Shown in pieces: positions 1 through 64,000 of a DNA stretch of 64,000 nucleotides (the stretch's first letter is position 1; the number at the start of each line of letters is the position of its first letter). Location: the NCBI GenBank assembly GCA_037043015.1, contig CM073328.1, forward strand, positions 13,489,495 to 13,553,494, in the 5' to 3' direction. Source of the stretch: Bryum argenteum. Lineage: Eukaryota; Streptophyta; Bryopsida; Bryales; Bryaceae. The translations under genes and the position numbers were made by a program. Below the pieces are notes generated by a model. It did not search any database, was not told where the DNA came from, and saw only the letters and a list, made by a program, of their open reading frames with translations.

Positions 1-350
1 AGTTCTGACATGGCCCGAGCTCGGTGAATTGGGTGCACCTAGAATGGAAGGCCAATTCTTGGCCTCGGGGCCAATGTCAGATTTGTCTTAAAAAACCTTT
101 TTTTTTTTTTTAAACAATTTTTTTTCACCAAATCAAATCCGTCCGTTTTTTGAGAAGTGCTGAATTTTTTTGGACTTTATTGAATTGGCCCGGCTTCTTG
201 GCCCGAAGGCCATTACATATGGGAAAATCGGCCCCCATTCTAATCAATTTATAATGAGGACTTGAGGCCGGCCCCAACCCAAAAACGGGCTGAAATTTCA
301 AGCAATTGGCCCCAAGAAAACTTGGCCCGGCCCCTAGGTGTAAATCGGCC
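1..350. mobile_element. Right end of a GGCC-rich terminal-repeat element (partial)
   Basis: The stretch is rich in TTGGCCC/GGGCCAA words and ends with CCGGCCCC, a short AT spacer (GGTGTAAAT) and CGGCCCTAA. This resembles the right terminus of the element ending at 5450 (CCGGCCCC, AAATGTAAA, CCGGCCCTC). The left end lies outside the window. No protein is recognisable. The family is probably hAT-like, because its relative at 4323 begins CAGG, but that is inference. Confidence 0.45.
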
Positions 351-351
351 C

Positions 352-1129
352 TAAGAGCATTCCCACCCGTCATGCCCTGAACTGAAAAAAGGATGAATAG
401 TAGTTCAGAACAGGGTGGAAATGCCCCACCAACCCGCAAATCCCCCGAACTGAACTACTATTCATCCTTTTTATCCAGTTCAACCTGCAAATGTGAGCCC
501 TTTTGCAGGGAAGTAGGCGAACCTGAAAACCGGATACGACAAATCTGAAATTTCTTCGGAGCAAACGACGGGGCCCGGTTTTTACCGGCCGATGTTCGTG
601 GAGCGAGTAGTTGAGTAGCGAGAAGCTGCAAAAATCACCACCCAGGTTGCCATCGATATCACTTCGATCAAAACGATGGGATCGAGAAGCGGTGCAGGGA
701 GAGAAGCTTTACCTGGTTGCCATGATGCACAATTTCCCGAGTTCTTCAAGCTCTGCAAAGTGGAGAAATTATTGTATCCTGAAAACGAAAAGAGCAATTA
801 ACCAAGTTACGAAGTCGTTGACGATCCACCTCCTCGATTCAAAACTTTGATAGATACTTCCTTTGACAGTTACGTATTGAACTAGCTTCAGGGATAGAAA
901 AGGGTACGATTACAATTCACCGCTTGCTGGGACAGTGGCATCACCTCTCGGAACCAAAGTTTGTCGTGAGTGGGAGAGAAGCTTTACCATGATTTTTCAC
1001 CCACCCTAACCTCAATCATGAGGTCATGGGTGGGGCTCCTCCCCCGCCCTCAAGATTCAGGGTGATTGAATTCATGCTTTCAGTTATGGGTTTCAGGTCA
1101 GGGCGCCCCCATGGGTGGGCATGCCCTAA
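352..1129. mobile_element. PIF/Harbinger-like MITE with TAA target duplication
   Basis: The left end reads TAA then GAGCATTCCCACCC. The right end reads GGGTGGGCATGCCC then TAA, whose complement GGGCATGCCCACCC matches the left end at 12 of 14 positions. A 3-bp TAA duplication with GAGCAT-type ends is typical of plant Tourist/Harbinger MITEs. Similarity between the ends continues inward (CCCTGAACTGAA against CCCTGACCTGAA). A direct/inverted pair around CTGAACTACTATTCATCC sits at 378-475. The element is 772 bp and has no credible coding capacity. Confidence 0.7.
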
Positions 1130-1399
1130 GGGTTAAGTAGCAAATTGCAACCAAATATTGAATTATTTCACAAAGATGAACGATCTCTTCAGAGAGCGAT
1201 AAATTAAGAGTAATTCTCCAATAGGTACAGTAAAGGAGGTCAGGTCAGTGGTGATTCACTTCACACGAATATAAAATGCAATGTAAGATATTATCATAAA
1301 TATATGTGTCTACCTGAGAGAATACACCCATGTCTCAAGCTTGTCGGCCTCATGTTGGCAAAGCCCTTTTTTTCGCCTCCGAGCGGCCGTGGGGAGGCA

Positions 1400-1745
1400 A
1401 TCACCCGGATCAAGGACGATGGGAGCAGTAATTATTTTGAGGCATTTGAAAGTTGCTTTTATTGGGAGCAGAAACTTGGCTGGCTGCCGATGCCGCGTGC
1501 ACCCGCCAGCGTGCTAATCTTCCTCGACGCTCGTCTCGAGGTACGGATCGGTAATCTGTTTCTCCACGCACCAATTCGTTTGCCGCCGATTCTTTGTCTG
1601 TTACGGGGAAAGAAGAGGTCAAAGTTTCAGGGTAAAAACATTTTTTTAAAATGGGAGAGGGGAGGAATTTAGAAGTTTATCGGTGGGTGCCAGGGTGGTC
1701 AATCATATCTACAAGAAGAGTGACCGCTAAATTTGTGAATATGTA
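1400..1745. repeat. Dispersed repeat, paralogous to 13,150-13,518 plus 14,423-14,530
   Basis: Shared words in the same order include GGGAGCAGTAAT, GCGTGCA, TCCTCGA.GCTC, the run around ATCTGTTTCT, CACCAATTCGT/CACCCATTCGT, GGGGAGGAATTT and AAGAAGAGT. The copy at 13-14.5 kb is interrupted by a 904-bp TTAA-flanked element, while this copy is uninterrupted (TTTTTTTAAAATGG near 1644). No recognisable protein is encoded. Bases 1130-1399 show nothing I can name. Confidence 0.5.
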
Positions 1746-1826
1746 CTTGAATGCTCAGAAGACAAAGTCATTATTATTGTACATCAGTACAATTTTGGGT
1801 TGCATGCAGGAAGCATGCAGTGCGAA

Positions 1827-2112
1827 TAAGGTAGAGTGTCCTAAAAGCGCCACAGGACCCAAAAGCGATCTGGCCTCATTTGTAGATTGTGAAGATACAA
1901 ATGTACCTCATTTGTATATAACGCATTTGGGTCAAATCTTACTTAGCACTTTGGAATTTTGTATAAAATTCACAAATGCGAATTACATGTTGCAAATTTT
2001 GCAATCCTCCCAAAAACCTATTTCGAATGTGGTCATAATTTTATTTTGAATTTACTAGTGCTAAAAATAGGTCAGATCCCTTAAGGTGGCGCTTTTAGGA
2101 CACTCTACCTTA
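1827..2112. mobile_element. TA-flanked MITE with 25-bp perfect terminal inverted repeats
   Basis: The left end AGGTAGAGTGTCCTAAAAGC continues GCCAC, and the right end is its exact reverse complement over 25 bp (1829-1853 against 2086-2110). TA dinucleotides flank both ends at 1827-1828 and 2111-2112, which fits a Tc1/mariner-type target duplication. The interior (232 bp) is AT-rich and non-coding. Perfect ends suggest a fairly recent insertion. Confidence 0.75.
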
Positions 2113-2282
2113 AGTACAGTACCAGTGCAAAATCTTCATGTTAACCCCTAAATTCGACCAGGCCTTATCTGCCAGCAATATGGAATCTCCTGCCAGAAAT
2201 ATGGAATATGCCTCATTTGCACATTAGATATATCGACAGGCGGTAGCAGTTATGGAGTCCCCGGTTTTACCGTAGAATTGAA

Positions 2283-4009
2283 TTAACACCTGCAAGGTCG
2301 AAGGGGTTTGAAAAAAAACTTAGATGTGTTTTAAAATATGGATTCCATAACTCTTATGATAGAGCATTCCAAAGATAGTGTAAATACCTTAAACCCTAAT
2401 TTGGATCTTAAACACAAAATTAGGAATTTTTGCACTTGGGGGTAAAATCATGCACTTGCAAATGGATGGTTCAACAAATCGCATTTAAAGAAATTAGGTG
2501 GACCATTTCATCCTTGAATGTGGTATTCTATTTTAATATCAAAATTCTAAAGAATTATTTATTTTTGGTAATTCTTGACCCTCATAATTTGATGGGATGT
2601 ATCTTACTTTTATGTGCACCATTCATTTCCGAAATTTTAGAGCCCTTCAAGTGGTTCAAATGGCCAAGATATCCAAGACTTTATCGCATTTTCGTAACAA
2701 GAAAAACAAGTAATGTATAAGAAATCCAATACTTCTACAAACTTTTTTAGTTAGCAACCATAATTTATGATTACTACTAAAATAAACTTACAATGTTGTA
2801 AGTAAACCTTTTCTTCTCTAAATATCTATTTCTACCTAATTTCTATACTGATAACAGTCTATATCATTTTGAAGGTGTTCATTATCTATGTATTCAACCT
2901 GCATTGCAATTTGAGCTAGAAGGTGTGGTTTCGCAAAAGTTGAAATTTTGAAGAGTGCAACCATACGTTTGTGGAGGCATCGTCTATTTTGGAGGAAGAT
3001 TCAAGCTTGGACCGAGTGTCCTCTGGAGTGATAGATGCTATGGTGGTAGAAGGAGCAATGGATTATGCGGACCCCTCGATTGCATGGGAGATGCGGCCAC
3101 GTAAAGGGCCAGGAGTTACATCTACCACTGGGGAAGAGCAACTGCAATCAGAAAGTGTCGAGTTATTAGCGGAAACTCTTCCAGACATGCAATGATATGT
3201 TTTGAAGAGTGCAATGCACGTTTGGACGGTGTCACATATATATTTGATTTGTGACAAGAAAGCATGTAATGTTTTGTTTGGAGTAAAGTAATGAAAGCTT
3301 TCTTTCATCATGAATGTATTTGAATATTAAGTTGCAATAAATGCATGTTCTCATATGGACTATTCATTACCAAAATGTTGATAAAATATCATGAGTGTTT
3401 TTAAATTTCTTGTATAGAAGTTTTGTTTGTTGCAATGACATTTATTAAGTGTACATTGTCATGAAAAAAATGGGGTATGTGCATAAATAGTGATTTGGTA
3501 TACCAATTTGAAAAAACTAGGGATTTTGGTCAAAACGGATTGCAAATGTATATTGCACTTCTTGGCTGCAAGATTAACGAATTCGGTGTATATGGTTAAA
3601 TTTCGTGGAATATGAATTTTCTTATAATAATTAATTCAAAAAAATAAAACTTTGAAAATCATTATAAAATGTATTTCTATTATCAATAAGTGGAAATTGA
3701 TACAATTGGCTAATATCACATAGTATATGATAAAGTGGAGAGAGACCACGAGTAACCTGTGAGCAACCTTATTTGTTTCCCAAATAGTAAGTTTTCTTAC
3801 ACTAAGAAACCTTGCCGTGTTTGTGTTTGAAGGCTTATTGTAAACAATCTATGAATCATCTATGAATCCAGACAAGGTTCCCTAAATTGGATGTGGTTCC
3901 CAACTCACCAAACTTCAGAAATGTTAAAAAATTCCATAAAAGAATGGGTGCAACTCCAATAAAATTCGGGATGGACCTTAAAATAGTTGATTGGGCTCTT
4001 AGGGGTTAA
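2283..4009. mobile_element. TTAA-bounded piggyBac-like non-autonomous element (1.7 kb)
   Basis: TTAA lies at 2283-2286 and again at 4006-4009, directly after CTCTTAGGGG. The right end (complement CCCCTAAGAGCCCAATCAAC) is almost identical to the start of the element at 14,645. The left interior (AAGGGGTTTGAA, CTTAGATGTG, ATATGGATTCCATAA, AAACCCTAA) matches the far end of that same element in inverted orientation, so both are one family and both ends are supported. A second TTAACCCCTAAA at 2141 may be an older end. The interior is mostly AT-rich and holds a 74-codon reading frame at 2971-3195. Confidence 0.6.
2971..3195 (+). CDS. Short reading frame of unknown function inside a repeat
   Basis: A 74-codon frame begins MEASSILEEDSS and ends ETLPDMQ. 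Its composition is acidic and Ser-rich (many E, S, D), unlike translated AT-rich noise, and its GC content is higher than the surrounding element. A short direct repeat (TTTTGAAGAGTGCAA) precedes it near 2946 and follows it near 3197. I recognise no domain. It could be the last exon of a captured host gene or chance. There is no upstream exon I can define. Confidence 0.2.
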   Translation: MEASSILEEDSSLDRVSSGVIDAMVVEGAMDYADPSIAWEMRPRKGPGVTSTTGEEQLQSESVELLAETLPDMQ

Positions 4010-4322
4010 TGATCAATGCAATTCATATATGTGCTTAAAATGTTATGGTATACGTTCACTGGGAATTTACGTGGATCAAAAATTGACTACTTTTGGTTAC
4101 CATTCTTTCTGAAGACTCACCCCTTTAGAGGCTAGGGTCTTCTCACATCCATGTAATTAAAATAAATGTGTAAACTCTTATTGTTTATTCCAGAGGGTAA
4201 ACTATTTTCTTAAGAAACTTAATCTCAATGATAGAACCAGAAACTCCTACTTTCGTACATCTAAAAAGTAACACCTCAAACCATTACCTCCATAGTCTTT
4301 TATTTCAATGTTTACTCAACCT
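4010..4322. other. AT-rich sequence with no recognisable feature
   Basis: Nothing coding or repetitive is evident apart from the first copy of a 14-bp word, TTTACTCAACCTCA (4311-4324), which recurs exactly at 5555-5568 on the far side of the next element. Confidence 0.4.
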
Positions 4323-5450
<1,128 letters not shown>

Positions 5451-5954
5451 AATATTATTCCAATTTTCCCTTGTCTAATGGGCATCAAGTTATTAGCATT
5501 ATGAACAAATACTTCATTCAACCCCTTAGAAAGGGACCGGAGTTTCTATCTATCTTTACTCAACCTCACTTACCTCGATGCAATGAGAGTATGACACCAA
5601 AGTTCGTTTCCCTCCCTTCCGGAAAAAGCGGTTGAAAATGTGGAGGTCTAGGGTTGGGGTTTGGGTCTAGGGCCTGGTGATATAAAGGAGGGGCGGATGA
5701 TATTAGGGAATTGCTTATTTATCTCATACCGATTGAGGATGGGGAGGAGGTTGCGGGCAGGAGTGAGCTCAATTTTATTTATTTATTTATTTATTTATTT
5801 TGAATTTGCAAATGTCACATCGCAGAGGGTATTTAGGTTTTTTTATTTTCAAGTGCCACATAGGCATCTACTAACCATTAATGCCTTCTGAACCTCATTT
5901 CATATCCGAAATCCACAAGTCCGAATAGGTATCCCACCCCGCTCCGGATACGAG
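5451..5954. other. Intergenic sequence with a short (TTTA)n tract
   Basis: The second copy of TTTACTCAACCTCA lies at 5555-5568, and a (TTTA)n run of about 28 bp lies at 5773-5800. I recognise no gene or element end here. Confidence 0.5.
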
Positions 5955-6705
5955 TTGTGTTGTTTACACTGCCGGCGAGCAGTTTCGGCAGGCAGGCACC
6001 AACTCAATTCCGTTCCCACATCCTGCTGAACCTACTGACCAAATGAATGGGATTCAATCCTTGCGGAAAAATGGTGGAAAAATAGTCTTGCCTGTTGTGC
6101 CTGCTGGTTGAAGATGGCTGTTCCGGCCTGCTGGGCTATCTGCAGGGCGCGAAATCCGCTTGCATAACTTAAACCAAATTTGGGGCTGCCCAACAGGCGC
6201 AGCAGGGAGTGTAAACGTAGCAAGTGTCCCAGACTTCTCCGCTTCACCGTCAAGTTGCCTTGGGATTTCCAAGTTCCGTCCCCTTGGACTCACAACTCGG
6301 GAGTCCTTCCCCCATCCGGTCGCTTCCAGGTTCCCCTTAGTTGGTACGTTTACACTGCCTGCTGGGTCTGCTGCCCAATACTTTTTTTAGCTTCACTCTG
6401 TGACTTCGAATTACCTGCCTGGCAGGTAGCCAACGTTCTGGGAGCTGCTGCGCTGCGGCAACAGGCCCAGCAGGCTCCCGGATAGTCCAAACGACATTAA
6501 CAACATCCCTCGCCAATTGCGTATTTCAAGCGCTTTTACAATGGGCTCAATCACTCTGCACTTGCCACTTTTCCTCCGTAGCATTTTTCTCATGCCGCTC
6601 CTGCCGCTCCTGCTGGAACCGGTGTAAACGGTGCCAGCCAGCAGACTCAACCGAGCCAGCAGGCCCAGCAGGAATGGCAGACTGTGTAAACAGTGTAAGT
6701 ATCGC
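5955..6705. repeat. Cluster of inverted GTTTACAC/CCTGCTGGG modules
   Basis: The word GTTTACACTGCC occurs near 5960 and 6346, and its complement (AGTGTAAACG, GGTGTAAACGGTGCC, GACTGTGTAAACAGT) near 6210, 6625 and 6690. The modules are associated with CAGCAGG and CCTGCTGGGC words in matching orientations. This looks like several nested or rearranged small inverted-repeat elements whose ends are GTTTACAC. I cannot assign the exact boundaries or a superfamily. Open frames here are by-products of GC-rich sequence. Confidence 0.4.
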
Positions 6706-7941
6706 CGCTTCCTCCTTCATCCCCTGAAATCGTACCATCCACCGCGCAGTACAAGCAAGTCCGTCTAGGGACCTCATCGCCAATACTGGGTTGGGAGCAC
6801 TTCGTGGGAGCACTACGTCCAGAGTGCGCGCGCGCCGACTAGCTCAAAGTGCAACTTGTCCTCTCCTGTTTCTCAGACCGCCGGTCATCCCTCACAACTC
6901 TCACAACTCGGAACTCGTCCCGGCGAGGGTTCCACCGCGCCCGACGTGATGTGGGCTGAAGGATTGTCCTCAGAGCATGCCCAGCCCGCACTGCAGGCCG
7001 GAGCATGGAGCCGGATACGAAGTGCCAGGGGCCCCAGCCCACACACTAACCCGGTAACCCGGTCAAGAGGGTTGCAGTACCCTAAATTCTAGCCCACCAA
7101 AACTCCAAGTTATCCCGTGCCTCCACTCAAGTTTTAGTGTCCCCTTTAACTAATGAGTGAGAGCCACGTGGCAGAAATTTCATTGGCAAGAAATGATTTC
7201 TAAAGAAAGCTATGAAAAGTGGAATGTAAGGTGGTGTGATTGGTGGGTGATTAGTGAGCGGGCCCTGCCCTCCGTGTTGGGCTGGGCTTCGTAACCCCGG
7301 ACAAGCGGCGCCTTTCGCATTTTGGGACGGCCTTGCGGGCCGGCCTGCCGTAGAGGGCTGGTCATGCTCTCATTACCTCAACTCAATGGCCACCCGCCCC
7401 AGTATCTCCCGAAGGCCAGGGGATTTGGGTGTGGAAGCGGAGGAGGTGCCCCACTGCCCCCCTTTTAAGGGTGCCCCGATTTTAAGGGTGCCTTGCTTTT
7501 AAGGGTGCCCTCCTTTTAAGGGGGCACCGCGACGGCGTCCTTTTCTGAACGCCGCCGGAGATGGCCCACATGACAGTGGGATCCTCGACGCGTGGAACAC
7601 TCCCCCCTTTTCGTCCCTCTGGGTTTTCTCGTACCGGTCTCTCTCGGTTCCCTCTTCGCGGCCATCGGGATATCCCTTCCCCAGTCCCGACTCCGAGTCC
7701 GCAGGTATCCTCTTTGTTCCAAAGGCAGCGCCCCGATCCACGAGGGGTCTGGTCCATCCCTTCGCAGCGCCCCCTCCGAGGTATAATGGCAAACTTTCGT
7801 CATGAATTTGTGAAAATGGCCGGGACTAGACTGGTTTCGTTGCATTCAATCCAATCACCATACTTTCCATACATAAGCTTTAAAGTTACCTTGAAATTCA
7901 CATAAGGTTAATTTGAACTTGATATGACAAGTATAAGAAAC
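6706..7941. other. GC-rich non-coding stretch with a short tandem array at 7461
   Basis: GC content is clearly higher than in the flanks between about 6800 and 7790, yet no open frame resembles a known protein and no frame dominates. Four consecutive copies of a 17-19 bp unit ending in TTTTAAGGGTGCC (last copy TTTTAAGGGGGCAC) sit at 7461-7525. This may be the body of a GC-rich transposon, but I cannot identify its ends. Confidence 0.4.
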
Positions 7942-8192
7942 CTCAATTCCGTTAGAATGGCACTATGTCATGTGCCATTTTGTCACATCAAATCTTACAT
8001 ATGCGCTTACAAGGAGTGATGTATTATGTAATATCATAATTTTTTTGATAATATCACTCCATTATATACATTGTCACTTGTTTTCCATGATATCTCCTCA
8101 AATTCTGTTATATCACATGGTTTTTGAACTGTAGTTCAGAAAGTTGAGGTGTGCCATTTTAGCGGCATAACGCCATTTTAACGGAATTGGAG
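7942..8192. mobile_element. Inverted-repeat MITE (CTCAATTCCGTTARAATGGC ends)
   Basis: The left end CTCAATTCCGTTAGAATGGC pairs with the complement of the right end (CTCCAATTCCGTTAAAATGGC). Similarity continues inward (TGTGCCATTTTGTCAC against GTGCCATTTTAGCGGC). Length is 251 bp and it is non-coding. I do not see a clear target duplication, so the superfamily is open; the CTCC start resembles Stowaway-type MITEs. Confidence 0.55.
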
Positions 8193-9028
8193 ATAAGAGC
8201 ACAATAAAACTAAAGTGCCCCTGTAATACAGAAAATCACAATATATAATGGAGATTTATTTTTTTACCTTTACGTTTAAAAACCCTTAATAATTATGATG
8301 ATAAAAACTAAGTGATGCTTATATAATTATGTTTGACGGCTTTATGAAAATCGAACAGTAAGCATGATGAAAGTGAAATTACTACTTCATTGACTTCATT
8401 TTCGGTGCTCGAAGGACCTTTCATGGTGGCGGAAGATTTCAAGGACTCTCCAAATATATATGAACATTTTTAACGAGTACGGGTGGAGATGGTACGATGG
8501 ACATGCTCGTGGGGCGGGGATCATCGTATTTCAGTACTACGAGCATTTTTCGGAGCCCAGGGAGGGGGTTGGGTAATGAGCCCCTAATTTTTTGATGTAT
8601 AGGCATTACATGCTACGGACAAGGCTTTCACGGGTAATTTGGGGTCTCAGACCTCAAATTTAAATTCAAAATTATCAAAAGCGGCCGTCGTCGGGGTCCA
8701 AATGGAGAATTCCACAAATTTTGAAGAAAAATTCCTATCGTTCTGGAGGAAGGTTGCTTACGCAAGCTTTGCAGACCATCGATTTGCACTAGCTTTGCAG
8801 ACCTGGGGCTCCGAGAAACGCTCGTAGCCCTGAAATGCACGGGCCCGTGATCCGTGGGGCGGTAGGTAGGTCCTGTTGTGCCGCCTTTTGTGCGCTGACC
8901 TTCCTCCGCGCCTTCAGACTTCAAGCTGCTACACCCTGCGTGCTTTAACCGACCAGCTAGCCTCGCTGCCTCCATCTCCATAAATTCGAACCCACTACCA
9001 ATCTCGAGCCATCACCATCCAGTGTGCA
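8193..9028. other. Intergenic sequence, nothing recognised
   Basis: There is a moderately GC-rich patch at 8660-8990 with short open frames on both strands, none resembling a known protein. Confidence 0.3.
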
Positions 9029-9396
9029 TTAACCCTTAAAGGTCCTTCCACTCCTCAATGGGCAGCCCGAAATTGGATCTCAGCATCTTTTGGACTTGGG
9101 CAACATGAATAGTGCACTTTTTGAACTTGGGTAGCATGAATGAACCAATCAATGATGAGTTTGCAACCTCCTACAAGGTTTTGTGCAATCCCAACCTACC
9201 TACCACAATCCTTTCAAAGCACAAATCACTCAACAAATTACGATTTGAAATGTAGGATTTCACTTTGTAGATGCATCACAAAAAGGTGACCAGAATGATT
9301 TTAAAAAATAAGTGAAAAAAAGAGAATCAAATGAGCTACAAGCAAGATTCTGTTGGAAAACAGCCCGAGGGGCTGACTGGCGCCTTTAAGGGTTAA
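9029..9396. mobile_element. piggyBac-like MITE with TTAA target duplication (368 bp)
   Basis: It starts TTAA then CCCTTAAAGGTCC and ends GCGCCTTTAAGGG then TTAA, so the ends are inverted repeats (CCCTTAAAGG exact) flanked by the canonical piggyBac target. The CCCTTAAAGG ends resemble those of the long element at 32,262 (CCCCTAAAGGCCCA). The internal word GGGCAGCCCGAAATT also occurs in the other TTAA elements (GAAGCCCGAAATGGG). There is no coding capacity. Confidence 0.75.
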
Positions 9397-9444
9397 GTTG
9401 TTGCATACACTTGCATACCAAGGAGATTTCGGTTGAGAGAGGTC

Positions 9445-9905
9445 TTACTAGTGTTGTAGTGATCGTTCAGGCGACAGCACCTTAGTTTCTAGTCTAGAGC
9501 CATGGATTCGGAAGACAACTCCAAGAACAATGTCTATGTAGGAACTACTACCATCGTTCTTAAGTGAGTATTGAAGCGTGTAGTTGTTGGAGCTCGTGAG
9601 TTTCCTGTTGGGAGGTTTTCTGCAGTGCAAGCATAGCATTCAGAGCGCATTCCATTGTTGCAATTCCCGCCCTCAGTCAGCAGTTTTCGTTGTAAAAGGT
9701 CCAGTGTTGAAGTGATTTTTGGGTGACATTACCTCAGTTTTTCTTCTAGAGCCATGGATTCGAATGGCACCTTCGAAGACAATTCGAAGAACAACGTCTA
9801 TGTAGGAACGACAACCATCATTATCAAAAAGTAGTGTAGCTCTTGTAGTTGTTGGAGCTCGTGAGTTGCCTGTTGTGAGGTTTTCTGCACTACCAGCATA
9901 CTCTG
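9445..9905. repeat. Imperfect tandem duplication (two units of about 200 bp)
   Basis: Unit 1 (about 9450-9645) and unit 2 (about 9690-9905) share, in order, GTGTTG.AGTGAT, TCTAGAGCCATGGATTCG, GAAGACAA, AAGAACAA, GTCTATGTAGGAAC, AC.ACCATC, TGTAGTTGTTGGAGCTCGTG, the run around GAGTT.CCTGTTG, AGGTTTTCTGCA and AGCATA. A small reading frame (DNSKNNVYVGTTT) is shared by both units but is stopped soon after. The origin is unknown. It sits directly upstream of the RGLG pseudogene. Confidence 0.6.
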
Positions 9906-9944
9906 CAATCAAGTGAAATGGGGAGTTCATCGTCGCCACCTTCT

Positions 9945-11507
9945 CCAGTGCTTAGCTTTAAGATTGATTACCAGTATTGTGATGGTTTCGAGCTTACTGC
10001 TCGTTACTAATTAATTATGCCCAGGTGGCATGTTGGTCTCCATGGCCCCACTTTGTTCGCGCCCATCAATAAAGCCGCTGTCGACATCGTTGAGAAGAGT
10101 GGCGGCCAGTACCACGTCCTCGTTATCATTCCTGTAAGCGAATTCCCTCATTCCTGAGGGTTTCACCTCTTGCATTTCTTGGTGCAAATTCTCCTCCTGG
10201 CCTTTCTTAGTTTGCATCCTGCTTGTCAAGCTCTATCGGTAGATCTACTTCATCCATCTTTCAATCTCTTAAGCATAATTGTTTTGTCGCAAAACACCCG
10301 ATTGCAGTAAGCAAGGGAAATCTCTACACTCTAAAAATATGAGACTGAAAAGTAATCTGTATAAAGACGCAACTGTACTTTGTTTCAAAAGGGAGGGTAC
10401 GGACTGATGGCCTGGGCACACCAGCCAGTCCAGCCAGCATTGCTGGTGGGCTGGAACCCCTGCTGGGCCGGTGTGACCCTGCGTCTAGCACGTCGGTCCA
10501 GCAGGGTGAGGGGATAAAAGGGGGCAGCCGGCCCCCTTTAAAAAGTTTCAATTTTTTTAAATTTTTCTTTAAAAAAAAAATCTCTTGGCGAATAGAAAAA
10601 AATTTGAAAAAAATTAAAAAAAAAGTTAAAAAAATAAAAAACCAGTGCCCGCGCTGTCGGCAGGGGCTCCAGCCGGGCAGGGAGGCCCCCTGCAGGAGGC
10701 AAGGCCCTGCCTTACCACCAGCAGCTCCAGCAATCCCAGCAGGGGATCTGGAGCCCCCTACCCCCCGCCCCAAATGCAGGGCTGGGGTTTTGGCCCTGCT
10801 GGGGCTGCTGGAGGGCCAGTGTGCCCAGGCCATGATGAGGTGCAGTTTTGTGCAGTCACGTACCGACAACGTATATTTTCAGTGTACATGTTGGGAAAGG
10901 GTAAAAATCTGGTTAATAATTGTGATGTGGGCTTGCAGATGGGCAGATAAACGGGCCGCAAGAGGAAGCAACAGTGGACGCATCAGTGAACGCAAGCAAC
11001 TATCCACTACCAATCGCCTCAGAGGGAGTAGGAGACGGGCCGTGGGTCAAGATACAAGCGTTCGACGACAATTTTCTACCATCACTCACGTTACGTTTGA
11101 CAACATCCAGTTCATCAACGCTACGGCGAGCAACCTTCCTCCAGAACGAAAGAAGGCACAGGTCGCTCTCGCTGAGCTCATGTCTGATACTAGAGGTACC
11201 GGAGGAGCAATACCGGAGGTGCAATACCGGATGGGCTTCATCCTCCACCACCCATGGCTTTGCAAGCTCCACAAGCTCCATCGTACATGCCCTCAGCTCC
11301 TACTGCTATCTCTCATTACCCAGATTACTACCCTCCCTCAGCCTCACCTCCTGCTCCGGTTCCTGACATGGCTACACTCGAACCCCCGGTTTGTATGACT
11401 GACAGAAAAGACATGGCTTTCAATTCTGGTGTCAGACGTGCCGAGGCTGTGCCGATAGTTTAACTCCATGTCCAATTCGCAGGGCTGTCTTTACGTCAAT
11501 AATACGC
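9945..11507 (+). pseudogene. RGLG: Decayed RGLG-type E3 ubiquitin ligase (copine/vWA domain plus C-terminal RING)
   Basis: Fragments in order match the plant RGLG family. At 9955 there is a short piece reading YCDGFE.TARY. At 10046 the copine segment GPTLFAPINKAAVDIVEKSG continues with GQYHVLVII. After an intron, DGQI, SNYPLPIASEGVGDGPW and FDDN follow at 10938-11075. Then come TFDNIQFINATASNLPPERK and EEQYRRCN (11090-11225), a Pro/Tyr-rich linker, and the RING start VCMTDRKDMAF at 11391. The rest of the RING (CQTCRGCADSLTPCPI, then RLY and a stop) follows in another frame up to 11507. At least three frameshifts and a missing N-terminal third make it non-functional. The family's usual order is N-terminal copine domain, linker, RING; these enzymes act in hormone and stress signalling. 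Confidence 0.85.
10404..10838. mobile_element. GC-rich inverted-repeat element inside the RGLG pseudogene intron
   Basis: The left end TGGCCTGGGCACACCAGCC pairs with the complement of the right end TGGCCTGGGCACACTGGCC. Long internal arms rich in CCAGCAGGG/CCCTGCTGG flank an A/T-rich centre (10545-10640). TGA lies just outside both ends, possibly a 3-bp target duplication as in Harbinger elements. It sits between the copine exon ending at 10133 and the next exon at 10938, so it inserted into an intron. Long open frames across it are artefacts of the GC-rich arms. Confidence 0.6.
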
Positions 11508-12140
11508 CTCTACTAAGTCAAGATGGCATACTTTGTTACAGTGATCCTTTCGAAGCGCTTGTACATAAGCTCATCAGCTTCCGAAGGTTTACTTGAATGT
11601 TCATGATTTTAGCATGTTCATGTCGAGATATAAGAGAGCGAGGTTACTTCCAAAGAGTTCTTTTAGAGTGGAATTGCATTCTGAACTGAGACGAACTCCA
11701 TTTACTCCGGTCCTGTGATCGTTTTTATATTGTACTGTTTCCGACTTCTTATCAATGAAAGCTTTCTGTGATTTGATAGTAACTCTTTGCTCTGTTTCGA
11801 GTCTGTTGCAGAGTACTTTTTTGTTGAAATCTCAACAAGAAAAAATAATATTAATTATCAATCAGTAATGGCTCGTCACTAAAAATCTCCTAAAATTCTT
11901 CCTACATGTTTAGTGTAGTGATGTTTTTAGCCAAATCGTAATGTTTTTGAAGAGTATCTGCAAAGTGGAAGGCAAGGATATCGCAATGCCCTAGTTTGAG
12001 ATACCCCACTGATATCTTATATCTAGGACAGCGTTGGCTGATACTCTTCCAATACTAGTTTCAACCTCCAAAAGCAATCACGCTGCTTCACTCGGTGCCC
12101 ACAAATACGAGCTGTCATTGAAACAAAGCTTTCACTAGAT
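11508..12140. other. Downstream flank of the RGLG pseudogene, nothing further recognised
   Basis: AT-rich sequence. The part at 11,690-11,770 (ATCAATGAAAGC and a following T-rich run) could be the old 3' untranslated end of the RGLG copy. No other feature is visible. Confidence 0.3.
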
Positions 12141-13076
12141 TTAACCCCTAAAAATCCAGGAAAGCCGATTCGGTTTTCTGAGATTTCGGGCAGCTCATTT
12201 TAAGCATTTAAACTGATATTTTTGCCTAAGATTTTTATTGGGTGCTCCACATACAGTAATGTGTATGTGGTAAAATTTTCAAAGTCAAATTTTAATTTTA
12301 TAACCTTCATCTAGAAATTTTAGATTTCAAGTCCAAATCGGGCAGTTTAAAATAATTTTTTTTAATTTTTTTTTTTTTAGAAATATGTTCATTACCAAAT
12401 TACTATTCAAATTCCAATGTGTCCGAAGTCAAAAAGTTTACCAATTTTACAAGGGCAGCCTCCAAAACTTTCAAAAACAATCTTCACAATTTCTAGTAAT
12501 TTTACAAATTTTTCTTTCAAAAATTGCCAAAATTCGAGATTTTGGATTTTTTCCAAGATTTTTTTTTTCAAAATTCACATTATCATAAATGCACCTTCTC
12601 ACCGTCGAGATTTTTCTCAAACTAAATATATCATACGTGGTGCTTGTTTTACTATATGGTTGTTTTTAGACCTTCTTTCATAAAATATTTTACATTAAGG
12701 TCAAAAAGTGGAATTGGTCTCTAAAATTTTGCATGAGCATAACCAACTTGAATACCTACATGAAAAAAAATGAGGGAAAAATATTTGGAATAACAATCAT
12801 CAAGTTGCCCTTGGCACCATTTAGACAATGCCTCTCACGCAGTGGCAAAAAAAAAGTGTTGGTCAAACTTTGATTGTTATGATCTCACAAATGAAAAACA
12901 TCCAACGGTTGAAATTTTGACCAGTCCTTTGTATACAAGTTAGGTACAAGATCTTACGGTTCAAAGTCTAAAACCAGAAAAAAAAGTTTCTCCATTTCCC
13001 CATCTCCCAACGAAGGTGAAAAATGGCAGTTTTTGGTTCTGGAGGTCGAGGAAACCCCTGGATTTTTAGGGGTTAA
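12141..13076. mobile_element. piggyBac-like MITE with TTAA duplication and 16-bp exact ends (936 bp)
   Basis: TTAA then CCCCTAAAAATCCAGG at the left, and CCTGGATTTTTAGGGG then TTAA at the right, form a 16-bp exact inverted repeat. The next bases (AAAGCCGATTCGG) match the right terminus of the coding piggyBac element in this window (AAAGCCGAATCGG). The interior carries the family words for 'AACCGTTGGAT' and 'GATCATAACG' in inverted orientation near 12,880-12,960. It is AT-rich and encodes no protein. Confidence 0.85.
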
Positions 13077-13518
13077 AAGGACGGTGGGATCAGTATTTTC
13101 CAGTAATTTTATTTTTCTTACGTTACTTCCATTCAATAATACATTGACTGTTTCGGAGAGGGAAGAAAATGTTACTTTCATCGGGGAGCAGTAATTTTGG
13201 CCAGCCGAGCACAAGCCGCCAATGGCGCGTGCAGGTACTATTCCTCGAAGCTCACCTCAGGGTTATCTGTTTCTTAGGGCACCCATTCGTCTGCAGAGTG
13301 CAGACATTCTTTTGGTGTCTAACTGTTCCGACCGGTGCAGACATTCTTTATGGTTGAGATCCGGGGTTGAAATTTTCACTTTATTCTGGTCCTTGTACCG
13401 GATGTTATTTTTTATTCTATTTTTTGTTGTTCAATTATCAGGTTTCCAACTGGATCCAATTGTTTCAAGAGAGGGATAGCTGTATAGTATAACTTATGGA
13501 GATCCGTTAGATTGTTTT
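13077..13518. repeat. Left part of a dispersed repeat split by the next element
   Basis: Similar in order to 1400-1650 (GGGAGCAGTAAT, GCGCGTGCA, TCCTCGAAGCTC, TATCTGTTTCT, CACCCATTCGTCTGC). The remaining part of the repeat (GGGGAGGAATTT, AAGAAGAGTCAATGC) resumes at 14,423-14,530 after the inserted element. Confidence 0.5.
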
Positions 13519-14422
13519 TTAACCCCTAACTTTCCTTGAAGCCCGAAATGGGTTTTTGCAATTCCGGGCAGCCTAGATGAAGGGGTTAGAAGTAATATTT
13601 TTGCCTAAGAGTTTTATTGGGTCTTCCTTCTACTGCAAAGTGTATGTGGTAAAATTTGAAAAGTCAAATTCCAATTTTTGAGTCTTTTAGGACGATCCTT
13701 GGGTTGCGAGCCGAGATGGGGCAGCTCAAAAAAGTAACTTTTTTAATTTATTTTTTTTTTTTTTTTTTTTGAAACATGATCATTACTAAATCACTACTCA
13801 AATCTCAAAGTGACTCAAGTCAGAAAGTTTACCAATTTTACATGGGCAGCCTCCAAAAACAATTTGGGAGATTGAAACCTCAAAACTGCGATTCTCTACC
13901 TCTAAGCACTCGTAGGGGTGTAAACCAATTTCTTTTTCTTTTTTAAAACTTTCAACCGTAAGATCTTGTACCTAAGAATATTCCTGATTACTCTTCAAAA
14001 GATTGACCGTTGGATGTTTACCATTTGAGAGATCATAACATCCAAAGTTTGTCTCCCAAGTTTTTTTGGGTATGGCAAAAATTGGTTTTAAAATTTTTGG
14101 AGGCTGCCCTTGTAAAATTGGTAAACTTTTTGACTTGAGTCACTTTGAAATTTGAGTAGTGATGTAGTAATGATCATGTTTCAAAAAAAATAAAATAAAA
14201 AAGTTACTTTTTTGAGCTGCCCCATCTCGGCTCGCAACCCAAGGATCGTCCTAGAAGACTAAAAAATTGGAATTTGACTTTGCAAATTTTACCACATACA
14301 CTTTGCAATATAAGGAGGACCCGATAAAATTCTTAGGCAAAAATATTACTTCTAACCCCTTCATCTAGGCTGCAAGGAATTGCAAAAACCCATTTCGGGC
14401 TTTAAGGAAAGTTAGGGGTTAA
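13519..14422. mobile_element. piggyBac-like foldback element with ~340-bp inverted arms, TTAA duplication
   Basis: It starts TTAA CCCCTAACTTTCCTTGAAGC and ends with the near-exact complement followed by TTAA. The inverted similarity continues for about 340 bp on each side (13,523-13,862 against 14,090-14,418), covering GGGCAGCC, GGGGTTAGAAGTAATATTTT, TGTATGTGGTAAAATTT, GACGATCCTTGGGTTGCGAG and the ATGATCATTACT run. Only about 230 bp separates the arms. A transcript would fold into a very long hairpin, a plausible source of small RNAs. No protein is encoded. Confidence 0.85.
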
Positions 14423-14644
14423 CTAGTTAGTGTATGAAAGTAGATGGAGCGGGGAGGAATTTGGCAATTTCAGTGTTGGGTTTCATTATAAGAAGAGTCA
14501 ATGCTAGAATTGTCTAAGTAGCAATTCAATAATGAATTGATGATACTTATTTTTACACAAAAGTGTAAGGAATGAAGAATAGATAACCTGTTAAATTGTT
14601 CCTGCCCCAAGGATGTCAATTTTTTTCTCTCATTTAATTCCAAC

Positions 14645-15255
14645 TTAACCCCTAAGAGCCCAATCAACCATCGTATGGTCAATTCGGACTTTTGAGGAGA
14701 TTTACCTACAGTAGATAAAATTGGAGATATATATAGATATATAGATATATAGATATATAGATATATATAAAAAATTAAATTCTTAAAAAAATTGAAAAAA
14801 AAATTCCCACAAGTTTGGTGAGTTGGGAACTGCATTCAATTGACAAGACCTCGTTTGGAGTTATCAATTGTTAACATTGAGCCTTCAAACACAAACAAGG
14901 CAAGGTTTTCTAGTTTAAAAAAACTTACTATTTAGGGAAACTAATGAGGTTCCTCATAGGTTATTGGTGGTCTCTTTCCATTCTATACTATAAAATGTGA
15001 TTTTTGCCAATCATATCAATTTCCAATAACTAGTAATAGAAAGTACATTTTATATTGATATTCAAAGCTTTAGTCTTTTTAATTCATTATCAAAAAAAAT
15101 ATTTCCTATTTTAGGAAATTGAACCGTATAGATCTAATTTAGGGTTTAAAGTCTTTATATTATTTTTGGACCGCTACATCAGAAGATTTATGGAGTCCAT
15201 ATTTAATGACACATCTAAGCTTTCTTCAAACCCCTTTAGACCTTTAGGGGGCTAA
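14645..15255. mobile_element. piggyBac-like non-autonomous element, short relative of 2283-4009
   Basis: The left end TTAA CCCCTAAGAGCCCAATCAAC is shared with the (inverted) right end of the 2283-4009 element. The right end CCTTTAGACCTTTAGGGGGC followed by CTAA has a decayed target. Shared interior words in matching order include CAAACACAAACAAGGCAAGG, GGGTTTAAAG, ATGGAGTCCATA and CTAAGCTT. A (GATATATA)n tract lies at 14,728-14,768. No protein is encoded. Confidence 0.6.
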
Positions 15256-16374
15256 GAGGTTTTCCCATGTGTGCAAAGTGAACAAACCCTTCTTTACGCC
15301 GTTCCCAAGATCAACTCCTATATAAACACTACCTCTATCAAATAGGGAAAACTTCCAGTCACACGAAGTGCCTAGGGTTATCGTTGATCTCAGGTGAGTC
15401 CTCACGGATGTGGACATCTCGAATAAATAAATAACTTGGTATCTTATAGTCTATGATGCATAAACATCCTATCATATTTTTTTTGGAACTTGGAAGTTTT
15501 ATACTTATGTGATTTAGGTATTTTGCCTTATGAAAGAAAGTGTATCAAGAAACTTAAGTTTTTTTTCTATTTACAAGTACCTAAGTTCACGTATTTTATT
15601 TCAAGAATAAAGTGATTACTCTATACCAATGAAAGGAAAGTGCAAGAACAAAAACAAGACCTTGTGATGAAAGTACACATAGTCAATCACACCTTTCATT
15701 TATGAACTTCTCCCTCGAGGGGTTTGGCGAAACGGCTCAATTTTTATCTTAGGTTTTGTAAAATTTGTATAATTAATGTGAAGAGATGTAGAATATGTTA
15801 AATATAAGGAGGAAGTACATGTTGGGAAAATCTATCATAAATACGGGTCGAAGTTAAAACTTCTCTAATCTAAAATTCTTAAATAAGTTACAAAGAAAAC
15901 ATAATATGAAGAACAAATCAATTAAGCCCTAAAACAAGTAAAAACATCACACGAGAATCTCGCATGTAGCTTTGGTTGTTGAATAATAATTGATGTTAGG
16001 TTGCGTTCTGGGCAAGAGGGGTTCTCAAGAACCTGCACTCTCCAATTACATTCAGTAACCCAACTTTGAGACTGTAATAAATTTGATTAATTTGGTACAA
16101 AGGTGGCGAGGATATGAGTGGAAAGGGGAAGAGGGCAACGGTACGAAGGGAAAGAGAGCAAGGGCCATAGTACAAGGAGAAAAGGAAGGAGTGCATCCAA
16201 CGATATGAGAGAGGAGGGAATGGCAAAGGGACGTAGGGTCGAGTGGGTAGGGTTGAGTGGGTAGATTTGAGTGGGCAAAGGGGACATTTGGAAGCGATAA
16301 TGGAGCAAAGCCGCAAAAGGGGTGGGAGGACAAAAGTATGTAGGGGACGCAAGGACGAGCATTAAAACAATTTG
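15256..16374. other. Intergenic AT-rich sequence, nothing recognised
   Basis: A purine-rich stretch at 16,090-16,340 (AGAGGG, GAGTGGGTAGG repeated) makes overlapping open frames on the minus strand, with Pro/Ser/Leu-rich translations typical of such composition. No gene is credible. Confidence 0.35.
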
Positions 16375-16629
16375 AAGGGGTTTAAAACAATTACTTTTCA
16401 AACGTTGCTAAATATAGCAATATTTTGGAACTTGCTTGAGCAACGTTCTTTAAAAAATAAGCGACGTTATGGAATCACCAAGCAACGTTATTTATAATCT
16501 AGTTCCAAACATTGCTTATTTCTTGACAACGTTGCTCAAGCAAGTTCCAAAATGTTTGTGGACTAGAGCAACATTTACACAAAAGCAACATTTGTAAAGT
16601 TGCAAACCCCTCTCTTTTCTAGTAGTGGA
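16375..16629. mobile_element. CACTA-like hairpin remnant
   Basis: The right end reads TTTTCTAGTAGTG (complement CACTACTAGAAAA), the classic plant CACTA terminus. Internally, a ~60-bp inverted repeat (TTTTGGAACTTGCTTGAGCA and its complement) and several AGCAACGTT words form a stem. The left terminus is degraded: GGGGTTTAAAACAA resembles the complement of the right interior, but CACTA itself is not visible. Confidence 0.5.
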
Positions 16630-17261
16630 GGAAGCCAAGCTAATCACCAAGCTCATACTTATTCAAAAGCATAAAACCAATTTAATGTCTCATATCTTTT
16701 ACTGTGGCTCGTGGACTTAATGCATTATTGAGAGTCCCTTCACATCTTTATTGTATTCCTTATGATAACAACTCCTCTCATTGGGTCACCAACATGAATT
16801 CAAGTTAATTTTACATTTTTACAGCATTCCTTTGAGCACACATAAATACACTCTTAAATAAGAACTTTAAAGTCTCACAAACCGCCTAATAAAAGTGACC
16901 CACACTTAAATACAATTGCCTTACAACTCACTAAGTCCAACTTAAACAACAATCATGTCAAAAATAAACCCTGGTGGGTTAAGAAGCTAAAAGAGAGGAA
17001 CACAGCCCGAATTTCGAGGCAACACTATCGCGGCCAGACCCGCATGGCGCGCCCGCTGCAGTTGTACTCTTCGTACGAAAGATACTCGCGCTACACCCTA
17101 CCCTTGCCCAAATTCTGCCTAAACGTGTGTAGTCTAGCGTACTCTCAGCCTAAGGACACAATGAAAACAGTTGTGCTATCCATGTGCCAAAATGTCAAGG
17201 ACTACATGCGCATGGTTTAAACCTTTCAAGTACAAATAGATTACATTTGGTTATAAATCAC
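16630..17261. other. Intergenic sequence, nothing recognised
   Basis: AT-rich on average with a short GC-richer patch at 17,010-17,150. No coding similarity or repeat ends are evident. Confidence 0.3.
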
Positions 17262-17471
17262 CACTAGAATTTGACCCGTTTGCTATGTTTTTTTTTCATA
17301 AAAGCCACGTTTGGGGAGTAGCTTAAACAACGTTCAAGCACATTTTTGTTGAAACGTAGCTCCTGAAACTACATTGTAGCAAAAACGTGCAAAAACGTAG
17401 TTTAGGCTACTCCCCAAACGTGGCTTTTATGAAATTACAAATGTAGAAATTGAGGTCAAATTTTAATAGTG
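17262..17471. mobile_element. Short CACTA-ended hairpin MITE (210 bp)
   Basis: It begins CACTAGAATTTGACC and ends GGTCAAATTTTAATAGTG, which pair as inverted repeats. Inside, CATAAAAGCCACGTTTGGGG pairs with its complement (CCCCAAACGTGGCTTTTATG), followed by AGTAGC.TAAAC arms, so almost the whole element folds on itself. CACTA termini suggest mobilisation by a CACTA transposase, none of which is present here. No clear 3-bp duplication is seen. Confidence 0.6.
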
Positions 17472-17547
17472 AATAATGAATACATTTTCTTGTAATGATT
17501 CTTTCTATTATTGAATTGTGTATTGATATGTATGGTGTGGTTTTAGA

Positions 17548-17770
17548 TGGAAATCACTGCAATACCTATAGATGTTACTCCTGAGAAAGACGATGAATGC
17601 GAATTGGATACTATAATGGAGGAGATCTCAAAAATGACCTCTTATGCAAAGAAAGGTTCGAGTGAAGTGACCAAAGATTGAGAAGGTGTTCAAGAAAGTG
17701 TAAAAGACGTGATGGACGCGGCGGCCAAAATGATCATCCACAAAATCATTGGAAAAGCGGAACTTGGTAA
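17548..17770 (+). pseudogene. Exon-like fragment of unknown protein with one in-frame stop
   Basis: After an acceptor-like TTTTAG, a frame starts MEITAIPIDVTPEKDDE and continues acidic (ELDTIMEEISKMTSYAKKGS) to a TGA at 17,682. The same frame then resumes EGVQESVKDVMDAAAKM and IIHKIIGKAE until a donor-like GGTAATC at about 17,767. Composition and codon pattern look coding and are unlike the AT-rich flanks. I do not recognise the family. The internal stop suggests a decayed gene piece. Confidence 0.35.
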
Positions 17771-17805
17771 TCTTAAACCCTTTGATTTTCGCATTTAGCT
17801 ATTTT

Positions 17806-17865
17806 ATGTAAGTCCAATGTTTCATTCTTATGTAAGTTCAATGTTTCATTCTTATGTAAGTTGAT
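17806..17865. repeat. 24-bp minisatellite (about 2.5 copies)
   Basis: The unit TATGTAAGTYCAATGTTTCA plus TTCT is repeated, with degenerate GTAAGTTGAT copies continuing to about 17,915. Confidence 0.7.
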
Positions 17866-17919
17866 GCTTGATGGAAGAGTGAAGAGTGTTCCATCCTCAT
17901 GTAAGTTGATACCTCATGA

Positions 17920-18547
17920 AAGTGTGAAATGTCTTGTTTCCTAAGTGTGGCCTTTCATGAAGGAATTCTATTTACTCAACGTTCCTTTGCAACTCCTTCT
18001 TGGACTCAAGACTTTTGAGATGCACGTTCTCAAATTGTATATCATGAGCTACTTGCTTTATGTCCCACACAACATTCCTAAGCACAAATCTTTTAGAGGG
18101 CAATGCTTTCTAAAAAATTACACCTCGTCTAGCAACAACAAAATTACCTACTTACCATTGAACTTCTTGATCCCTACAACATCACTATCTGAAGCACCTA
18201 ATTGAGGTCCAAATGCGAGAATCAAACTCTAATTGAGGTCCGGCTTGGGAAAATTGAGGCCTTCTTGGAAGACCTAAAATCCAATTGAGGTACACGTGAA
18301 GTGGCCAACTCCAACCAAGGTTTTAACTGGGAGATGAGGTCCGGGTGGGAGGATCAAACTTGCACACATGTGGGGAAAGGTGTAAAAGAACTAAAACTAC
18401 GAGAAAGATTAAATATCTATATATATAAAAGAACACGATTACCTGCTAGCGATCCTTTGCAGGTTGCCCGACCTGATGCAGCCGGTTTTCTCTGTTTGCC
18501 CTTGGTGATCCTTCCCGGTAGTAGGGTGGTTTGTCCATGAGAGTATA
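17920..18547. other. Intergenic sequence with AATTGAGGTCC words
   Basis: The phrase AATTGAGGTCC or a close variant recurs near 18,202, 18,231, 18,251 and 18,282, suggesting a decayed short tandem repeat. No gene is credible. Confidence 0.35.
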
Positions 18548-19690
18548 CACGGTATGAAGAGTTTTAAAGATTTTGAAGGATTTCCGTAGGTGGTACTTGA
18601 TTGTTATTTAGAATTTATTAAATCTCATTAACATAACAAGAGTCGAAGGGACAAGGAATGTGGAACATGTAAAATGGAGCAAAGTAAGGAGTAAAGAGGA
18701 GATCAACGGAACATGGAACAAGAACTAGAAATTGGGCACGGAGAATGGGAACAAAAACAAATAATGAGAACCACATGTCAATGTATGATAGGAACTGGGA
18801 ACAAATTATGGAAATCGGGAACAAATGATGAAACCAAGAAGGGAAATTGGGGGATGGCCGGATGGGGGAGCCGGAATCGGGAACAAAGGATGGAAACCAC
18901 GAATGGGAAATTAGAGGTTGGGAGTGATTAGTAAAGAAAAAGAGAATGGGGAACCAGAATAGAACAGAGGACAGCTGGGAAGTAAGGATCCATGGAATGA
19001 AGGATATCCTAAAATTCTTATAAAGCAAGGAGATACAATCAACGAGAGAATCAATGATAGGGGTCAGTTCTTGAGGAGCACCAAATAAAAAGCTCATCCA
19101 TCAGGATGAGGGGGAGAAATTAATCAAAGACATGCATGGTCATGGCCATTATCAGTTGGTCATGTATACACAACATAAAGAGTAATTGTTCTAAAGATTT
19201 TTAAGAGTTCTCTAAATGGTATGTGGTTGTTATTAAGAGTTTATTAGATCCCAATAATAAAAATACAAGGAGTTAAAGAGACAAGGAATATGGAAAATAA
19301 AAATGGGAGCAACGAAAGGGTCACTTGAGGGGAGATCAAGGGGACATCGGAGGGGAACTAGGAATCGAGATTAAAGAATAAGAATTACGAAAGGAGGATG
19401 AGAACTACTAACAAATAATGAGAACCAAGAACGAATGATGGGAACTACATACAAATGATGGAAATTAGGAACAAATGACGGAAACCAAAAAGGAAAGTTG
19501 TTGAAACAGAAAAGAAATGATGAGAGCGGGGAACGGGCCAAAGCATGGGTAACCTAGAAAAAGGGAACGTAGGACATGCTATAAATCTTAAAAAGTAGGA
19601 AGACCATTTACAAGGGAACCGAGGATAGGGTGTAGTTTTTGAAGAGCACCAAATAAAGTGCTTACCCATGGGACGAGGGGAACTTACTCA
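18548..19690. repeat. Direct duplication of a ~550-bp purine-rich unit
   Basis: Unit 1 (about 18,548-19,115) and unit 2 (about 19,170-19,690) share, in order, GAAGAGTT/AAGAGTAATT, the TAAAGATTTT run, GGTGGTACTTGATTGTTATT/GGTATGTGGTTGTTATT, TTTATTARATC, GACAAGGAAT, GGAGCAA, GGGGAGATCAA, many GGGAACAAATGATGG-type words, and the end AGCACCAAATAAA followed by ATGAGGGGGAG/ACGAGGGGAAC. The strand is A/G-rich throughout, so open frames on the other strand (Phe/Ser/Pro-rich) are not convincing. The origin is unknown. Confidence 0.6.
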
Positions 19691-19724
19691 CTAATTAATT
19701 GAATACTATTTTTATTTATTTTTT

Positions 19725-19997
19725 TGTCCAAAGGATATCGGTATATAGAAGTCCTAACCTATATCCTTCGGACTAGGACATCAAAAAAGGCCGATCAATT
19801 TTATTTTTTTTAAACACGTAAAAAACTAAAAATTTAAACTCAGGTATAAAAAGAAATACGTAGTTGGAGGATTCTCAATAGGGTATAATTATTTTTTATA
19901 CCTAGGTCTGAATTTTTTACATGTTTTCATAAATTTCGATCTTACCTTTTTGATGTCCGTGTCCGGAGGACACGGGTTAGGACTCGTGCACTATAAA
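19725..19997. mobile_element. Inverted-repeat element next to the giant hAT insertion
   Basis: The left arm (AGTCCTAACCTATATCCTTC, GGAC.AGGACATCAAAAAAGG) pairs with the complement of the right arm (AGTCCTAACCCGTGTCCTCC, GGACACGGACATCAAAAAGG). Similarity then runs through GATC, AAACA.GTAAAAA and CAGGTATAAAAA toward the centre. Length is about 270 bp. No protein and no clear target duplication are seen. Confidence 0.55.
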
Positions 19998-20123
19998 AGA
20001 AAAGAGATTAATTTAAAAAATAATGATAATAAAAAACAAATAAAAATCGTTAGAGGAGATGGTCTTTGCACATTCTTTTCATAGAGAGGCATTGGGGCCA
20101 AATAATTAATACCAATTCAAGAC

Positions 20124-20225
20124 CAGGGATGTCACAGCGTCCGGACGTCCGGACGTCCGGCAGGGGTCCGGGGACCGTCTGTGACTTAGAAAATCTGGTC
20201 GTTTTACCAAGGGTAAATGACCAAC
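20124..20225 (+). repeat. Left terminal inverted repeat and subterminal CCGGACGTC cluster of the giant hAT element
   Basis: CAGGGATGTCA is followed within 5 bp by overlapping TCCGGACGTCCGGACGTCCG, a self-complementary array. hAT transposases typically bind short repeated motifs just inside the ends; these motifs recur in the right subterminal region, so they are the best candidate binding sites. Confidence 0.8.
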
Positions 20226-20540
20226 GAGTGCGTTCATTGGTCGAACCACCCGTCGACCGTCCCCCCAACCTCTCGTCGGCCCGACCGACCGACCGGCCGG
20301 TAGCCGGCCGAGCGACCGCCGTCGGCCACGGGGCGACCGCCATCGGCCCGGCGATCGACGCCGCCGCCGTCCGCCGTCGGCTGGGCGACCGGCCGTCGGT
20401 CCGGCGCTCCGGCCGTCGGCCCGGCGGCCGACGTCGGCGGCGGCGACCGTCGGCCGGCCTCGGCGACCGTCCGTCGGCCTTGGCGACCGGCCGTCGGCCA
20501 TCGCGACCGACCCCTCGCATCCTGCGACCGCCGACGGCGG
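20226..20540. repeat. CpG-rich low-complexity block L (upstream of the hAT transposase)
   Basis: About 315 bp made of CGACCGxCGGCC-type words with extreme CpG density, abutting AT-richer sequence on both sides. It lies between the left terminus and the transposase promoter. Open frames on all strands here (Arg/Pro/Gly-rich) reflect composition only. Similar blocks occur at 27,685, 29,740, 38,095 and 42,285. Confidence 0.85.
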
Positions 20541-20618
20541 ATGGCCCTTTTGAAAGCATCCAATGGTTTAGGAGCATTTCAATTTCAAATTGCAACGGTC
20601 ATATTCGGAGTTGGATGG

Positions 20619-20626
20619 TATATAAG
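20619..20626 (+). promoter_or_regulatory. TATA box of the hAT transposase gene
   Basis: TATATAAG stands about 80 bp downstream of CpG block L and about 200 bp upstream of the transposase start at 20,825. The same arrangement (block, TATA, gene) is seen for the other three genes of this element. Confidence 0.6.
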
Positions 20627-20824
20627 AGAAGACACATTGAGTCTCATTTCACTTCCGAATTTTGAACACTTTCCAAGAGCTATGAGCCACATAATTCATT
20701 TTATGTGTACATTGCTTGGTAGGTATTGAGTTCGGAAGTGAGGATTTCGGTAAGGAACTCTTGCCAATTTTTTCCCGTCACGGTCCCACCATTATCAAGA
20801 CTTTGAGGCGTCCTATTTATCAAA

Positions 20825-22925
20825 ATGGGCCCCGCTCCACATGAGCCTTGGTTTAGAGACATCGAGAAGGAAGGCAAAGCGTGCGGGTCCTTCCTACAGT
20901 CTTTCACTATGTCGTGTAATTGTTTCAAGAAGAAGAGTCGGAATTTGAGTCATTATGGGTACGAGAAGATTCCTGGACATAGGGATTCGAGTTACGCCTT
21001 TGCCCGAAGTCGCCTAGGAAATTAGGCGATTATTTTTAAGATGTGGTGGGGAGTTCCCTCCATATAACGGAGAATTGGAACTATTTCTCGGTGAATGTTC
21101 TCTCACTCCATCCACGGACGTTCCAGGTGCTTCAAAACATGACATTCCTGAAACCCCTAGGAGTGACTCTTGTGTAGGGTCCTCGCTAGGCACCCCCATG
21201 AATTCAACAAATCTTTTGGTAGGGTCAACCTCTGCTTCTTCCATGCATATGAGGGGAATAAGGGATACTCGCCCGATGTTTGGATCTATGAAGCAAACGA
21301 AGCAATCTTCAATTGAAGCTACTTTTGCAGAAGCGGATAGGCGGGAGTTGGATAAACTCTGGGCGAAATTTTTTTACGAAGCAAATATACCATTCTCAAT
21401 AGCCCGCAATGATGCGTTCAAAGCTGCCGTGATGAAGACTGCGGGATTTCAAAAATTCTATGCTCCACCATCCTACCATGACATTCGGACAAGGTTGTTA
21501 GGAGAAGTAAAGACGGAGTTACAAAAGAAACTAGATAGTAGACTCTCTGAGAGCCTTCGGAAGTTTGGAGGAACTTTGACTATGGATGGATGGTCTTCTG
21601 TGACTAGTCGCCCTTTGGTGAATGCGATGCTCGTGACTCAAGCCGGAGAGCTTTTTCTTGGTCTTTGTCGATACTATCGCCAAGAAAAACAATGTGTACA
21701 TGTCAACTCTCATGTTGAAGTACATAGAAGAAGTTGGACCGGAGAACATTGTTCAAGTATGCACGACAATGCTTCAGAATGCTCAATGCCTCAAGAATAG
21801 TCCTTGAGAAATATCCGCACATTTTCATGCAAGGGTGTGCGACACATGCAATGGACTTGTTGTTGGAGGATTGGGGAAAGGTGGATGGATGGCGAATACT
21901 TTGGTCATGGCGAAGAAAATGGTCAAGTTTATCAAGAGGCGACAAATGCCCCTAGTCAGTGTTTCGTAAACACGAGGCGAAATTCAGACCTCCCGATGCC
22001 CGGAAAACAAGATTTGCTAGTCAATTCATAATGATAGATCGCTTGTTGGAGGTCAAGGAATCATTGGAGCAAGTTGTTGTCGACCCTATGTTCACAGCCT
22101 ATGCCTCGAAGAAGACGGTATCTGCTAGAGATAAGCTTATATTCTCACGTAAGGTCAAGAAGGTGGTGTTGAGCGATGAGTTTTGGAAGCAATGCAAAAG
22201 ACTACGGGATATGGTTGCCCCCGTGGTGTACGCTCTGAGAGAATTCGACGGCAAGGCTCCTAGTACGGGCAAGGCATGGCATATTATGCGTGATCTTGAG
22301 AGACATGTCCATACTTTGCACGCACCGCCCATCTCATTGGAACCACTTGAGGTGGCCACCGCAAAAGAGGAGTTTTACCATCGGAAACGGCTCATGACAA
22401 CGGATTTACATGGCGCGGCTGCACTTTTAAATCCTTATTTACTACACGACCAAGAGTTAGCTGACGATCCCGATCTTACAATCGCTTGCAAGCGTGTTTT
22501 ACAAAAATTATGTCCCGCGGAGGATTACGCAGACGCGTGGTGAGTGAATTTCTTGCGTTTGAGTAAGGGGTCCACCATTCCATGACATGTTGGAGCCTAA
22601 TACTCTAAAACTAGCTCCACATGCATGGTGGGAGTTTGAAGGTGCTTGTGCTAAGCTCCTCTCTCCAATTGCAAAGCGAATACTAGCACAGACCGTGTCC
22701 TCTTCAGCTTGCGAACGCAACTGGAGTAGCTACTCCTATGTTCACGACAAGAAACGGAATCGGTTACTACCGGGCGGTGATGACTTGGTCTACATATATT
22801 CCAACTCGAAATTGCTCGCGAATGATAAGTTGAGTGATGATGGGCGGTGGTATAGAGAGAACTTGGATTTAGAGGAAGACCAAGTACATGAGAATGATGA
22901 GGAAGTCATCGAGGACGAATCGTAG
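20825..22925 (+). pseudogene. hAT transposase (BED finger, DUF659-type catalytic core, hAT dimerisation domain), frameshifted
   Basis: It begins MGPAPHEPWFRDIEKEGKAC, a start typical of plant hAT proteins. A CNCFKKKSRNLS..GYEKIPG stretch corresponds to a BED-type zinc finger. At 21,340-21,660 the catalytic core reads WAKFFYEANIPFSIARND, RKFGGTLTMDGWSS and VNAMLVTQAGELFL. The next acidic motif (C..DNAS), then ASRIVLEKYPHIF and CATHAMDLLLEDWGK, occur at 21,680-21,890 in changing frames. The central helical region follows at 21,959-22,543. The C-terminal dimerisation motif (SSSACERNWSSYSYVH, KKRNRLLPG) is at 22,700-22,770. At least five frame changes break the gene, so no functional transposase is made. 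The domain order and the element's ends agree on the hAT superfamily. Confidence 0.9.
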
Positions 22926-23719
22926 TCGATGACAATGATGTTTTTGAATTCGGCGATGAAGATGATGATATGACTTTCTTCCCGCTTCAAATGATGAAGA
23001 TGCTCCAAATGTTCATGATGGTAATGGTGGTTTTATCGCTCATGGTCTTTCAAATGATGATCTAGATGATGAGCGGCCGTTAGCCCGGTTAATGACACAA
23101 GGCGGCATGGACAAATCAAATAACGTCCTACACCGTTATCGCTCTTGGTTTACGCCTGGAAAAGGAGGCGATAGATGCAAAGACCATCTGCGTGCAACAC
23201 AATCATGGGCACTATGAGCTCGATCCGGTCGCGGAGAATATTGCATCCGGTAGTAAGGATCAAGTATCCCGATCAATGTGCTACTCCGCGCTTTATTTCA
23301 ACCCTCTAGTACAAGGGTTACGACAACCTTGGAGAAATCGTCTAAGGGTTTAGTATCCCTTTCAAGAGCCAAATATGGGAGCATCTCTAGTGACTACGAT
23401 GTACCGTTGGGATGTATTTAAAGAATGCCAATGTTCTTCGTGATTGCCACGGGGTTCTGAAGACATGCTTGACACTTCCAAGTCGCATAAACGGAAATCG
23501 CAATGATTCCAATTGTTCCGCCTAAAAAAACCGAAGATCCTCGTTAATCACCCCGAATTTGATTCTTGGCATAAGTATGGGAATATACAATGTCCTGAGA
23601 ATAAACCCAAGATCAAAGAGGAGGTTCCAAGCGATTATGAATATGATCCTACGGGATCCAGTGGAGCTGAAGTGAAGGGAGATAGCGATTATGAGCAATC
23701 CTCTGGTCCTGATGAGTAG
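22926..23719 (+). pseudogene. Acidic tail and trailing fragments downstream of the hAT transposase
   Basis: After the dimerisation domain an Asp/Glu-rich region continues in broken frames (22,920-23,075), then pieces such as YRSWFTPGKGGDRCKDHLRA near 23,125 and AENIASGSKDQVSRSMCYSA near 23,235. A 68-codon open frame at 23,513-23,719 reads KILVNHPEFDSWHKYGN and ends in an acidic Tyr/Ser-rich tail (SDYEYDPTGSSGAEVKGDSD). This could be the original C-terminus of the transposase or a separate small gene. I do not recognise it. Confidence 0.4.
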
Positions 23720-24054
23720 TTGAATTTGGCATCTTTATGTAGTATAGGTTCATAGGACTTATACTTATTATAGAAATTGTAGTTATAGTTTACTGTAGTA
23801 CTTTATTGTTATACTCCAAATGCATTTGGAGATTCTATTGTCTACATGACTGCATTTAATGTTTTGAAAAATATTACATACATTTTTACATACTTGTCTT
23901 ACGATAGTCTTCACTCTCAATTGTCTCAAGCATACAAAAGAAATGCACATTAAATCAAAAAAGATTGTATCCCTTTACTTCAAAAATAAGGCCCCATGGA
24001 TCAATGGTGGCATTTGCATCATTTTTAAAACAATAACCATACAATCTAAAAAAA

Positions 24055-24089
<35 letters not shown>

Positions 24090-24126
24090 TATATGTGGAA
24101 CTTAAGGTCCAACATCCGTTCTATCT
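23720..24126. other. Convergent 3' region between the transposase and the zinc-finger/RING gene
   Basis: AT-rich and non-coding. It includes a (TA)n microsatellite at 24,059-24,085 and lies where the two transcription units of the left gene pair meet tail to tail. Confidence 0.5.
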
Positions 24127-27100
24127 TCAAACTGAAGATCCATCCGATTGGCCAATCTGAGCTACACTGCGAGTACGCAGTCTTTGACTTGGACGGGCAA
24201 TTCGACCGCCCTCTTCATACTCTCGATCCACCGCTGCGATTTCGCCTCTCAAACCTGCCTGCCAACTATCCTCCCCATCGTCGCCCGATTGCCTCTTCCG
24301 CTTTTTGCTCGGATCCACTTGTTTGTTACGTAAAATTTCCATGGCCTTCTCGATCTTTGCAATGACATCCTGTACAACACCTTCAAACTCATCCAATAAT
24401 AGAAGTTGTGTGTCTTTTGGGTTTAAAAGACATTCTCTCCAAAATGTAATGGCGTCATCGATACGCGTATCAAACTTCTTCACCGCATACCAATAAGAGA
24501 CCTCCACATCTTCAAAAGAATTTTCCGGTATCGAAATCCGGAATATTGCGGCCTCCTCCAATTTCGCGAGTACCAGAGCTCTTCCAATTGGAGTATGATC
24601 GTACTTCTTGTACTCTTCACCAAAGCCTGTTGAATCGGTTATTTCGTGCCACGAACCATCTTCTCCCTTTTCGACTTTCTTTGGAGGAAATCGAAAGAAA
24701 CGGTTGTGTTCGACGCTCCAATGCCCCCGAAATTACGACAAAACAACTCTCGTTGCTCATCACCTTCAATATTCCTCGCCCCGATCTCTATTTCGTAATC
24801 TCGTGTCATCCAAAATAATCGATCATGATCCCCACCAAATTGAATGGCTAGTTGGTGTTTTGATTCGGATGTACTCCGGTAAGAGCATTTCCCCAATCGA
24901 GTAGTTTAGAAATTTCTTCGGTATTGATCCAATGGAAGATTCCATCGGTTGAACTCGTGCTTGCTGGTGGCATAAGATCTCGAATGCCCATCATCTCGTA
25001 GAATCTCGTGCTAAATGGGGAGCGACATACCTGACATAACGATTTAGTCATCGATATCGGCATATGCAAGTAACATGAAAGTTATGGCCACATTGGCCTA
25101 ACGTGTATGCGCCCTCCGGACCAAAATTATGTAGGCACACCGCACATTTGTCTTTAAGTATTGCGGGAGGAGGGTCGCATGTGTTGATTACAATGCGAAA
25201 TGACTCTTGTAGGTGCGATGAGAATCTACTATACGGCGCCCATCCTTCCTCTATCTCCATAGTCCAATCAACATCATTGTTTCGTCCCATCTTAGAGTAG
25301 TTTGTACGCTCCATCATCTCTTCAATATCCCCCAAAAAGTGACCTCTATGGGGTCATATCGTTTTTTGTGGCCTTTCTTAAAAACTTCTCCAATGAAGCA
25401 TCTACAACTTCACGTGATTCCTTTGATGTAGATGCAATCGATTTCGATCTTCTTTTGCTCTCGATACCAAGCTCCTCTTATCTTGAAGTCGATGAACCCA
25501 TCCCAACCATGGTAGTATGCGTGGGTGAAGGTGGATTCTTTGCCTCTCGTAGCATCTACCGTTTTGAAGGTTTTCCGTAATGCCTCCAATTCAAATCCGC
25601 CTCATCTCTCTCTTTTACTTGTAGCCTCCAACTTCATTGAGCATGCTTTTGCTTCCCGCTCCAATTTCGCAATCAGAACATCTCTCTCCTTCTTGATCTT
25701 GCGAACTCCATTGCCCATGCTCGTTGTCGCTCAATCATGCATCATCTATCTCCTTTTGTGATATTAACTTCACTTCCCCCGAATTTCATCACCGTCATCA
25801 TCGTCTATTTCGATAATGGTTTTTCCCTTATCTTCTTTACCATCCTCTTCACTAACCTCTTTGAGAGGAGATAAATCCATGATATACGTCTTTCTCGTCT
25901 CTTCTTCACCATCCTCTTTACCACCCCCATCAATTTGTGAAAGAAAAAGACTATCAGAAGTCCCGATAATGGTCTTCCCCTTATCTTTATTACCATCCTT
26001 TTCACCATCCTCTTTTCCATCGTCTTTACCACCCGCATCACATTCTGGAACAACATGACTACATGAAGCCCCCTGAGTGTCATTCTGTGATGGAACAGAG
26101 GCTAATTGGTCATCCGCCCATGCTTCTACCGCATCCTTTTGGCGGATTGCTTCTTGGTACTTCGCCTCATACTTGCTAGCAGGACCTTGGCCAAACAACC
26201 GCAATTCCCTGTATAACTCGTCTAGGAGACGTTGCGTAATTTGTTTGTTGTTTCTCCTGTTTCACAATGATTAGCTCGATCTTCACTTGGTCCTTCAAGA
26301 GAGGTTGAAACCGATCTACGAGTACCTCAAAATTGTTGGCAGCTAGTAGAATGTTGGGCATGACACCTGCAAAAGTATGAGCCAGCCCCACAAATCTTGG
26401 AGCCATATCCGCAAGTATTTTTGACCCCATATTCAAGTAGTACCCTAGATCGGTTTATCTGCTCACCCGTAATCTCGTGCCAATGATTCCCTTCCAAACC
26501 GCCTCTTTATCTACCTTATTGCACCAATCTGCCAAGCTTTTTGCTTTTTTCATCCACTCATCCAATGTGTTATCCGGTACTTCATAAGACATATACCTCT
26601 CGAACATTGGCGCCGCACCCGAATCGAGATCCATGTCATCCATGGGAGAAGTTGGTGCTCCTGGTTTCCCGTGGTTCACTTGGCCCCGCCTCCTCCTCGG
26701 TGTTGGTACCGGGGTTTTCACGAGGTTCTTCAACTACGTTTGCACCTTCGAGCCTATCGCTTATAGTTGGTTCTACGATTGGGGCATCCGTAGCAACCAT
26801 ATTCCTTCCATCCTCCCGATGTGTCGTGGTTGTTGGAGGAGATTCCTTCTCCGCCGTCTCATGAGTTTTCCTCCTCAAATCTTTGCATAAGGCCTTTGTA
26901 GAATTTGATTACGGATCAAACCTATCGGGATATCCTTTTGATTTCTCCCGATTCAAGAGGATATGCACTACTCGCCGTGAATGTGCTCCAGTTCACCTTG
27001 CGCTTCAATATGAGCTCAAGATACACCATGCTCAAGAGCGTATATGAAAAATAACCCTTGCTCTTGGGACGAGTTCCAAACAATGCCACCCAAACTTCTT

Positions 27101-27474
27101 CAAAGACGATGAAGGAAGTGATCATCCTTGCATGTTTGAGGGTTGCAAGTAAAATTATTGGTATTAACTTTGTGACATTCTCGAGGCCAAAGTTTCCCAA
27201 TGTGATACATCTTCACATATTTCTTGCACGTCGCCATTCTCCAAGATTCCTCCGCTCATTAGCCCAACCGCTCTCGACTTTGATGGCCTCATTATCCAAG
27301 ATATCGTAGTGCAACTCATGTCTCGCTCCTTTTGGTTTCACTCTCTTTGACGGTGTCTCATCATAAAACCAACTCGGTCCCCACCAATCTGCGTTTGTGG
27401 TTTTTCGCCGCAGTGACCTCAAGGTTTGTTCGATCTGCACCTCCCTCCATGTTCGTGTTATCAATATCCGTCGC
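24127..27474 (-). pseudogene. Transposon-borne zinc-finger/RING-H2 protein gene, frameshifted
   Basis: Read on the minus strand it starts MATDIDNTNMEGGADRTNLE at 27,474. Near 27,230 a finger-like motif TCKKYVKMYHIGKLWPRE is followed by CKDDHF. Then come a globular region (27,120-26,930), Pro/Thr/Glu-rich linkers (26,870-26,640), helices (26,640-26,180) and a long Asp/Glu/Lys-rich stretch (26,080-25,770). A RING-H2 finger lies at 25,170-25,010: C-x2-C (CAVCLHNF), then CGHNFHVTC, then C-x2-C (CQVCRSPF). The rest (QLAIQFGGDHDRLFWMTRDY; KKFDTRIDDAITFWRE) ends at 24,127. Several frameshifts break it. RING-H2 domains recruit E2 enzymes for ubiquitin transfer; such a role here is inference. The N-terminal part is paralogous to the gene at 38,714. 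I know no named family. Confidence 0.7.
25010..25175 (-). other. RING-H2 finger region of the transposon-borne gene
   Basis: All eight metal ligands of a C3H2C3 RING can be read in order: two Cys in CAVC, one Cys and two His in CGHNFHVTC, its final Cys, and two Cys in CQVC. The last pair lies in a different reading frame from the rest, so the present copy is broken within the domain. The spacing between ligands is otherwise normal. Confidence 0.75.
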
Positions 27475-27664
27475 CATGAAGAGTAGGGAGTATTAAAAAT
27501 ACCCCAAAATATCCCAAGTACGCAAAAATTCGATCGCAGCCGCAAGTATCACGCCGACTTCCCCGCCACCACAAATGCAAAGACACGAGAAGCTAATGCC
27601 CACGGTTGCGGCTCGGTTGAGATGAATGAATACAAGGAGAAGTGAGGGGAATGAGGCCCCAAAG

Positions 27665-27674
27665 GCCTTTTATC
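27665..27674 (-). promoter_or_regulatory. TATA-like box of the zinc-finger/RING gene
   Basis: The minus strand reads GGATAAAAGG between CpG block 1 and the start codon at 27,474. The distance to the start (about 190 bp) is like that of the hAT gene's box. Confidence 0.5.
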
Positions 27675-27684
27675 CCCCTCCCTC

Positions 27685-27935
27685 CCAACCCTAGAGACCG
27701 GCCGCCGGGACGGCCGCTCGGCCAATCACGGCCGCGACCGTCTTGGCCGCCGGTCCGGCCCGCCGATCGATCGTGGGTCGGTCGATCCGGTCGACCGATC
27801 GGGGCCGGCCGATCGTGGCGGTCGTTCGGGCGGCGGTCGCCGCCGACCGATGTGGCCGGCCGATCGTGGCGCTGATGCGATCTTACGACCGATCTTGGCC
27901 GACCAACGCGCCGACCGATGCGGGCGTCACGCGTT
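27685..27935. repeat. CpG-rich low-complexity block 1
   Basis: About 250 bp of CCGGCCGATCG/GGTCGATCCGGTCG-type words, immediately upstream (minus strand) of the zinc-finger/RING gene's TATA-like box. A T-tract and an AAAT/TA microsatellite (27,966-28,032) follow on the other side. Confidence 0.85.
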
Positions 27936-29739
27936 TTTTTTTTAAAATTTTTTTCAATTTTTTTAAATATATAAATAAATAAATAAATAAATAAATATAT
28001 ATATATATATATATATATATTTATTTATATATTTAAAATTCAGAGATCTTACATAGCATAGGATCCTTTTTTATTTCGCAAAGTTTTTTGTTATTTGATT
28101 CTCAGTGATTATTACACACTGAAATAAGGAATCCTATGTTGATTTCTGAAATGCAATATATTATTTCTCTCGGATCCATCTTAACCCTTAAAAATCCACA
28201 ATGTTTCGGGAGCTTGAAATCCCAACACTGACCACTATGTACTATTTGGGGTACGTCCAATATTTTTGGAAATTATTGATAATTTCATCCGTAGGATCTT
28301 GAAGTAGACTACCATCGATAGTACCGTGATTATTTTTAACCGTTGGATCATCATTAGATGTGAGATCATAACGTTTAAAGTTGACTGTAATTTTTTTTTT
28401 CCTTCACTGTAAACGCCGAATCGGTGGCCGTGGTCGTTTAGGGGTTAACTCTAAATTTTAAGTTCATAACCATTTTCAGTGGACTCTTTAAAGTGTAAAT
28501 CTTCACAAATTAATAGATGTTTCAAACATAAGGCATTCATTTGGTTTCGAATCAATATCTTCCTTCTTTATTTTCCTTTTGTAATTTAATTGACCATTGG
28601 CTTCATGAATCAAACTTTTAACCACATGACCTACAACAGTAACTCTATTCCAATATTGCATGGTTGAGAATGTCAATTGGATCCTAATCTTAATGTAGGA
28701 CACTTATTTTGGAACTCATCCTAAAGAGTTATTCATACATCCTAAACCATAAACCACAAATCCTATTCACGAGTGATTTTATCCACTAGATACTCTAAAT
28801 GAAGAAGAGATGCCTATTTAAAATTTTATATTTTCAAAACAATCAATCGAAGAAAGAGTTATATGACTTATATTGGAAATTACTAGAAATTGTGAAGATT
28901 ATTTTTGTAATCTTTCAACAAGACTTTTGTGAAATAAACAAACATTTTGACTTGGGTCACTTTGGAATCAAGTAGTAAATTGTTCATGAACATATTTCCA
29001 AAAAAGAATTTCAAACAAAGACTAAATTTAATCGCCTTAATGGACTTCAAACGTAAAAATGATAGATGTACGTTGTAAATTTGGAATTTGGATATGCAAA
29101 TTTTACCACATGCACTTAGCGGTGTAAGGACCACCTAGTCAAAATGTAATAAAAATTATTACTTTTGACCTCTTCATATAAGTTTTTGCCAAATAGGAAA
29201 CCTCCACTTTGGTGTCCATGGATCTTTAGGGGTTAAGAACGAATATTTTAACAAAAATAAATTAAGGTGTACAATCAAAAGCATGGTCTTTAACTAATAA
29301 TAAGAATTGACCCCTTTGCCTTTGCTTTCCTTAAAAACAAGGGCATGAACTCTCAATGCCTTCACAAATGAGAAAATTGACCACACTATATTGATTGTTA
29401 AATGTTTACTTGATTCGAGCCAATTGGGCACAACAACTCAAAAAGTGAGTGTATTGGCGTGAAGATTTGCTCGCCTTAACTCCCCTTCAAGAAAGTCCAT
29501 TACAATGGATATATTTAAAGCCAAGAGTATCTTTGTCATAAAACATTCTCGCGTGGGACAAAAAGATATTCCCGACATTCTCTTGTCGAAAAATTCCCCA
29601 TCCATATTTAGACGCCACGTGGAGAATAAAGACTAAATATAGTAGTTTTGAAAATGCGGGTATGCAAGGCGAGGAAGTGATCGAAGTTGTGCAAACGGGA
29701 GTTTGGGGAGAGGCAAGAGGAGGAGGGGGAAGGGGGACG
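27936..29739. repeat. Internal tandem unit X, copy A
   Basis: This unit lies between CpG blocks 1 and 2 and is paralogous to copy B. Shared landmarks in order: T-tract, GCATAGGATCC, GGAATCCTATGTTGATTTC, TTTTAAGTTCATAACCATTT, CACATGAYCTACAA.AGTAAC, a CCTAAACC patch (28,741), AATGAAGAAG, AATAATAAGAATTG, AACTCAAAAAGTG, GTATCTTTGTCATAAAACAT, TTTAGACGCCACGTG, and AAGGCGAGGAAGTG. A TTAA MITE is inserted at 28,191. A right end of another TTAA element (CTTTAGGGGTTAA) lies at 29,224-29,236. Confidence 0.75.
28191..28448. mobile_element. piggyBac-like MITE with TTAA duplication, inserted in unit X copy A (258 bp)
   Basis: TTAA CCCTTAAAAATCC at the left and GGTCGTTTAGGGG TTAA at the right. The interior has the family words ATCCGTAGGATCTTGAAGTA, AACCGTTGGATCAT and GAGATCATAACGTTTAAAGT, also present near 32,370-32,470 in the coding piggyBac element. 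Copy B of unit X lacks the insertion at the corresponding place (ACTTTAAATTTTAAG near 30,118), a natural empty site. Confidence 0.85.
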
Positions 29740-29915
29740 CGGAAGGACCGACCGACCGGTCGCCCGGGGACGTGGTCGGTCCCACGCCCGGTCGGCGGTC
29801 GTCGGGCCGGCGCCAGGGCGGGCCGCAGGCCGGCCGCCGGACGCCGGGCCGATCGCCGGTCGCCGGGCCGGGCCGGACGCCGGGCCGGTCGCACGCCCGC
29901 CCCATGGCGGCCAAC
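29740..29915. repeat. CpG-rich low-complexity block 2
   Basis: About 175 bp of GGTCGCCGGGCCGG-type words. No gene start lies next to it; it seems to be the duplicated copy carried along with unit X. The preceding AGAGGAGGAGGGGGA and GGACGCGGAAGGA words match those before block 3 (38,065-38,100). Confidence 0.85.
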
Positions 29916-32257
29916 TGAAATGGGGCCAAAGTACATTTTTTTTTTTTTTTTAAATTCCTTAAATACATAACTAAAAAAGATAAAATTGCATAGGATCCTC
30001 TTTTTATTTCTCAAAGATTTCTGTTACTCCATTTTCAGTAATTACTACACGATGAAAAAGGAATCCTATGTTGATTTCCGAAATGCTAAGGATTCTTTTT
30101 TCACGGATACATTTGAACTTTAAATTTTAAGTTCATAACCATTTCGAGTGAGCTCCATAAAAGTATAGATCTTCACGAATTCAAAAATGTTTCGTACAAA
30201 CACTACTTCAGTACTCATACGTTATGATCTATGAGGCTGTATGAATTAAACTCTAAGCCACATGATCTACAATAGTAACTCTATTCCAATTTTGGTTTAA
30301 AATAGGCTATGAGATTGAAGACTCTGGAATCATAATTCGTATGTTGATGTTTAATATAGTACCTATATATTCTTTGCAATAAATTTGTGATTTATTCCAT
30401 GTCAATAACATCTTCAATCAAAAATGATAAATACAAAATAGATTATTTTGCACACATTAACTATGCGATGTAGAGAAGTGCAACTTGTATCCATGTAAAA
30501 TATAATTGAGAACTACACCATACATACAGTAGTCCATTATTTTACATCCACACACAATTGTGTTTGCAAAGCTTTGCAACACAAAAACTAGGATTAAAAT
30601 GAAATGTACCCCAAATCCTCAAGACCAGAAACCCTAAACCCTAAACCCTAAACCCTAAACCCTAAACCCTATACCCTAAACCCTATACCCTAGAGGCCTA
30701 CATAGTAATTCATACATCTTTAACCAAGAACTTAAAGTTTATCCTCATGAGAATGTATTCATTACATACAGTAAATGAAGAAGTGATGGCTCTTCAAAAT
30801 ATTCTATTCCTAAATCAATCAATCATAGTATACGAATAATCAATTTGATATAACATCTAATCCTAGTACTAATGTACTATACTTGTACAATATCAAATAT
30901 GCTTAAAAATTTAGGAGTTGATGCCATTATTGCCATATGTTAAACACTTAGAGGGTGGGATATTTTTTAAAATTTATTTGTCTCCCTATTTATTTCTCTT
31001 ATTTTATGATTGCAAAAATAGTAACAATGAAAACTTATTTCAATTACCTTGGTAAGAGGGAAATAAGTAACTATTCAAATCCATACAATAAGAATAATGC
31101 TACAATTAATCATATGTACTAGATTATATATATTCTCCTAGGTTAGTTGAAGGTTGTCAAACAAAAAATAGCGAATAATAGAATTAATTGTTTATGCACC
31201 ATATTTTTTATAATAAGTACTACTTATTAGAATACACAACGACGGAGTAATTTCCAAATATCCATCAATTAATATAGACCATACATTGTGGAAATGTTAA
31301 GGCCCAAATAGAAAGTCTAAATATTGACAAACTCAGTAAGACCAAAGTTATGAAAAGTAAATGCTCACACATGATCACCTACATTTCATATATACTTGGA
31401 TCTCTCCAATGTGAGACATCAATATATTCTCACCAAGGACTAGGTAAATTTTTTGGAATGTAATTAGAGGGGATTTAGGGCCACCTCAGGGTACACAGTA
31501 CGGGGCAAGTCATGAATGGGGGCCAAGAAATGACAAAATCTCCTAGTGAGAATGGATAAATTTTTCTATTTCCTATCCGTGAAAAATAGTAACCCACTCC
31601 TTTCTCACACCAAGTATATAGATTCCCTCAATTTTCCTTAAGTGTACGAGAATAGGTGGTTTCACTACAAAGGGGCTATGTCCAATATTTTTGGATATAC
31701 TTTATAATTTCAACCATAGGATCTTGAGTAAACTACCATATGTAGTAGTGTGAAATCTTCAACCGTTGGATCATCACTACATGCGAGATCATTACATTTG
31801 AAATTGAATATGAAACATTTTTTGGCCGTGACGATAAAAGACGAAATGGTGGCCATGATTGTGAAGGTGTTAGGGAAGAATAATTCCAGAAAACAAAAAA
31901 TAAAAAATAAATGTGTACCAAAAAAAAACATGGACTTTAGTTAATAATAAGAATTGGCCCCATGGCCTTGGCTACCCTTCTAGACATGAGCTTCAACTCC
32001 AAAGGACTTCATGACTCGGAAAATTGGCCCCACTAAATTGGTTGTTCAATTAAAGCTAATTGTTCAATTAAAGCTAATTGGACAACATAACTCAAAAAGT
32101 GCGTGAATTGGCTTGGAGATTTGTTGGCCTTCCCTCCTCTTGCAAAGAGTCCCTTATTATAGGTTTATTTAAAGCCGATAGTATCTTTGTCATAAAACAT
32201 TCCCGTTTATGACTAAAAGACATTCCCGACATTCCCTTGTCAGAACATTCCCTGTCC
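29916..32257. repeat. Internal tandem unit X, copy B (continues after the piggyBac insertion at 37,955-38,094)
   Basis: Same order of landmarks as copy A: T-tract, GCATAGGATCC (29,989), GGAATCCTATGTTGATTTC (30,061), TTTTAAGTTCATAACCATTT (30,125), then the CCTAAACC patch, here grown into telomere-like repeats, AATGAAGAAG (30,774), a decayed TTAA-element interior (31,680-31,880), AATAATAAGAATTG (31,942) and GTATCTTTGTCATAAAACAT (32,180). About 31,000-31,660 has no counterpart in copy A and shows nothing recognisable. A 19-bp tandem duplication (TTGTTCAATTAAAGCTAAT) is at 32,043-32,080. Confidence 0.7.
30629..30692. repeat. Interstitial telomere-type repeat (AAACCCT)n
   Basis: About nine units of AAACCCT with two ATACCCT variants. 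This is the plant telomere repeat, but it lies inside unit X copy B. The same place in copy A has only CCTAAACCATAAACC, so it probably grew by local slippage and does not mark an old chromosome end. Confidence 0.9.
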
Positions 32258-33079
32258 TTATCCCCTAAAGGCCCAAGCGTTTTTGCAACCTCCAATCTCA
32301 AAATCTGCGATTTTTGACCACATTGTGGAGTTTGGAGTATGGCATAAATTTTTATTGTATTCTGGAACATTCAACCGTAAGATCTTGAACCTAACTTCAT
32401 CCATGATTACCATGTCAAATCTCAACCGTTGGATCTGCACCATTTGTGAGATCATAACGTTCAAAGTTGATGCAGAAATTTTTTTGTGGCTTGCCCGAAA
32501 GACATAGTCTACTTGGTGCAAAGGGAGACTTGGTGATTGTTACCCTAAACATTTTGCTAGTATTTTTTTCCATGTTAGAAATCAAGTTGGCCACACCCAT
32601 GCAAAATTTTAGACACTCATTCCACTTTTTGGACCTTCATACAATTTTTTTCTAGAAGGAGGCAAAAAGTACTCTAAGTGAACAAATTGGGGTTCTAATA
32701 CAAATCCACCATCAACTTTTTGAATTTTTCAAAAGTGAACGGTGAAAATGTTCCTTTACACAAATCAGAGTCATGGGGAAAAAAATTTGAAAAAAGTAAA
32801 ATCTCAATTATTGACAATTTTGGAGAACATAAACACACATATGCAAATTAGTAAATGGACGGGCAACAAAGAAGAATGGGAACCCATTCTCAATCTTACG
32901 GGCCCATTGCTGGCAATATGGCAGAGCTATGAATAGCCTACTGCCACCATAAATACTTTGCCTAATATTCTATGTAGATAGCTATGACATGTGTCACTTG
33001 CAATAAAGGGAGGGCTTTCTTCCCGTTGCTCCCCACCGTTACTAAGCTCCCTAAGCTCTTTATAAGTTCCCTATAAAAA

Positions 33080-33300
33080 GATGATCTGACAAAAAGGCCC
33101 ACGCTTGCAACGACAAAGTGGATTTGACTGGCACCTTGGGGAGCCACATGAGGTGGCAGGAATTTCGTGATCTGGAAAGAGCCGAGCTGGAGGAGCTGGC
33201 CCGCCTTGCTGCCGTCCCTGGCCACCACTTGTACCGTGCAGTAGGCGCACTGATTGAAGCCCCCTTTGCGAAGTCGTTCTCCAGGGCACAAAATAGAATT
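33080..33300. other. GC-rich coding-like patch inside the piggyBac element
   Basis: This patch is clearly GC-richer than its AT-rich surroundings, with competing open frames on both strands. The minus strand reads NQCAYCTVQVV and FLPPHVAPQGASQ; the plus strand reads RWQEFRDLERAELEELARLA. The Cys-x2-Cys and the charged helix are suggestive, but I cannot decide a strand or a family. It could be a captured exon fragment. Confidence 0.25.
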
Positions 33301-33399
33301 CTCCTAACTGGAGAAAGGACTCCAGGGATTGCCGAACACCTACAAAATCACCAAAATTTATCAATTTACAAGAATTCTAATGTAACTAATAAAAAATAA

Positions 33400-33725
33400 A
33401 TTATCCATAAGCATAGTATTATTCATAGTATTATTACTAACTTTTGTATGTGGGGTAAGAAACAAAGCAAAGAATTATTCACAAGCAATATTCAAATTAT
33501 TGTGGTGTCATTTGTTTGTGGGGTAAGAAATAAAGCAAAGTATTATTCATAACTCAACTACTATTCATATTTGTTTGTGGGATAAAAAACATAGCAAAGT
33601 ATTATTCACAAGCAAAGTACTATTCATATTATTATTACTAACGTTTGTTTGTGGGGTTCAAATAAAGCAAAGTATTATTCACAAGGAAAGTACTATTATT
33701 CACAAGCAAAGTACTATATGCGCAA
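33400..33725. repeat. Degenerate minisatellite downstream of the piggyBac transposase
   Basis: Repeats of GCAAAGTATTATTCA(C/T)AAGC and TTTGTTTGTGGGGTAAGAAA alternate about five times. No coding potential. Confidence 0.7.
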
Positions 33726-33784
33726 AATGTGGGGTAACAAACTTGAGCTTCCTCTTTGTATGCAAAAAGAAATACTTACATTCA

Positions 33785-33952
33785 CTCACATATGGCGTTG
33801 GCGTCGTATGGCAATATCTCGTGTGCCACTTCTCAAAGCAACCTCGATTGAGACACATCCATTTGTCTCCACACTTCCGGCATAATAATGTGGTTCAAAT
33901 TTTTGGCAAACCACACACCGACGTCGTAATTTTGTATATGTGGGTACACAAA
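33785..33952 (-). pseudogene. Cysteine-rich C-terminal domain of the piggyBac transposase, out of frame
   Basis: Downstream of the transposase stop the minus strand reads RRRCVVCQKFEPHYY and then, in another frame, CRKCGDKWMCLNRGCF and EKWHTRYCH. The Cys/His spacing is that of the cross-brace zinc domain that ends many piggyBac transposases and binds the element's ends. At least two frame changes separate it from the catalytic part, one near 33,960 and one near 33,895. Either this copy lost the domain recently or these are assembly indels. Confidence 0.75.
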
Positions 33953-36427
33953 TCAATGGCGTGTTCCTTGCTCGAGGAATATCCGCGGGTGTGAATCTCT
34001 CATAGGCCACCCTTGAAGAAGGGCTTCACATAAGCCCTTCTTGAATTGAAGGTGTGTCATCGGCGTGCGGTTATATCGATAGTGTTTCACACACTCCAAA
34101 TAATATATATACATGTTGACAATCGAGACATCCAATAAGAAGAAAAAAATACGGTGCCACCACTTGTGGCTCCGTACTTGGCATGAATAGGATGCTCGGA
34201 GTTGATCGGCAACATCTACACCTCGCATGTGAGTTGTATATTCTTTCAAAATCGGGGATGTTAGAATCATTTCACGACTTGCACCATTTCGCCGAGGGAC
34301 CGTTACTACCTTCTCACATGGGGGTTGAATTGGCAAATAATGAGTGGAAATAAGAAGCACGGGCTTCTTATCCTTCCACATAACACATGATATCGTGCGG
34401 GTGTCATGCATTTTCCATAAAGTTGTGCCTTGAGGCACATTTTTGAAAGAATTGGTGTTTTTCAAATCTAAGGGAAGACCAACCCGGTTTGCCCTTATTG
34501 TCCCACATGCATACATTTCCCGTGATAAAAGAGTTGTGAAAAGTCCAAAACTAGTGAAGTAATTATCCATTGTCACGCAATGGCCTAAGTTCCAAAGGCC
34601 ATCCACTAACCTCATAACTACATTATGGGCCAATCGAGCATCGCCAAGAACAATATTAGGTTGTTCTATGGGAAGGGGGGCTACAATATTGTCTTTTCCA
34701 CAATAGATCTCGAAATTCCATACGAACTTTGAAATCGAGCATGCCAAACACCAAACCTTCAAGCCCCACTTTTGAGGCTTCTTAGGCATATATTGACGTA
34801 TCGGTGAATATGTCCCCTTATAGCGAATCATCATTTCATCAATGGTCAAATATTTTCCAAGAAACCATGCCTTTTTACATTGATCTCTCATAGCATTGAC
34901 TAACCATCTTGTTTGACCGATTTTGTCATAACCCGGGTCCCCTCTAGTTTGTCCTTCCATGTTTGTAAGATGGAGACATCTCCTAATGTCTTGAAATCGG
35001 GCCCGTGTAAATATATTTGAAATACTTGGGCATCCAAAGAGGTCATCACGCATCCAATATGTTCTTACATTAGGTTGAACCCTCAACCCCATATATATGG
35101 CTAAGGCCATAAATGCTTTGAGGCTCGAAATTGTCATATTCTCCCAAGTAGGACCACCTTTGGTATTTCCATGCTCATCTAAAGGAGCATTTGCATACCG
35201 ATTAGTTTCTTGAACAATAGTGGCCAACATGTGTGGAGTCCAAAAGAGGCCAAATAAATCCATAAAACTTGGCATACCACGATGATGACGAGAAGGACCC
35301 ATGGGTTTCCCCAAAAATGATATCGGCATTGGATTATACATAATACTTGGGTTTCCCCAAGTCTCATTCCTAAATTGCCACCTAATATCCTCTTGTTGAT
35401 GGGGTAACCCATCGTTACGATTATCTCCATCACTATCGTAGGCACTTTCAAAATTGGGTAAGTCCTCACTATCATTCCCACCCAAATCATCCCTCACACC
35501 ATTGCGTGTCATTCTCCTTCTTATTATATGTTCTTCCTCAACATCATCATCCCACTCCATATTATTATTACCGCCCTCAGTATCATTGCCATAGAATTCT
35601 CCAGGCCCAATACCAGTACTTCTCTCCCCAATAAAAATATTTGGCTGCAATGTGAATTGACCAATATTTTCTTCTGAAGTCACAACTACTGGTTGCCCTT
35701 GTAGCCCAAGCGTATGGCCTGTAAGGGGAAGGCCAGAAGGCGATGCACCCGCCACAGGAAGGCCCTGGTGCCCGGGTAAGCAGGCGTGCCGGCCGTTGCT
35801 GCTGTTCGGCTGGAGATGCCCCGCTGCGCTCGGCGCCGGACCCCAGCTGGCAGCCGACGCGCTTGACTCGCCGACGTGGCCCGACCTCGTGGCCGCGGCG
35901 CTGTGCCAGCCCGCAGTCCGCCGGCTTGAGTCCCATACTAGTCGCAACGCCGTTGCATCACCGCAATCTTGGTCGACGCCTAGCTGCAGCGCTGGTCCGT
36001 GCATCTCACCACTCCCGCTTGCTTCTTCGGGATCAGGTCCAGCATTGTAGATCTCACCACCTCTCTTCCGTCCTCTTCGGCCAAAGTTTATTGCTGCAAG
36101 CAAGACTTCAGGTGGCCAGAGGATATCCTCAAGACTTGCAGCTCTCTCCATACCACTATCATCTTCTCCTTCTTCATTACACAATTCTTCTGAGCTTGGG
36201 TAATACGCATGCACTGGAGATTGCGAATTCAAGTACTCGCCGTTGAAGCCAACATCTGTATCAGGGAAGGTCATGAGCTCAACTCCAGGTCCTAGATCTG
36301 GCAATTCTTGATGTTGAGGAGGTAATATTGCTTCAGGACTAGATGGTGGGCTTGGAGGAACCGTAGTTGGTTCCGGTTGTGTCTGTAGACGTGAACTCCT
36401 TCTCATTGGAATATTGTCCCACTCCAT
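33953..36427 (-). CDS. piggyBac transposase (DDE_Tnp_1_7 family), 824 codons
   Basis: This is a single open frame. The N-terminal ~370 residues are low-complexity and acidic (NDTEGGNNNMEWDDDVEEEH), with a GC-rich Ser/Ala/Gly part at about residues 165-240. The conserved domain starts near residue 375 (PSFMDLFGLFWTPHMLATIV). The catalytic aspartates expected for piggyBac can be read: D530 in LTIDEMMIRYKG, D621 in VTMDNYFTS, and D738/D741 in MRGVDVADQLR, with W-rich helices (RSHKWWHRIFFFLLD) after them. The usual C-terminal zinc domain is present but out of frame downstream. piggyBac transposases cut and paste DNA through hairpin intermediates without leaving footprints. I chose the ATG after an in-frame upstream stop; upstream splice signals exist but do not give a matching phase. 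Confidence 0.93.
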   Translation of the reverse strand: MEWDNIPMRRSSRLQTQPEPTTVPPSPPSSPEAILPPQHQELPDLGPGVELMTFPDTDVGFNGEYLNSQSPVHAYYPSSEELCNEEGEDDSGMERAASLEDILWPPEVLLAAINFGRRGRKRGGEIYNAGPDPEEASGSGEMHGPALQLGVDQDCGDATALRLVWDSSRRTAGWHSAAATRSGHVGESSASAASWGPAPSAAGHLQPNSSNGRHACLPGHQGLPVAGASPSGLPLTGHTLGLQGQPVVVTSEENIGQFTLQPNIFIGERSTGIGPGEFYGNDTEGGNNNMEWDDDVEEEHIIRRRMTRNGVRDDLGGNDSEDLPNFESAYDSDGDNRNDGLPHQQEDIRWQFRNETWGNPSIMYNPMPISFLGKPMGPSRHHRGMPSFMDLFGLFWTPHMLATIVQETNRYANAPLDEHGNTKGGPTWENMTISSLKAFMALAIYMGLRVQPNVRTYWMRDDLFGCPSISNIFTRARFQDIRRCLHLTNMEGQTRGDPGYDKIGQTRWLVNAMRDQCKKAWFLGKYLTIDEMMIRYKGTYSPIRQYMPKKPQKWGLKVWCLACSISKFVWNFEIYCGKDNIVAPLPIEQPNIVLGDARLAHNVVMRLVDGLWNLGHCVTMDNYFTSFGLFTTLLSREMYACGTIRANRVGLPLDLKNTNSFKNVPQGTTLWKMHDTRTISCVMWKDKKPVLLISTHYLPIQPPCEKVVTVPRRNGASREMILTSPILKEYTTHMRGVDVADQLRASYSCQVRSHKWWHRIFFFLLDVSIVNMYIYYLECVKHYRYNRTPMTHLQFKKGLCEALLQGWPMRDSHPRIFLEQGTRH

Positions 36428-36448
36428 CTGTATTCTCCAAGTTAGACA

Positions 36449-36889
36449 TTACTCATAACTCTCAACTATGAAATTTAGGTACATGTTACACAAGAGATAC
36501 TCACCTCCTTTGACTTCTTCCATGATCGACGTGGAGGCATTGCTTGTATCGGGCCAAGTAGATTTGACAATATCAAGAAATTCTTGCTCAAAAGCGTGTT
36601 GATCAACCCACCCTAGAATATGTGCGGCTTGCCTGTAGAAATGGTGTCGGAAATTATTTGCTTGTGGATTTCTTGGCCAAGCTTTGGACTTCTTACGAAC
36701 GCGTAAACTGCGCAAATGTTTTTGATCAAGCAGTGAAAGGAGGTCATGAATCTGATGTGCTCGAAGGTGTTTGCGTACAGCCCAGGAACGAAGGCGAGCT
36801 TCTGGATCGGCAGATGGAGGCGGCAATGTCGAAATAAGAAGTGGCTGCAAGTTTCCGACACTCACAACCGCAGTATTGGGTTCCTGCAT
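36449..36889 (-). CDS. Open frame upstream of the piggyBac transposase, function unknown
   Basis: 146 codons on the minus strand. A basic helical part (RSWAVRKHLRAHQIHDLLSL; SLRVRKKSKAWPRN) is followed by NNFRHHFYRQAAHILGWVDQ and an acidic end. A donor-like GGTGAGTAT sits near its 3' end (about 36,508) and an acceptor-like ATACAG lies just before the transposase ATG, suggesting an exon; the phases I can see do not join cleanly, so it may instead be a separate small gene. An acceptor-like ATATGCAG precedes GAACCC at its 5' end. I recognise no domain. Confidence 0.4.
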   Translation of the reverse strand: MQEPNTAVVSVGNLQPLLISTLPPPSADPEARLRSWAVRKHLRAHQIHDLLSLLDQKHLRSLRVRKKSKAWPRNPQANNFRHHFYRQAAHILGWVDQHAFEQEFLDIVKSTWPDTSNASTSIMEEVKGGEYLLCNMYLNFIVESYE

Positions 36890-36922
36890 ATGGTCATATT
36901 AGTCAGTTGATGTGATGTCAGT

Positions 36923-37417
36923 TTACCATGCAAGTTCCACATGCAAACCAAGTTCATGTTCATGTATTCGAACCCGTTGATGTGATCGCTCCTCGATCTG
37001 TGCAATCATCTGATCGCTCACTGGCGCATGGGCTGCCGAAGTTGGTGATGATCTGCAGGCTGCCGAACTTGATGCAGCGGCGACCTTGAAGCTGGACGGT
37101 CGGAGGCAGCTGCAGTACGCCTCCGAAGGAACTCGTCGACCTCCCTGGCACGTACAGTTCGCCGCCGATTCCTCTCGCTGAAGCTCAACCTCGGCGGCAA
37201 GTACAGTTGGACCACGAAGGAGCTGTTCGATCTCCCTGGCCGAAGACTCTACTGCGTAATCACCATTTTCAGTGCTCTGATCATTTTCGGTCCATACTGG
37301 CACCTCGATGAATCCTTCTCCTACTGTTGCACTCGCCTCTCTCGAATCGGTAGTTGCTAGTGAAATGATGGCAGCAGTCACAGGAACCCCGTCCAAAGAA
37401 TTTGCAAAACTAGCCAT
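36923..37417 (-). CDS. Second open frame upstream of the piggyBac transposase, function unknown
   Basis: 165 codons on the minus strand, starting MASFANSLDGVPVTAAIISL near the right end of the element. It is Ser/Ala/Glu-rich with scattered Cys (NCTCQGG, YCSCLR) and ends with a helical, charged segment (QMIAQIEERSHQRVRIHEHE). A donor-like GGTAAAC follows at about 36,930. It could be exon 1 of a spliced transposase or an accessory protein. There is no recognisable domain. Confidence 0.4.
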   Translation of the reverse strand: MASFANSLDGVPVTAAIISLATTDSREASATVGEGFIEVPVWTENDQSTENGDYAVESSAREIEQLLRGPTVLAAEVELQREESAANCTCQGGRRVPSEAYCSCLRPSSFKVAAASSSAACRSSPTSAAHAPVSDQMIAQIEERSHQRVRIHEHELGLHVELAW

Positions 37418-38094
37418 AATGGATTTTTGTTACTTTTGAAATATGCTTTGGATTTGATGTATGCTGTTTGTTGTTCCCAACATCTTTCCATGAGTTTCTC
37501 ATTCAAATTCTGAAATTTGAATCGCCCCATGTCAGTGTGTTCTCAGCCGCCAGTTTCACGAAGTTTGTAGTTATGACATGTATTTGGAGGGGGCGTCAAT
37601 CTTTGGCCAGTCCCAAAGCATTCAATTCTGCCGAATGTTGGGTCCTCCAAAACCCTGCTTGGAACCCCTGCCCCTCTGGAGTTTTCTCGAGTGACCCTCG
37701 CAACTGCCCCCATTTCCACCTTGTTCCTTAGTGGCCACAACAACAACCCGTTCTGCCCTTTCTCAACTCCAAATCAAAAATTTGCTCTACAAGGCACTAA
37801 AATTGGAATCTTACTTTGCAAATTTTACCACACACAATTACTATGTTTCCCGACACACACACCAAATTACAGCCCAAAACACCAAAATTTGACCTCTCAT
37901 CTAAGGTGCCCAAAACTGCAAAACGCCGATTCGGCTTTCCTGGGCCTTTAGGGGTTATTTAGACGCCACGTGAACCAAAGAGGCTAAATATGGAACTTTT
38001 GAAAATGCAGGCATGCAAGGCGAGGAAGTGTTCGAAGTTGTACAAACAAGGAGTTTTTGGGTGAGGGAAGAGGAGGAGGGGGAAGGGGAGACGC

Positions 38095-38560
38095 GGAAGG
38101 ATAGACGGACCGGTCGCCCGGGGGTCGGGGTCGGTCGCCGGCCCGGTCGCCGACCCGGTCGTCGGTCGCCGGCCCGGTCGTCGGTCGCCGGCCCGGTCGT
38201 CGGTCGCCGGCCCGGTCGCGCCGGTCTCCGGCCGGTCGTCGTCGCCCCCGGCCGCTGCGCCGATCTCCGCCCGGTCGCCGGTCGCCGGCCCGGTCGGGTG
38301 GCCGGATGCCGGTCGCCAGACCGGTCGACCGACCGGTCGCCGGTCGCCAGGCCGGTCGGCATCGGCTCGCCGGTCGGCCGGATCGGTCGGCCAGATCGCG
38401 GCCCGACGATCGACCGTCGGCCGCGCGCCATCGAGACGGCCCGTCGACCGATCGGACGTCGTCGACCGATCGGTCGTCTGCGCCGGTCGCCGGGCCGGAT
38501 CGCCGATTTGATTGGCTGCCGGCCGGATCGGACGGCCAAGGCGATTGGCCAATGGCGTCC
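38095..38560. repeat. CpG-rich low-complexity block 3
   Basis: About 465 bp, the longest block, built of GGTCGCCGGCCC-type words including four head-to-tail CCGGTCGTCGGTCGCCGGCC-like units at 38,150-38,220. It ends just upstream of the TATA box at 38,573. Open frames across it are compositional. Confidence 0.85.
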
Positions 38561-38572
38561 GATCCCGGTCGG

Positions 38573-38580
38573 CATAAATA
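38573..38580 (+). promoter_or_regulatory. TATA box (with CCAAT at 38,548) of the second zinc-finger gene
   Basis: CATAAATA follows GGCCAATGG by about 25 bp and lies 134 bp before the start codon at 38,714. Confidence 0.55.
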
Positions 38581-38713
38581 GAAGGGGAGGGGCTCATTGT
38601 CCTCACTCACAGTGAACGAGCCGTGCGTTGCGGCTTTTTTTTAAAGCCGCATCGATCGCAACTCGAGTCCGCGTGGGTCACCCACGCCCTCACCGCGCAT
38701 ACTTGTCATTGAA

Positions 38714-39960
38714 ATGGCGCCGAAGTTTTCACGTTCGAGGGTGAGGCCAAGTCTCCACGACCAAAGGGCGACCCTCCAAAAATGGATTGGGAAGCATGGA
38801 GTGACCCAAACTCGCATTGCGAGCCGGGTTGGCGTGAGAGGGCGGACATTTGGAATTGCACCATGTGCAAGAAGTACGTGAAGATGTACCACATCATGAA
38901 GTTATGGCCGCGGCACGAAGCGAGAAATATGGTCCTCGTCGTGAAGGCCCAGTGAAGAGTTGCAAGAGCGACCATTTTGCGATATATCACGAAGTCACAA
39001 TTGCGATTGGAATCAAGAACACAAGGCCGAAATTGATGTTGTATTCTACCATGGCCATGGTGTGGTGGTGAAATAGTCCCGCACAAGGACATTGACTGGA
39101 CCACCGCGATAGGTTTGAACGTGCATTTATTGGATCGCGAAGAACCGATTCATTCCCACAAATTGGATGGGACCAAGCGATTGTTATACTACGTATTGAA
39201 CGTTCACCGATATGGATGCCCAACTTCAACAACATGGAACTCCAAGGGCATATGGGGGCACTCAAAGAAGACTCAAACCATGACGATTGTCAAGCACCGG
39301 ATCCTTTGGCGCAGAAGTGAGGGGGTATTACCATGGAAACCACCAATTCGGTACTCCGGTGAGTTATATGCCACCTCATCAAAAAACACGTGGGAGCCGA
39401 ACGCGAGTACGGTAGAGGTGGATCTAGTTCAAACTACCCATCTCCAATGTATACAGGAGGTACACATGGTTTAGGAGGTGAGCGGGGTAGCGGATCCAAT
39501 GCTCAATGCAACTCAAGCCCAACTCATCCTATAAACCCATACAATCGTGGGAACCAATACGGTACAACATTCGGAAGTCCCGAGTCCGTAGGCCATCACA
39601 CCGAAGAAGAAACATACGAGTATGGAGGTCGAGTATGATAGAAGATCGGACATTGTTGGCTACACAAATTATGGATATGGTCGAATGCATACGGAAGTAA
39701 CGACATGCCTTCAAAGACCTTATCTATCTCCTGGGAGGACGAAGAGGCGAGGTACCAACAAGATCTCGCAACAAGCCACACTTCTAAGTCGGCAGGAATA
39801 CATTGAATGTACTTCGAGGCCGAAAGAAACTTTAGGCAAACGTACTTGTTTGGAGAATCTTCTCGAAGACCACCTTCTTACGGCGCTGCGCCAAGTCGTA
39901 AAGACGATGATGAAGAATCGGATTAAGAATGACAAATCATCATACATAGTGTCATTGTAG
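38714..39960 (+). pseudogene. Second transposon-borne zinc-finger protein gene, heavily frameshifted
   Basis: It starts MAPKF at 38,714; the next clear frame has GDPPKMDWEAWSDPNSHCEP and the finger-like CTMCKKYVKMYHIMKLWPRH at 38,858, then CKSDHFAIYHEV. This is clearly paralogous to the gene at 24,127-27,474 (TCKKYVKMYHIGKLWPRE; CKDDHF). Later parts are a globular segment (KDIDWTTAIGLNVHLLDREE), a Gly/Ser/Tyr-rich linker (REYGRGGSSSNYPSPMYTGG at 39,396) and a charged C-terminus (SISWEDEEARYQQD; YLFGESSRRPPSYG). No RING is visible. At least four frame changes make it non-functional. The finger resembles BED-type DNA-binding fingers of transposases, which is only a suggestion. Confidence 0.6.
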
Positions 39961-40636
39961 TGAAGGTTATGTAGTTTTTGGCAGCGGATAATGTCTACAC
40001 CATTCTCGCCTTGCTAGGTGCCAATTTTGAGGATACAGAAATCCATATTTTGTTTATGAATGGATTATCCAATATCGGACTATATCGTTCTATATAAATA
40101 TACTATGTAATTTGTTATTTCAAGGATTTTATGGCAATGTCTTTGTATTTTATACTATAAGTTCACTTGGTGGTAATAATTTCTTCTGTTTGGCTTTAAG
40201 CCTTTTTTCACAGTCTCACACCCTCACCTAACATATAATATGTTCATCAATTCATTAAAAAAAAAGCATATGTAAGAAATGTCATATTATGCTTGAGCTG
40301 ACTTCGGACAAACCATTAATATCGCAACTACGCAAGGTTGATGTAATGAAGAAGTTCCACAATTCATTATACATTCTGAAATATTGTTCATGAAGATTTG
40401 GAGATATTTCTATTGAAGGTAAGAAGTAATAAAATAAAATAACAAACAATGGACAAGAAGTCATTGGTGCAAGGTATATATAAACAAGAATGTACTTAAA
40501 GCCGATACATATAGAAGGCATGTAATACACTTTACTACAAAAAATTTGCCTACATCTACATCAGAACTTCAATGAAGAATCTAAAAATCTAATAAAGCCG
40601 GAAGAACTAAAAGAAATGCGCATAACTAATTTGCTA
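39961..40636. other. Convergent 3' region between the second zinc-finger gene and the kinase gene
   Basis: AT-rich, non-coding, with no distinct repeat. It mirrors the 23,720-24,126 region of the left gene pair. Confidence 0.5.
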
Positions 40637-42154
40637 ATCATACTTGGTGCGATAATGATCATTTGGCACGGGCCAATGGAATGATTCCATGAAGCGGTTG
40701 ACAACGTGGGTCAACGTATACTTTGCATCAGCCACCATCTCCAAGTATTGGTCAAAAGCATTTGCCAAGTCTTGATTGCACCACCGGTCGGTCCCCCCCT
40801 GTACTTTGGCAATTCTCGTAGGCCTTCGACATGCTCTTCTTGAGGATGCGTTGTGCTATTCGTCGCCGTAGCAAACTCCTCCGGCGCAATCAAGAACGGG
40901 AATAATGTGAATGTCATCACTCCGTTTGTACAAGTACGCCACCCGAGGATCTACCCAATATCGTGCTTGTAGAGTATCAATTCGCTCTTGGGGTTTTGTA
41001 AACGTATACAAGGACCTCATTTTATCATCCATGCTCGTACTTAGCCCCCAATCACATACTCCAATATACACCCGTGATTCATCTTGAGGAAAGTGAAGAA
41101 GTATGTTCTCTGGAGACACATCGTTGTGGAGGTAGTTCAACCGGTGGACTTCACACATGATATGCACTAAAGCCCAAGCAAGCTCTGTTCGTTTTTTGCG
41201 GAACCGGACCAACTGCCAAGCTCGAATAAGCTCATCATCAGAATGAGGTGAGAGTCCGATCTCTCCATGAACATCATCTCCATATCTTGCATCAAGAGCC
41301 AACATCGATCGAATCGTGCCGCCATTCCACCAATACGTATAGCCTTGGAATTTATTTGCATGAATGGCAATAAAACGAATAACACCGGGATGTTGTATCC
41401 TCACAGCAAGCGCCTCATTCTGATGCTCCACCTTGGCCAAGTCTGGTCGTGTCACAGCATGGATGGGAGTTTTAGCAGCAAATTCCCAAAACTCTTCAAT
41501 ACCCGCAACCCCTCTTATGTGAACTTTGGAAATTGTGCCGTATCCTCCCCTTAGAGTCTTCTTCTCAAGCTCGATGATACGGGCCGTCATAGGAATTACC
41601 ACCAAATTATTCGTACGAACAAGCTCCATTAACCTTCCTTGTTCCGTGCGCCACCATCCTATGGAACCAACCCGGTTTGCATTATTGGAATACGGCTTCA
41701 TCGCTTCTTGAAAAGCCTCCGCCCTCAATACCACATCCCTGAACTCCTTATCACCCGCTCGAGTGGTTCTCTCATACCTCTTCAATATGGCGACAGCATT
41801 CCAGATAGCATCAACTAATCTATCCTCCATCCAGTCCGTAAAACCACGCTTATCAGTCTCCGTTCTCCACACCGGATCTTGGAGCGCTTCCATCATGAGG
41901 TCCATCATGTCGTCCTTGAATTTGGCCACAGCTTCCTCTTTGTATCTCACGTATTTGCTAAACAAACGTGGAAGACTGTTAGCCTCATAAAATCGCACGA
42001 TTACATTCTCCCGAAGAAAGTTCTTGCACTGATTGGATGGGTGCTCCCACTTCTCCAAATGTCTATGAACCCTTGGTCTCCGACCTCGATTCCCCCCACT
42101 ACCGCCAGCCCCATCTTTGGGCATCTTTGGGCATCTTTGTGAAAAAAAAAGCAA
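40637..42154 (-). pseudogene. Protein-kinase gene carried by the giant hAT element, C-lobe frameshifted
   Basis: A 432-codon open frame (42,154 to 40,856) has an N-terminal helical region without known domain (residues 35-190), then a kinase fold: glycine loop GGYGTISKV (203-211), the ATP-anchoring Lys in FAAKTP (K228), the helix-C Glu (E247), catalytic loop HNDVSPENILL (D345, N350), and DWG in place of DFG (D368). Near residue 400 RYWVDPRVAYL resembles the APE region. The C-lobe then changes frame: 40,920-40,711 continues FTLFPFLIAPEEFA, and the last 50 codons (DRWCNQDLANAFDQYLEMVA, to a TAG at about 40,637) lie in a third frame. Catalytic residues are intact, so the ancestor was probably an active kinase. 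Kinases are not part of known hAT machinery. I cannot name a subfamily. Confidence 0.8.
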
Positions 42155-42284
42155 AATCTCCCCCCTTACAAATGAAGAGACTTCTTTCCTCCGCAGGATA
42201 GTGAGCCAGTGGATGAAAATTAAAAAATTTCCAACCTACAGCTACTCCGCACCCTGATAACGAAGGAAAGAAGTGAGGAGAGTG

Positions 42285-42640
42285 GAGGCCGGTCGGCCTT
42301 ATATAGGCCGCGGTCGCATGGCCGACCGGCGACCTAAATCGACGGCCGGGCCGACCGGGCGCGACCGATCACCACCAAGACCGATCCGATGCCCTACCGA
42401 CCCGACCGATCACGCGCGGCCGACCCGACCGATCGGACGGCGATCGCCGACCGGCGGTCGCGCGGATCCGATCGACCGCCGACGGAGAGCGACCGACGGT
42501 CGGCCGACGCCGACGGGGCCCATCCGACGGCCGACCAACTCGACGACCGATCGGACGGCCGGGCGGCGTGGCGACCGATCCGACGCGTCGACGGGCCGGG
42601 TCGGCAAAACCAATCGGACGGTCCAGGCCGCCCGATTCAA
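42285..42640. repeat. CpG-rich low-complexity block R (upstream of the kinase gene)
   Basis: About 350 bp of CGACCGATC/CCGACGG-type words, adjoining the kinase promoter on one side and the right subterminal region on the other. It mirrors block L at the left end. Confidence 0.85.
42298..42305 (-). promoter_or_regulatory. TATA box of the kinase gene
   Basis: The minus strand reads TATATAAG between CpG block R and the kinase start, about 145 bp upstream of the ATG at 42,154. Confidence 0.6.
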
Positions 42641-42744
42641 TCTAACGGTAATCACCTACCCTCACAACACTATTTGAACGGCTACGATGCGATTTTCAAT
42701 ACGATCTGATGGTTAAAAAATTTATTACATGCATAGTAATTCCG

Positions 42745-42849
42745 ATTTACCCCCCGGACGGACGTCCGGACGGTCCTGGACGGACGTCCGGACTGACGGA
42801 CGTCCGTCCGTCCAAAAAAACCCAAAAGACGTCCGGATTGACATCCCTG
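42745..42849 (-). repeat. Right terminal inverted repeat and subterminal GACGTCCGG cluster of the giant hAT element
   Basis: Four GGACGTCCG(G/T) words between 42,757 and 42,840 precede TGACATCCCTG, the exact complement of the left end. The mirror-image motif arrangement at both ends supports a single element and suggests binding sites for its transposase. Confidence 0.8.
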
Positions 42850-42857
42850 TTCAAGAC

Positions 42858-45349
42858 TAATTCAAGTTAATGTTTGAGTCGGTTTCCAAATAGTAAGTTC
42901 TAAGAATAAATCAAAGAATCCTCCCAAAGTTATTACCTATTTCGCGATTTCATAAATTTTGAATCCTCTCAAATAAGTCAAAAGTGGCTATAGTTCTTTT
43001 TTCAAACTCAAGAGGAGTATATTAGAGAGGGGTACACATGTTATACATTTTGGACATTTCGTAGTTTTCTCTTTTCATTTGCAAGTTGTTCTTGCTCCTC
43101 CCTTTCTATGAGCTCTCCAAATACCTCATCTAGTACAATCTCATGAAAAATCAATGTGAAGTGTACCGGTATCTCACCACCTAATAGAGGCTCAGTGTTA
43201 TTCTCCTCCCTCTTCTCATTATTCTTCTTCTCCTCTTTCATATTCTTCTTCTCCTCTTTCTTATTCTTCTTCTCCTCTTTCTTATTCTTCTTTTTCTCCT
43301 TCTCACTTTTCTTCTTCTCCTCCTTCTCCTTCTTTTCAGCATTCAAGTATCTAATGCACTTCTAGTGAATCTGTAAGAAGTTTGATATCATGGGAGTGAG
43401 ATTTTAGATTATGCTTTAAGTTAAAGTACTCCTCAACAACACCCACCATGAACCAAACTCAAATAATCTTTTGAAATCATCAATAGCATCTAGAACTTAA
43501 TGGATTCATTTACAATAAGAAGTTGAGTTCTTTTATTCAATAGAAAAGCTTTTAACAATCAGAGTATGTCTACATGAGTCATAATATATTAATAATAGGC
43601 GGTCAATGAAAAAAAAATCTTCCCAAATCAATAGTAGTCTTGGTTTGAAAGAGTTCTTACTGTATTGAAAAACATCTCAATTGGCGGTAGGTTCGTAAGG
43701 TTGCCATATGCAATCACATAAGATTTCTATAAAATCACATAATCTTTAAGTTGTGCTTGGAAGAATCTTTATTGTCATCTCATACTCATATTGCACATCA
43801 TCGGCTTCCCAAAGAATACGCTCACTTTGATTGACGTATCTTCTTCCCTTCAGATTCTAGCCTTTCGCAAAGAAAAGTCGTCATTCAAAAGGGATTTGGT
43901 AAGATTGCTACAATGCTATTTGAGAATGCTCAAGCGGAATCGCCTTTGACAACACCTTATAATTTGAACTACCAATTTCCTCAAAATAATTGATTTGAAG
44001 TTAGTCATAGAACTTCATTTTCTTCATTTCAATTTCAAGTCGTTTGATGTTATTAGTCATTTTAATTCTGACTCCACAAAAATCCTTTTTAGAGCATCCT
44101 TATGTGATTAACTGCTATGTGTTTCCTCGGCGAAAAGTCTTCTTGGAGGCTCATCGCGTAATGGACTGCAAACCATATGCACGTTAAACAATTTCTTTTT
44201 AAGGTGGTAATGAAGAAAACATAATGATAACATAAAAGCTTCCATCTCAAAATCATGCTTTTTACTTCTAACTATCATTTATGTGCATCAAACAACTCTT
44301 CACACAAGAAACATATAATTATTATAAAAATAAAATTTAGCTCACTTACACTTAAGTGGGCTGATTTGGCAAGATTTTTTTATAAGAGACATCTTCACTG
44401 CGATGAATCTCCCACATAGGTGATTTATGCAAATGAGTTTTGCATTTGAAAAGTGCTTTTGATCAATTGGCAAGGGACGAAACAATCAATATAGACCTCT
44501 TAGACTTTTGATAGCTTTGCTCTTACTTCACACACTAGTATACTTGCATAAGTTGTACCTTTAGGAACCTACTATTTTAGTACATGTTTACCTAATACAC
44601 CAATGAGCTTTTATCAAGGGAGGGACAATAAGCCTAAGGCCTCCTATTTGAACTCAAGCGATTCGTACACCACAAGAAGACTTTTTAAATGAAGAAATGG
44701 AAAAGAGTAGATCACTATTTAAACGCTAATAATTATTACTCACCCTCGTGGCATTTGTTCCCTTCCCAACGAGATTAGGGTTATGAAGGCTCTTGGTTTT
44801 TTTTCTTAACAAAGCTAAGCTTTTGAGTTTTCTACTAATTTAGGTCCTTCCTTCATTTCCTAAAAAAACTAGGCTTGCAATAACGAAGGCACCTCTCTTA
44901 TTAATCAAACACAATATGGTTAAGGTACTCCTTGATATAGGATATTCACACATGGATATCAACCACCCAAACAAATGACTTATTCGGCTAATTATGGGAT
45001 TTGAAGTTTTTAATTGAAAGAACATGGACATGTATTACTTATATGATATGTGAAATACAAAGATGTATATATTTGTTGTTGGTTGGTAGATATGACACCT
45101 TATAAATGTAGGCAAGACATGAGAAAATTTCAATATGATCAATTTGGTAAAGGATGATAAATATCTTTTCAATCTTATAAATAATCTAATTAATTTTTAT
45201 ATAGTTGGTTTTTTTGTACTTTTCCAAACTCCAAAGTATGTTGAGCCATATGTATAAGAATTAAAAGTTTCTATTAGGCAATCATCTACATGTAAGTTAT
45301 TTTCCAACGTCCCACTTACATTTACCATGTGCTTAGAAATGGACATTTT
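42858..45349. other. AT-rich intergenic region with a GAA/GAG-rich tract
   Basis: At 43,200-43,330 a CTCCTCTTTCTTATTCTTCTT unit (21 bp, shown here by its pattern) repeats about three times, giving Lys/Glu-rich translation on the minus strand. The adjoining ~60 codons (EIPVHFTLIFHEIVLDEVFG) look slightly protein-like, but I recognise nothing. The rest shows no genes or element ends. Confidence 0.4.
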
Positions 45350-45615
45350 GAGGTAAACGTTTCAACTCCTAAAGCTTCAAGAAGCCAAGACAACCCTTTG
45401 CTATTTTGGGCAGCCAAGACAAAGGGGTTAAAAGTAATATTTTGTTTGATATTTTTACGAGGTGCTCCATGTACTGCAAAGTGACTTGTATTAAAATTTA
45501 CGACGCCAAATTCCAAAAGAAGAAAAAACAATTTGACCATACCCCAACTCCAACAAGGTGGTAGAAAATTGCATTTTTTGGTTTTGGAAGTCCAAAGCAG
45601 CTAAGGATTAGTTTA
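45350..45615. mobile_element. Decayed piggyBac-like MITE
   Basis: It contains the family series CTCCTAAAGCTTC, GGGCAGCC, AAAGGGGTTAAAAGTAATATT, GGTGCTCCATGTACTGCAAAG and AAATTCCAA in the order found in the elements at 12,141 and 13,519. The TTAA ends are lost. Confidence 0.5.
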
Positions 45616-47989
45616 GATTCTCTGACCTAATTTGGAGGAAGTGCCTAAGAGTGTCAGACTCTCTTAAAACTCATAATTGTTTTGACTTCCATCAAGCCAA
45701 TTTGCACTCACATTTTATCATTTGAATCATATGATTCAGATAAACAATAATTTTGTTGCATATGGTACTTATATACATTGATACGGTTTAATCATGGATT
45801 TATTTTTTTTGGTTCATTTGGATTTAAGATATTTGGGCTACGATTGTAATTTGTAAGGATTGTTGAAGCACCAGATGCACTGTTGCTTCTTGCAAGATGT
45901 ATAATTTTGTATATACTAAAATAGCGTACTCCATGTTTTTCGCAGATTGATTAGACATCCACTAAGCTATTGCTCAGTGTGTAGATTGTAGGTTTGTACT
46001 TTTATAAATCTCGGATAGAATCATGGTTTTTATTACAAAAACTAGACTTAAATTGGAATCCAACCAAAGAAACAAAATTTTGAAATCTAATGTTAGATGA
46101 ATGAGAAACTTCTCTACAAAAATCATATATTGTTTTTCGAGTTTTTTGAAGATGAAAAGAACGTTGCAAATCCAAGACCTAAAATATCTATTTATAAAAA
46201 AATCCTATCAACAAAGTTGTTGTATTTCATCCTGAGATCATACTTATTCAAAAAAAATCATGAAACATTAAAATAGATTTTACATTATTGGCTTGCAATG
46301 GTAAAACATGCCCCACATTTGAAAATCGAAAACAAAAGTTGCCTACACTAAAATGCACGTTGTTAATTCGTAGTTCAGGCGATGGGTCGTAGTTCAGGCG
46401 ATGGGTCTAAAAATTTTAACTCATAAAGTAGACTTGATTTTGGACAGAACCCAAGTAATTTCATTCAAAAAAAATCTGGAGGAAGAAGTAAGTTATGGTT
46501 AACTTTAAACATTGTTGAAAGAACATAATAAGGAAAATGTTGTTTCAACCCTCAAGTGTTGTTTGGTACTAGTGGTTCAATCAACATTTAAATTTTGGGG
46601 CAGTTGAAACAACAATTTTGGCAAAATGTTGTTTCAACATGTTGTTTCAGCCTAGTTCTCTACTAATGCTAAGCAGTAGAAACTCACAAGTCAAGGGGAG
46701 GATTTCATCAAAGCCCGGGTTTCCAGGTTCAACTATCCGTTGTCTCAATCTTTGACTATGTTCTAATTTCTACCGTCTTTGTTTTGTGCCATCTGCTGAC
46801 TCTCTCCCACTGATTGCATGATCATTGTGATTGGCCGATTGTGTTGGTGGTCTTCTAGTTTGATCGTTTCGAAGTAGTTTGGCCAGCTTTGCTCAGTTGT
46901 GGCGACAGTAAATCTTGCGTGGTGTTGCGCTTCGGTGACGTGACGGCAGTTGCGGATGGTTACTAAACAAGTCATCGCGAGAATAGGAAATCTGAAATGT
47001 TGGCCATGACCACTATTTAGTTTTGCACTAGAGGAGAAGTGAGCCTTCTAAAGCAAAGTCCTTGATACGTTGTGTTGAATGTGTTGGTGTGCAAATATCA
47101 TTTATTTCTAGAGTTTGGATCGTTGAATCACTTTGGATTGCTTTGCATTGTACCTTTGAGATTTTGTAAACACCTTCATGTCAATCTGCAAGGTAGTGCC
47201 GATGATTGATCATTTTCCAAGTTTTCTTTTGTATCACAGTGGCTAGAGTGGCTACAATGGTAGTTGTGGATTTCTTGGCCAAGTTGTTATTATTTCTTCA
47301 TCATTTTAGTACCAAATGTGTTATTTGCAGGTAAAGAGTATGGCACTATATGTTCACATGTTTACAATTGAGTTTCGGAGTGCTGAAGTCATGGCAACTA
47401 AAGGCACTAATCAACAAATGACATGTGGATTCTTCATGTTTCAGCTTATGGATGTGAATAAGCCTTTGGGGATGCTACCCAATAGGACTCGAGTTTTGAA
47501 AAACTTGCTTCATTTCCTCATTCCATAACCTCCAATGTTGCACCCCAATTTAAGTAAGCGCTCTGAGGTTACCATGAGTAGCTCGAATGTAGCAAGAGAT
47601 CTTCTAAGTCTCAACGCGAGTGGCAAGTTTTGGGGTGGCGTGGTCAAATGAATAAGCAAGCATGTCTAGGTATGGATGATGTTGTCTCAATGCTGTAGTC
47701 CTTTAGCATGGAAGACCATTATACACATGATGGTAATTAATGGAAGGTAGCAGTGATTGGTGAGGCATGTACATCTGTAGAGGTTGCCAATGATCTTTGT
47801 TACCACTCTTGATGAGTATCATGACATTGTAGAGGTATCGAGAGGTTAGTGCAACGTCTCATTTGGTGTAGTCTTGTACTTGATGGGATAATTTGTATTC
47901 AAGTTGAGAGTTGTAGTTGGGAGGGTAGATTTTCCGCTAGTTTCTTGTTGAACGACTTTTAATTAGAATCAAGAGTGAATTTTGACGAA
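45616..47989. other. Intergenic sequence, no confident gene
   Basis: A perfect tandem duplication of about 20 bp (CGTAGTTCAGGCGATGGGT) lies at 46,368-46,406. From 46,700 to 47,600 the base composition is more balanced and an acceptor-like TTTGCAG precedes a 70-codon frame at 47,316 (MALYVHMFTIEFRSAEVMAT). This may be an upstream part of the TIR-domain gene at 48 kb, but no similarity is apparent. Confidence 0.3.
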
Positions 47990-48345
47990 TTCTTTTAATT
48001 GTATGCAGGCAAGATATTGTAGAACCTAAACATAAAATACTCTTCAACCACAGTGAGGCTCAAAAGAGCTTCGTAGATGACCTATATGTTGATTTGGTGC
48101 CCTGAGACCAACACGCGTTCTTTGATAAAACCAAGAGTAGTTTGCAAGTTGGAAAGCACTTTCCAATCCTCATCTTCAATGCCATCGAGGAATGTGCAAT
48201 TGGGGTTGTGGTGTTGTCAAAAGAGTTTTCACAAAGATCAAGTGGTCAATGATGGAGTTGAATCAGATGGCCATGGTGAAAGAATCAAAGAAACCCAACT
48301 GGAGGATTACAATCGTTCTTGTGTTGTATAAGATTTCTCGTGATG
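47990..48345 (+). pseudogene. TIR-domain gene fragment with in-frame stop and frameshift
   Basis: After an acceptor-like TATGCAG the frame reads PKHKILFNHSEAQKSFVDDL and YVDL, the beta-A/alpha-A start of a TIR domain. A TGA lies at 48,103, then HAFFDKTKSSLQVGKHFPIL (BB-loop region), FNAIEECAIGVVVLSKEF (beta-D) and, after a frame change near 48,228, KWSMMELNQMAMVKESKK and ITIVLVLYKIS. Plant TIR domains cleave NAD or signal in immune receptors; with these breaks this copy cannot be functional. The SEAQKSFV start and VVVLSKEF strand resemble TIR proteins of mosses and liverworts more than classic angiosperm TIR-NLRs (a judgement from memory of family patterns). No nucleotide-binding domain is visible downstream. 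Confidence 0.7.
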
Positions 48346-49826
48346 ACTAAATCCAGTCGTCCAAAATGGGTGGATGGCAAAAATTGGAAGAAATAGGAAC
48401 AAAAAGATAAATGTTTTGGAAGGGGTCTTTGGAAATATATGTTCCCTAACATTAGAGGTTCCACAAGTTCACTGTAAAAGTATTGAGTATAAAGTTAGAA
48501 AAAAGTACCATAAAAATGGGACAATGAATCCACTTTAAGTTCCATGGAATAATCATACACACGATCAAACTAGAATTAAAAGTTGAATGATATAATTTCA
48601 AGTCATAGAATTGCTCATGTGGACCATTCAAGCAATTTACTCAAGCTTAAATAAAAACTCAGAAGTAAAGAAGAATATTGGTAGGCATCAAACAATGTGA
48701 TTACTGCCATCTTCTTCATTCCATGAGATATTGTGCTACTGAAGTATGAACACCTATGTTCATACATTTAGGGAATTCTCTATACTTGGAGTGATGGAAT
48801 GAGTGGCTTACTATGTTTCAATTATTAGCAAATAGAAAAAACAAAGTTTCCCTATTTTTCGAATATTTTTAGCCCTTACAATAATAACTACAAATTTTAG
48901 AAGTGACCAATATAAGTTAACCTATAATCAGATACCCTACTATATGTACACATGTGTAATTCTAAGGCAATCAAATCTTCATTATAGCGAGATTACGACA
49001 TGCTACCTAAAGATGCTCATACCTTTCTAGGGGTTAAGAAATTGCTCTGCGAAACAATTGCATAATCTAAGCGAACAACTCTGTTCACAATCAACGATGA
49101 ACTTGAAACTCTAATTGGTCCGAACTTCCACTAGATTCTCCAGCAATAAATTTCTGATACTTGACAAACAAACTGCGGTGTTTGGAAACAAGGGTGAGTT
49201 TCCAAAGATTGAAGGCAGTTGCTTGAATCCTCGATTGATGCGAGTGAAGTGCACCAACAAAAACACACTAGAACCCAGCCTGAAGCGATCACTTCTTATT
49301 ATCTTTCTACAAATTGTTCATGATTCCAGCCTAACGACGCAGTATTAATGAGTACTAGGACCAACTCAAATGAACTTAACGTAAGAATATTTGAAGAATG
49401 CAGTGAGCAGGCAGCGTGTTTCAATAAGCCAGAACAACCAGGTACTAAATGTGTTTAATCTGAAACTTTCCTGAAATCTAAAGCCATCTCTGGCTGCAAT
49501 CAATCGATATGACCTGATATTTGTCATTCGAAAGTTCCCACAACGCTGAAAGTATACAATGCTCATATCCAAGCCACTCAAGATTTAGATCCGAAGCTAT
49601 CAACAATATAAACATATATACAAAGCGGAGGCTGTTACTCATGATCCAGGAGTAGTACAAAATTAGCAGCATCTCCCGAAACAAAATGAGAGACTGCTAT
49701 TCATGGTCCTGGAGTAAGAAAAGGCACTAGAACCTAGCGATCATGGTTCTAGTGAAGAAGCATATCTACAAGAAGGCATAAATAGAGAATAGAGCATCAG
49801 CCATAAGGAAAAGAGTAGGTTGTACT
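48346..49826. other. Intergenic region downstream of the helicase gene
   Basis: AT-rich. A solitary right end of a TTAA element (TTTCTAGGGGTTAA) lies at 49,024-49,037; I cannot find its left end. The 3' untranslated region of the helicase gene probably reaches into the last few hundred bases. Confidence 0.4.
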
Positions 49827-52800
49827 TCATCTTCGCTTCTTCTTCTTGTTGTTCTTCTTGTTCTTGTTGTTGTTATTCTTTGGTTGGGGGGAGTTCTCGA
49901 CTTTTTGCGGCTTCACTGCTCCCCCAGTTGTCCCAAGAAGTTTCTTTAACGGCCGCTGGCATTTGGTTTGGCAATCCTCAAACAGCTTCTTCACACTCTG
50001 GATCTTCTCGTGAAGCCAATGTTGGTCCATTTCTACATGCAGCTCGCACCTTCACACACCATGAAACATCATTAGGTTCCTTCACATCGTCAAAGTCACA
50101 AGACCATAGGAAGGTTGTGACTGACTACATAGCAATAGCAAAAACTTTCATGCTTGTAAGTAGAACACGAGAAGAGTATAGAGCATTGATTTACCAACTA
50201 GTGTAAGGATCATCTGGTTAAGATTTGATGTAGTTCACTCATTTCAGAAAATATTATTCTGTCTTTTAAATCCTGCTTTTGATAGAGATTTCAAAGTGCA
50301 TTTTGTATGCGTAGATACAGATGCCTTCCAAATTCAATCGAGTGCGGAACACAACGTATATACACCCCGTCCATTTCTGGATCGGGTGATGTTGGTCCAA
50401 GTACTCCAGAGTAAATCGGGAATTCTTCAAGTTCCCATTTTGACCTTCCTTATTTAAAGTGTCAGGGAGCTTTATAAGGAGCTCTAATAGTCTTAATTAC
50501 TTGCACTGTCATTAAAGAAATGGAACTTACTTTGAGTTCAATTCCATAATGGACTCTTCCAGCAACTCCTTCTGGTCAGTGAAACTGTCCAACAAGTCGT
50601 CTTTATCATCGTCGAGGCCGCCTTCAGGTCCGCCTTTAATCATGTCCAGGGCCTTGTTCAAATTCATCAGTTGCTCATCCACTTGGACCTGTCAGCAACA
50701 AAATCAGCTTACTTGGGAGGTCACATACAATATTTTGATATTTTCACTAGTCATGCTTGATAAGAATTTTTCATGCCTTCGGTGATACAATAAACACGAA
50801 CTGAAACTATTACCATCGTAACCTTTACTAAGTTCTGCTGTAAGTTTTAGTATGCGAAGGATCATGGATCTGCAATCAATTGGCTTGTACGCAAGATAGG
50901 TGAGGGCAAGCCATACCAGAAGAGAGCAAGCTTCGGAGTTAAATAAGTCGATGTACACTTTATCAGTGATTTGTTTTCGCAGGAAAACTAAACGAGCCTC
51001 ACGCTGGTAGCGCTCCAAAGGGGTTAAGGGAATTGAAATCCTCTCTCTGGCCGCTGCAAGTAAAGTCTTCAGCTGCTTCACAAATGCTCTCGGGAGCTTC
51101 GAGCCATCCTCCAATATGACAATATCTGATGGTGCTACTGCATCAACAACATCATCTGCAAGACAGCGGGCATCACCAGAATGCGATAGAATTTACTGGG
51201 TTAGAACCAGGTTCATATATTGAGGTCATAAATTAGCAGATTGAGCTTCCTAAGTATACAATACAGCTTAACTATCCATAGGTATTTGTCGCAAAAGTGA
51301 TACTCAAAGAAGTTGATTGTTTGTACATCACTTCGGATTCTAAAAACATAGTGATAAAGCTTAAAGGACAGACTCAACGAACCTGGAGTGTCTTGTTTAG
51401 TATCGTCGGGATTGTCTCTTAGAAGCCCTAAAAGTTCTTCATAAGTGTCGTTCTCCAGTGCACCTTCATCGTCCTCGATGGCCAGAGACTCCTCACCCTC
51501 CTTGAGATTATTGACACTATGGTAACCCAGTGGGTAACTTATAAGCTTATTGCTGATATCAGATGCCGATTGATCCACATCATCAAGAGTGAATACCCCT
51601 GGTTGGTCTCGAAGTTCTACCATCACCACTCTCAAACTCCTGCTAGCGCTTCCATGCCAACTCAAATTATTGTGCCGGGGTCCGAACCTTTTAAGTAGAA
51701 CCAGGGGATCTCCTATGGAATTCAATGCCCGGGAGAAGGCACTGACGAGTTGCGTAAGTCGTGCTCCATTCGCCTTATTTTTGAAGTGGTACAACAGTTC
51801 TTCACGGAATTGATGAGGAAGCTCGGCGAGGTCTGGACACTGAACTCCAAAGAGTCTTGTCAACTCTTGATTGACTCGATTGTGGATTTCCCGAACTCTA
51901 GTATTGAGACAAATTGTGATCACTAACTGGAGTAGCCGGCAGAAAACCATTTGTGGATACTTGTCTTTACTTAGCTTCGAGAATTCAAACCACTCCTCAA
52001 CAGTTGAGAAATTAAAGAGCATGTCGAGGATGAGGTCAACCGCAAATTTTAGAACCTCTGCAGCATTTCCAACCAGAGATTGTTATATGAAAGCTCAATC
52101 GCACATTGCTAACAAACTCAGTGTCCAAACGAGCCTTCATGAACGAATCGAAGAGGAGCCTCTCAGAAGCGCCATATCTTGGCTACCCTCGAGCCTAAGA
52201 CTACGAAATAGAAGCATATTTGAAGTTTCAAAGTGGAGTTCTTCAACCTATGATGAAATACACTAGATTCTACAGCTCAATATATAAAACTCTGTCTTAT
52301 ACTGAATCATGAATTGGTCCCCAACAAATTGTGAACGAGAGATGATATTCCTCCACCAGAACATAATGTGTCAAAGTCGCCATAGATTACATACAACTTC
52401 ACAAAGTCAATGATACATTCTAAAGTGCTCTAGAAGCCAAGACCCTCGGTTGTAATTTTGGATCCTGATTGTAAAGAGATAAACAAAATGAAAGTTGGAC
52501 AGAGTTTTTTTACCTTGCTGACGTTTCTCACAGTTACGTTCACAAGTCGTGCTAAGTAGCGTAGAGTAGTAAGGCTCATAATGCTTTCCCCCCATGTTAC
52601 AGAGTGCCATACTCTCGGAGATGAGCATGCTTCTTAAGTGAGTGCTCTTCGCACATGTTGCCACAACTCCCCTCTCAAAAAGCGCCAGAAAAACTACTGG
52701 GGAGATGTAGCCAGCTACTCGGAAGTTTTCTTTGAAGTAGATGTCATGTAAAGATAACATGAAGTCGTAAATCTTTGAAGACCAGAAAGAGCAGTGAGAT

Positions 52801-54880
52801 CTTGAGGCAGACTTGACAATCGCACCGCGCTGCGACAGTGACCCATTCCAAAGTCGAAACTTGCACAGTTCCTTGATTCTTTTTTTTCCTTTCCATGAAG
52901 CCTCCTCAAGAGCCCAGTTGATTCCAAGAAAAGGTGCCAATGTCACAAGCGTTCCAAGACGATCATAATCCGAAGACTCACAGAATGAAGTCATATGAAT
53001 ATCTTCAGGTGTCAAAAGGTTGTGAGTAAGCTCTTTGGCCAGGATTTCGAATGCTAAAGCGGCCTCCGACGATTCTCGAATGACTACTACTTCCTTCATG
53101 CCGTGGAGGGGCATGTCAATGAATGTCAGAGTATGTACCTGCTTCGCAATGTCCAGAATTCTATTATTCTGCGCCCTTCTCGCTTCGTCGCCCGTATTAG
53201 CCATTCGCGATAAGATCTTGAATCTGAGTACTAGAACATGAAAAAGTTCGATCACTCTCTCCTTCATGTTCACGAATCCCTTCAACACATTGCAGAGGAT
53301 GGACAATCGAGCCTCAAGACGGTCACCGATCTGAAGTAGCTCGCCATCGAAGAACTGCATTGCTAGGTTTGCAAATTCCTGTACCGGGATGGTGATCTTC
53401 ACGAGCTTTGACGCCTTGATAGAGGAATTCGTCAGCCAATAAGCATCTGGATACTCAACAGCAACAGTTTGTGGTTTTGAATGATTCGCCACACCTAGAT
53501 AGCAGTAGATAGATCGCAGTATTGGCTCGTCCTCTTCTCTCCCTCTGCCCTTGCGAAGCCTATCCAATGCATGGATGACAGAGTCGATGCACTTGCTCCA
53601 GTGGCTCCAGACCTCAGTAAGAATAGGGAATTCCTCCCTCATCAAACCACTAACCGCTGAAACATCGACCTCATACTTCGTAAAATTCAATATTACATCA
53701 GAGATGGTCTGTTCGAGCTTTTGAAGAAGTAAATACGAACTCAATATCTCCAACCTCGTCTGCTTCAACTTTCGAGCTTGCTCGTAGTATTGCATGCGTA
53801 AGTTGATATCTGTGCAAACAACATCTCGCAGAATCTCCAGTTCATGTATAAGGACAGAAGGAACATCGGAGTTGCTATTAGACGCAATAAACTCTGCATA
53901 CTCAAGTGCTTGGTTCACTTTCGGTGTCAGTAGCATTGGCCAACCATTGTTACCATGCTTCCAAAAAAGCTCCATACTTGCATAATGGAGCAGCTTCTCC
54001 ACTGCGAGTGATATAGATCCTGCACGCACCAAAAACTTCGCTGCATCCTGTAACCTTCCATTCACCTCGGCTAACTCAGCGGCCTTCTCGTAGTTTCCAG
54101 CAGCTTCTTCTATAAGTTCCAATTGATCTGTGTGGTCTCGTCTCATGAGGAAGGAGCGTCGCATCGTCAAACTTGGAAACAAGAGTACAAACTTCATCAT
54201 CTCCTCTACCTTTTTCTCTCGGTAATAGTGAGAAGCTCCTCTCTTCAGAAACTCGATTTTCGTCCCTTCAAATTCTGATTTCTCTTTCTTCGCAAGTGCT
54301 TCTTTGATTGGTGAGTTCTGCTGCAACGATTTGGATTCGTGGCCCCATTCCTCGACGAAGCGTAGACCAATATCGTATAGCTTCCCTCGCCAGCATGTTT
54401 GAAGGCACTTAATTGCATTGCTCTGCGAATATGCTGTAACTGCCTCTTCCCAACACTTAACTTCAGTGAAGCAGTCACCTGCGGCTTCCAGGTTCGGAGG
54501 CTTACAGACGTTTTGGAAGACATAGGCTGTAAGCATCAACAACAAAGTAGTCCATAAGTATTCGAGAGTGAAACATCATCAACTTCGTAAACTTTTGAAT
54601 GTCATTCAGATACTTAGTTTGATAATAAGAGTATGCTTTTACCAGCTTTTTTGAAGTCCCCGATTTTCTGGTAGCATTTGGCGGCACTATCTCCTTTCTC
54701 GATGGCGATGTAAAGGTCTGCTGCTTGTCGTAAAAGCTTTGCTGCTTCCTTAGGATTTGTGCCGTGAAGCTTCTCTGCTGCTTGCTGGAGGCCTGCAGCT
54801 TTTGCATGCTGAGCTTTACCACTTTCACCTGCTCGGTCGAAACACAGCTTCGCAGCATCGTACTGGTGCTCATTAAACAT
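49827..54880 (-). other. TPR-like and basic C-terminal region of the helicase gene
   Basis: Exons 10-15. Repeated helical pairs such as NEHQYDAAKLCFDRAGESGK, EAAKLLRQAADLYIAIEKGD, AAGDCFTEVKCWEEAVTAYS and EAAGNYEKAAELAEVNGRLQ have TPR-type A/G/Y spacing. The end is Lys/Asn-rich (NNNNKNKKNNKKKKRR), possibly a nuclear localisation or nucleic-acid contact tail (inference). Confidence 0.75.
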
Positions 54881-57800
54881 CTGTTGAGTAAAGTCATTGG
54901 GTCAAAACAAGTGTTCGTGGAAAAAACCCAAAATGATCCATGCATTTTGTAGAAACACTTAATCAAAAATCTTCACATTACCTTCACACCGCGCTTATTC
55001 CAATCTTCGGCCGTGCTCTGATTCTTTAGCTCCCCAGCTAGAGAAGCATCGAGTTGCTTAACCTGCACCAATCCTGACGCCGTCCAATAATCTAACATGG
55101 GCTGGTGCATCTCAAAGCACTCATCATAGATCCACAGCCTCTGCCGTGCCCGTGTCAGCATCACGTACAGTTGCTTCAGCTCGCTACAAAGAAGGTTGTG
55201 GTGTTTAACATCAAAGCTTGGGAACGTAATATGCTTCGTAGCTAAACCTTGCTCAGCCATGAAACCATAAATCACCCGCCATTTGTTTCGTAGTGGGGAG
55301 TCCGTAAAAAAGTTGTAGAGGAGAACGTCCTAAAAACAATCGACACTTAAGAGATTAGGATTCTGATATGCGATCCTTGAAAGCTTTGTCTTCCACACTA
55401 ACGACTACATTTGAGCAGAGTAGTAATTAAGTTCCATGGATGTACCTTGCAGCAACTATCAAGGTTATTTCTCTCACCTCATTAACATTTTAGAATTCGG
55501 ATATTTGCCTCTTAGAAGGAAACAAATAGTCCATTCACGTTAAGAAAGTAGTCTTGAAAGAAAAGGGTACCTGAAATTCGAGACCCTTGCAATCATGCAC
55601 ATTCAACACAAGGCCTCTGTCCCCGATTTGTTGCTTGATATCATTGTTGCGCACTAGAATCACTTGCTCCGCTCCAAAATCACAACCCCCTCCCCCTGCA
55701 GTTGCCTCCATATCAAAAAGACAGGTTACGAGGCCACGATTCTCCTTAGTCTTCAGAAACACAGGAACTTCACCCTCCAGCAAACTTTGCTCTGGGTCCA
55801 GCTTGTCAATTGAGTATGGAAAAAAGTGGTGCAATAGCTTGACCACACTGTCTGCTATTGAAACCACCCCCATGTGCGTCCGAAAGTTCATCGTCAACTG
55901 GAAAAGGTCCGGAACTTTCATCATCGGATCAGAGTTCCCGTTTCGTTGCTCACACTCAGATCTCCTCCCAAGAAACTCTTCATAGTACAGCCGCCTTGCA
56001 TCTTCAAATCTAAACCCAACACCACGAGCTATAGTCTGCGCAGTGTCTCCAGCAAACACAAAGCCTTCCTCCAAATTGCCACAAATGAACTTATACAGGG
56101 CGATTTGTGCCTGGGTGAAGTCTTGGACTTCGTCAACGTACACGAAACTCATCTTCTCACCCAGAAACCCACCGCCACTCTGTAGCTCAAAGTAGATGTG
56201 AGTGACAAGGTCTGCGACATCATACTCCAATGTCTCTCTCTTCCTCTTCTCATACTTGAGAAACAGCGAGTAGATGTTGCCTCTCTGCTGGTCGCTGTAC
56301 AGCGAGGACCGTCGATCGGCCATGGCTATGTAATCCTCCCGGCTCAGTCTTCCCTGCGGACTTCGAAGCGCCTCCAAGCTTCCCTTGATGTGCGACATGA
56401 TCTCCGTGTATACTAAGGATGGATCCAGATTCTTGGTTAATTTGGAGTCAAAATGCGGCCAATACAATGTTGCAAATCGCTCAAACTCAACTTCTGTACC
56501 CTCCCATCTCGCAGGTTTGCTACCATCTTGCGATGACTCGTCCGCCTTGTCATCCCCATTGTCACTGAAATTTTCCTCCTCGATGTCACTAAAATCCTCA
56601 TCCTCTTTGTCATCGTCAGCTGTCTCGTTCCCAACCTCCATCACGGGCACGGGTAACTCTTCGCCTGGGTCTTGAGGATTCAGCGAGAAATACGATCTCG
56701 AAATGCTGCCATCAAGCATGGTAAGCAGCTTCCGAAACGTGATTACCAAAGGATAACACTCGCTGGGTATGGTCATGAAGTTGTCGGGAATGGATCCCAT
56801 GAGCTTAGCTTCTGCCTCATCATCCAGCATCATCTCCTCGAAAACCTCACTTTCATCTTCCTCTACAGCAGCGCCACCCGTAGCTAGCTGCATTGACCTG
56901 AAAGTGTTCCAAACTCTAGATATAAGAGAGAAGGCAATGGATTACATTGAATTTCCTGTATATGTACTGCACGATACGCGGACTTGGATCATCTACTACG
57001 GCTGACACAAATGTAACTCAGCTCTTGCTAATCGTCCCAGCACAAACATTGAGGATAATTGACGCCTTCCTTGTAAAACAGGTTAATACGCCTCAACTAA
57101 AATGATGTCACCAGGAACTTAAAGTATCACTCATAACCAACCTAGAACTATGAAAAAAATTCCAAATCAAAGATAACTCTGAAGTCAATGGGAGATTATT
57201 GGCCTCCCTCTTAGGTGCTATTGTGCTACCCTGGTCTATTCCAACTCCAGTAAAAGATTCAAAATCCGAATTACGACATGTTATTTCAGTTGCCAGAATG
57301 CGAGTGAGAAACTGATCTCCAAGCTGAGCAGTGCGTACCTGCGTGTCTTTGATATATTATGCTTCACTGCCGCACATAATTTCGGAGACAATGTAACCAA
57401 AGCCTGTCTGAGAAACGTGGTGGCAGTGCCTGACTCGTCCTCACAATCATCTCCAGATGTGCCATGTAAAGCAAACCACAATTCCTGCTCCCTCTCCAAT
57501 AATTTGGTCGTGATCACCGTGGTCTTGCCCGTGCCCGATCGACCAATAATGAAAGAACTTCTTCTGTACTGTATAATTTCTAACTCCTGCTCATTCACAT
57601 CAAAAGGTAGGGACAACTGAGAACCATCTGAAGCTGTGAGAAGCTGGTGAGCTACACCAGATGATAGAGAATAAAACTTCATCAGTAACACGCTGTCATC
57701 CACAGCAGAATTTTCACGCACAGATTTCTCATCCTCGTCAACTTCAACGTCTCTATCAGGAAGAGGCTTAATAGGACGTTGTTCCAAGGTTTTGAACTTC

Positions 57801-60800
57801 GAAACAGCCGAGCTCCATTGTGTAGGAACAACAAGCTTATTATGAGATGAACTCCTAACACAGCAACGCTTAAGATGCTCGTCAGTGTACATGGAGAATC
57901 CACCTTCAAGGCGCCGCACGTAAGTACCGACTTCGGAATTCGGAACCGCATCCCAAACTTTGAGGATCTGCTTGTTACCCTCAAGATCGACTGTCCACAC
58001 CAGAAAGTACTCTGCTACTAACTGGACTTGGATGAGGTTTTTGTATCTTGCGCTGGCCAGCATTGTTGGTTTCAGATGCGGAGACCTCTTACCCTTCGCT
58101 AGATTCAGCATTGCATTTAACAGATGCTGCCTGCTTTGCACTGATTTAATCTTCGTAAAAGTGTTCTTCAACTCTTTGGCAAATGAAACCTGCACAATGT
58201 AACCAACTCCTTAGTGGAATTCGGGAACTTCGCATGCAGTATTTACCTCAAGATCCTCACCACCAACTTATACGAGATAAACGATGTAAACGCATAAAAC
58301 ACTAAGGAAGATATAAGACTAGCCTGATGATTGGCGTAACTTTTCGATTCCAGAGAGCCGGAAATTTACCTTCCAATAACAGTCACGAGCCTGAAAAAGG
58401 GTCGAATTGGGATCGAGCAATTTGTCGAGCTGGTCGAGCTCTTGCATAACGCGCCTAATAGTCTTCGTCATGTCAGCATCTGACGACGGGTTTACAATGC
58501 ACTTTCTCTGCTTTGCGTCTTCCCACAGAGCTCTCCAAACTGCATCCTTCGATGTCAAAGTTGCAGCACTCCCAACTATCAACATACAATATCTGCAACA
58601 GAGGTGATTATTAGAATTCGATGCTTTGGATTTACTACTGCAAGTCGATGAAGAAATTGAGAAGACAATTTAATACAGCTAGAACTTCGACACCAACGAA
58701 ACGGTCTTAACAGGATGCAAAGAAGGCTCAAACCGAAATTGTACGTACTTTGCACGAGTGATCGCAACGTTCAGGCGGCGATGATCCTGCAAGAAACCAA
58801 TATTGCCATCCCTGTTGGATCGAACAGTGGAAAATACAATGATATCTTTCTCTCTGCCCTGAAATCCGTCCACCGATTTCACCTCCACAGTGAAGTCCGC
58901 CATTGCATTGTACCTACTTAGCCTTCTCTCCAGATTCTCCACTTGGCTTCTATACGGAGAGATCACGCCGACATTCAACTTCTTCACTTTAACATTTGAA
59001 CACGCTGCCATCACACAAAAGGATCAGATTTCATCTAAGCCTATCAGCGTCGATGGGAACATTTCAGTACATACCGATACAATGGTCATAGATCAAACAC
59101 ATGAATCACGACCTAAGGTTGCGGTTATCAACCTTCATATATTCTTCCGATCAACAGGACCACTATCTCCACCTCCACAAGATTCATCCAGGATTTGGAC
59201 CGCCCTTCGTCTCGTTGCTCTCTACCATCCCAAACATTGATGAACTTGTATGGTCCCAAGAAGTCATGTTCCGTCAGATACGGTTCCATCATAACATTTC
59301 TGCCGTCTTGGACATTCCCACCATAAAATTGAGCGTTTGGGAACTTACTAATTTCTGGGTGCATGCGATACTGTACATTCAAAAGGTGGACTGGATGTCC
59401 TAGAGATTGTAATCGTTCGAATAAGCTCCTCCCATAGCCGCACCCGACTGCAACCTGCCAAACATCCTCCACGGATTAACCTCGTATGCTGCCCATGCCG
59501 AAATGTGTCCCAAGCTTTGTCTGGACCTATCGGCGTTAGCCTCGCTCTTAGGAGCGAGGGGGCTTGTCTAAACAATGTCGTATGTATCTTCAAACTACTC
59601 GTTCAACGTCAGGCGCCACTACGGCCTGCAAAAACATACATCATGGAGGAAGGTGACTACTGAGAAGGCGTACCTGGCTTATGACAGTAGCTGGAAGCTG
59701 CATTTGATCCCCTACAAGAACCATCTGCTTCACGCCGCTCATTCTCGCAACAATCACACTCTCCGCCTCCACACATTGAGAAGCTTCGTCAACAATCACA
59801 CAGTCGAAAGCCGTGCTCCTCTGTACAATGTGCCGACCAGCTGATGTCACCGTGCTAAACACTAGCTGTGCTCGCTCCAGACATTCCTTTTGTAACCCTT
59901 CTCTTGAAGGCTGGCGAAGAGTATGAGGAAGGGCTACATCATGTGCCATAGCAGTCAATGCAGCTTGAACTTCATCCACAGCCTTGGCAAAATCTGTAAC
60001 CTTCTTCTTAGCAGATTCTTGATAATACAGAAGCACATGACCTTCTTTTAAATCTGATCCACTTAAGGTGTCCATGAATCTCGTCACCACAGAAGAGCAC
60101 TTCCTCAAAACTGAGAGCCAACGTGCACGCAAGTACGCACTTGGCAAATCATTGACCAGGATGTCACAATGTTCCAAAAACTCCTCTGCCAGTGACGTCG
60201 CTCTCTGCTTAAAAAACTCCATAAAACCTGAATCGTGAGTTTCCTTATAAGTCTCATACTGTACGGTTGCTGAAGTTAGAATCTCCACCAGGGCCGACGT
60301 CGAAGCTTTCCACCCAGAATGAGGAGAAAGAGCACGAATGAGCCGGTCGACTCTACGGTCAAGATATATGCTCTCAAGCGATCCTTCCAAGTCAAGCCTG
60401 TCATCGTTCCCAATTAACACCAGGTCACCCAAACGTACACAATAACCTTCACCCTCTGTTTCCGAAGCGCAGAACTGACCATAAAGAAAACTTCTGTTGG
60501 CGGCGTTGAAGAACCTCAGAAACCGGAGTATAACTTCAGAAATTGCAACATTTGTAGGTGCGCACACCAAAGTTCTCTGCTTGAGCGAGCTCAGTATGGA
60601 GAGGAGAGTTGCTAAGGTGGACGTCTTTCCTGTCCCTGGAGGACCTTGAATCAGCCTGATACGCGGTTTCAGCTCAAGCATGAGTCCAGTTATTGACGTT
60701 TTCACTGCCGTAGCCTGAGAGTCGTTCAACTGTCGGTACTCACAGTACCTGTGCAACAGTTCAAGTCGCGTCCATGTGTGACTCCGAGGGTCTCCACTGC

Positions 60801-62401
60801 TATCAGAATTCCCCGAGTCTCCACCCTGCACGCGCAATGAAATGTTCGGTTAAGAAAGTACCGGCTTGTAACACATTGAAGCAGATTACTGAACATGGAT
60901 GGGAGTTTAAAAGCATTCGGTAACCAAGAGGCTAACGATCTCAAAGTTAACAATTCCGCAATGCTGGGCTACATTCCAGACTGAGAGGGGTTAGTGTTCG
61001 ATGCTTACCGACTGGGAGTAAAGAAGAGAACTTAAAACTGGGAGATTCTCCCGCAGGTCAGCAGGTCCATGATCCAGTGCTTCCCAGATACGCTTGCCCG
61101 TTGCCAGGTTGCCCATTTGTACAGCGAAAAACTCCTCGTCCTCGCACAAAGACTGATACTCTGGGCTCTCGGGTGGAGCATAAACGATTGCCGAGAGAAC
61201 AATGCCGTCATCCTCACGACTGCCTTTCAGTATTCCCAGAGTATATATCACCCCCTGTCTCTTCAACTCATCGCAGTCACTCTGTGGCACCTTGTTTGTC
61301 AACAGTATCAGATCTGTTGGCTTGGGTTTCCAGGCCTCTTTGCCTCTTTTCACCATCGCTTTCTCTGTGTCGACCCAGAGCAAGAAAGATGCCAGATTCT
61401 GAGCATCTGAATCACGTTTTGATTTTCTCTCTTCTACCTTCTTCAATCGGATGTACGATGCTTCTTGAATCGCTTCGAACGATTGCTGAAGCTGAGCACG
61501 GATCTCTTCAACCAGAGGGTCCTTGAAGGACTCGAAATATGTAGGAAGGGACTCAAACCGCATGGGAATTGGTTGTACCTGCATCGAGGAGATTTATTCA
61601 TCAATGCATGTTGTTAATGCTCAAAGAGTACATGTGCAACATTGTACGAATCTCCGCGTTTCGTCGGCGATCCTTCAGATGACCCATGTCAGGACAACAA
61701 CTGTATCTTTTCATCCCAACTACATCAAGTTTGGTGACAGAATCGTGAAGAAAAACATTTCAACCCACATTTGACTAGGAACATTCACTCTGAAGATAAC
61801 ATCACGTGGATGGATTAATTCATCTCTACTTTCTACCACCACTTTATGGTTCGAAAATTGCATCGAGGAGATGAGATTGTACCTTGTTCACGTGAAGATT
61901 TCCATTTAAGACATCGTCGAGGGACCACTTCAGTACAATGGACAGCAACGTCCTCTTCTTACTGTAATCCTGGGCCTCCGTGAGAGTGATAAATGTAACA
62001 GACTCGCCATCACCTTCTCTCGAAAGCTTCTGAAAAAATTCCTTGTCTGCCTCCTGCTGAAAGATTACAGGAATCATGCTAGCTCCAAAAGTCTTGAACA
62101 CCCACAGTCGTCGGTTATCCAGAGTGTACAAAACACCCTGGTGTGGCACCACACGAATGGGTGGAAAGTCTACGACCTGCAATTCTCCGGCTTTGAGCTG
62201 CTCCACAGCCGCTTTCAGCGCCAGAGGTCGATTCGCTGGAGCATTTAAAGCCTCCGAATACGAGCTCTTCTCATCACTCTGGTTCTTGAGGATTTTGCGA
62301 CGGAATGTGGGGCTGATTCGAGCTTGTGAAAACTTGATTAACCTGGGATCAACCCAGGTTAGTTCCCCGTCCTCCATGCTTGAAGCTGCTCTATCGTCCA
62401 T
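49827..62401 (-). CDS. Giant fused helicase: Sen1/UPF1-like module, UvrD-like module and TPR-like C-terminus (plant TRANK1-like family)
   Basis: Fifteen exons on the minus strand: 62401-61883, 61578-61009, 60825-59674, 59454-59133, 59004-58749, 58592-58370, 58189-57339, 56897-55571, 55329-54982, 54880-54643, 54526-52514, 52057-51383, 51155 to about 50825, about 50685 to 50531, and 50032-49827. Splice sites are GT-AG and phases match except at the 50.8-kb junction, which I could not settle. The protein is about 3,060 residues. The N-terminus has the family signature WSLDDVLNGNL and IPMRFESLPTYFESF. Helicase 1 (SF1B): GPPGTGKT near residue 424, DEASQ near 709, GDQMQLPA, NVQYRMHPEISKFPN, VDGFQGREKD and RRLNVAITRAK. 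Helicase 2 (SF1A): GRSGTGKT near 1230, VYVDEVQDFTQ, GDTAQTIARGVGFRF, MNFRTH and YVMLTRARQ. TPR-like helices follow, then a Lys-rich tail. No breaks are seen: this is the living host gene of the window. Confidence 0.93.
54982..58189 (-). other. Exons of the UvrD-like (SF1A) helicase module
   Basis: Exons 7-9 carry a second, different helicase: Walker A GRSGTGKTTV, an acidic insert (DDDKEDEDFSDIEEE near 56,620), Walker B VYVDEVQDFTQAQI, motif III FAGDTAQTIARGVGF, motif IV LTMNFRTH and motif VI LYVMLTRARQRLWIY. In plants this module is typically fused behind a Sen1-like helicase or occurs alone; the vertebrate relative is TRANK1. Confidence 0.9.
58370..60825 (-). other. Exons of the Sen1/UPF1-like (SF1B) helicase module
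   Basis: Exons 3-6 hold all classic motifs: Q motif region LNDSQ, Walker A GPPGTGKT, motif Ia CAPTNVAI, Walker B VDEASQ, motif III GDQMQLPA, motif IV QYRMHPEISKFPNAQFY, motif V SVDGFQGREKDI and motif VI RRLNVAITRAK. SF1B enzymes of this kind unwind RNA or RNA-DNA hybrids from 5' to 3'. A long insertion between motifs Ia and II (residues about 470-690) is usual for the Sen1 group. Confidence 0.9.
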
Positions 62402-63645
62402 CGCTGATCGATTGGTCTGCGCGAAGTGCGTTATAGGGACAAATAACACCAGAAAATTATATTCGAATGGTCACATTATATCGCACAATTGACCTATCCA
62501 CAATTGAAAGAAACCACGATACTTTAACGCAAATGACTGCTAAACAAAACATGATATTCAACTCCATGCTTCTGATTTTCTAGGGGTATAAGGATAGCGG
62601 ATGATATTTTAATTCAAATAATTCTCTACATACCGACGTTCAGAAAACACGATCGCTGCCGACATCTACAGTAACTACAATTTCCTAAAGCTTCAATAGC
62701 ATTGTGTTTCATAAGCACATGCGATACTAACAGCAAAGGGATGCGATGTTCAAGAAAGAATGAGATCGACAGTACAGATTTGACGAAAAACTTCATAATT
62801 TACAAAAAATTCTAAACCTAACTCACTTCTGCCAGACGAAAATTCTGGAAAACAGAAACTCCGATCAATGGCGTGAAAAGTTATCGCGGTTACAGGCAAT
62901 AGACTAGACCGCGACAAAATGAAAGAACCAAATTACTCGCTCTAGCCACTTAAGAAGCTGAACAGAATCTAAACAGAGTTTCATAGCTGCGATCGTCAAG
63001 GTAAGTAGCATCTCCGATGTCAACATTTTCTAGGCCAACCTCCAGTTAAGTGTGCCAGGAACTGTCAGAGACTCAATTCTAAATGCAGGAACTACGCGTG
63101 GAGAGCGAATTTCTACTTTCTTTGCACGTTACCTTCCAAGTTAGAAATCGTGCGCACAATAACCATAATTGCGAAAAAAACCACTACAACTCGATACTCG
63201 CACTCCCAATTTACCGTTACATAATTCTACCTGCAGAGTTATGTACTTACATCTCCAGAAGCTTCTTGATCAGCAAAAAGGAGGCTCGAATGTCAAACGG
63301 CAGTCTGCATCCAAGCGACACTGGAAAAATCAGAATCATGTGCAATTACCGACATTTTCATCGAAACAACTAAAGAAGGTGATCGAGCAACAGTAATCGT
63401 AGAAATGGCTGACTAACCTCGCAATCAAGGTCTTAGCGATCTAAACCACCATAAAGACAAAATTGTCGGCGTGCTCTCCACTAAAACAAGCTGCAAACCA
63501 GATTTTTCGCTTACCATATCCAATTGCGCTGTAAACCCGCTTGAAGCTCCACTCCCTTGGAAAGCTCGCACCGATCACCACCAAGAATGGACTACTGTAG
63601 TGCGCTGACAATTTCTTTCGTTCTCGAGGTTTTTAGTGTTGCAGT
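62402..63645 (-). other. 5' untranslated region and probable 5' introns of the helicase gene
   Basis: Between the TATA box and the start codon lie about 1.2 kb without a convincing long frame. Introns in the 5' leader are likely, since an unspliced leader of this length would hold many upstream ATGs. The start codon was placed at 62,401 (MDDRAASSMEDGELTW), the second ATG of that open frame, because the protein-like acidic start follows it; the first ATG is 48 bp upstream. Confidence 0.5.
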
Positions 63646-63652
63646 TTTATAT
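63645..63652 (-). promoter_or_regulatory. Probable TATA box of the helicase gene
   Basis: The minus strand reads CATATAAAAC, giving a transcription start near 63,615. It is the best TATA match upstream of the coding region. Confidence 0.45.
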
Positions 63653-64000
63653 GGAGAGCTTGATGCCGTACAGGCGAGATTTTCGGGAAATGGCATATGT
63701 TATTCTACTACTACATTACTTCCGATCTAGAGAAACAGCAAGCCTTGAATCTTCATCGGCCTCCGACATGGCCGGCCGCATGTCTTGATTACAGTGTTGT
63801 TGATCGTGATTCGTGTCCGCCATAGCTTCTTGCGCAAGCTTTTAAACTGCAAAATTAGATGACGGCTTTGTAAACACAGAAGAAAACTATTGCATGGACA
63901 AGCTTGGTGGTTTTAGAGGTGGGTACAATCTACTACAAACTAAAGTGTTGAGATTTTATATGTTTGAAGGGGCACAAAATGGTTGCTTTTGGAGGCGAGT
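63653..64000. other. Upstream flank of the helicase gene
   Basis: Mixed composition without a recognisable feature. It probably contains the proximal promoter. Confidence 0.4.

Follow-up and report, generated by a model that had tools for sequence, protein, structure and literature searches.

The 64-kb window analysed here, a stretch of 64,000 nucleotides from the moss Bryum argenteum (contig CM073328.1), very probably contains one copy of a giant hAT-superfamily transposon of about 17 kb with a set of four genes, three of them selected accessory genes, a copy that has decayed and later received a nested insertion. hATs are known from textbooks as small cut-and-paste transposons with one gene, and a 17-kb family that has kept three further selected genes through many moves shows that a unit of several genes is possible in this superfamily. 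An earlier note on this DNA had proposed a 22.7-kb composite element comparable to the fungal Starships; our data support the single hAT-type unit and the giant family, correct the size, and do not support the likeness to Starships.

The window copy (20124-42849) is bounded by 11-bp terminal inverted repeats, CAGGGATGTCA on the left (20124-20134, + strand) and TGACATCCCTG on the right (42839-42849, - strand), which are the only exact copies of this 11-mer in the 64 kb, and each is flanked immediately on its outer side by the 8-bp target site duplication TTCAAGAC (20116-20123 and 42850-42857), as the earlier note had described. This 8-mer is not rare by itself (five in the window against 3.2 expected) and carries weight because of its exact placement at the ends and the behaviour of the other copies described below. 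The left repeat fits the plant hAT pattern, the CAGGGATG end matching the [T/C]AGNGNNG consensus given for plant hATs (PMC6027215). Clusters of GGACGTCC motifs, candidate transposase-binding sites, lie just inside both ends, two on the left (20143-20158) and three on the right (42760-42805), and these five are all of the exact GGACGTCC sites in the window. The motif was confined to the ends in 11/11 copies, with 2-3 sites within 120 bp of the left end, 1-3 within 180 bp of the right end and 0 between (the tally for the window copy omits the nested insertion, and the whole-window list adds no further site). CCGGACGTC-type sites with at most one mismatch number 25 in the window against 5.1 expected, a count that 0 of 100 shuffles reached. 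With its 8-bp duplication, short inverted repeats and a transposase that has DUF659 and the hAT dimerisation region, the element is a hAT.

The end patterns were found genome-wide at 238 left and 181 right places, reversed controls giving 0. Comparing 110 left ends (100 listed of the 238, plus 10 from a separate listing) with 89 right ends (80 exact, 7 of the 20 listed with one mismatch, and 2 from a separate listing) gave 57 correctly ordered pairs against 2 and 1 in the controls, most of them spaced 16-18 kb apart (39/57 at 13.9-18.8 kb). The 8-bp duplication was exact in 18 of 21 pairs tested, matched at 7/8 positions in one and was without a match in two. Of the 14 pairs noticed first, 10 were retrieved as full copies and three were tested at their ends alone (two exact duplications, one without a match), C10:15998583 being left out. 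The pairing of unrelated ends by chance, against which the note had argued, is thus ruled out by the 57 ordered pairs and the exact duplications. Ac-type hATs prefer the target nTnnnnAn, and the 18 exact duplications show this same bias, with T at position 2 in 12/18 (P 9e-4) and A at position 7 in 14/18 (P 3e-5). Empty target sites, which the note had suggested seeking, were found for three of the six flanks examined (of 11), and the target was present once in 6/6 of the empty sites fetched; the other three flanks had no crossing match among the matches listed. A shorter element of 3,246 bp, which shares these ends but has an unrelated interior and an exact duplication, is a non-autonomous derivative of the family.

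The element's own length is about 17.0 kb, since the 22.7-kb span taken by the note as its size includes a foreign 5.7-kb element. This nested piggyBac-like element (32262-37954, - strand; 5,693 bp, ends CCCCTAAAGGCCCA and TGGGCCTTTAGGGG) does not belong to the hAT unit; it is preceded by its left target duplication TTAT (32258-32261) and contains a piggyBac-type transposase ORF (33953-36427, - strand; DDE_Tnp_1_7, Pfam E 1e-75). It is missing from 10/10 other copies, in which the TTAT site is uninterrupted, so that the piggyBac-type gene is ruled out as cargo and represents a later insertion, the reason that the window copy seems larger than the rest. piggyBac elements target TTAA, and the TTAT target found here departs from this although the transposase domain was matched. 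Without the insertion the window unit measures 17,029 bp and is collinear with the other copies, the 17-kb core being collinear over 11 copies at 93.5-97.3% identity. In copy E4 most of gene B is gone and a private insertion of 4.7 kb is present, and copy E10 has a 0.3-kb gap within gene D. That the large size is secondary, a 3-5 kb hAT having been split by later insertions, was the alternative raised in the earlier note and might be suggested by the nested insertion, but a 17-kb core common to 11 independent copies, with genes under selection, rules out such a split and leaves this explanation with almost no probability.

Gene A (20807-23418, + strand), the hAT transposase with DUF659 and the hAT C-terminal dimerisation region, has a broken frame in the window. 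Pfam matched PF04937 (DUF659) at 2e-34 on copy E5, at 7e-19 on copy E9 and at 1.2e-9 on the window's own ORF, and PF05699 (Dimer_Tnp_hAT) at 3.4e-12 on E9; the best solved-structure match was the Hermes transposase, a weak one (E 0.0054). Two copies between them show the strings DGWS, TDNA, CATH and CERNWS, in this order, and these may correspond to the catalytic Asp, Asp and Glu and the CxxH motif. Gene B (24130-27650, - strand, the range of the tblastn match) encodes a protein of about 1000 aa with a Pfam RING match, its frame also broken here, and had no homologue at E <= 0.001 among the 8000 candidates scored. Gene C (38637-39902, + strand) encodes about 400-450 aa, with a Cys/His-containing N-terminal domain and a low-complexity tail; on the + strand of the window copy no open frame reaches 120 aa, and 34 homologues were found. 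Its tail has a stretch that we liken by eye to a UIM motif, Pfam reporting no UIM there. Gene D (40640-42124, - strand; 42058-40640 in a separate placement of the four genes) encodes a protein kinase (about 490 aa), and its frame in the window runs as far as a stop at 40856, short of full length. All 25 members of its alignment, including the window's own, gave a Pkinase match (E <= 0.001) and have the invariant Lys, Glu, Asn-Asp, Asn and Asp-Trp positions in common, although the window's own protein, at 23.4 bits, falls below the threshold of 31.7 bits that Pfam sets for kinases by curation. A profile of gene D gave 0 matches to solved structures, and in NCBIfam A, B and C were without a match, a relative of gene D giving two that lay far below cut-off. 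None of the four genes has an intact frame in the window: this copy is decayed and was then enlarged by the nested piggyBac-like insertion.

GC-rich islands lie ahead of gene A (20124-20623, + strand; present in 11/11 copies), at the start of gene B (27574-27923, - strand) and ahead of genes C (38021-38670, + strand) and D (42221-42670, - strand), and the left island is probably the promoter region of gene A. A fifth island (29624-29973) lies mid-element in a region that yielded no gene, and it overlaps an incomplete second copy of the sequence preceding gene C. A telomere-type CCCTAAA tract (30624-30693) is present in 11/11 copies.

The genes form two convergent pairs, A (+) with B (-) and C (+) with D (-), all of which the note had recognized without separating out the foreign piggyBac-like transposase as a fifth. 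At the places scored across the genome (second pieces of one place excluded: 1/87 rows for A, 4/91 for B, 4/107 for C and 4/103 for D), A and B were convergent in 44/86 with 0 and 0 in other arrangements, C and D were convergent in 52/103 with 0 and 0, and B and C stood in the expected arrangement in 45/87 with 1 and 1 in others. About half of the scored places had no partner among the matches listed, which may reflect decay or the incompleteness of those matches. One gene set in one order was found in the 11 full copies, complete in 10/11 (E4 being the exception), and the genes therefore behave as fixed, selected parts and not as variable cargo, which is where the note's proposal of a Starship-like carrier of accessory genes fails.

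Comparison with diverged copies (three of 87 places for B, four of 103 for C, three of 99 for D, plus L058 and L059, and the single copy L060 for A) gave in-frame dN/dS of 0.33-0.46 over all four genes (A 0.33-0.34, B 0.44-0.46, C 0.33-0.42, D 0.34-0.42) against 0.71-1.39 in shifted frames. The 11 close copies were weakly informative, with non-coding controls at 0.67-1.08. Gene A gave 0.50 and 0.48 against 0.56-0.78 shifted, gene D (window frame) 0.50 against 0.65 and 0.75, and gene C (E5 frame) 0.63 against 0.82 and 0.87, while gene B, at 0.75 against 0.67 and 0.97, did no better than the non-coding controls; the rows for C based on E4 and for D based on E7 started out of frame, so their lowest values fall in the 'shifted' frames. 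All four genes were thus preserved by purifying selection while the family multiplied, and B, C and D therefore look like working parts of the element. Kinases and RING proteins are frequent host gene types, which fits the view that B, C and D are passengers, captured host genes that multiplied along with the element in the manner of Pack-type elements or of a fungal hAT with histone H3, and gene capture by a hAT has been published (PMC6710886). Passengers would, however, decay at the rates seen in shifted frames, and the in-frame values for all four genes, the conserved order at the scored places and the set kept in 10/11 full copies make this view improbable.

As parts of a selected set, the genes could work as follows. 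Transposase A would bind both the inverted ends and the arrays of GGACGTCC and move the whole unit by cut-and-paste, and each gene would be driven from its own GC-rich island. Our least certain proposal is that B, C and D work on the host, B through ubiquitin ligation and D through phosphorylation, so as to relieve silencing or make transposition possible in some other way, which we consider plausible but somewhat short of an even chance. They could instead aid the transposase directly, for example in moving unusually long DNA or by coupling to the cell cycle through phosphorylation, an explanation that suits a large element with a selected gene set and that we regard as possible but rather unlikely, because the 3,246-bp derivative, whose interior is unrelated, transposed too, although B, C and D may have been supplied in trans. 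Genes B and C have in common an N-terminal domain of about 140 aa, which suggests an older block duplicated within the element and would suit an origin of B, C and D from another mobile element or a virus fused with the hAT. Such fusions are known, Teratorn being a piggyBac-like transposon fused with a herpesvirus (PMC10175614), but no viral hallmark domain was present among the Pfam-scanned ORFs and no relative turned up in two scans of viral contigs, one with D and one with B, so a fusion seems distinctly unlikely, though a little less so than the passenger explanation. A broader and more speculative picture can also be drawn, which we hold slightly more doubtful than the action on silencing itself: a moss lineage of multi-gene giant hATs may have kept a virus-like toolkit (a RING ligase, paired zinc-domain proteins and an active kinase) with its transposase since before the moss families split, overriding host control, with older copies accumulating on a single large chromosome that may be a non-recombining sex chromosome. 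Why an element keeps a ubiquitin-ligase-like protein and a kinase becomes testable in this family. Such genes may also stand as host genes in moss annotations, as suggested by a cluster of Ceratodon proteins (126 member sequences) that matches the gene D kinase.

The element is thus a giant hAT with several genes, the accessory ones preserved by selection and perhaps directed at the host. Starships are likewise giant units with genes besides the transposase, but their cargo varies between copies, whereas the 17-kb element has a collinear gene set in 10/11 copies. The Starship captain is a DUF3435 tyrosine recombinase (PMC12506042), and Pfam scans of the element's longer ORFs gave no DUF3435 captain, the left end giving DUF659/hAT. 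In the same scans there was no protein-primed DNA polymerase B and no retroviral-like integrase as in Polinton/Maverick elements. The planarian Burro elements are also giant and have extra domains tied to ubiquitination (PMC6431247), but they are Gypsy-like LTR retrotransposons and the 17-kb element is a cut-and-paste DNA transposon; the word hAT is absent from the main text, so far as consulted, of this 2019 review on giant eukaryotic transposons. ToxhAT/ToxTA, a 14-kb transposon with extra genes that was formerly called a hAT, was an apparent fungal precedent, but it has TA duplications and is single-copy, and its own authors now call it non-autonomous and place it likely in Tc1/mariner (PMC12506042). 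The Pseudocercospora fijiensis hAT with captured histone H3 resembles the moss family in its extra coding sequence and many copies, but it averages about 9.5 kb and its captured sequence is RIP-inactivated (PMC6710886), whereas the extra genes here show a signal of selection. Plant hATs of the Ac/Ds type have the same 8-bp duplications, [T/C]AGNGNNG inverted repeats, DUF659 with hAT dimerisation region and non-autonomous derivatives with the same ends. In the survey of 276 plant hAT sequences, which in the parts we draw on reports no hAT homologues in Physcomitrella, the longest is Gulliver of Chlamydomonas at 7,144 bp (PMC6027215), and the moss element, at about 17 kb and with four genes, is more than twice as long.

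The element in the window runs from 20124 to 42849, begins with CAGGGATGTCA, ends with its reverse complement and is directly flanked on both outer sides by TTCAAGAC. Copies of the palindrome GGACGTCC adjoin both ends; all five occurrences in the 64-kb window lie within the two element ends, and each of 11 full copies (the window copy and ten others from the same genome, E1-E10) carries two to three in the first 120 bp, one to three in the last 180 bp and none elsewhere. The first 300 bp and the last 250 bp of the element served as queries against the genome (258.8 Mb, 25 contigs), with the best 40 of 238 left and the best 40 of 288 right candidates scored, and short end patterns (up to three mismatches) were found at 238 left and 181 right places, against 0 for the reversed control patterns. 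Pairing 110 left with 89 right places gave 57 pairs no more than 60 kb apart whose order and orientation were correct (median spacing 17,253 bp, 34 between 16 and 18 kb), compared with two pairs on the wrong strand and one in the wrong order. Exact 8-bp duplications flank the window copy and all ten fetched full copies, and ten more pairs whose ends were read (21.7-51.7 kb apart) comprised seven with exact duplications, one matching at 7/8 and two without a match. With 57 ordered pairs and exact duplications in 18 of 21 tested pairs, the genome bears out the proposal in the earlier note of a family bounded by paired ends and 8-bp target duplications. The 18 exact duplications have T at position 2 in 12 cases and A at position 7 in 14, and Ac-type hATs likewise prefer T and A at these positions.

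Joined flanks of six copies were compared with the same genome (best 40 of 1302 candidates scored), and uninterrupted relatives were recovered for E1, E4 and E6 because these copies sit inside other repeats; no junction-crossing match for E2, E3 or E5 was among the matches listed from those best 40. The 8-bp target was present once at all six fetched empty sites, the two E4 sites having a 5-bp gap approximately 10 bp past the junction. A further copy, E8 (C1:11662601-11680400), has as its host site the GC island ahead of the kinase gene in another copy of the same giant hAT family. When the sequences on either side of E8 are joined, they align over the junction to each of the 10 other copies, but the stretch is repetitive and the alignments are full of gaps, so that the breakpoint is not clean.

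The earlier note had put the element's own size at 22.7 kb, which has to be revised to 17,029 bp once the block at 32262-37954 is left out. This block is the single private block of the window copy, found in none of the ten others, and is a nested piggyBac-like element with ends CCCCTAAAGGCCCA / TGGGCCTTTAGGGG, a duplicated TTAT (32258-37958 including duplications) and a piggyBac-type transposase (Pfam DDE_Tnp_1_7, 1e-75). The TTAT site is uninterrupted in all ten other copies. The nested element thus used TTAT as its target instead of TTAA, the piggyBac target. Without this element the window copy is collinear with the other copies; pairwise identity among the 11 is 93.5-97.3%, and 16,924 alignment columns are occupied in at least six of them. 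Copy E4 (C7:11301001-11319800) has lost most of its RING-finger gene and carries a private 4.7-kb insertion, and E10 has a 0.3-kb gap within the kinase gene.

Four genes are encoded. Gene A (plus strand) is the hAT transposase, with DUF659 and the hAT dimerisation region above Pfam cut-offs and a weak best match to Hermes among solved structures. Gene B (minus strand, approximately 1000 aa) has a RING finger (5.9e-9). Gene C (plus strand, 400-450 aa) combines a conserved, Cys- and His-containing N-terminal domain with a low-complexity tail that varies; its 34 homologues at E <= 0.001 are 90% identical in the closest case, then 78% and 69%, the others 33-59%, and none carries a name other than "hypothetical protein". 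The C profile matches the start of B at 120 bits, showing that B and C have a domain in common. Gene D (minus strand) encodes a kinase. Of its 65 homologues, the best (57% identical) is from the moss Ceratodon purpureus, in which a second matching cluster comprises 126 member sequences under a locus name containing V; one homologue on a 2.9-kb contig filed in a Bacilli metagenome bin was taken for contamination. Together with the plant-type telomere repeat, these hits point to a moss as the host. All 25 members of the D alignment, including the window's own, match Pkinase at E <= 0.001, the window's own scoring under the curated cut-off. Lys, Glu, Asn-Asp, Asn and Asp-Trp are invariant in this alignment; in a wider one (n = 36) the catalytic Asp is no more than nearly invariant.

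The four-gene set is conserved and under selection. By tblastn, the best 86 of 1128 candidate places were scored for A, 87 of 919 for B, 103 of 1480 for C and 99 of 1088 for D. Convergent B lies within 6 kb of 44/86 scored A places (other arrangements 0, 0), convergent D accompanies 52/103 C places (0, 0), and 45/87 B places have C no more than 14 kb away, divergently arranged as expected (1, 1); a partner may be absent because it was not scored or has decayed, since only the best-scoring places of each gene are listed. When the 11 close copies are compared with one another, dN/dS lies only weakly under the values for shifted frames (out-of-frame controls), except for B, which is not under them. 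Against diverged copies it is clearly lower, 0.44-0.46 for B (three copies), 0.33-0.42 for C (four), 0.34-0.42 for D (five) and 0.33-0.34 for A (one copy, two stretches), with shifted frames at 0.71-1.39. Decay of these old copies themselves raises the ratio, and the lineage that kept moving was probably under stronger selection. From what is known of hATs, transposase A would bind the ends and the GGACGTCC arrays, excise the unit and reinsert it with an 8-bp stagger; more tentatively, B and D may modify host proteins, with C as a partner, so that silencing is relieved or transposition timed. In rival accounts B, C and D would assist in moving a long DNA, would be passenger genes, or would come from a fusion with another element.

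Five GC-rich islands occupy matching places in all 11 copies (E4 has three extra in its insertion), four of them placed at the gene starts of A, B, C and D or a short way upstream. A telomere-type CCCTAAA tract (window 30624-30693) lies mid-element in all 11, where no gene was found. Part of the mid-element is duplicated (28248-29899 and 31673-38250, 73-81% identity), including part of the island ahead of C; this may be what remains of an older gene duplication, for example the one behind B and C. Contig C1, the largest chromosome (44.1 Mb, 17% of the genome), holds 54/87 scored B places and, for D, 6/22 of those that match the query at 94% identity or more against 44/52 of those below 88%. 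Its share of scored places is 26/40 and 19/23 for C and 16/28 and 22/30 for A, which is high whatever the age and leaves a clear age trend for D alone. The accumulation could mean that copies are retained on a chromosome with little recombination, perhaps a sex chromosome.

A non-autonomous element of 3,246 bp (C1:8091502-8094747) has the giant hAT ends, the right one with two mismatches in 22, and is flanked by the exact duplication AGCATATG; its interior shows no relation to the 17-kb core, suggesting that the ends are probably enough for movement by a transposase supplied elsewhere. A 90% identical relative at C1:30.50 Mb has a right end, without a recognised left end.

Among the titles and abstract starts listed by literature searches, with most subscription papers and all preprints outside their scope, there was no earlier report of a giant multi-gene hAT, which does not establish that none exists. 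The main text of a 2019 review of giant eukaryotic transposons does not contain "hAT" as a whole word (PMC6431247). The longest of 276 surveyed plant hAT sequences is given as 7,144 bp, with no hAT found in Physcomitrella (PMC6027215), a fungal hAT carrying a histone sequence averages approximately 9.5 kb (PMC6710886), and the 14-kb ToxhAT has since been reassigned, likely to Tc1/mariner (PMC12506042). Tested as a Starship, to which the earlier note had likened it, or as a Polinton, the element came out as neither; by the hAT tests on duplications, inverted ends, transposase domains and target preference it is a hAT, its catalytic residues being candidates, and we file the family as a giant, multi-gene hAT, a new form within the hAT kind.
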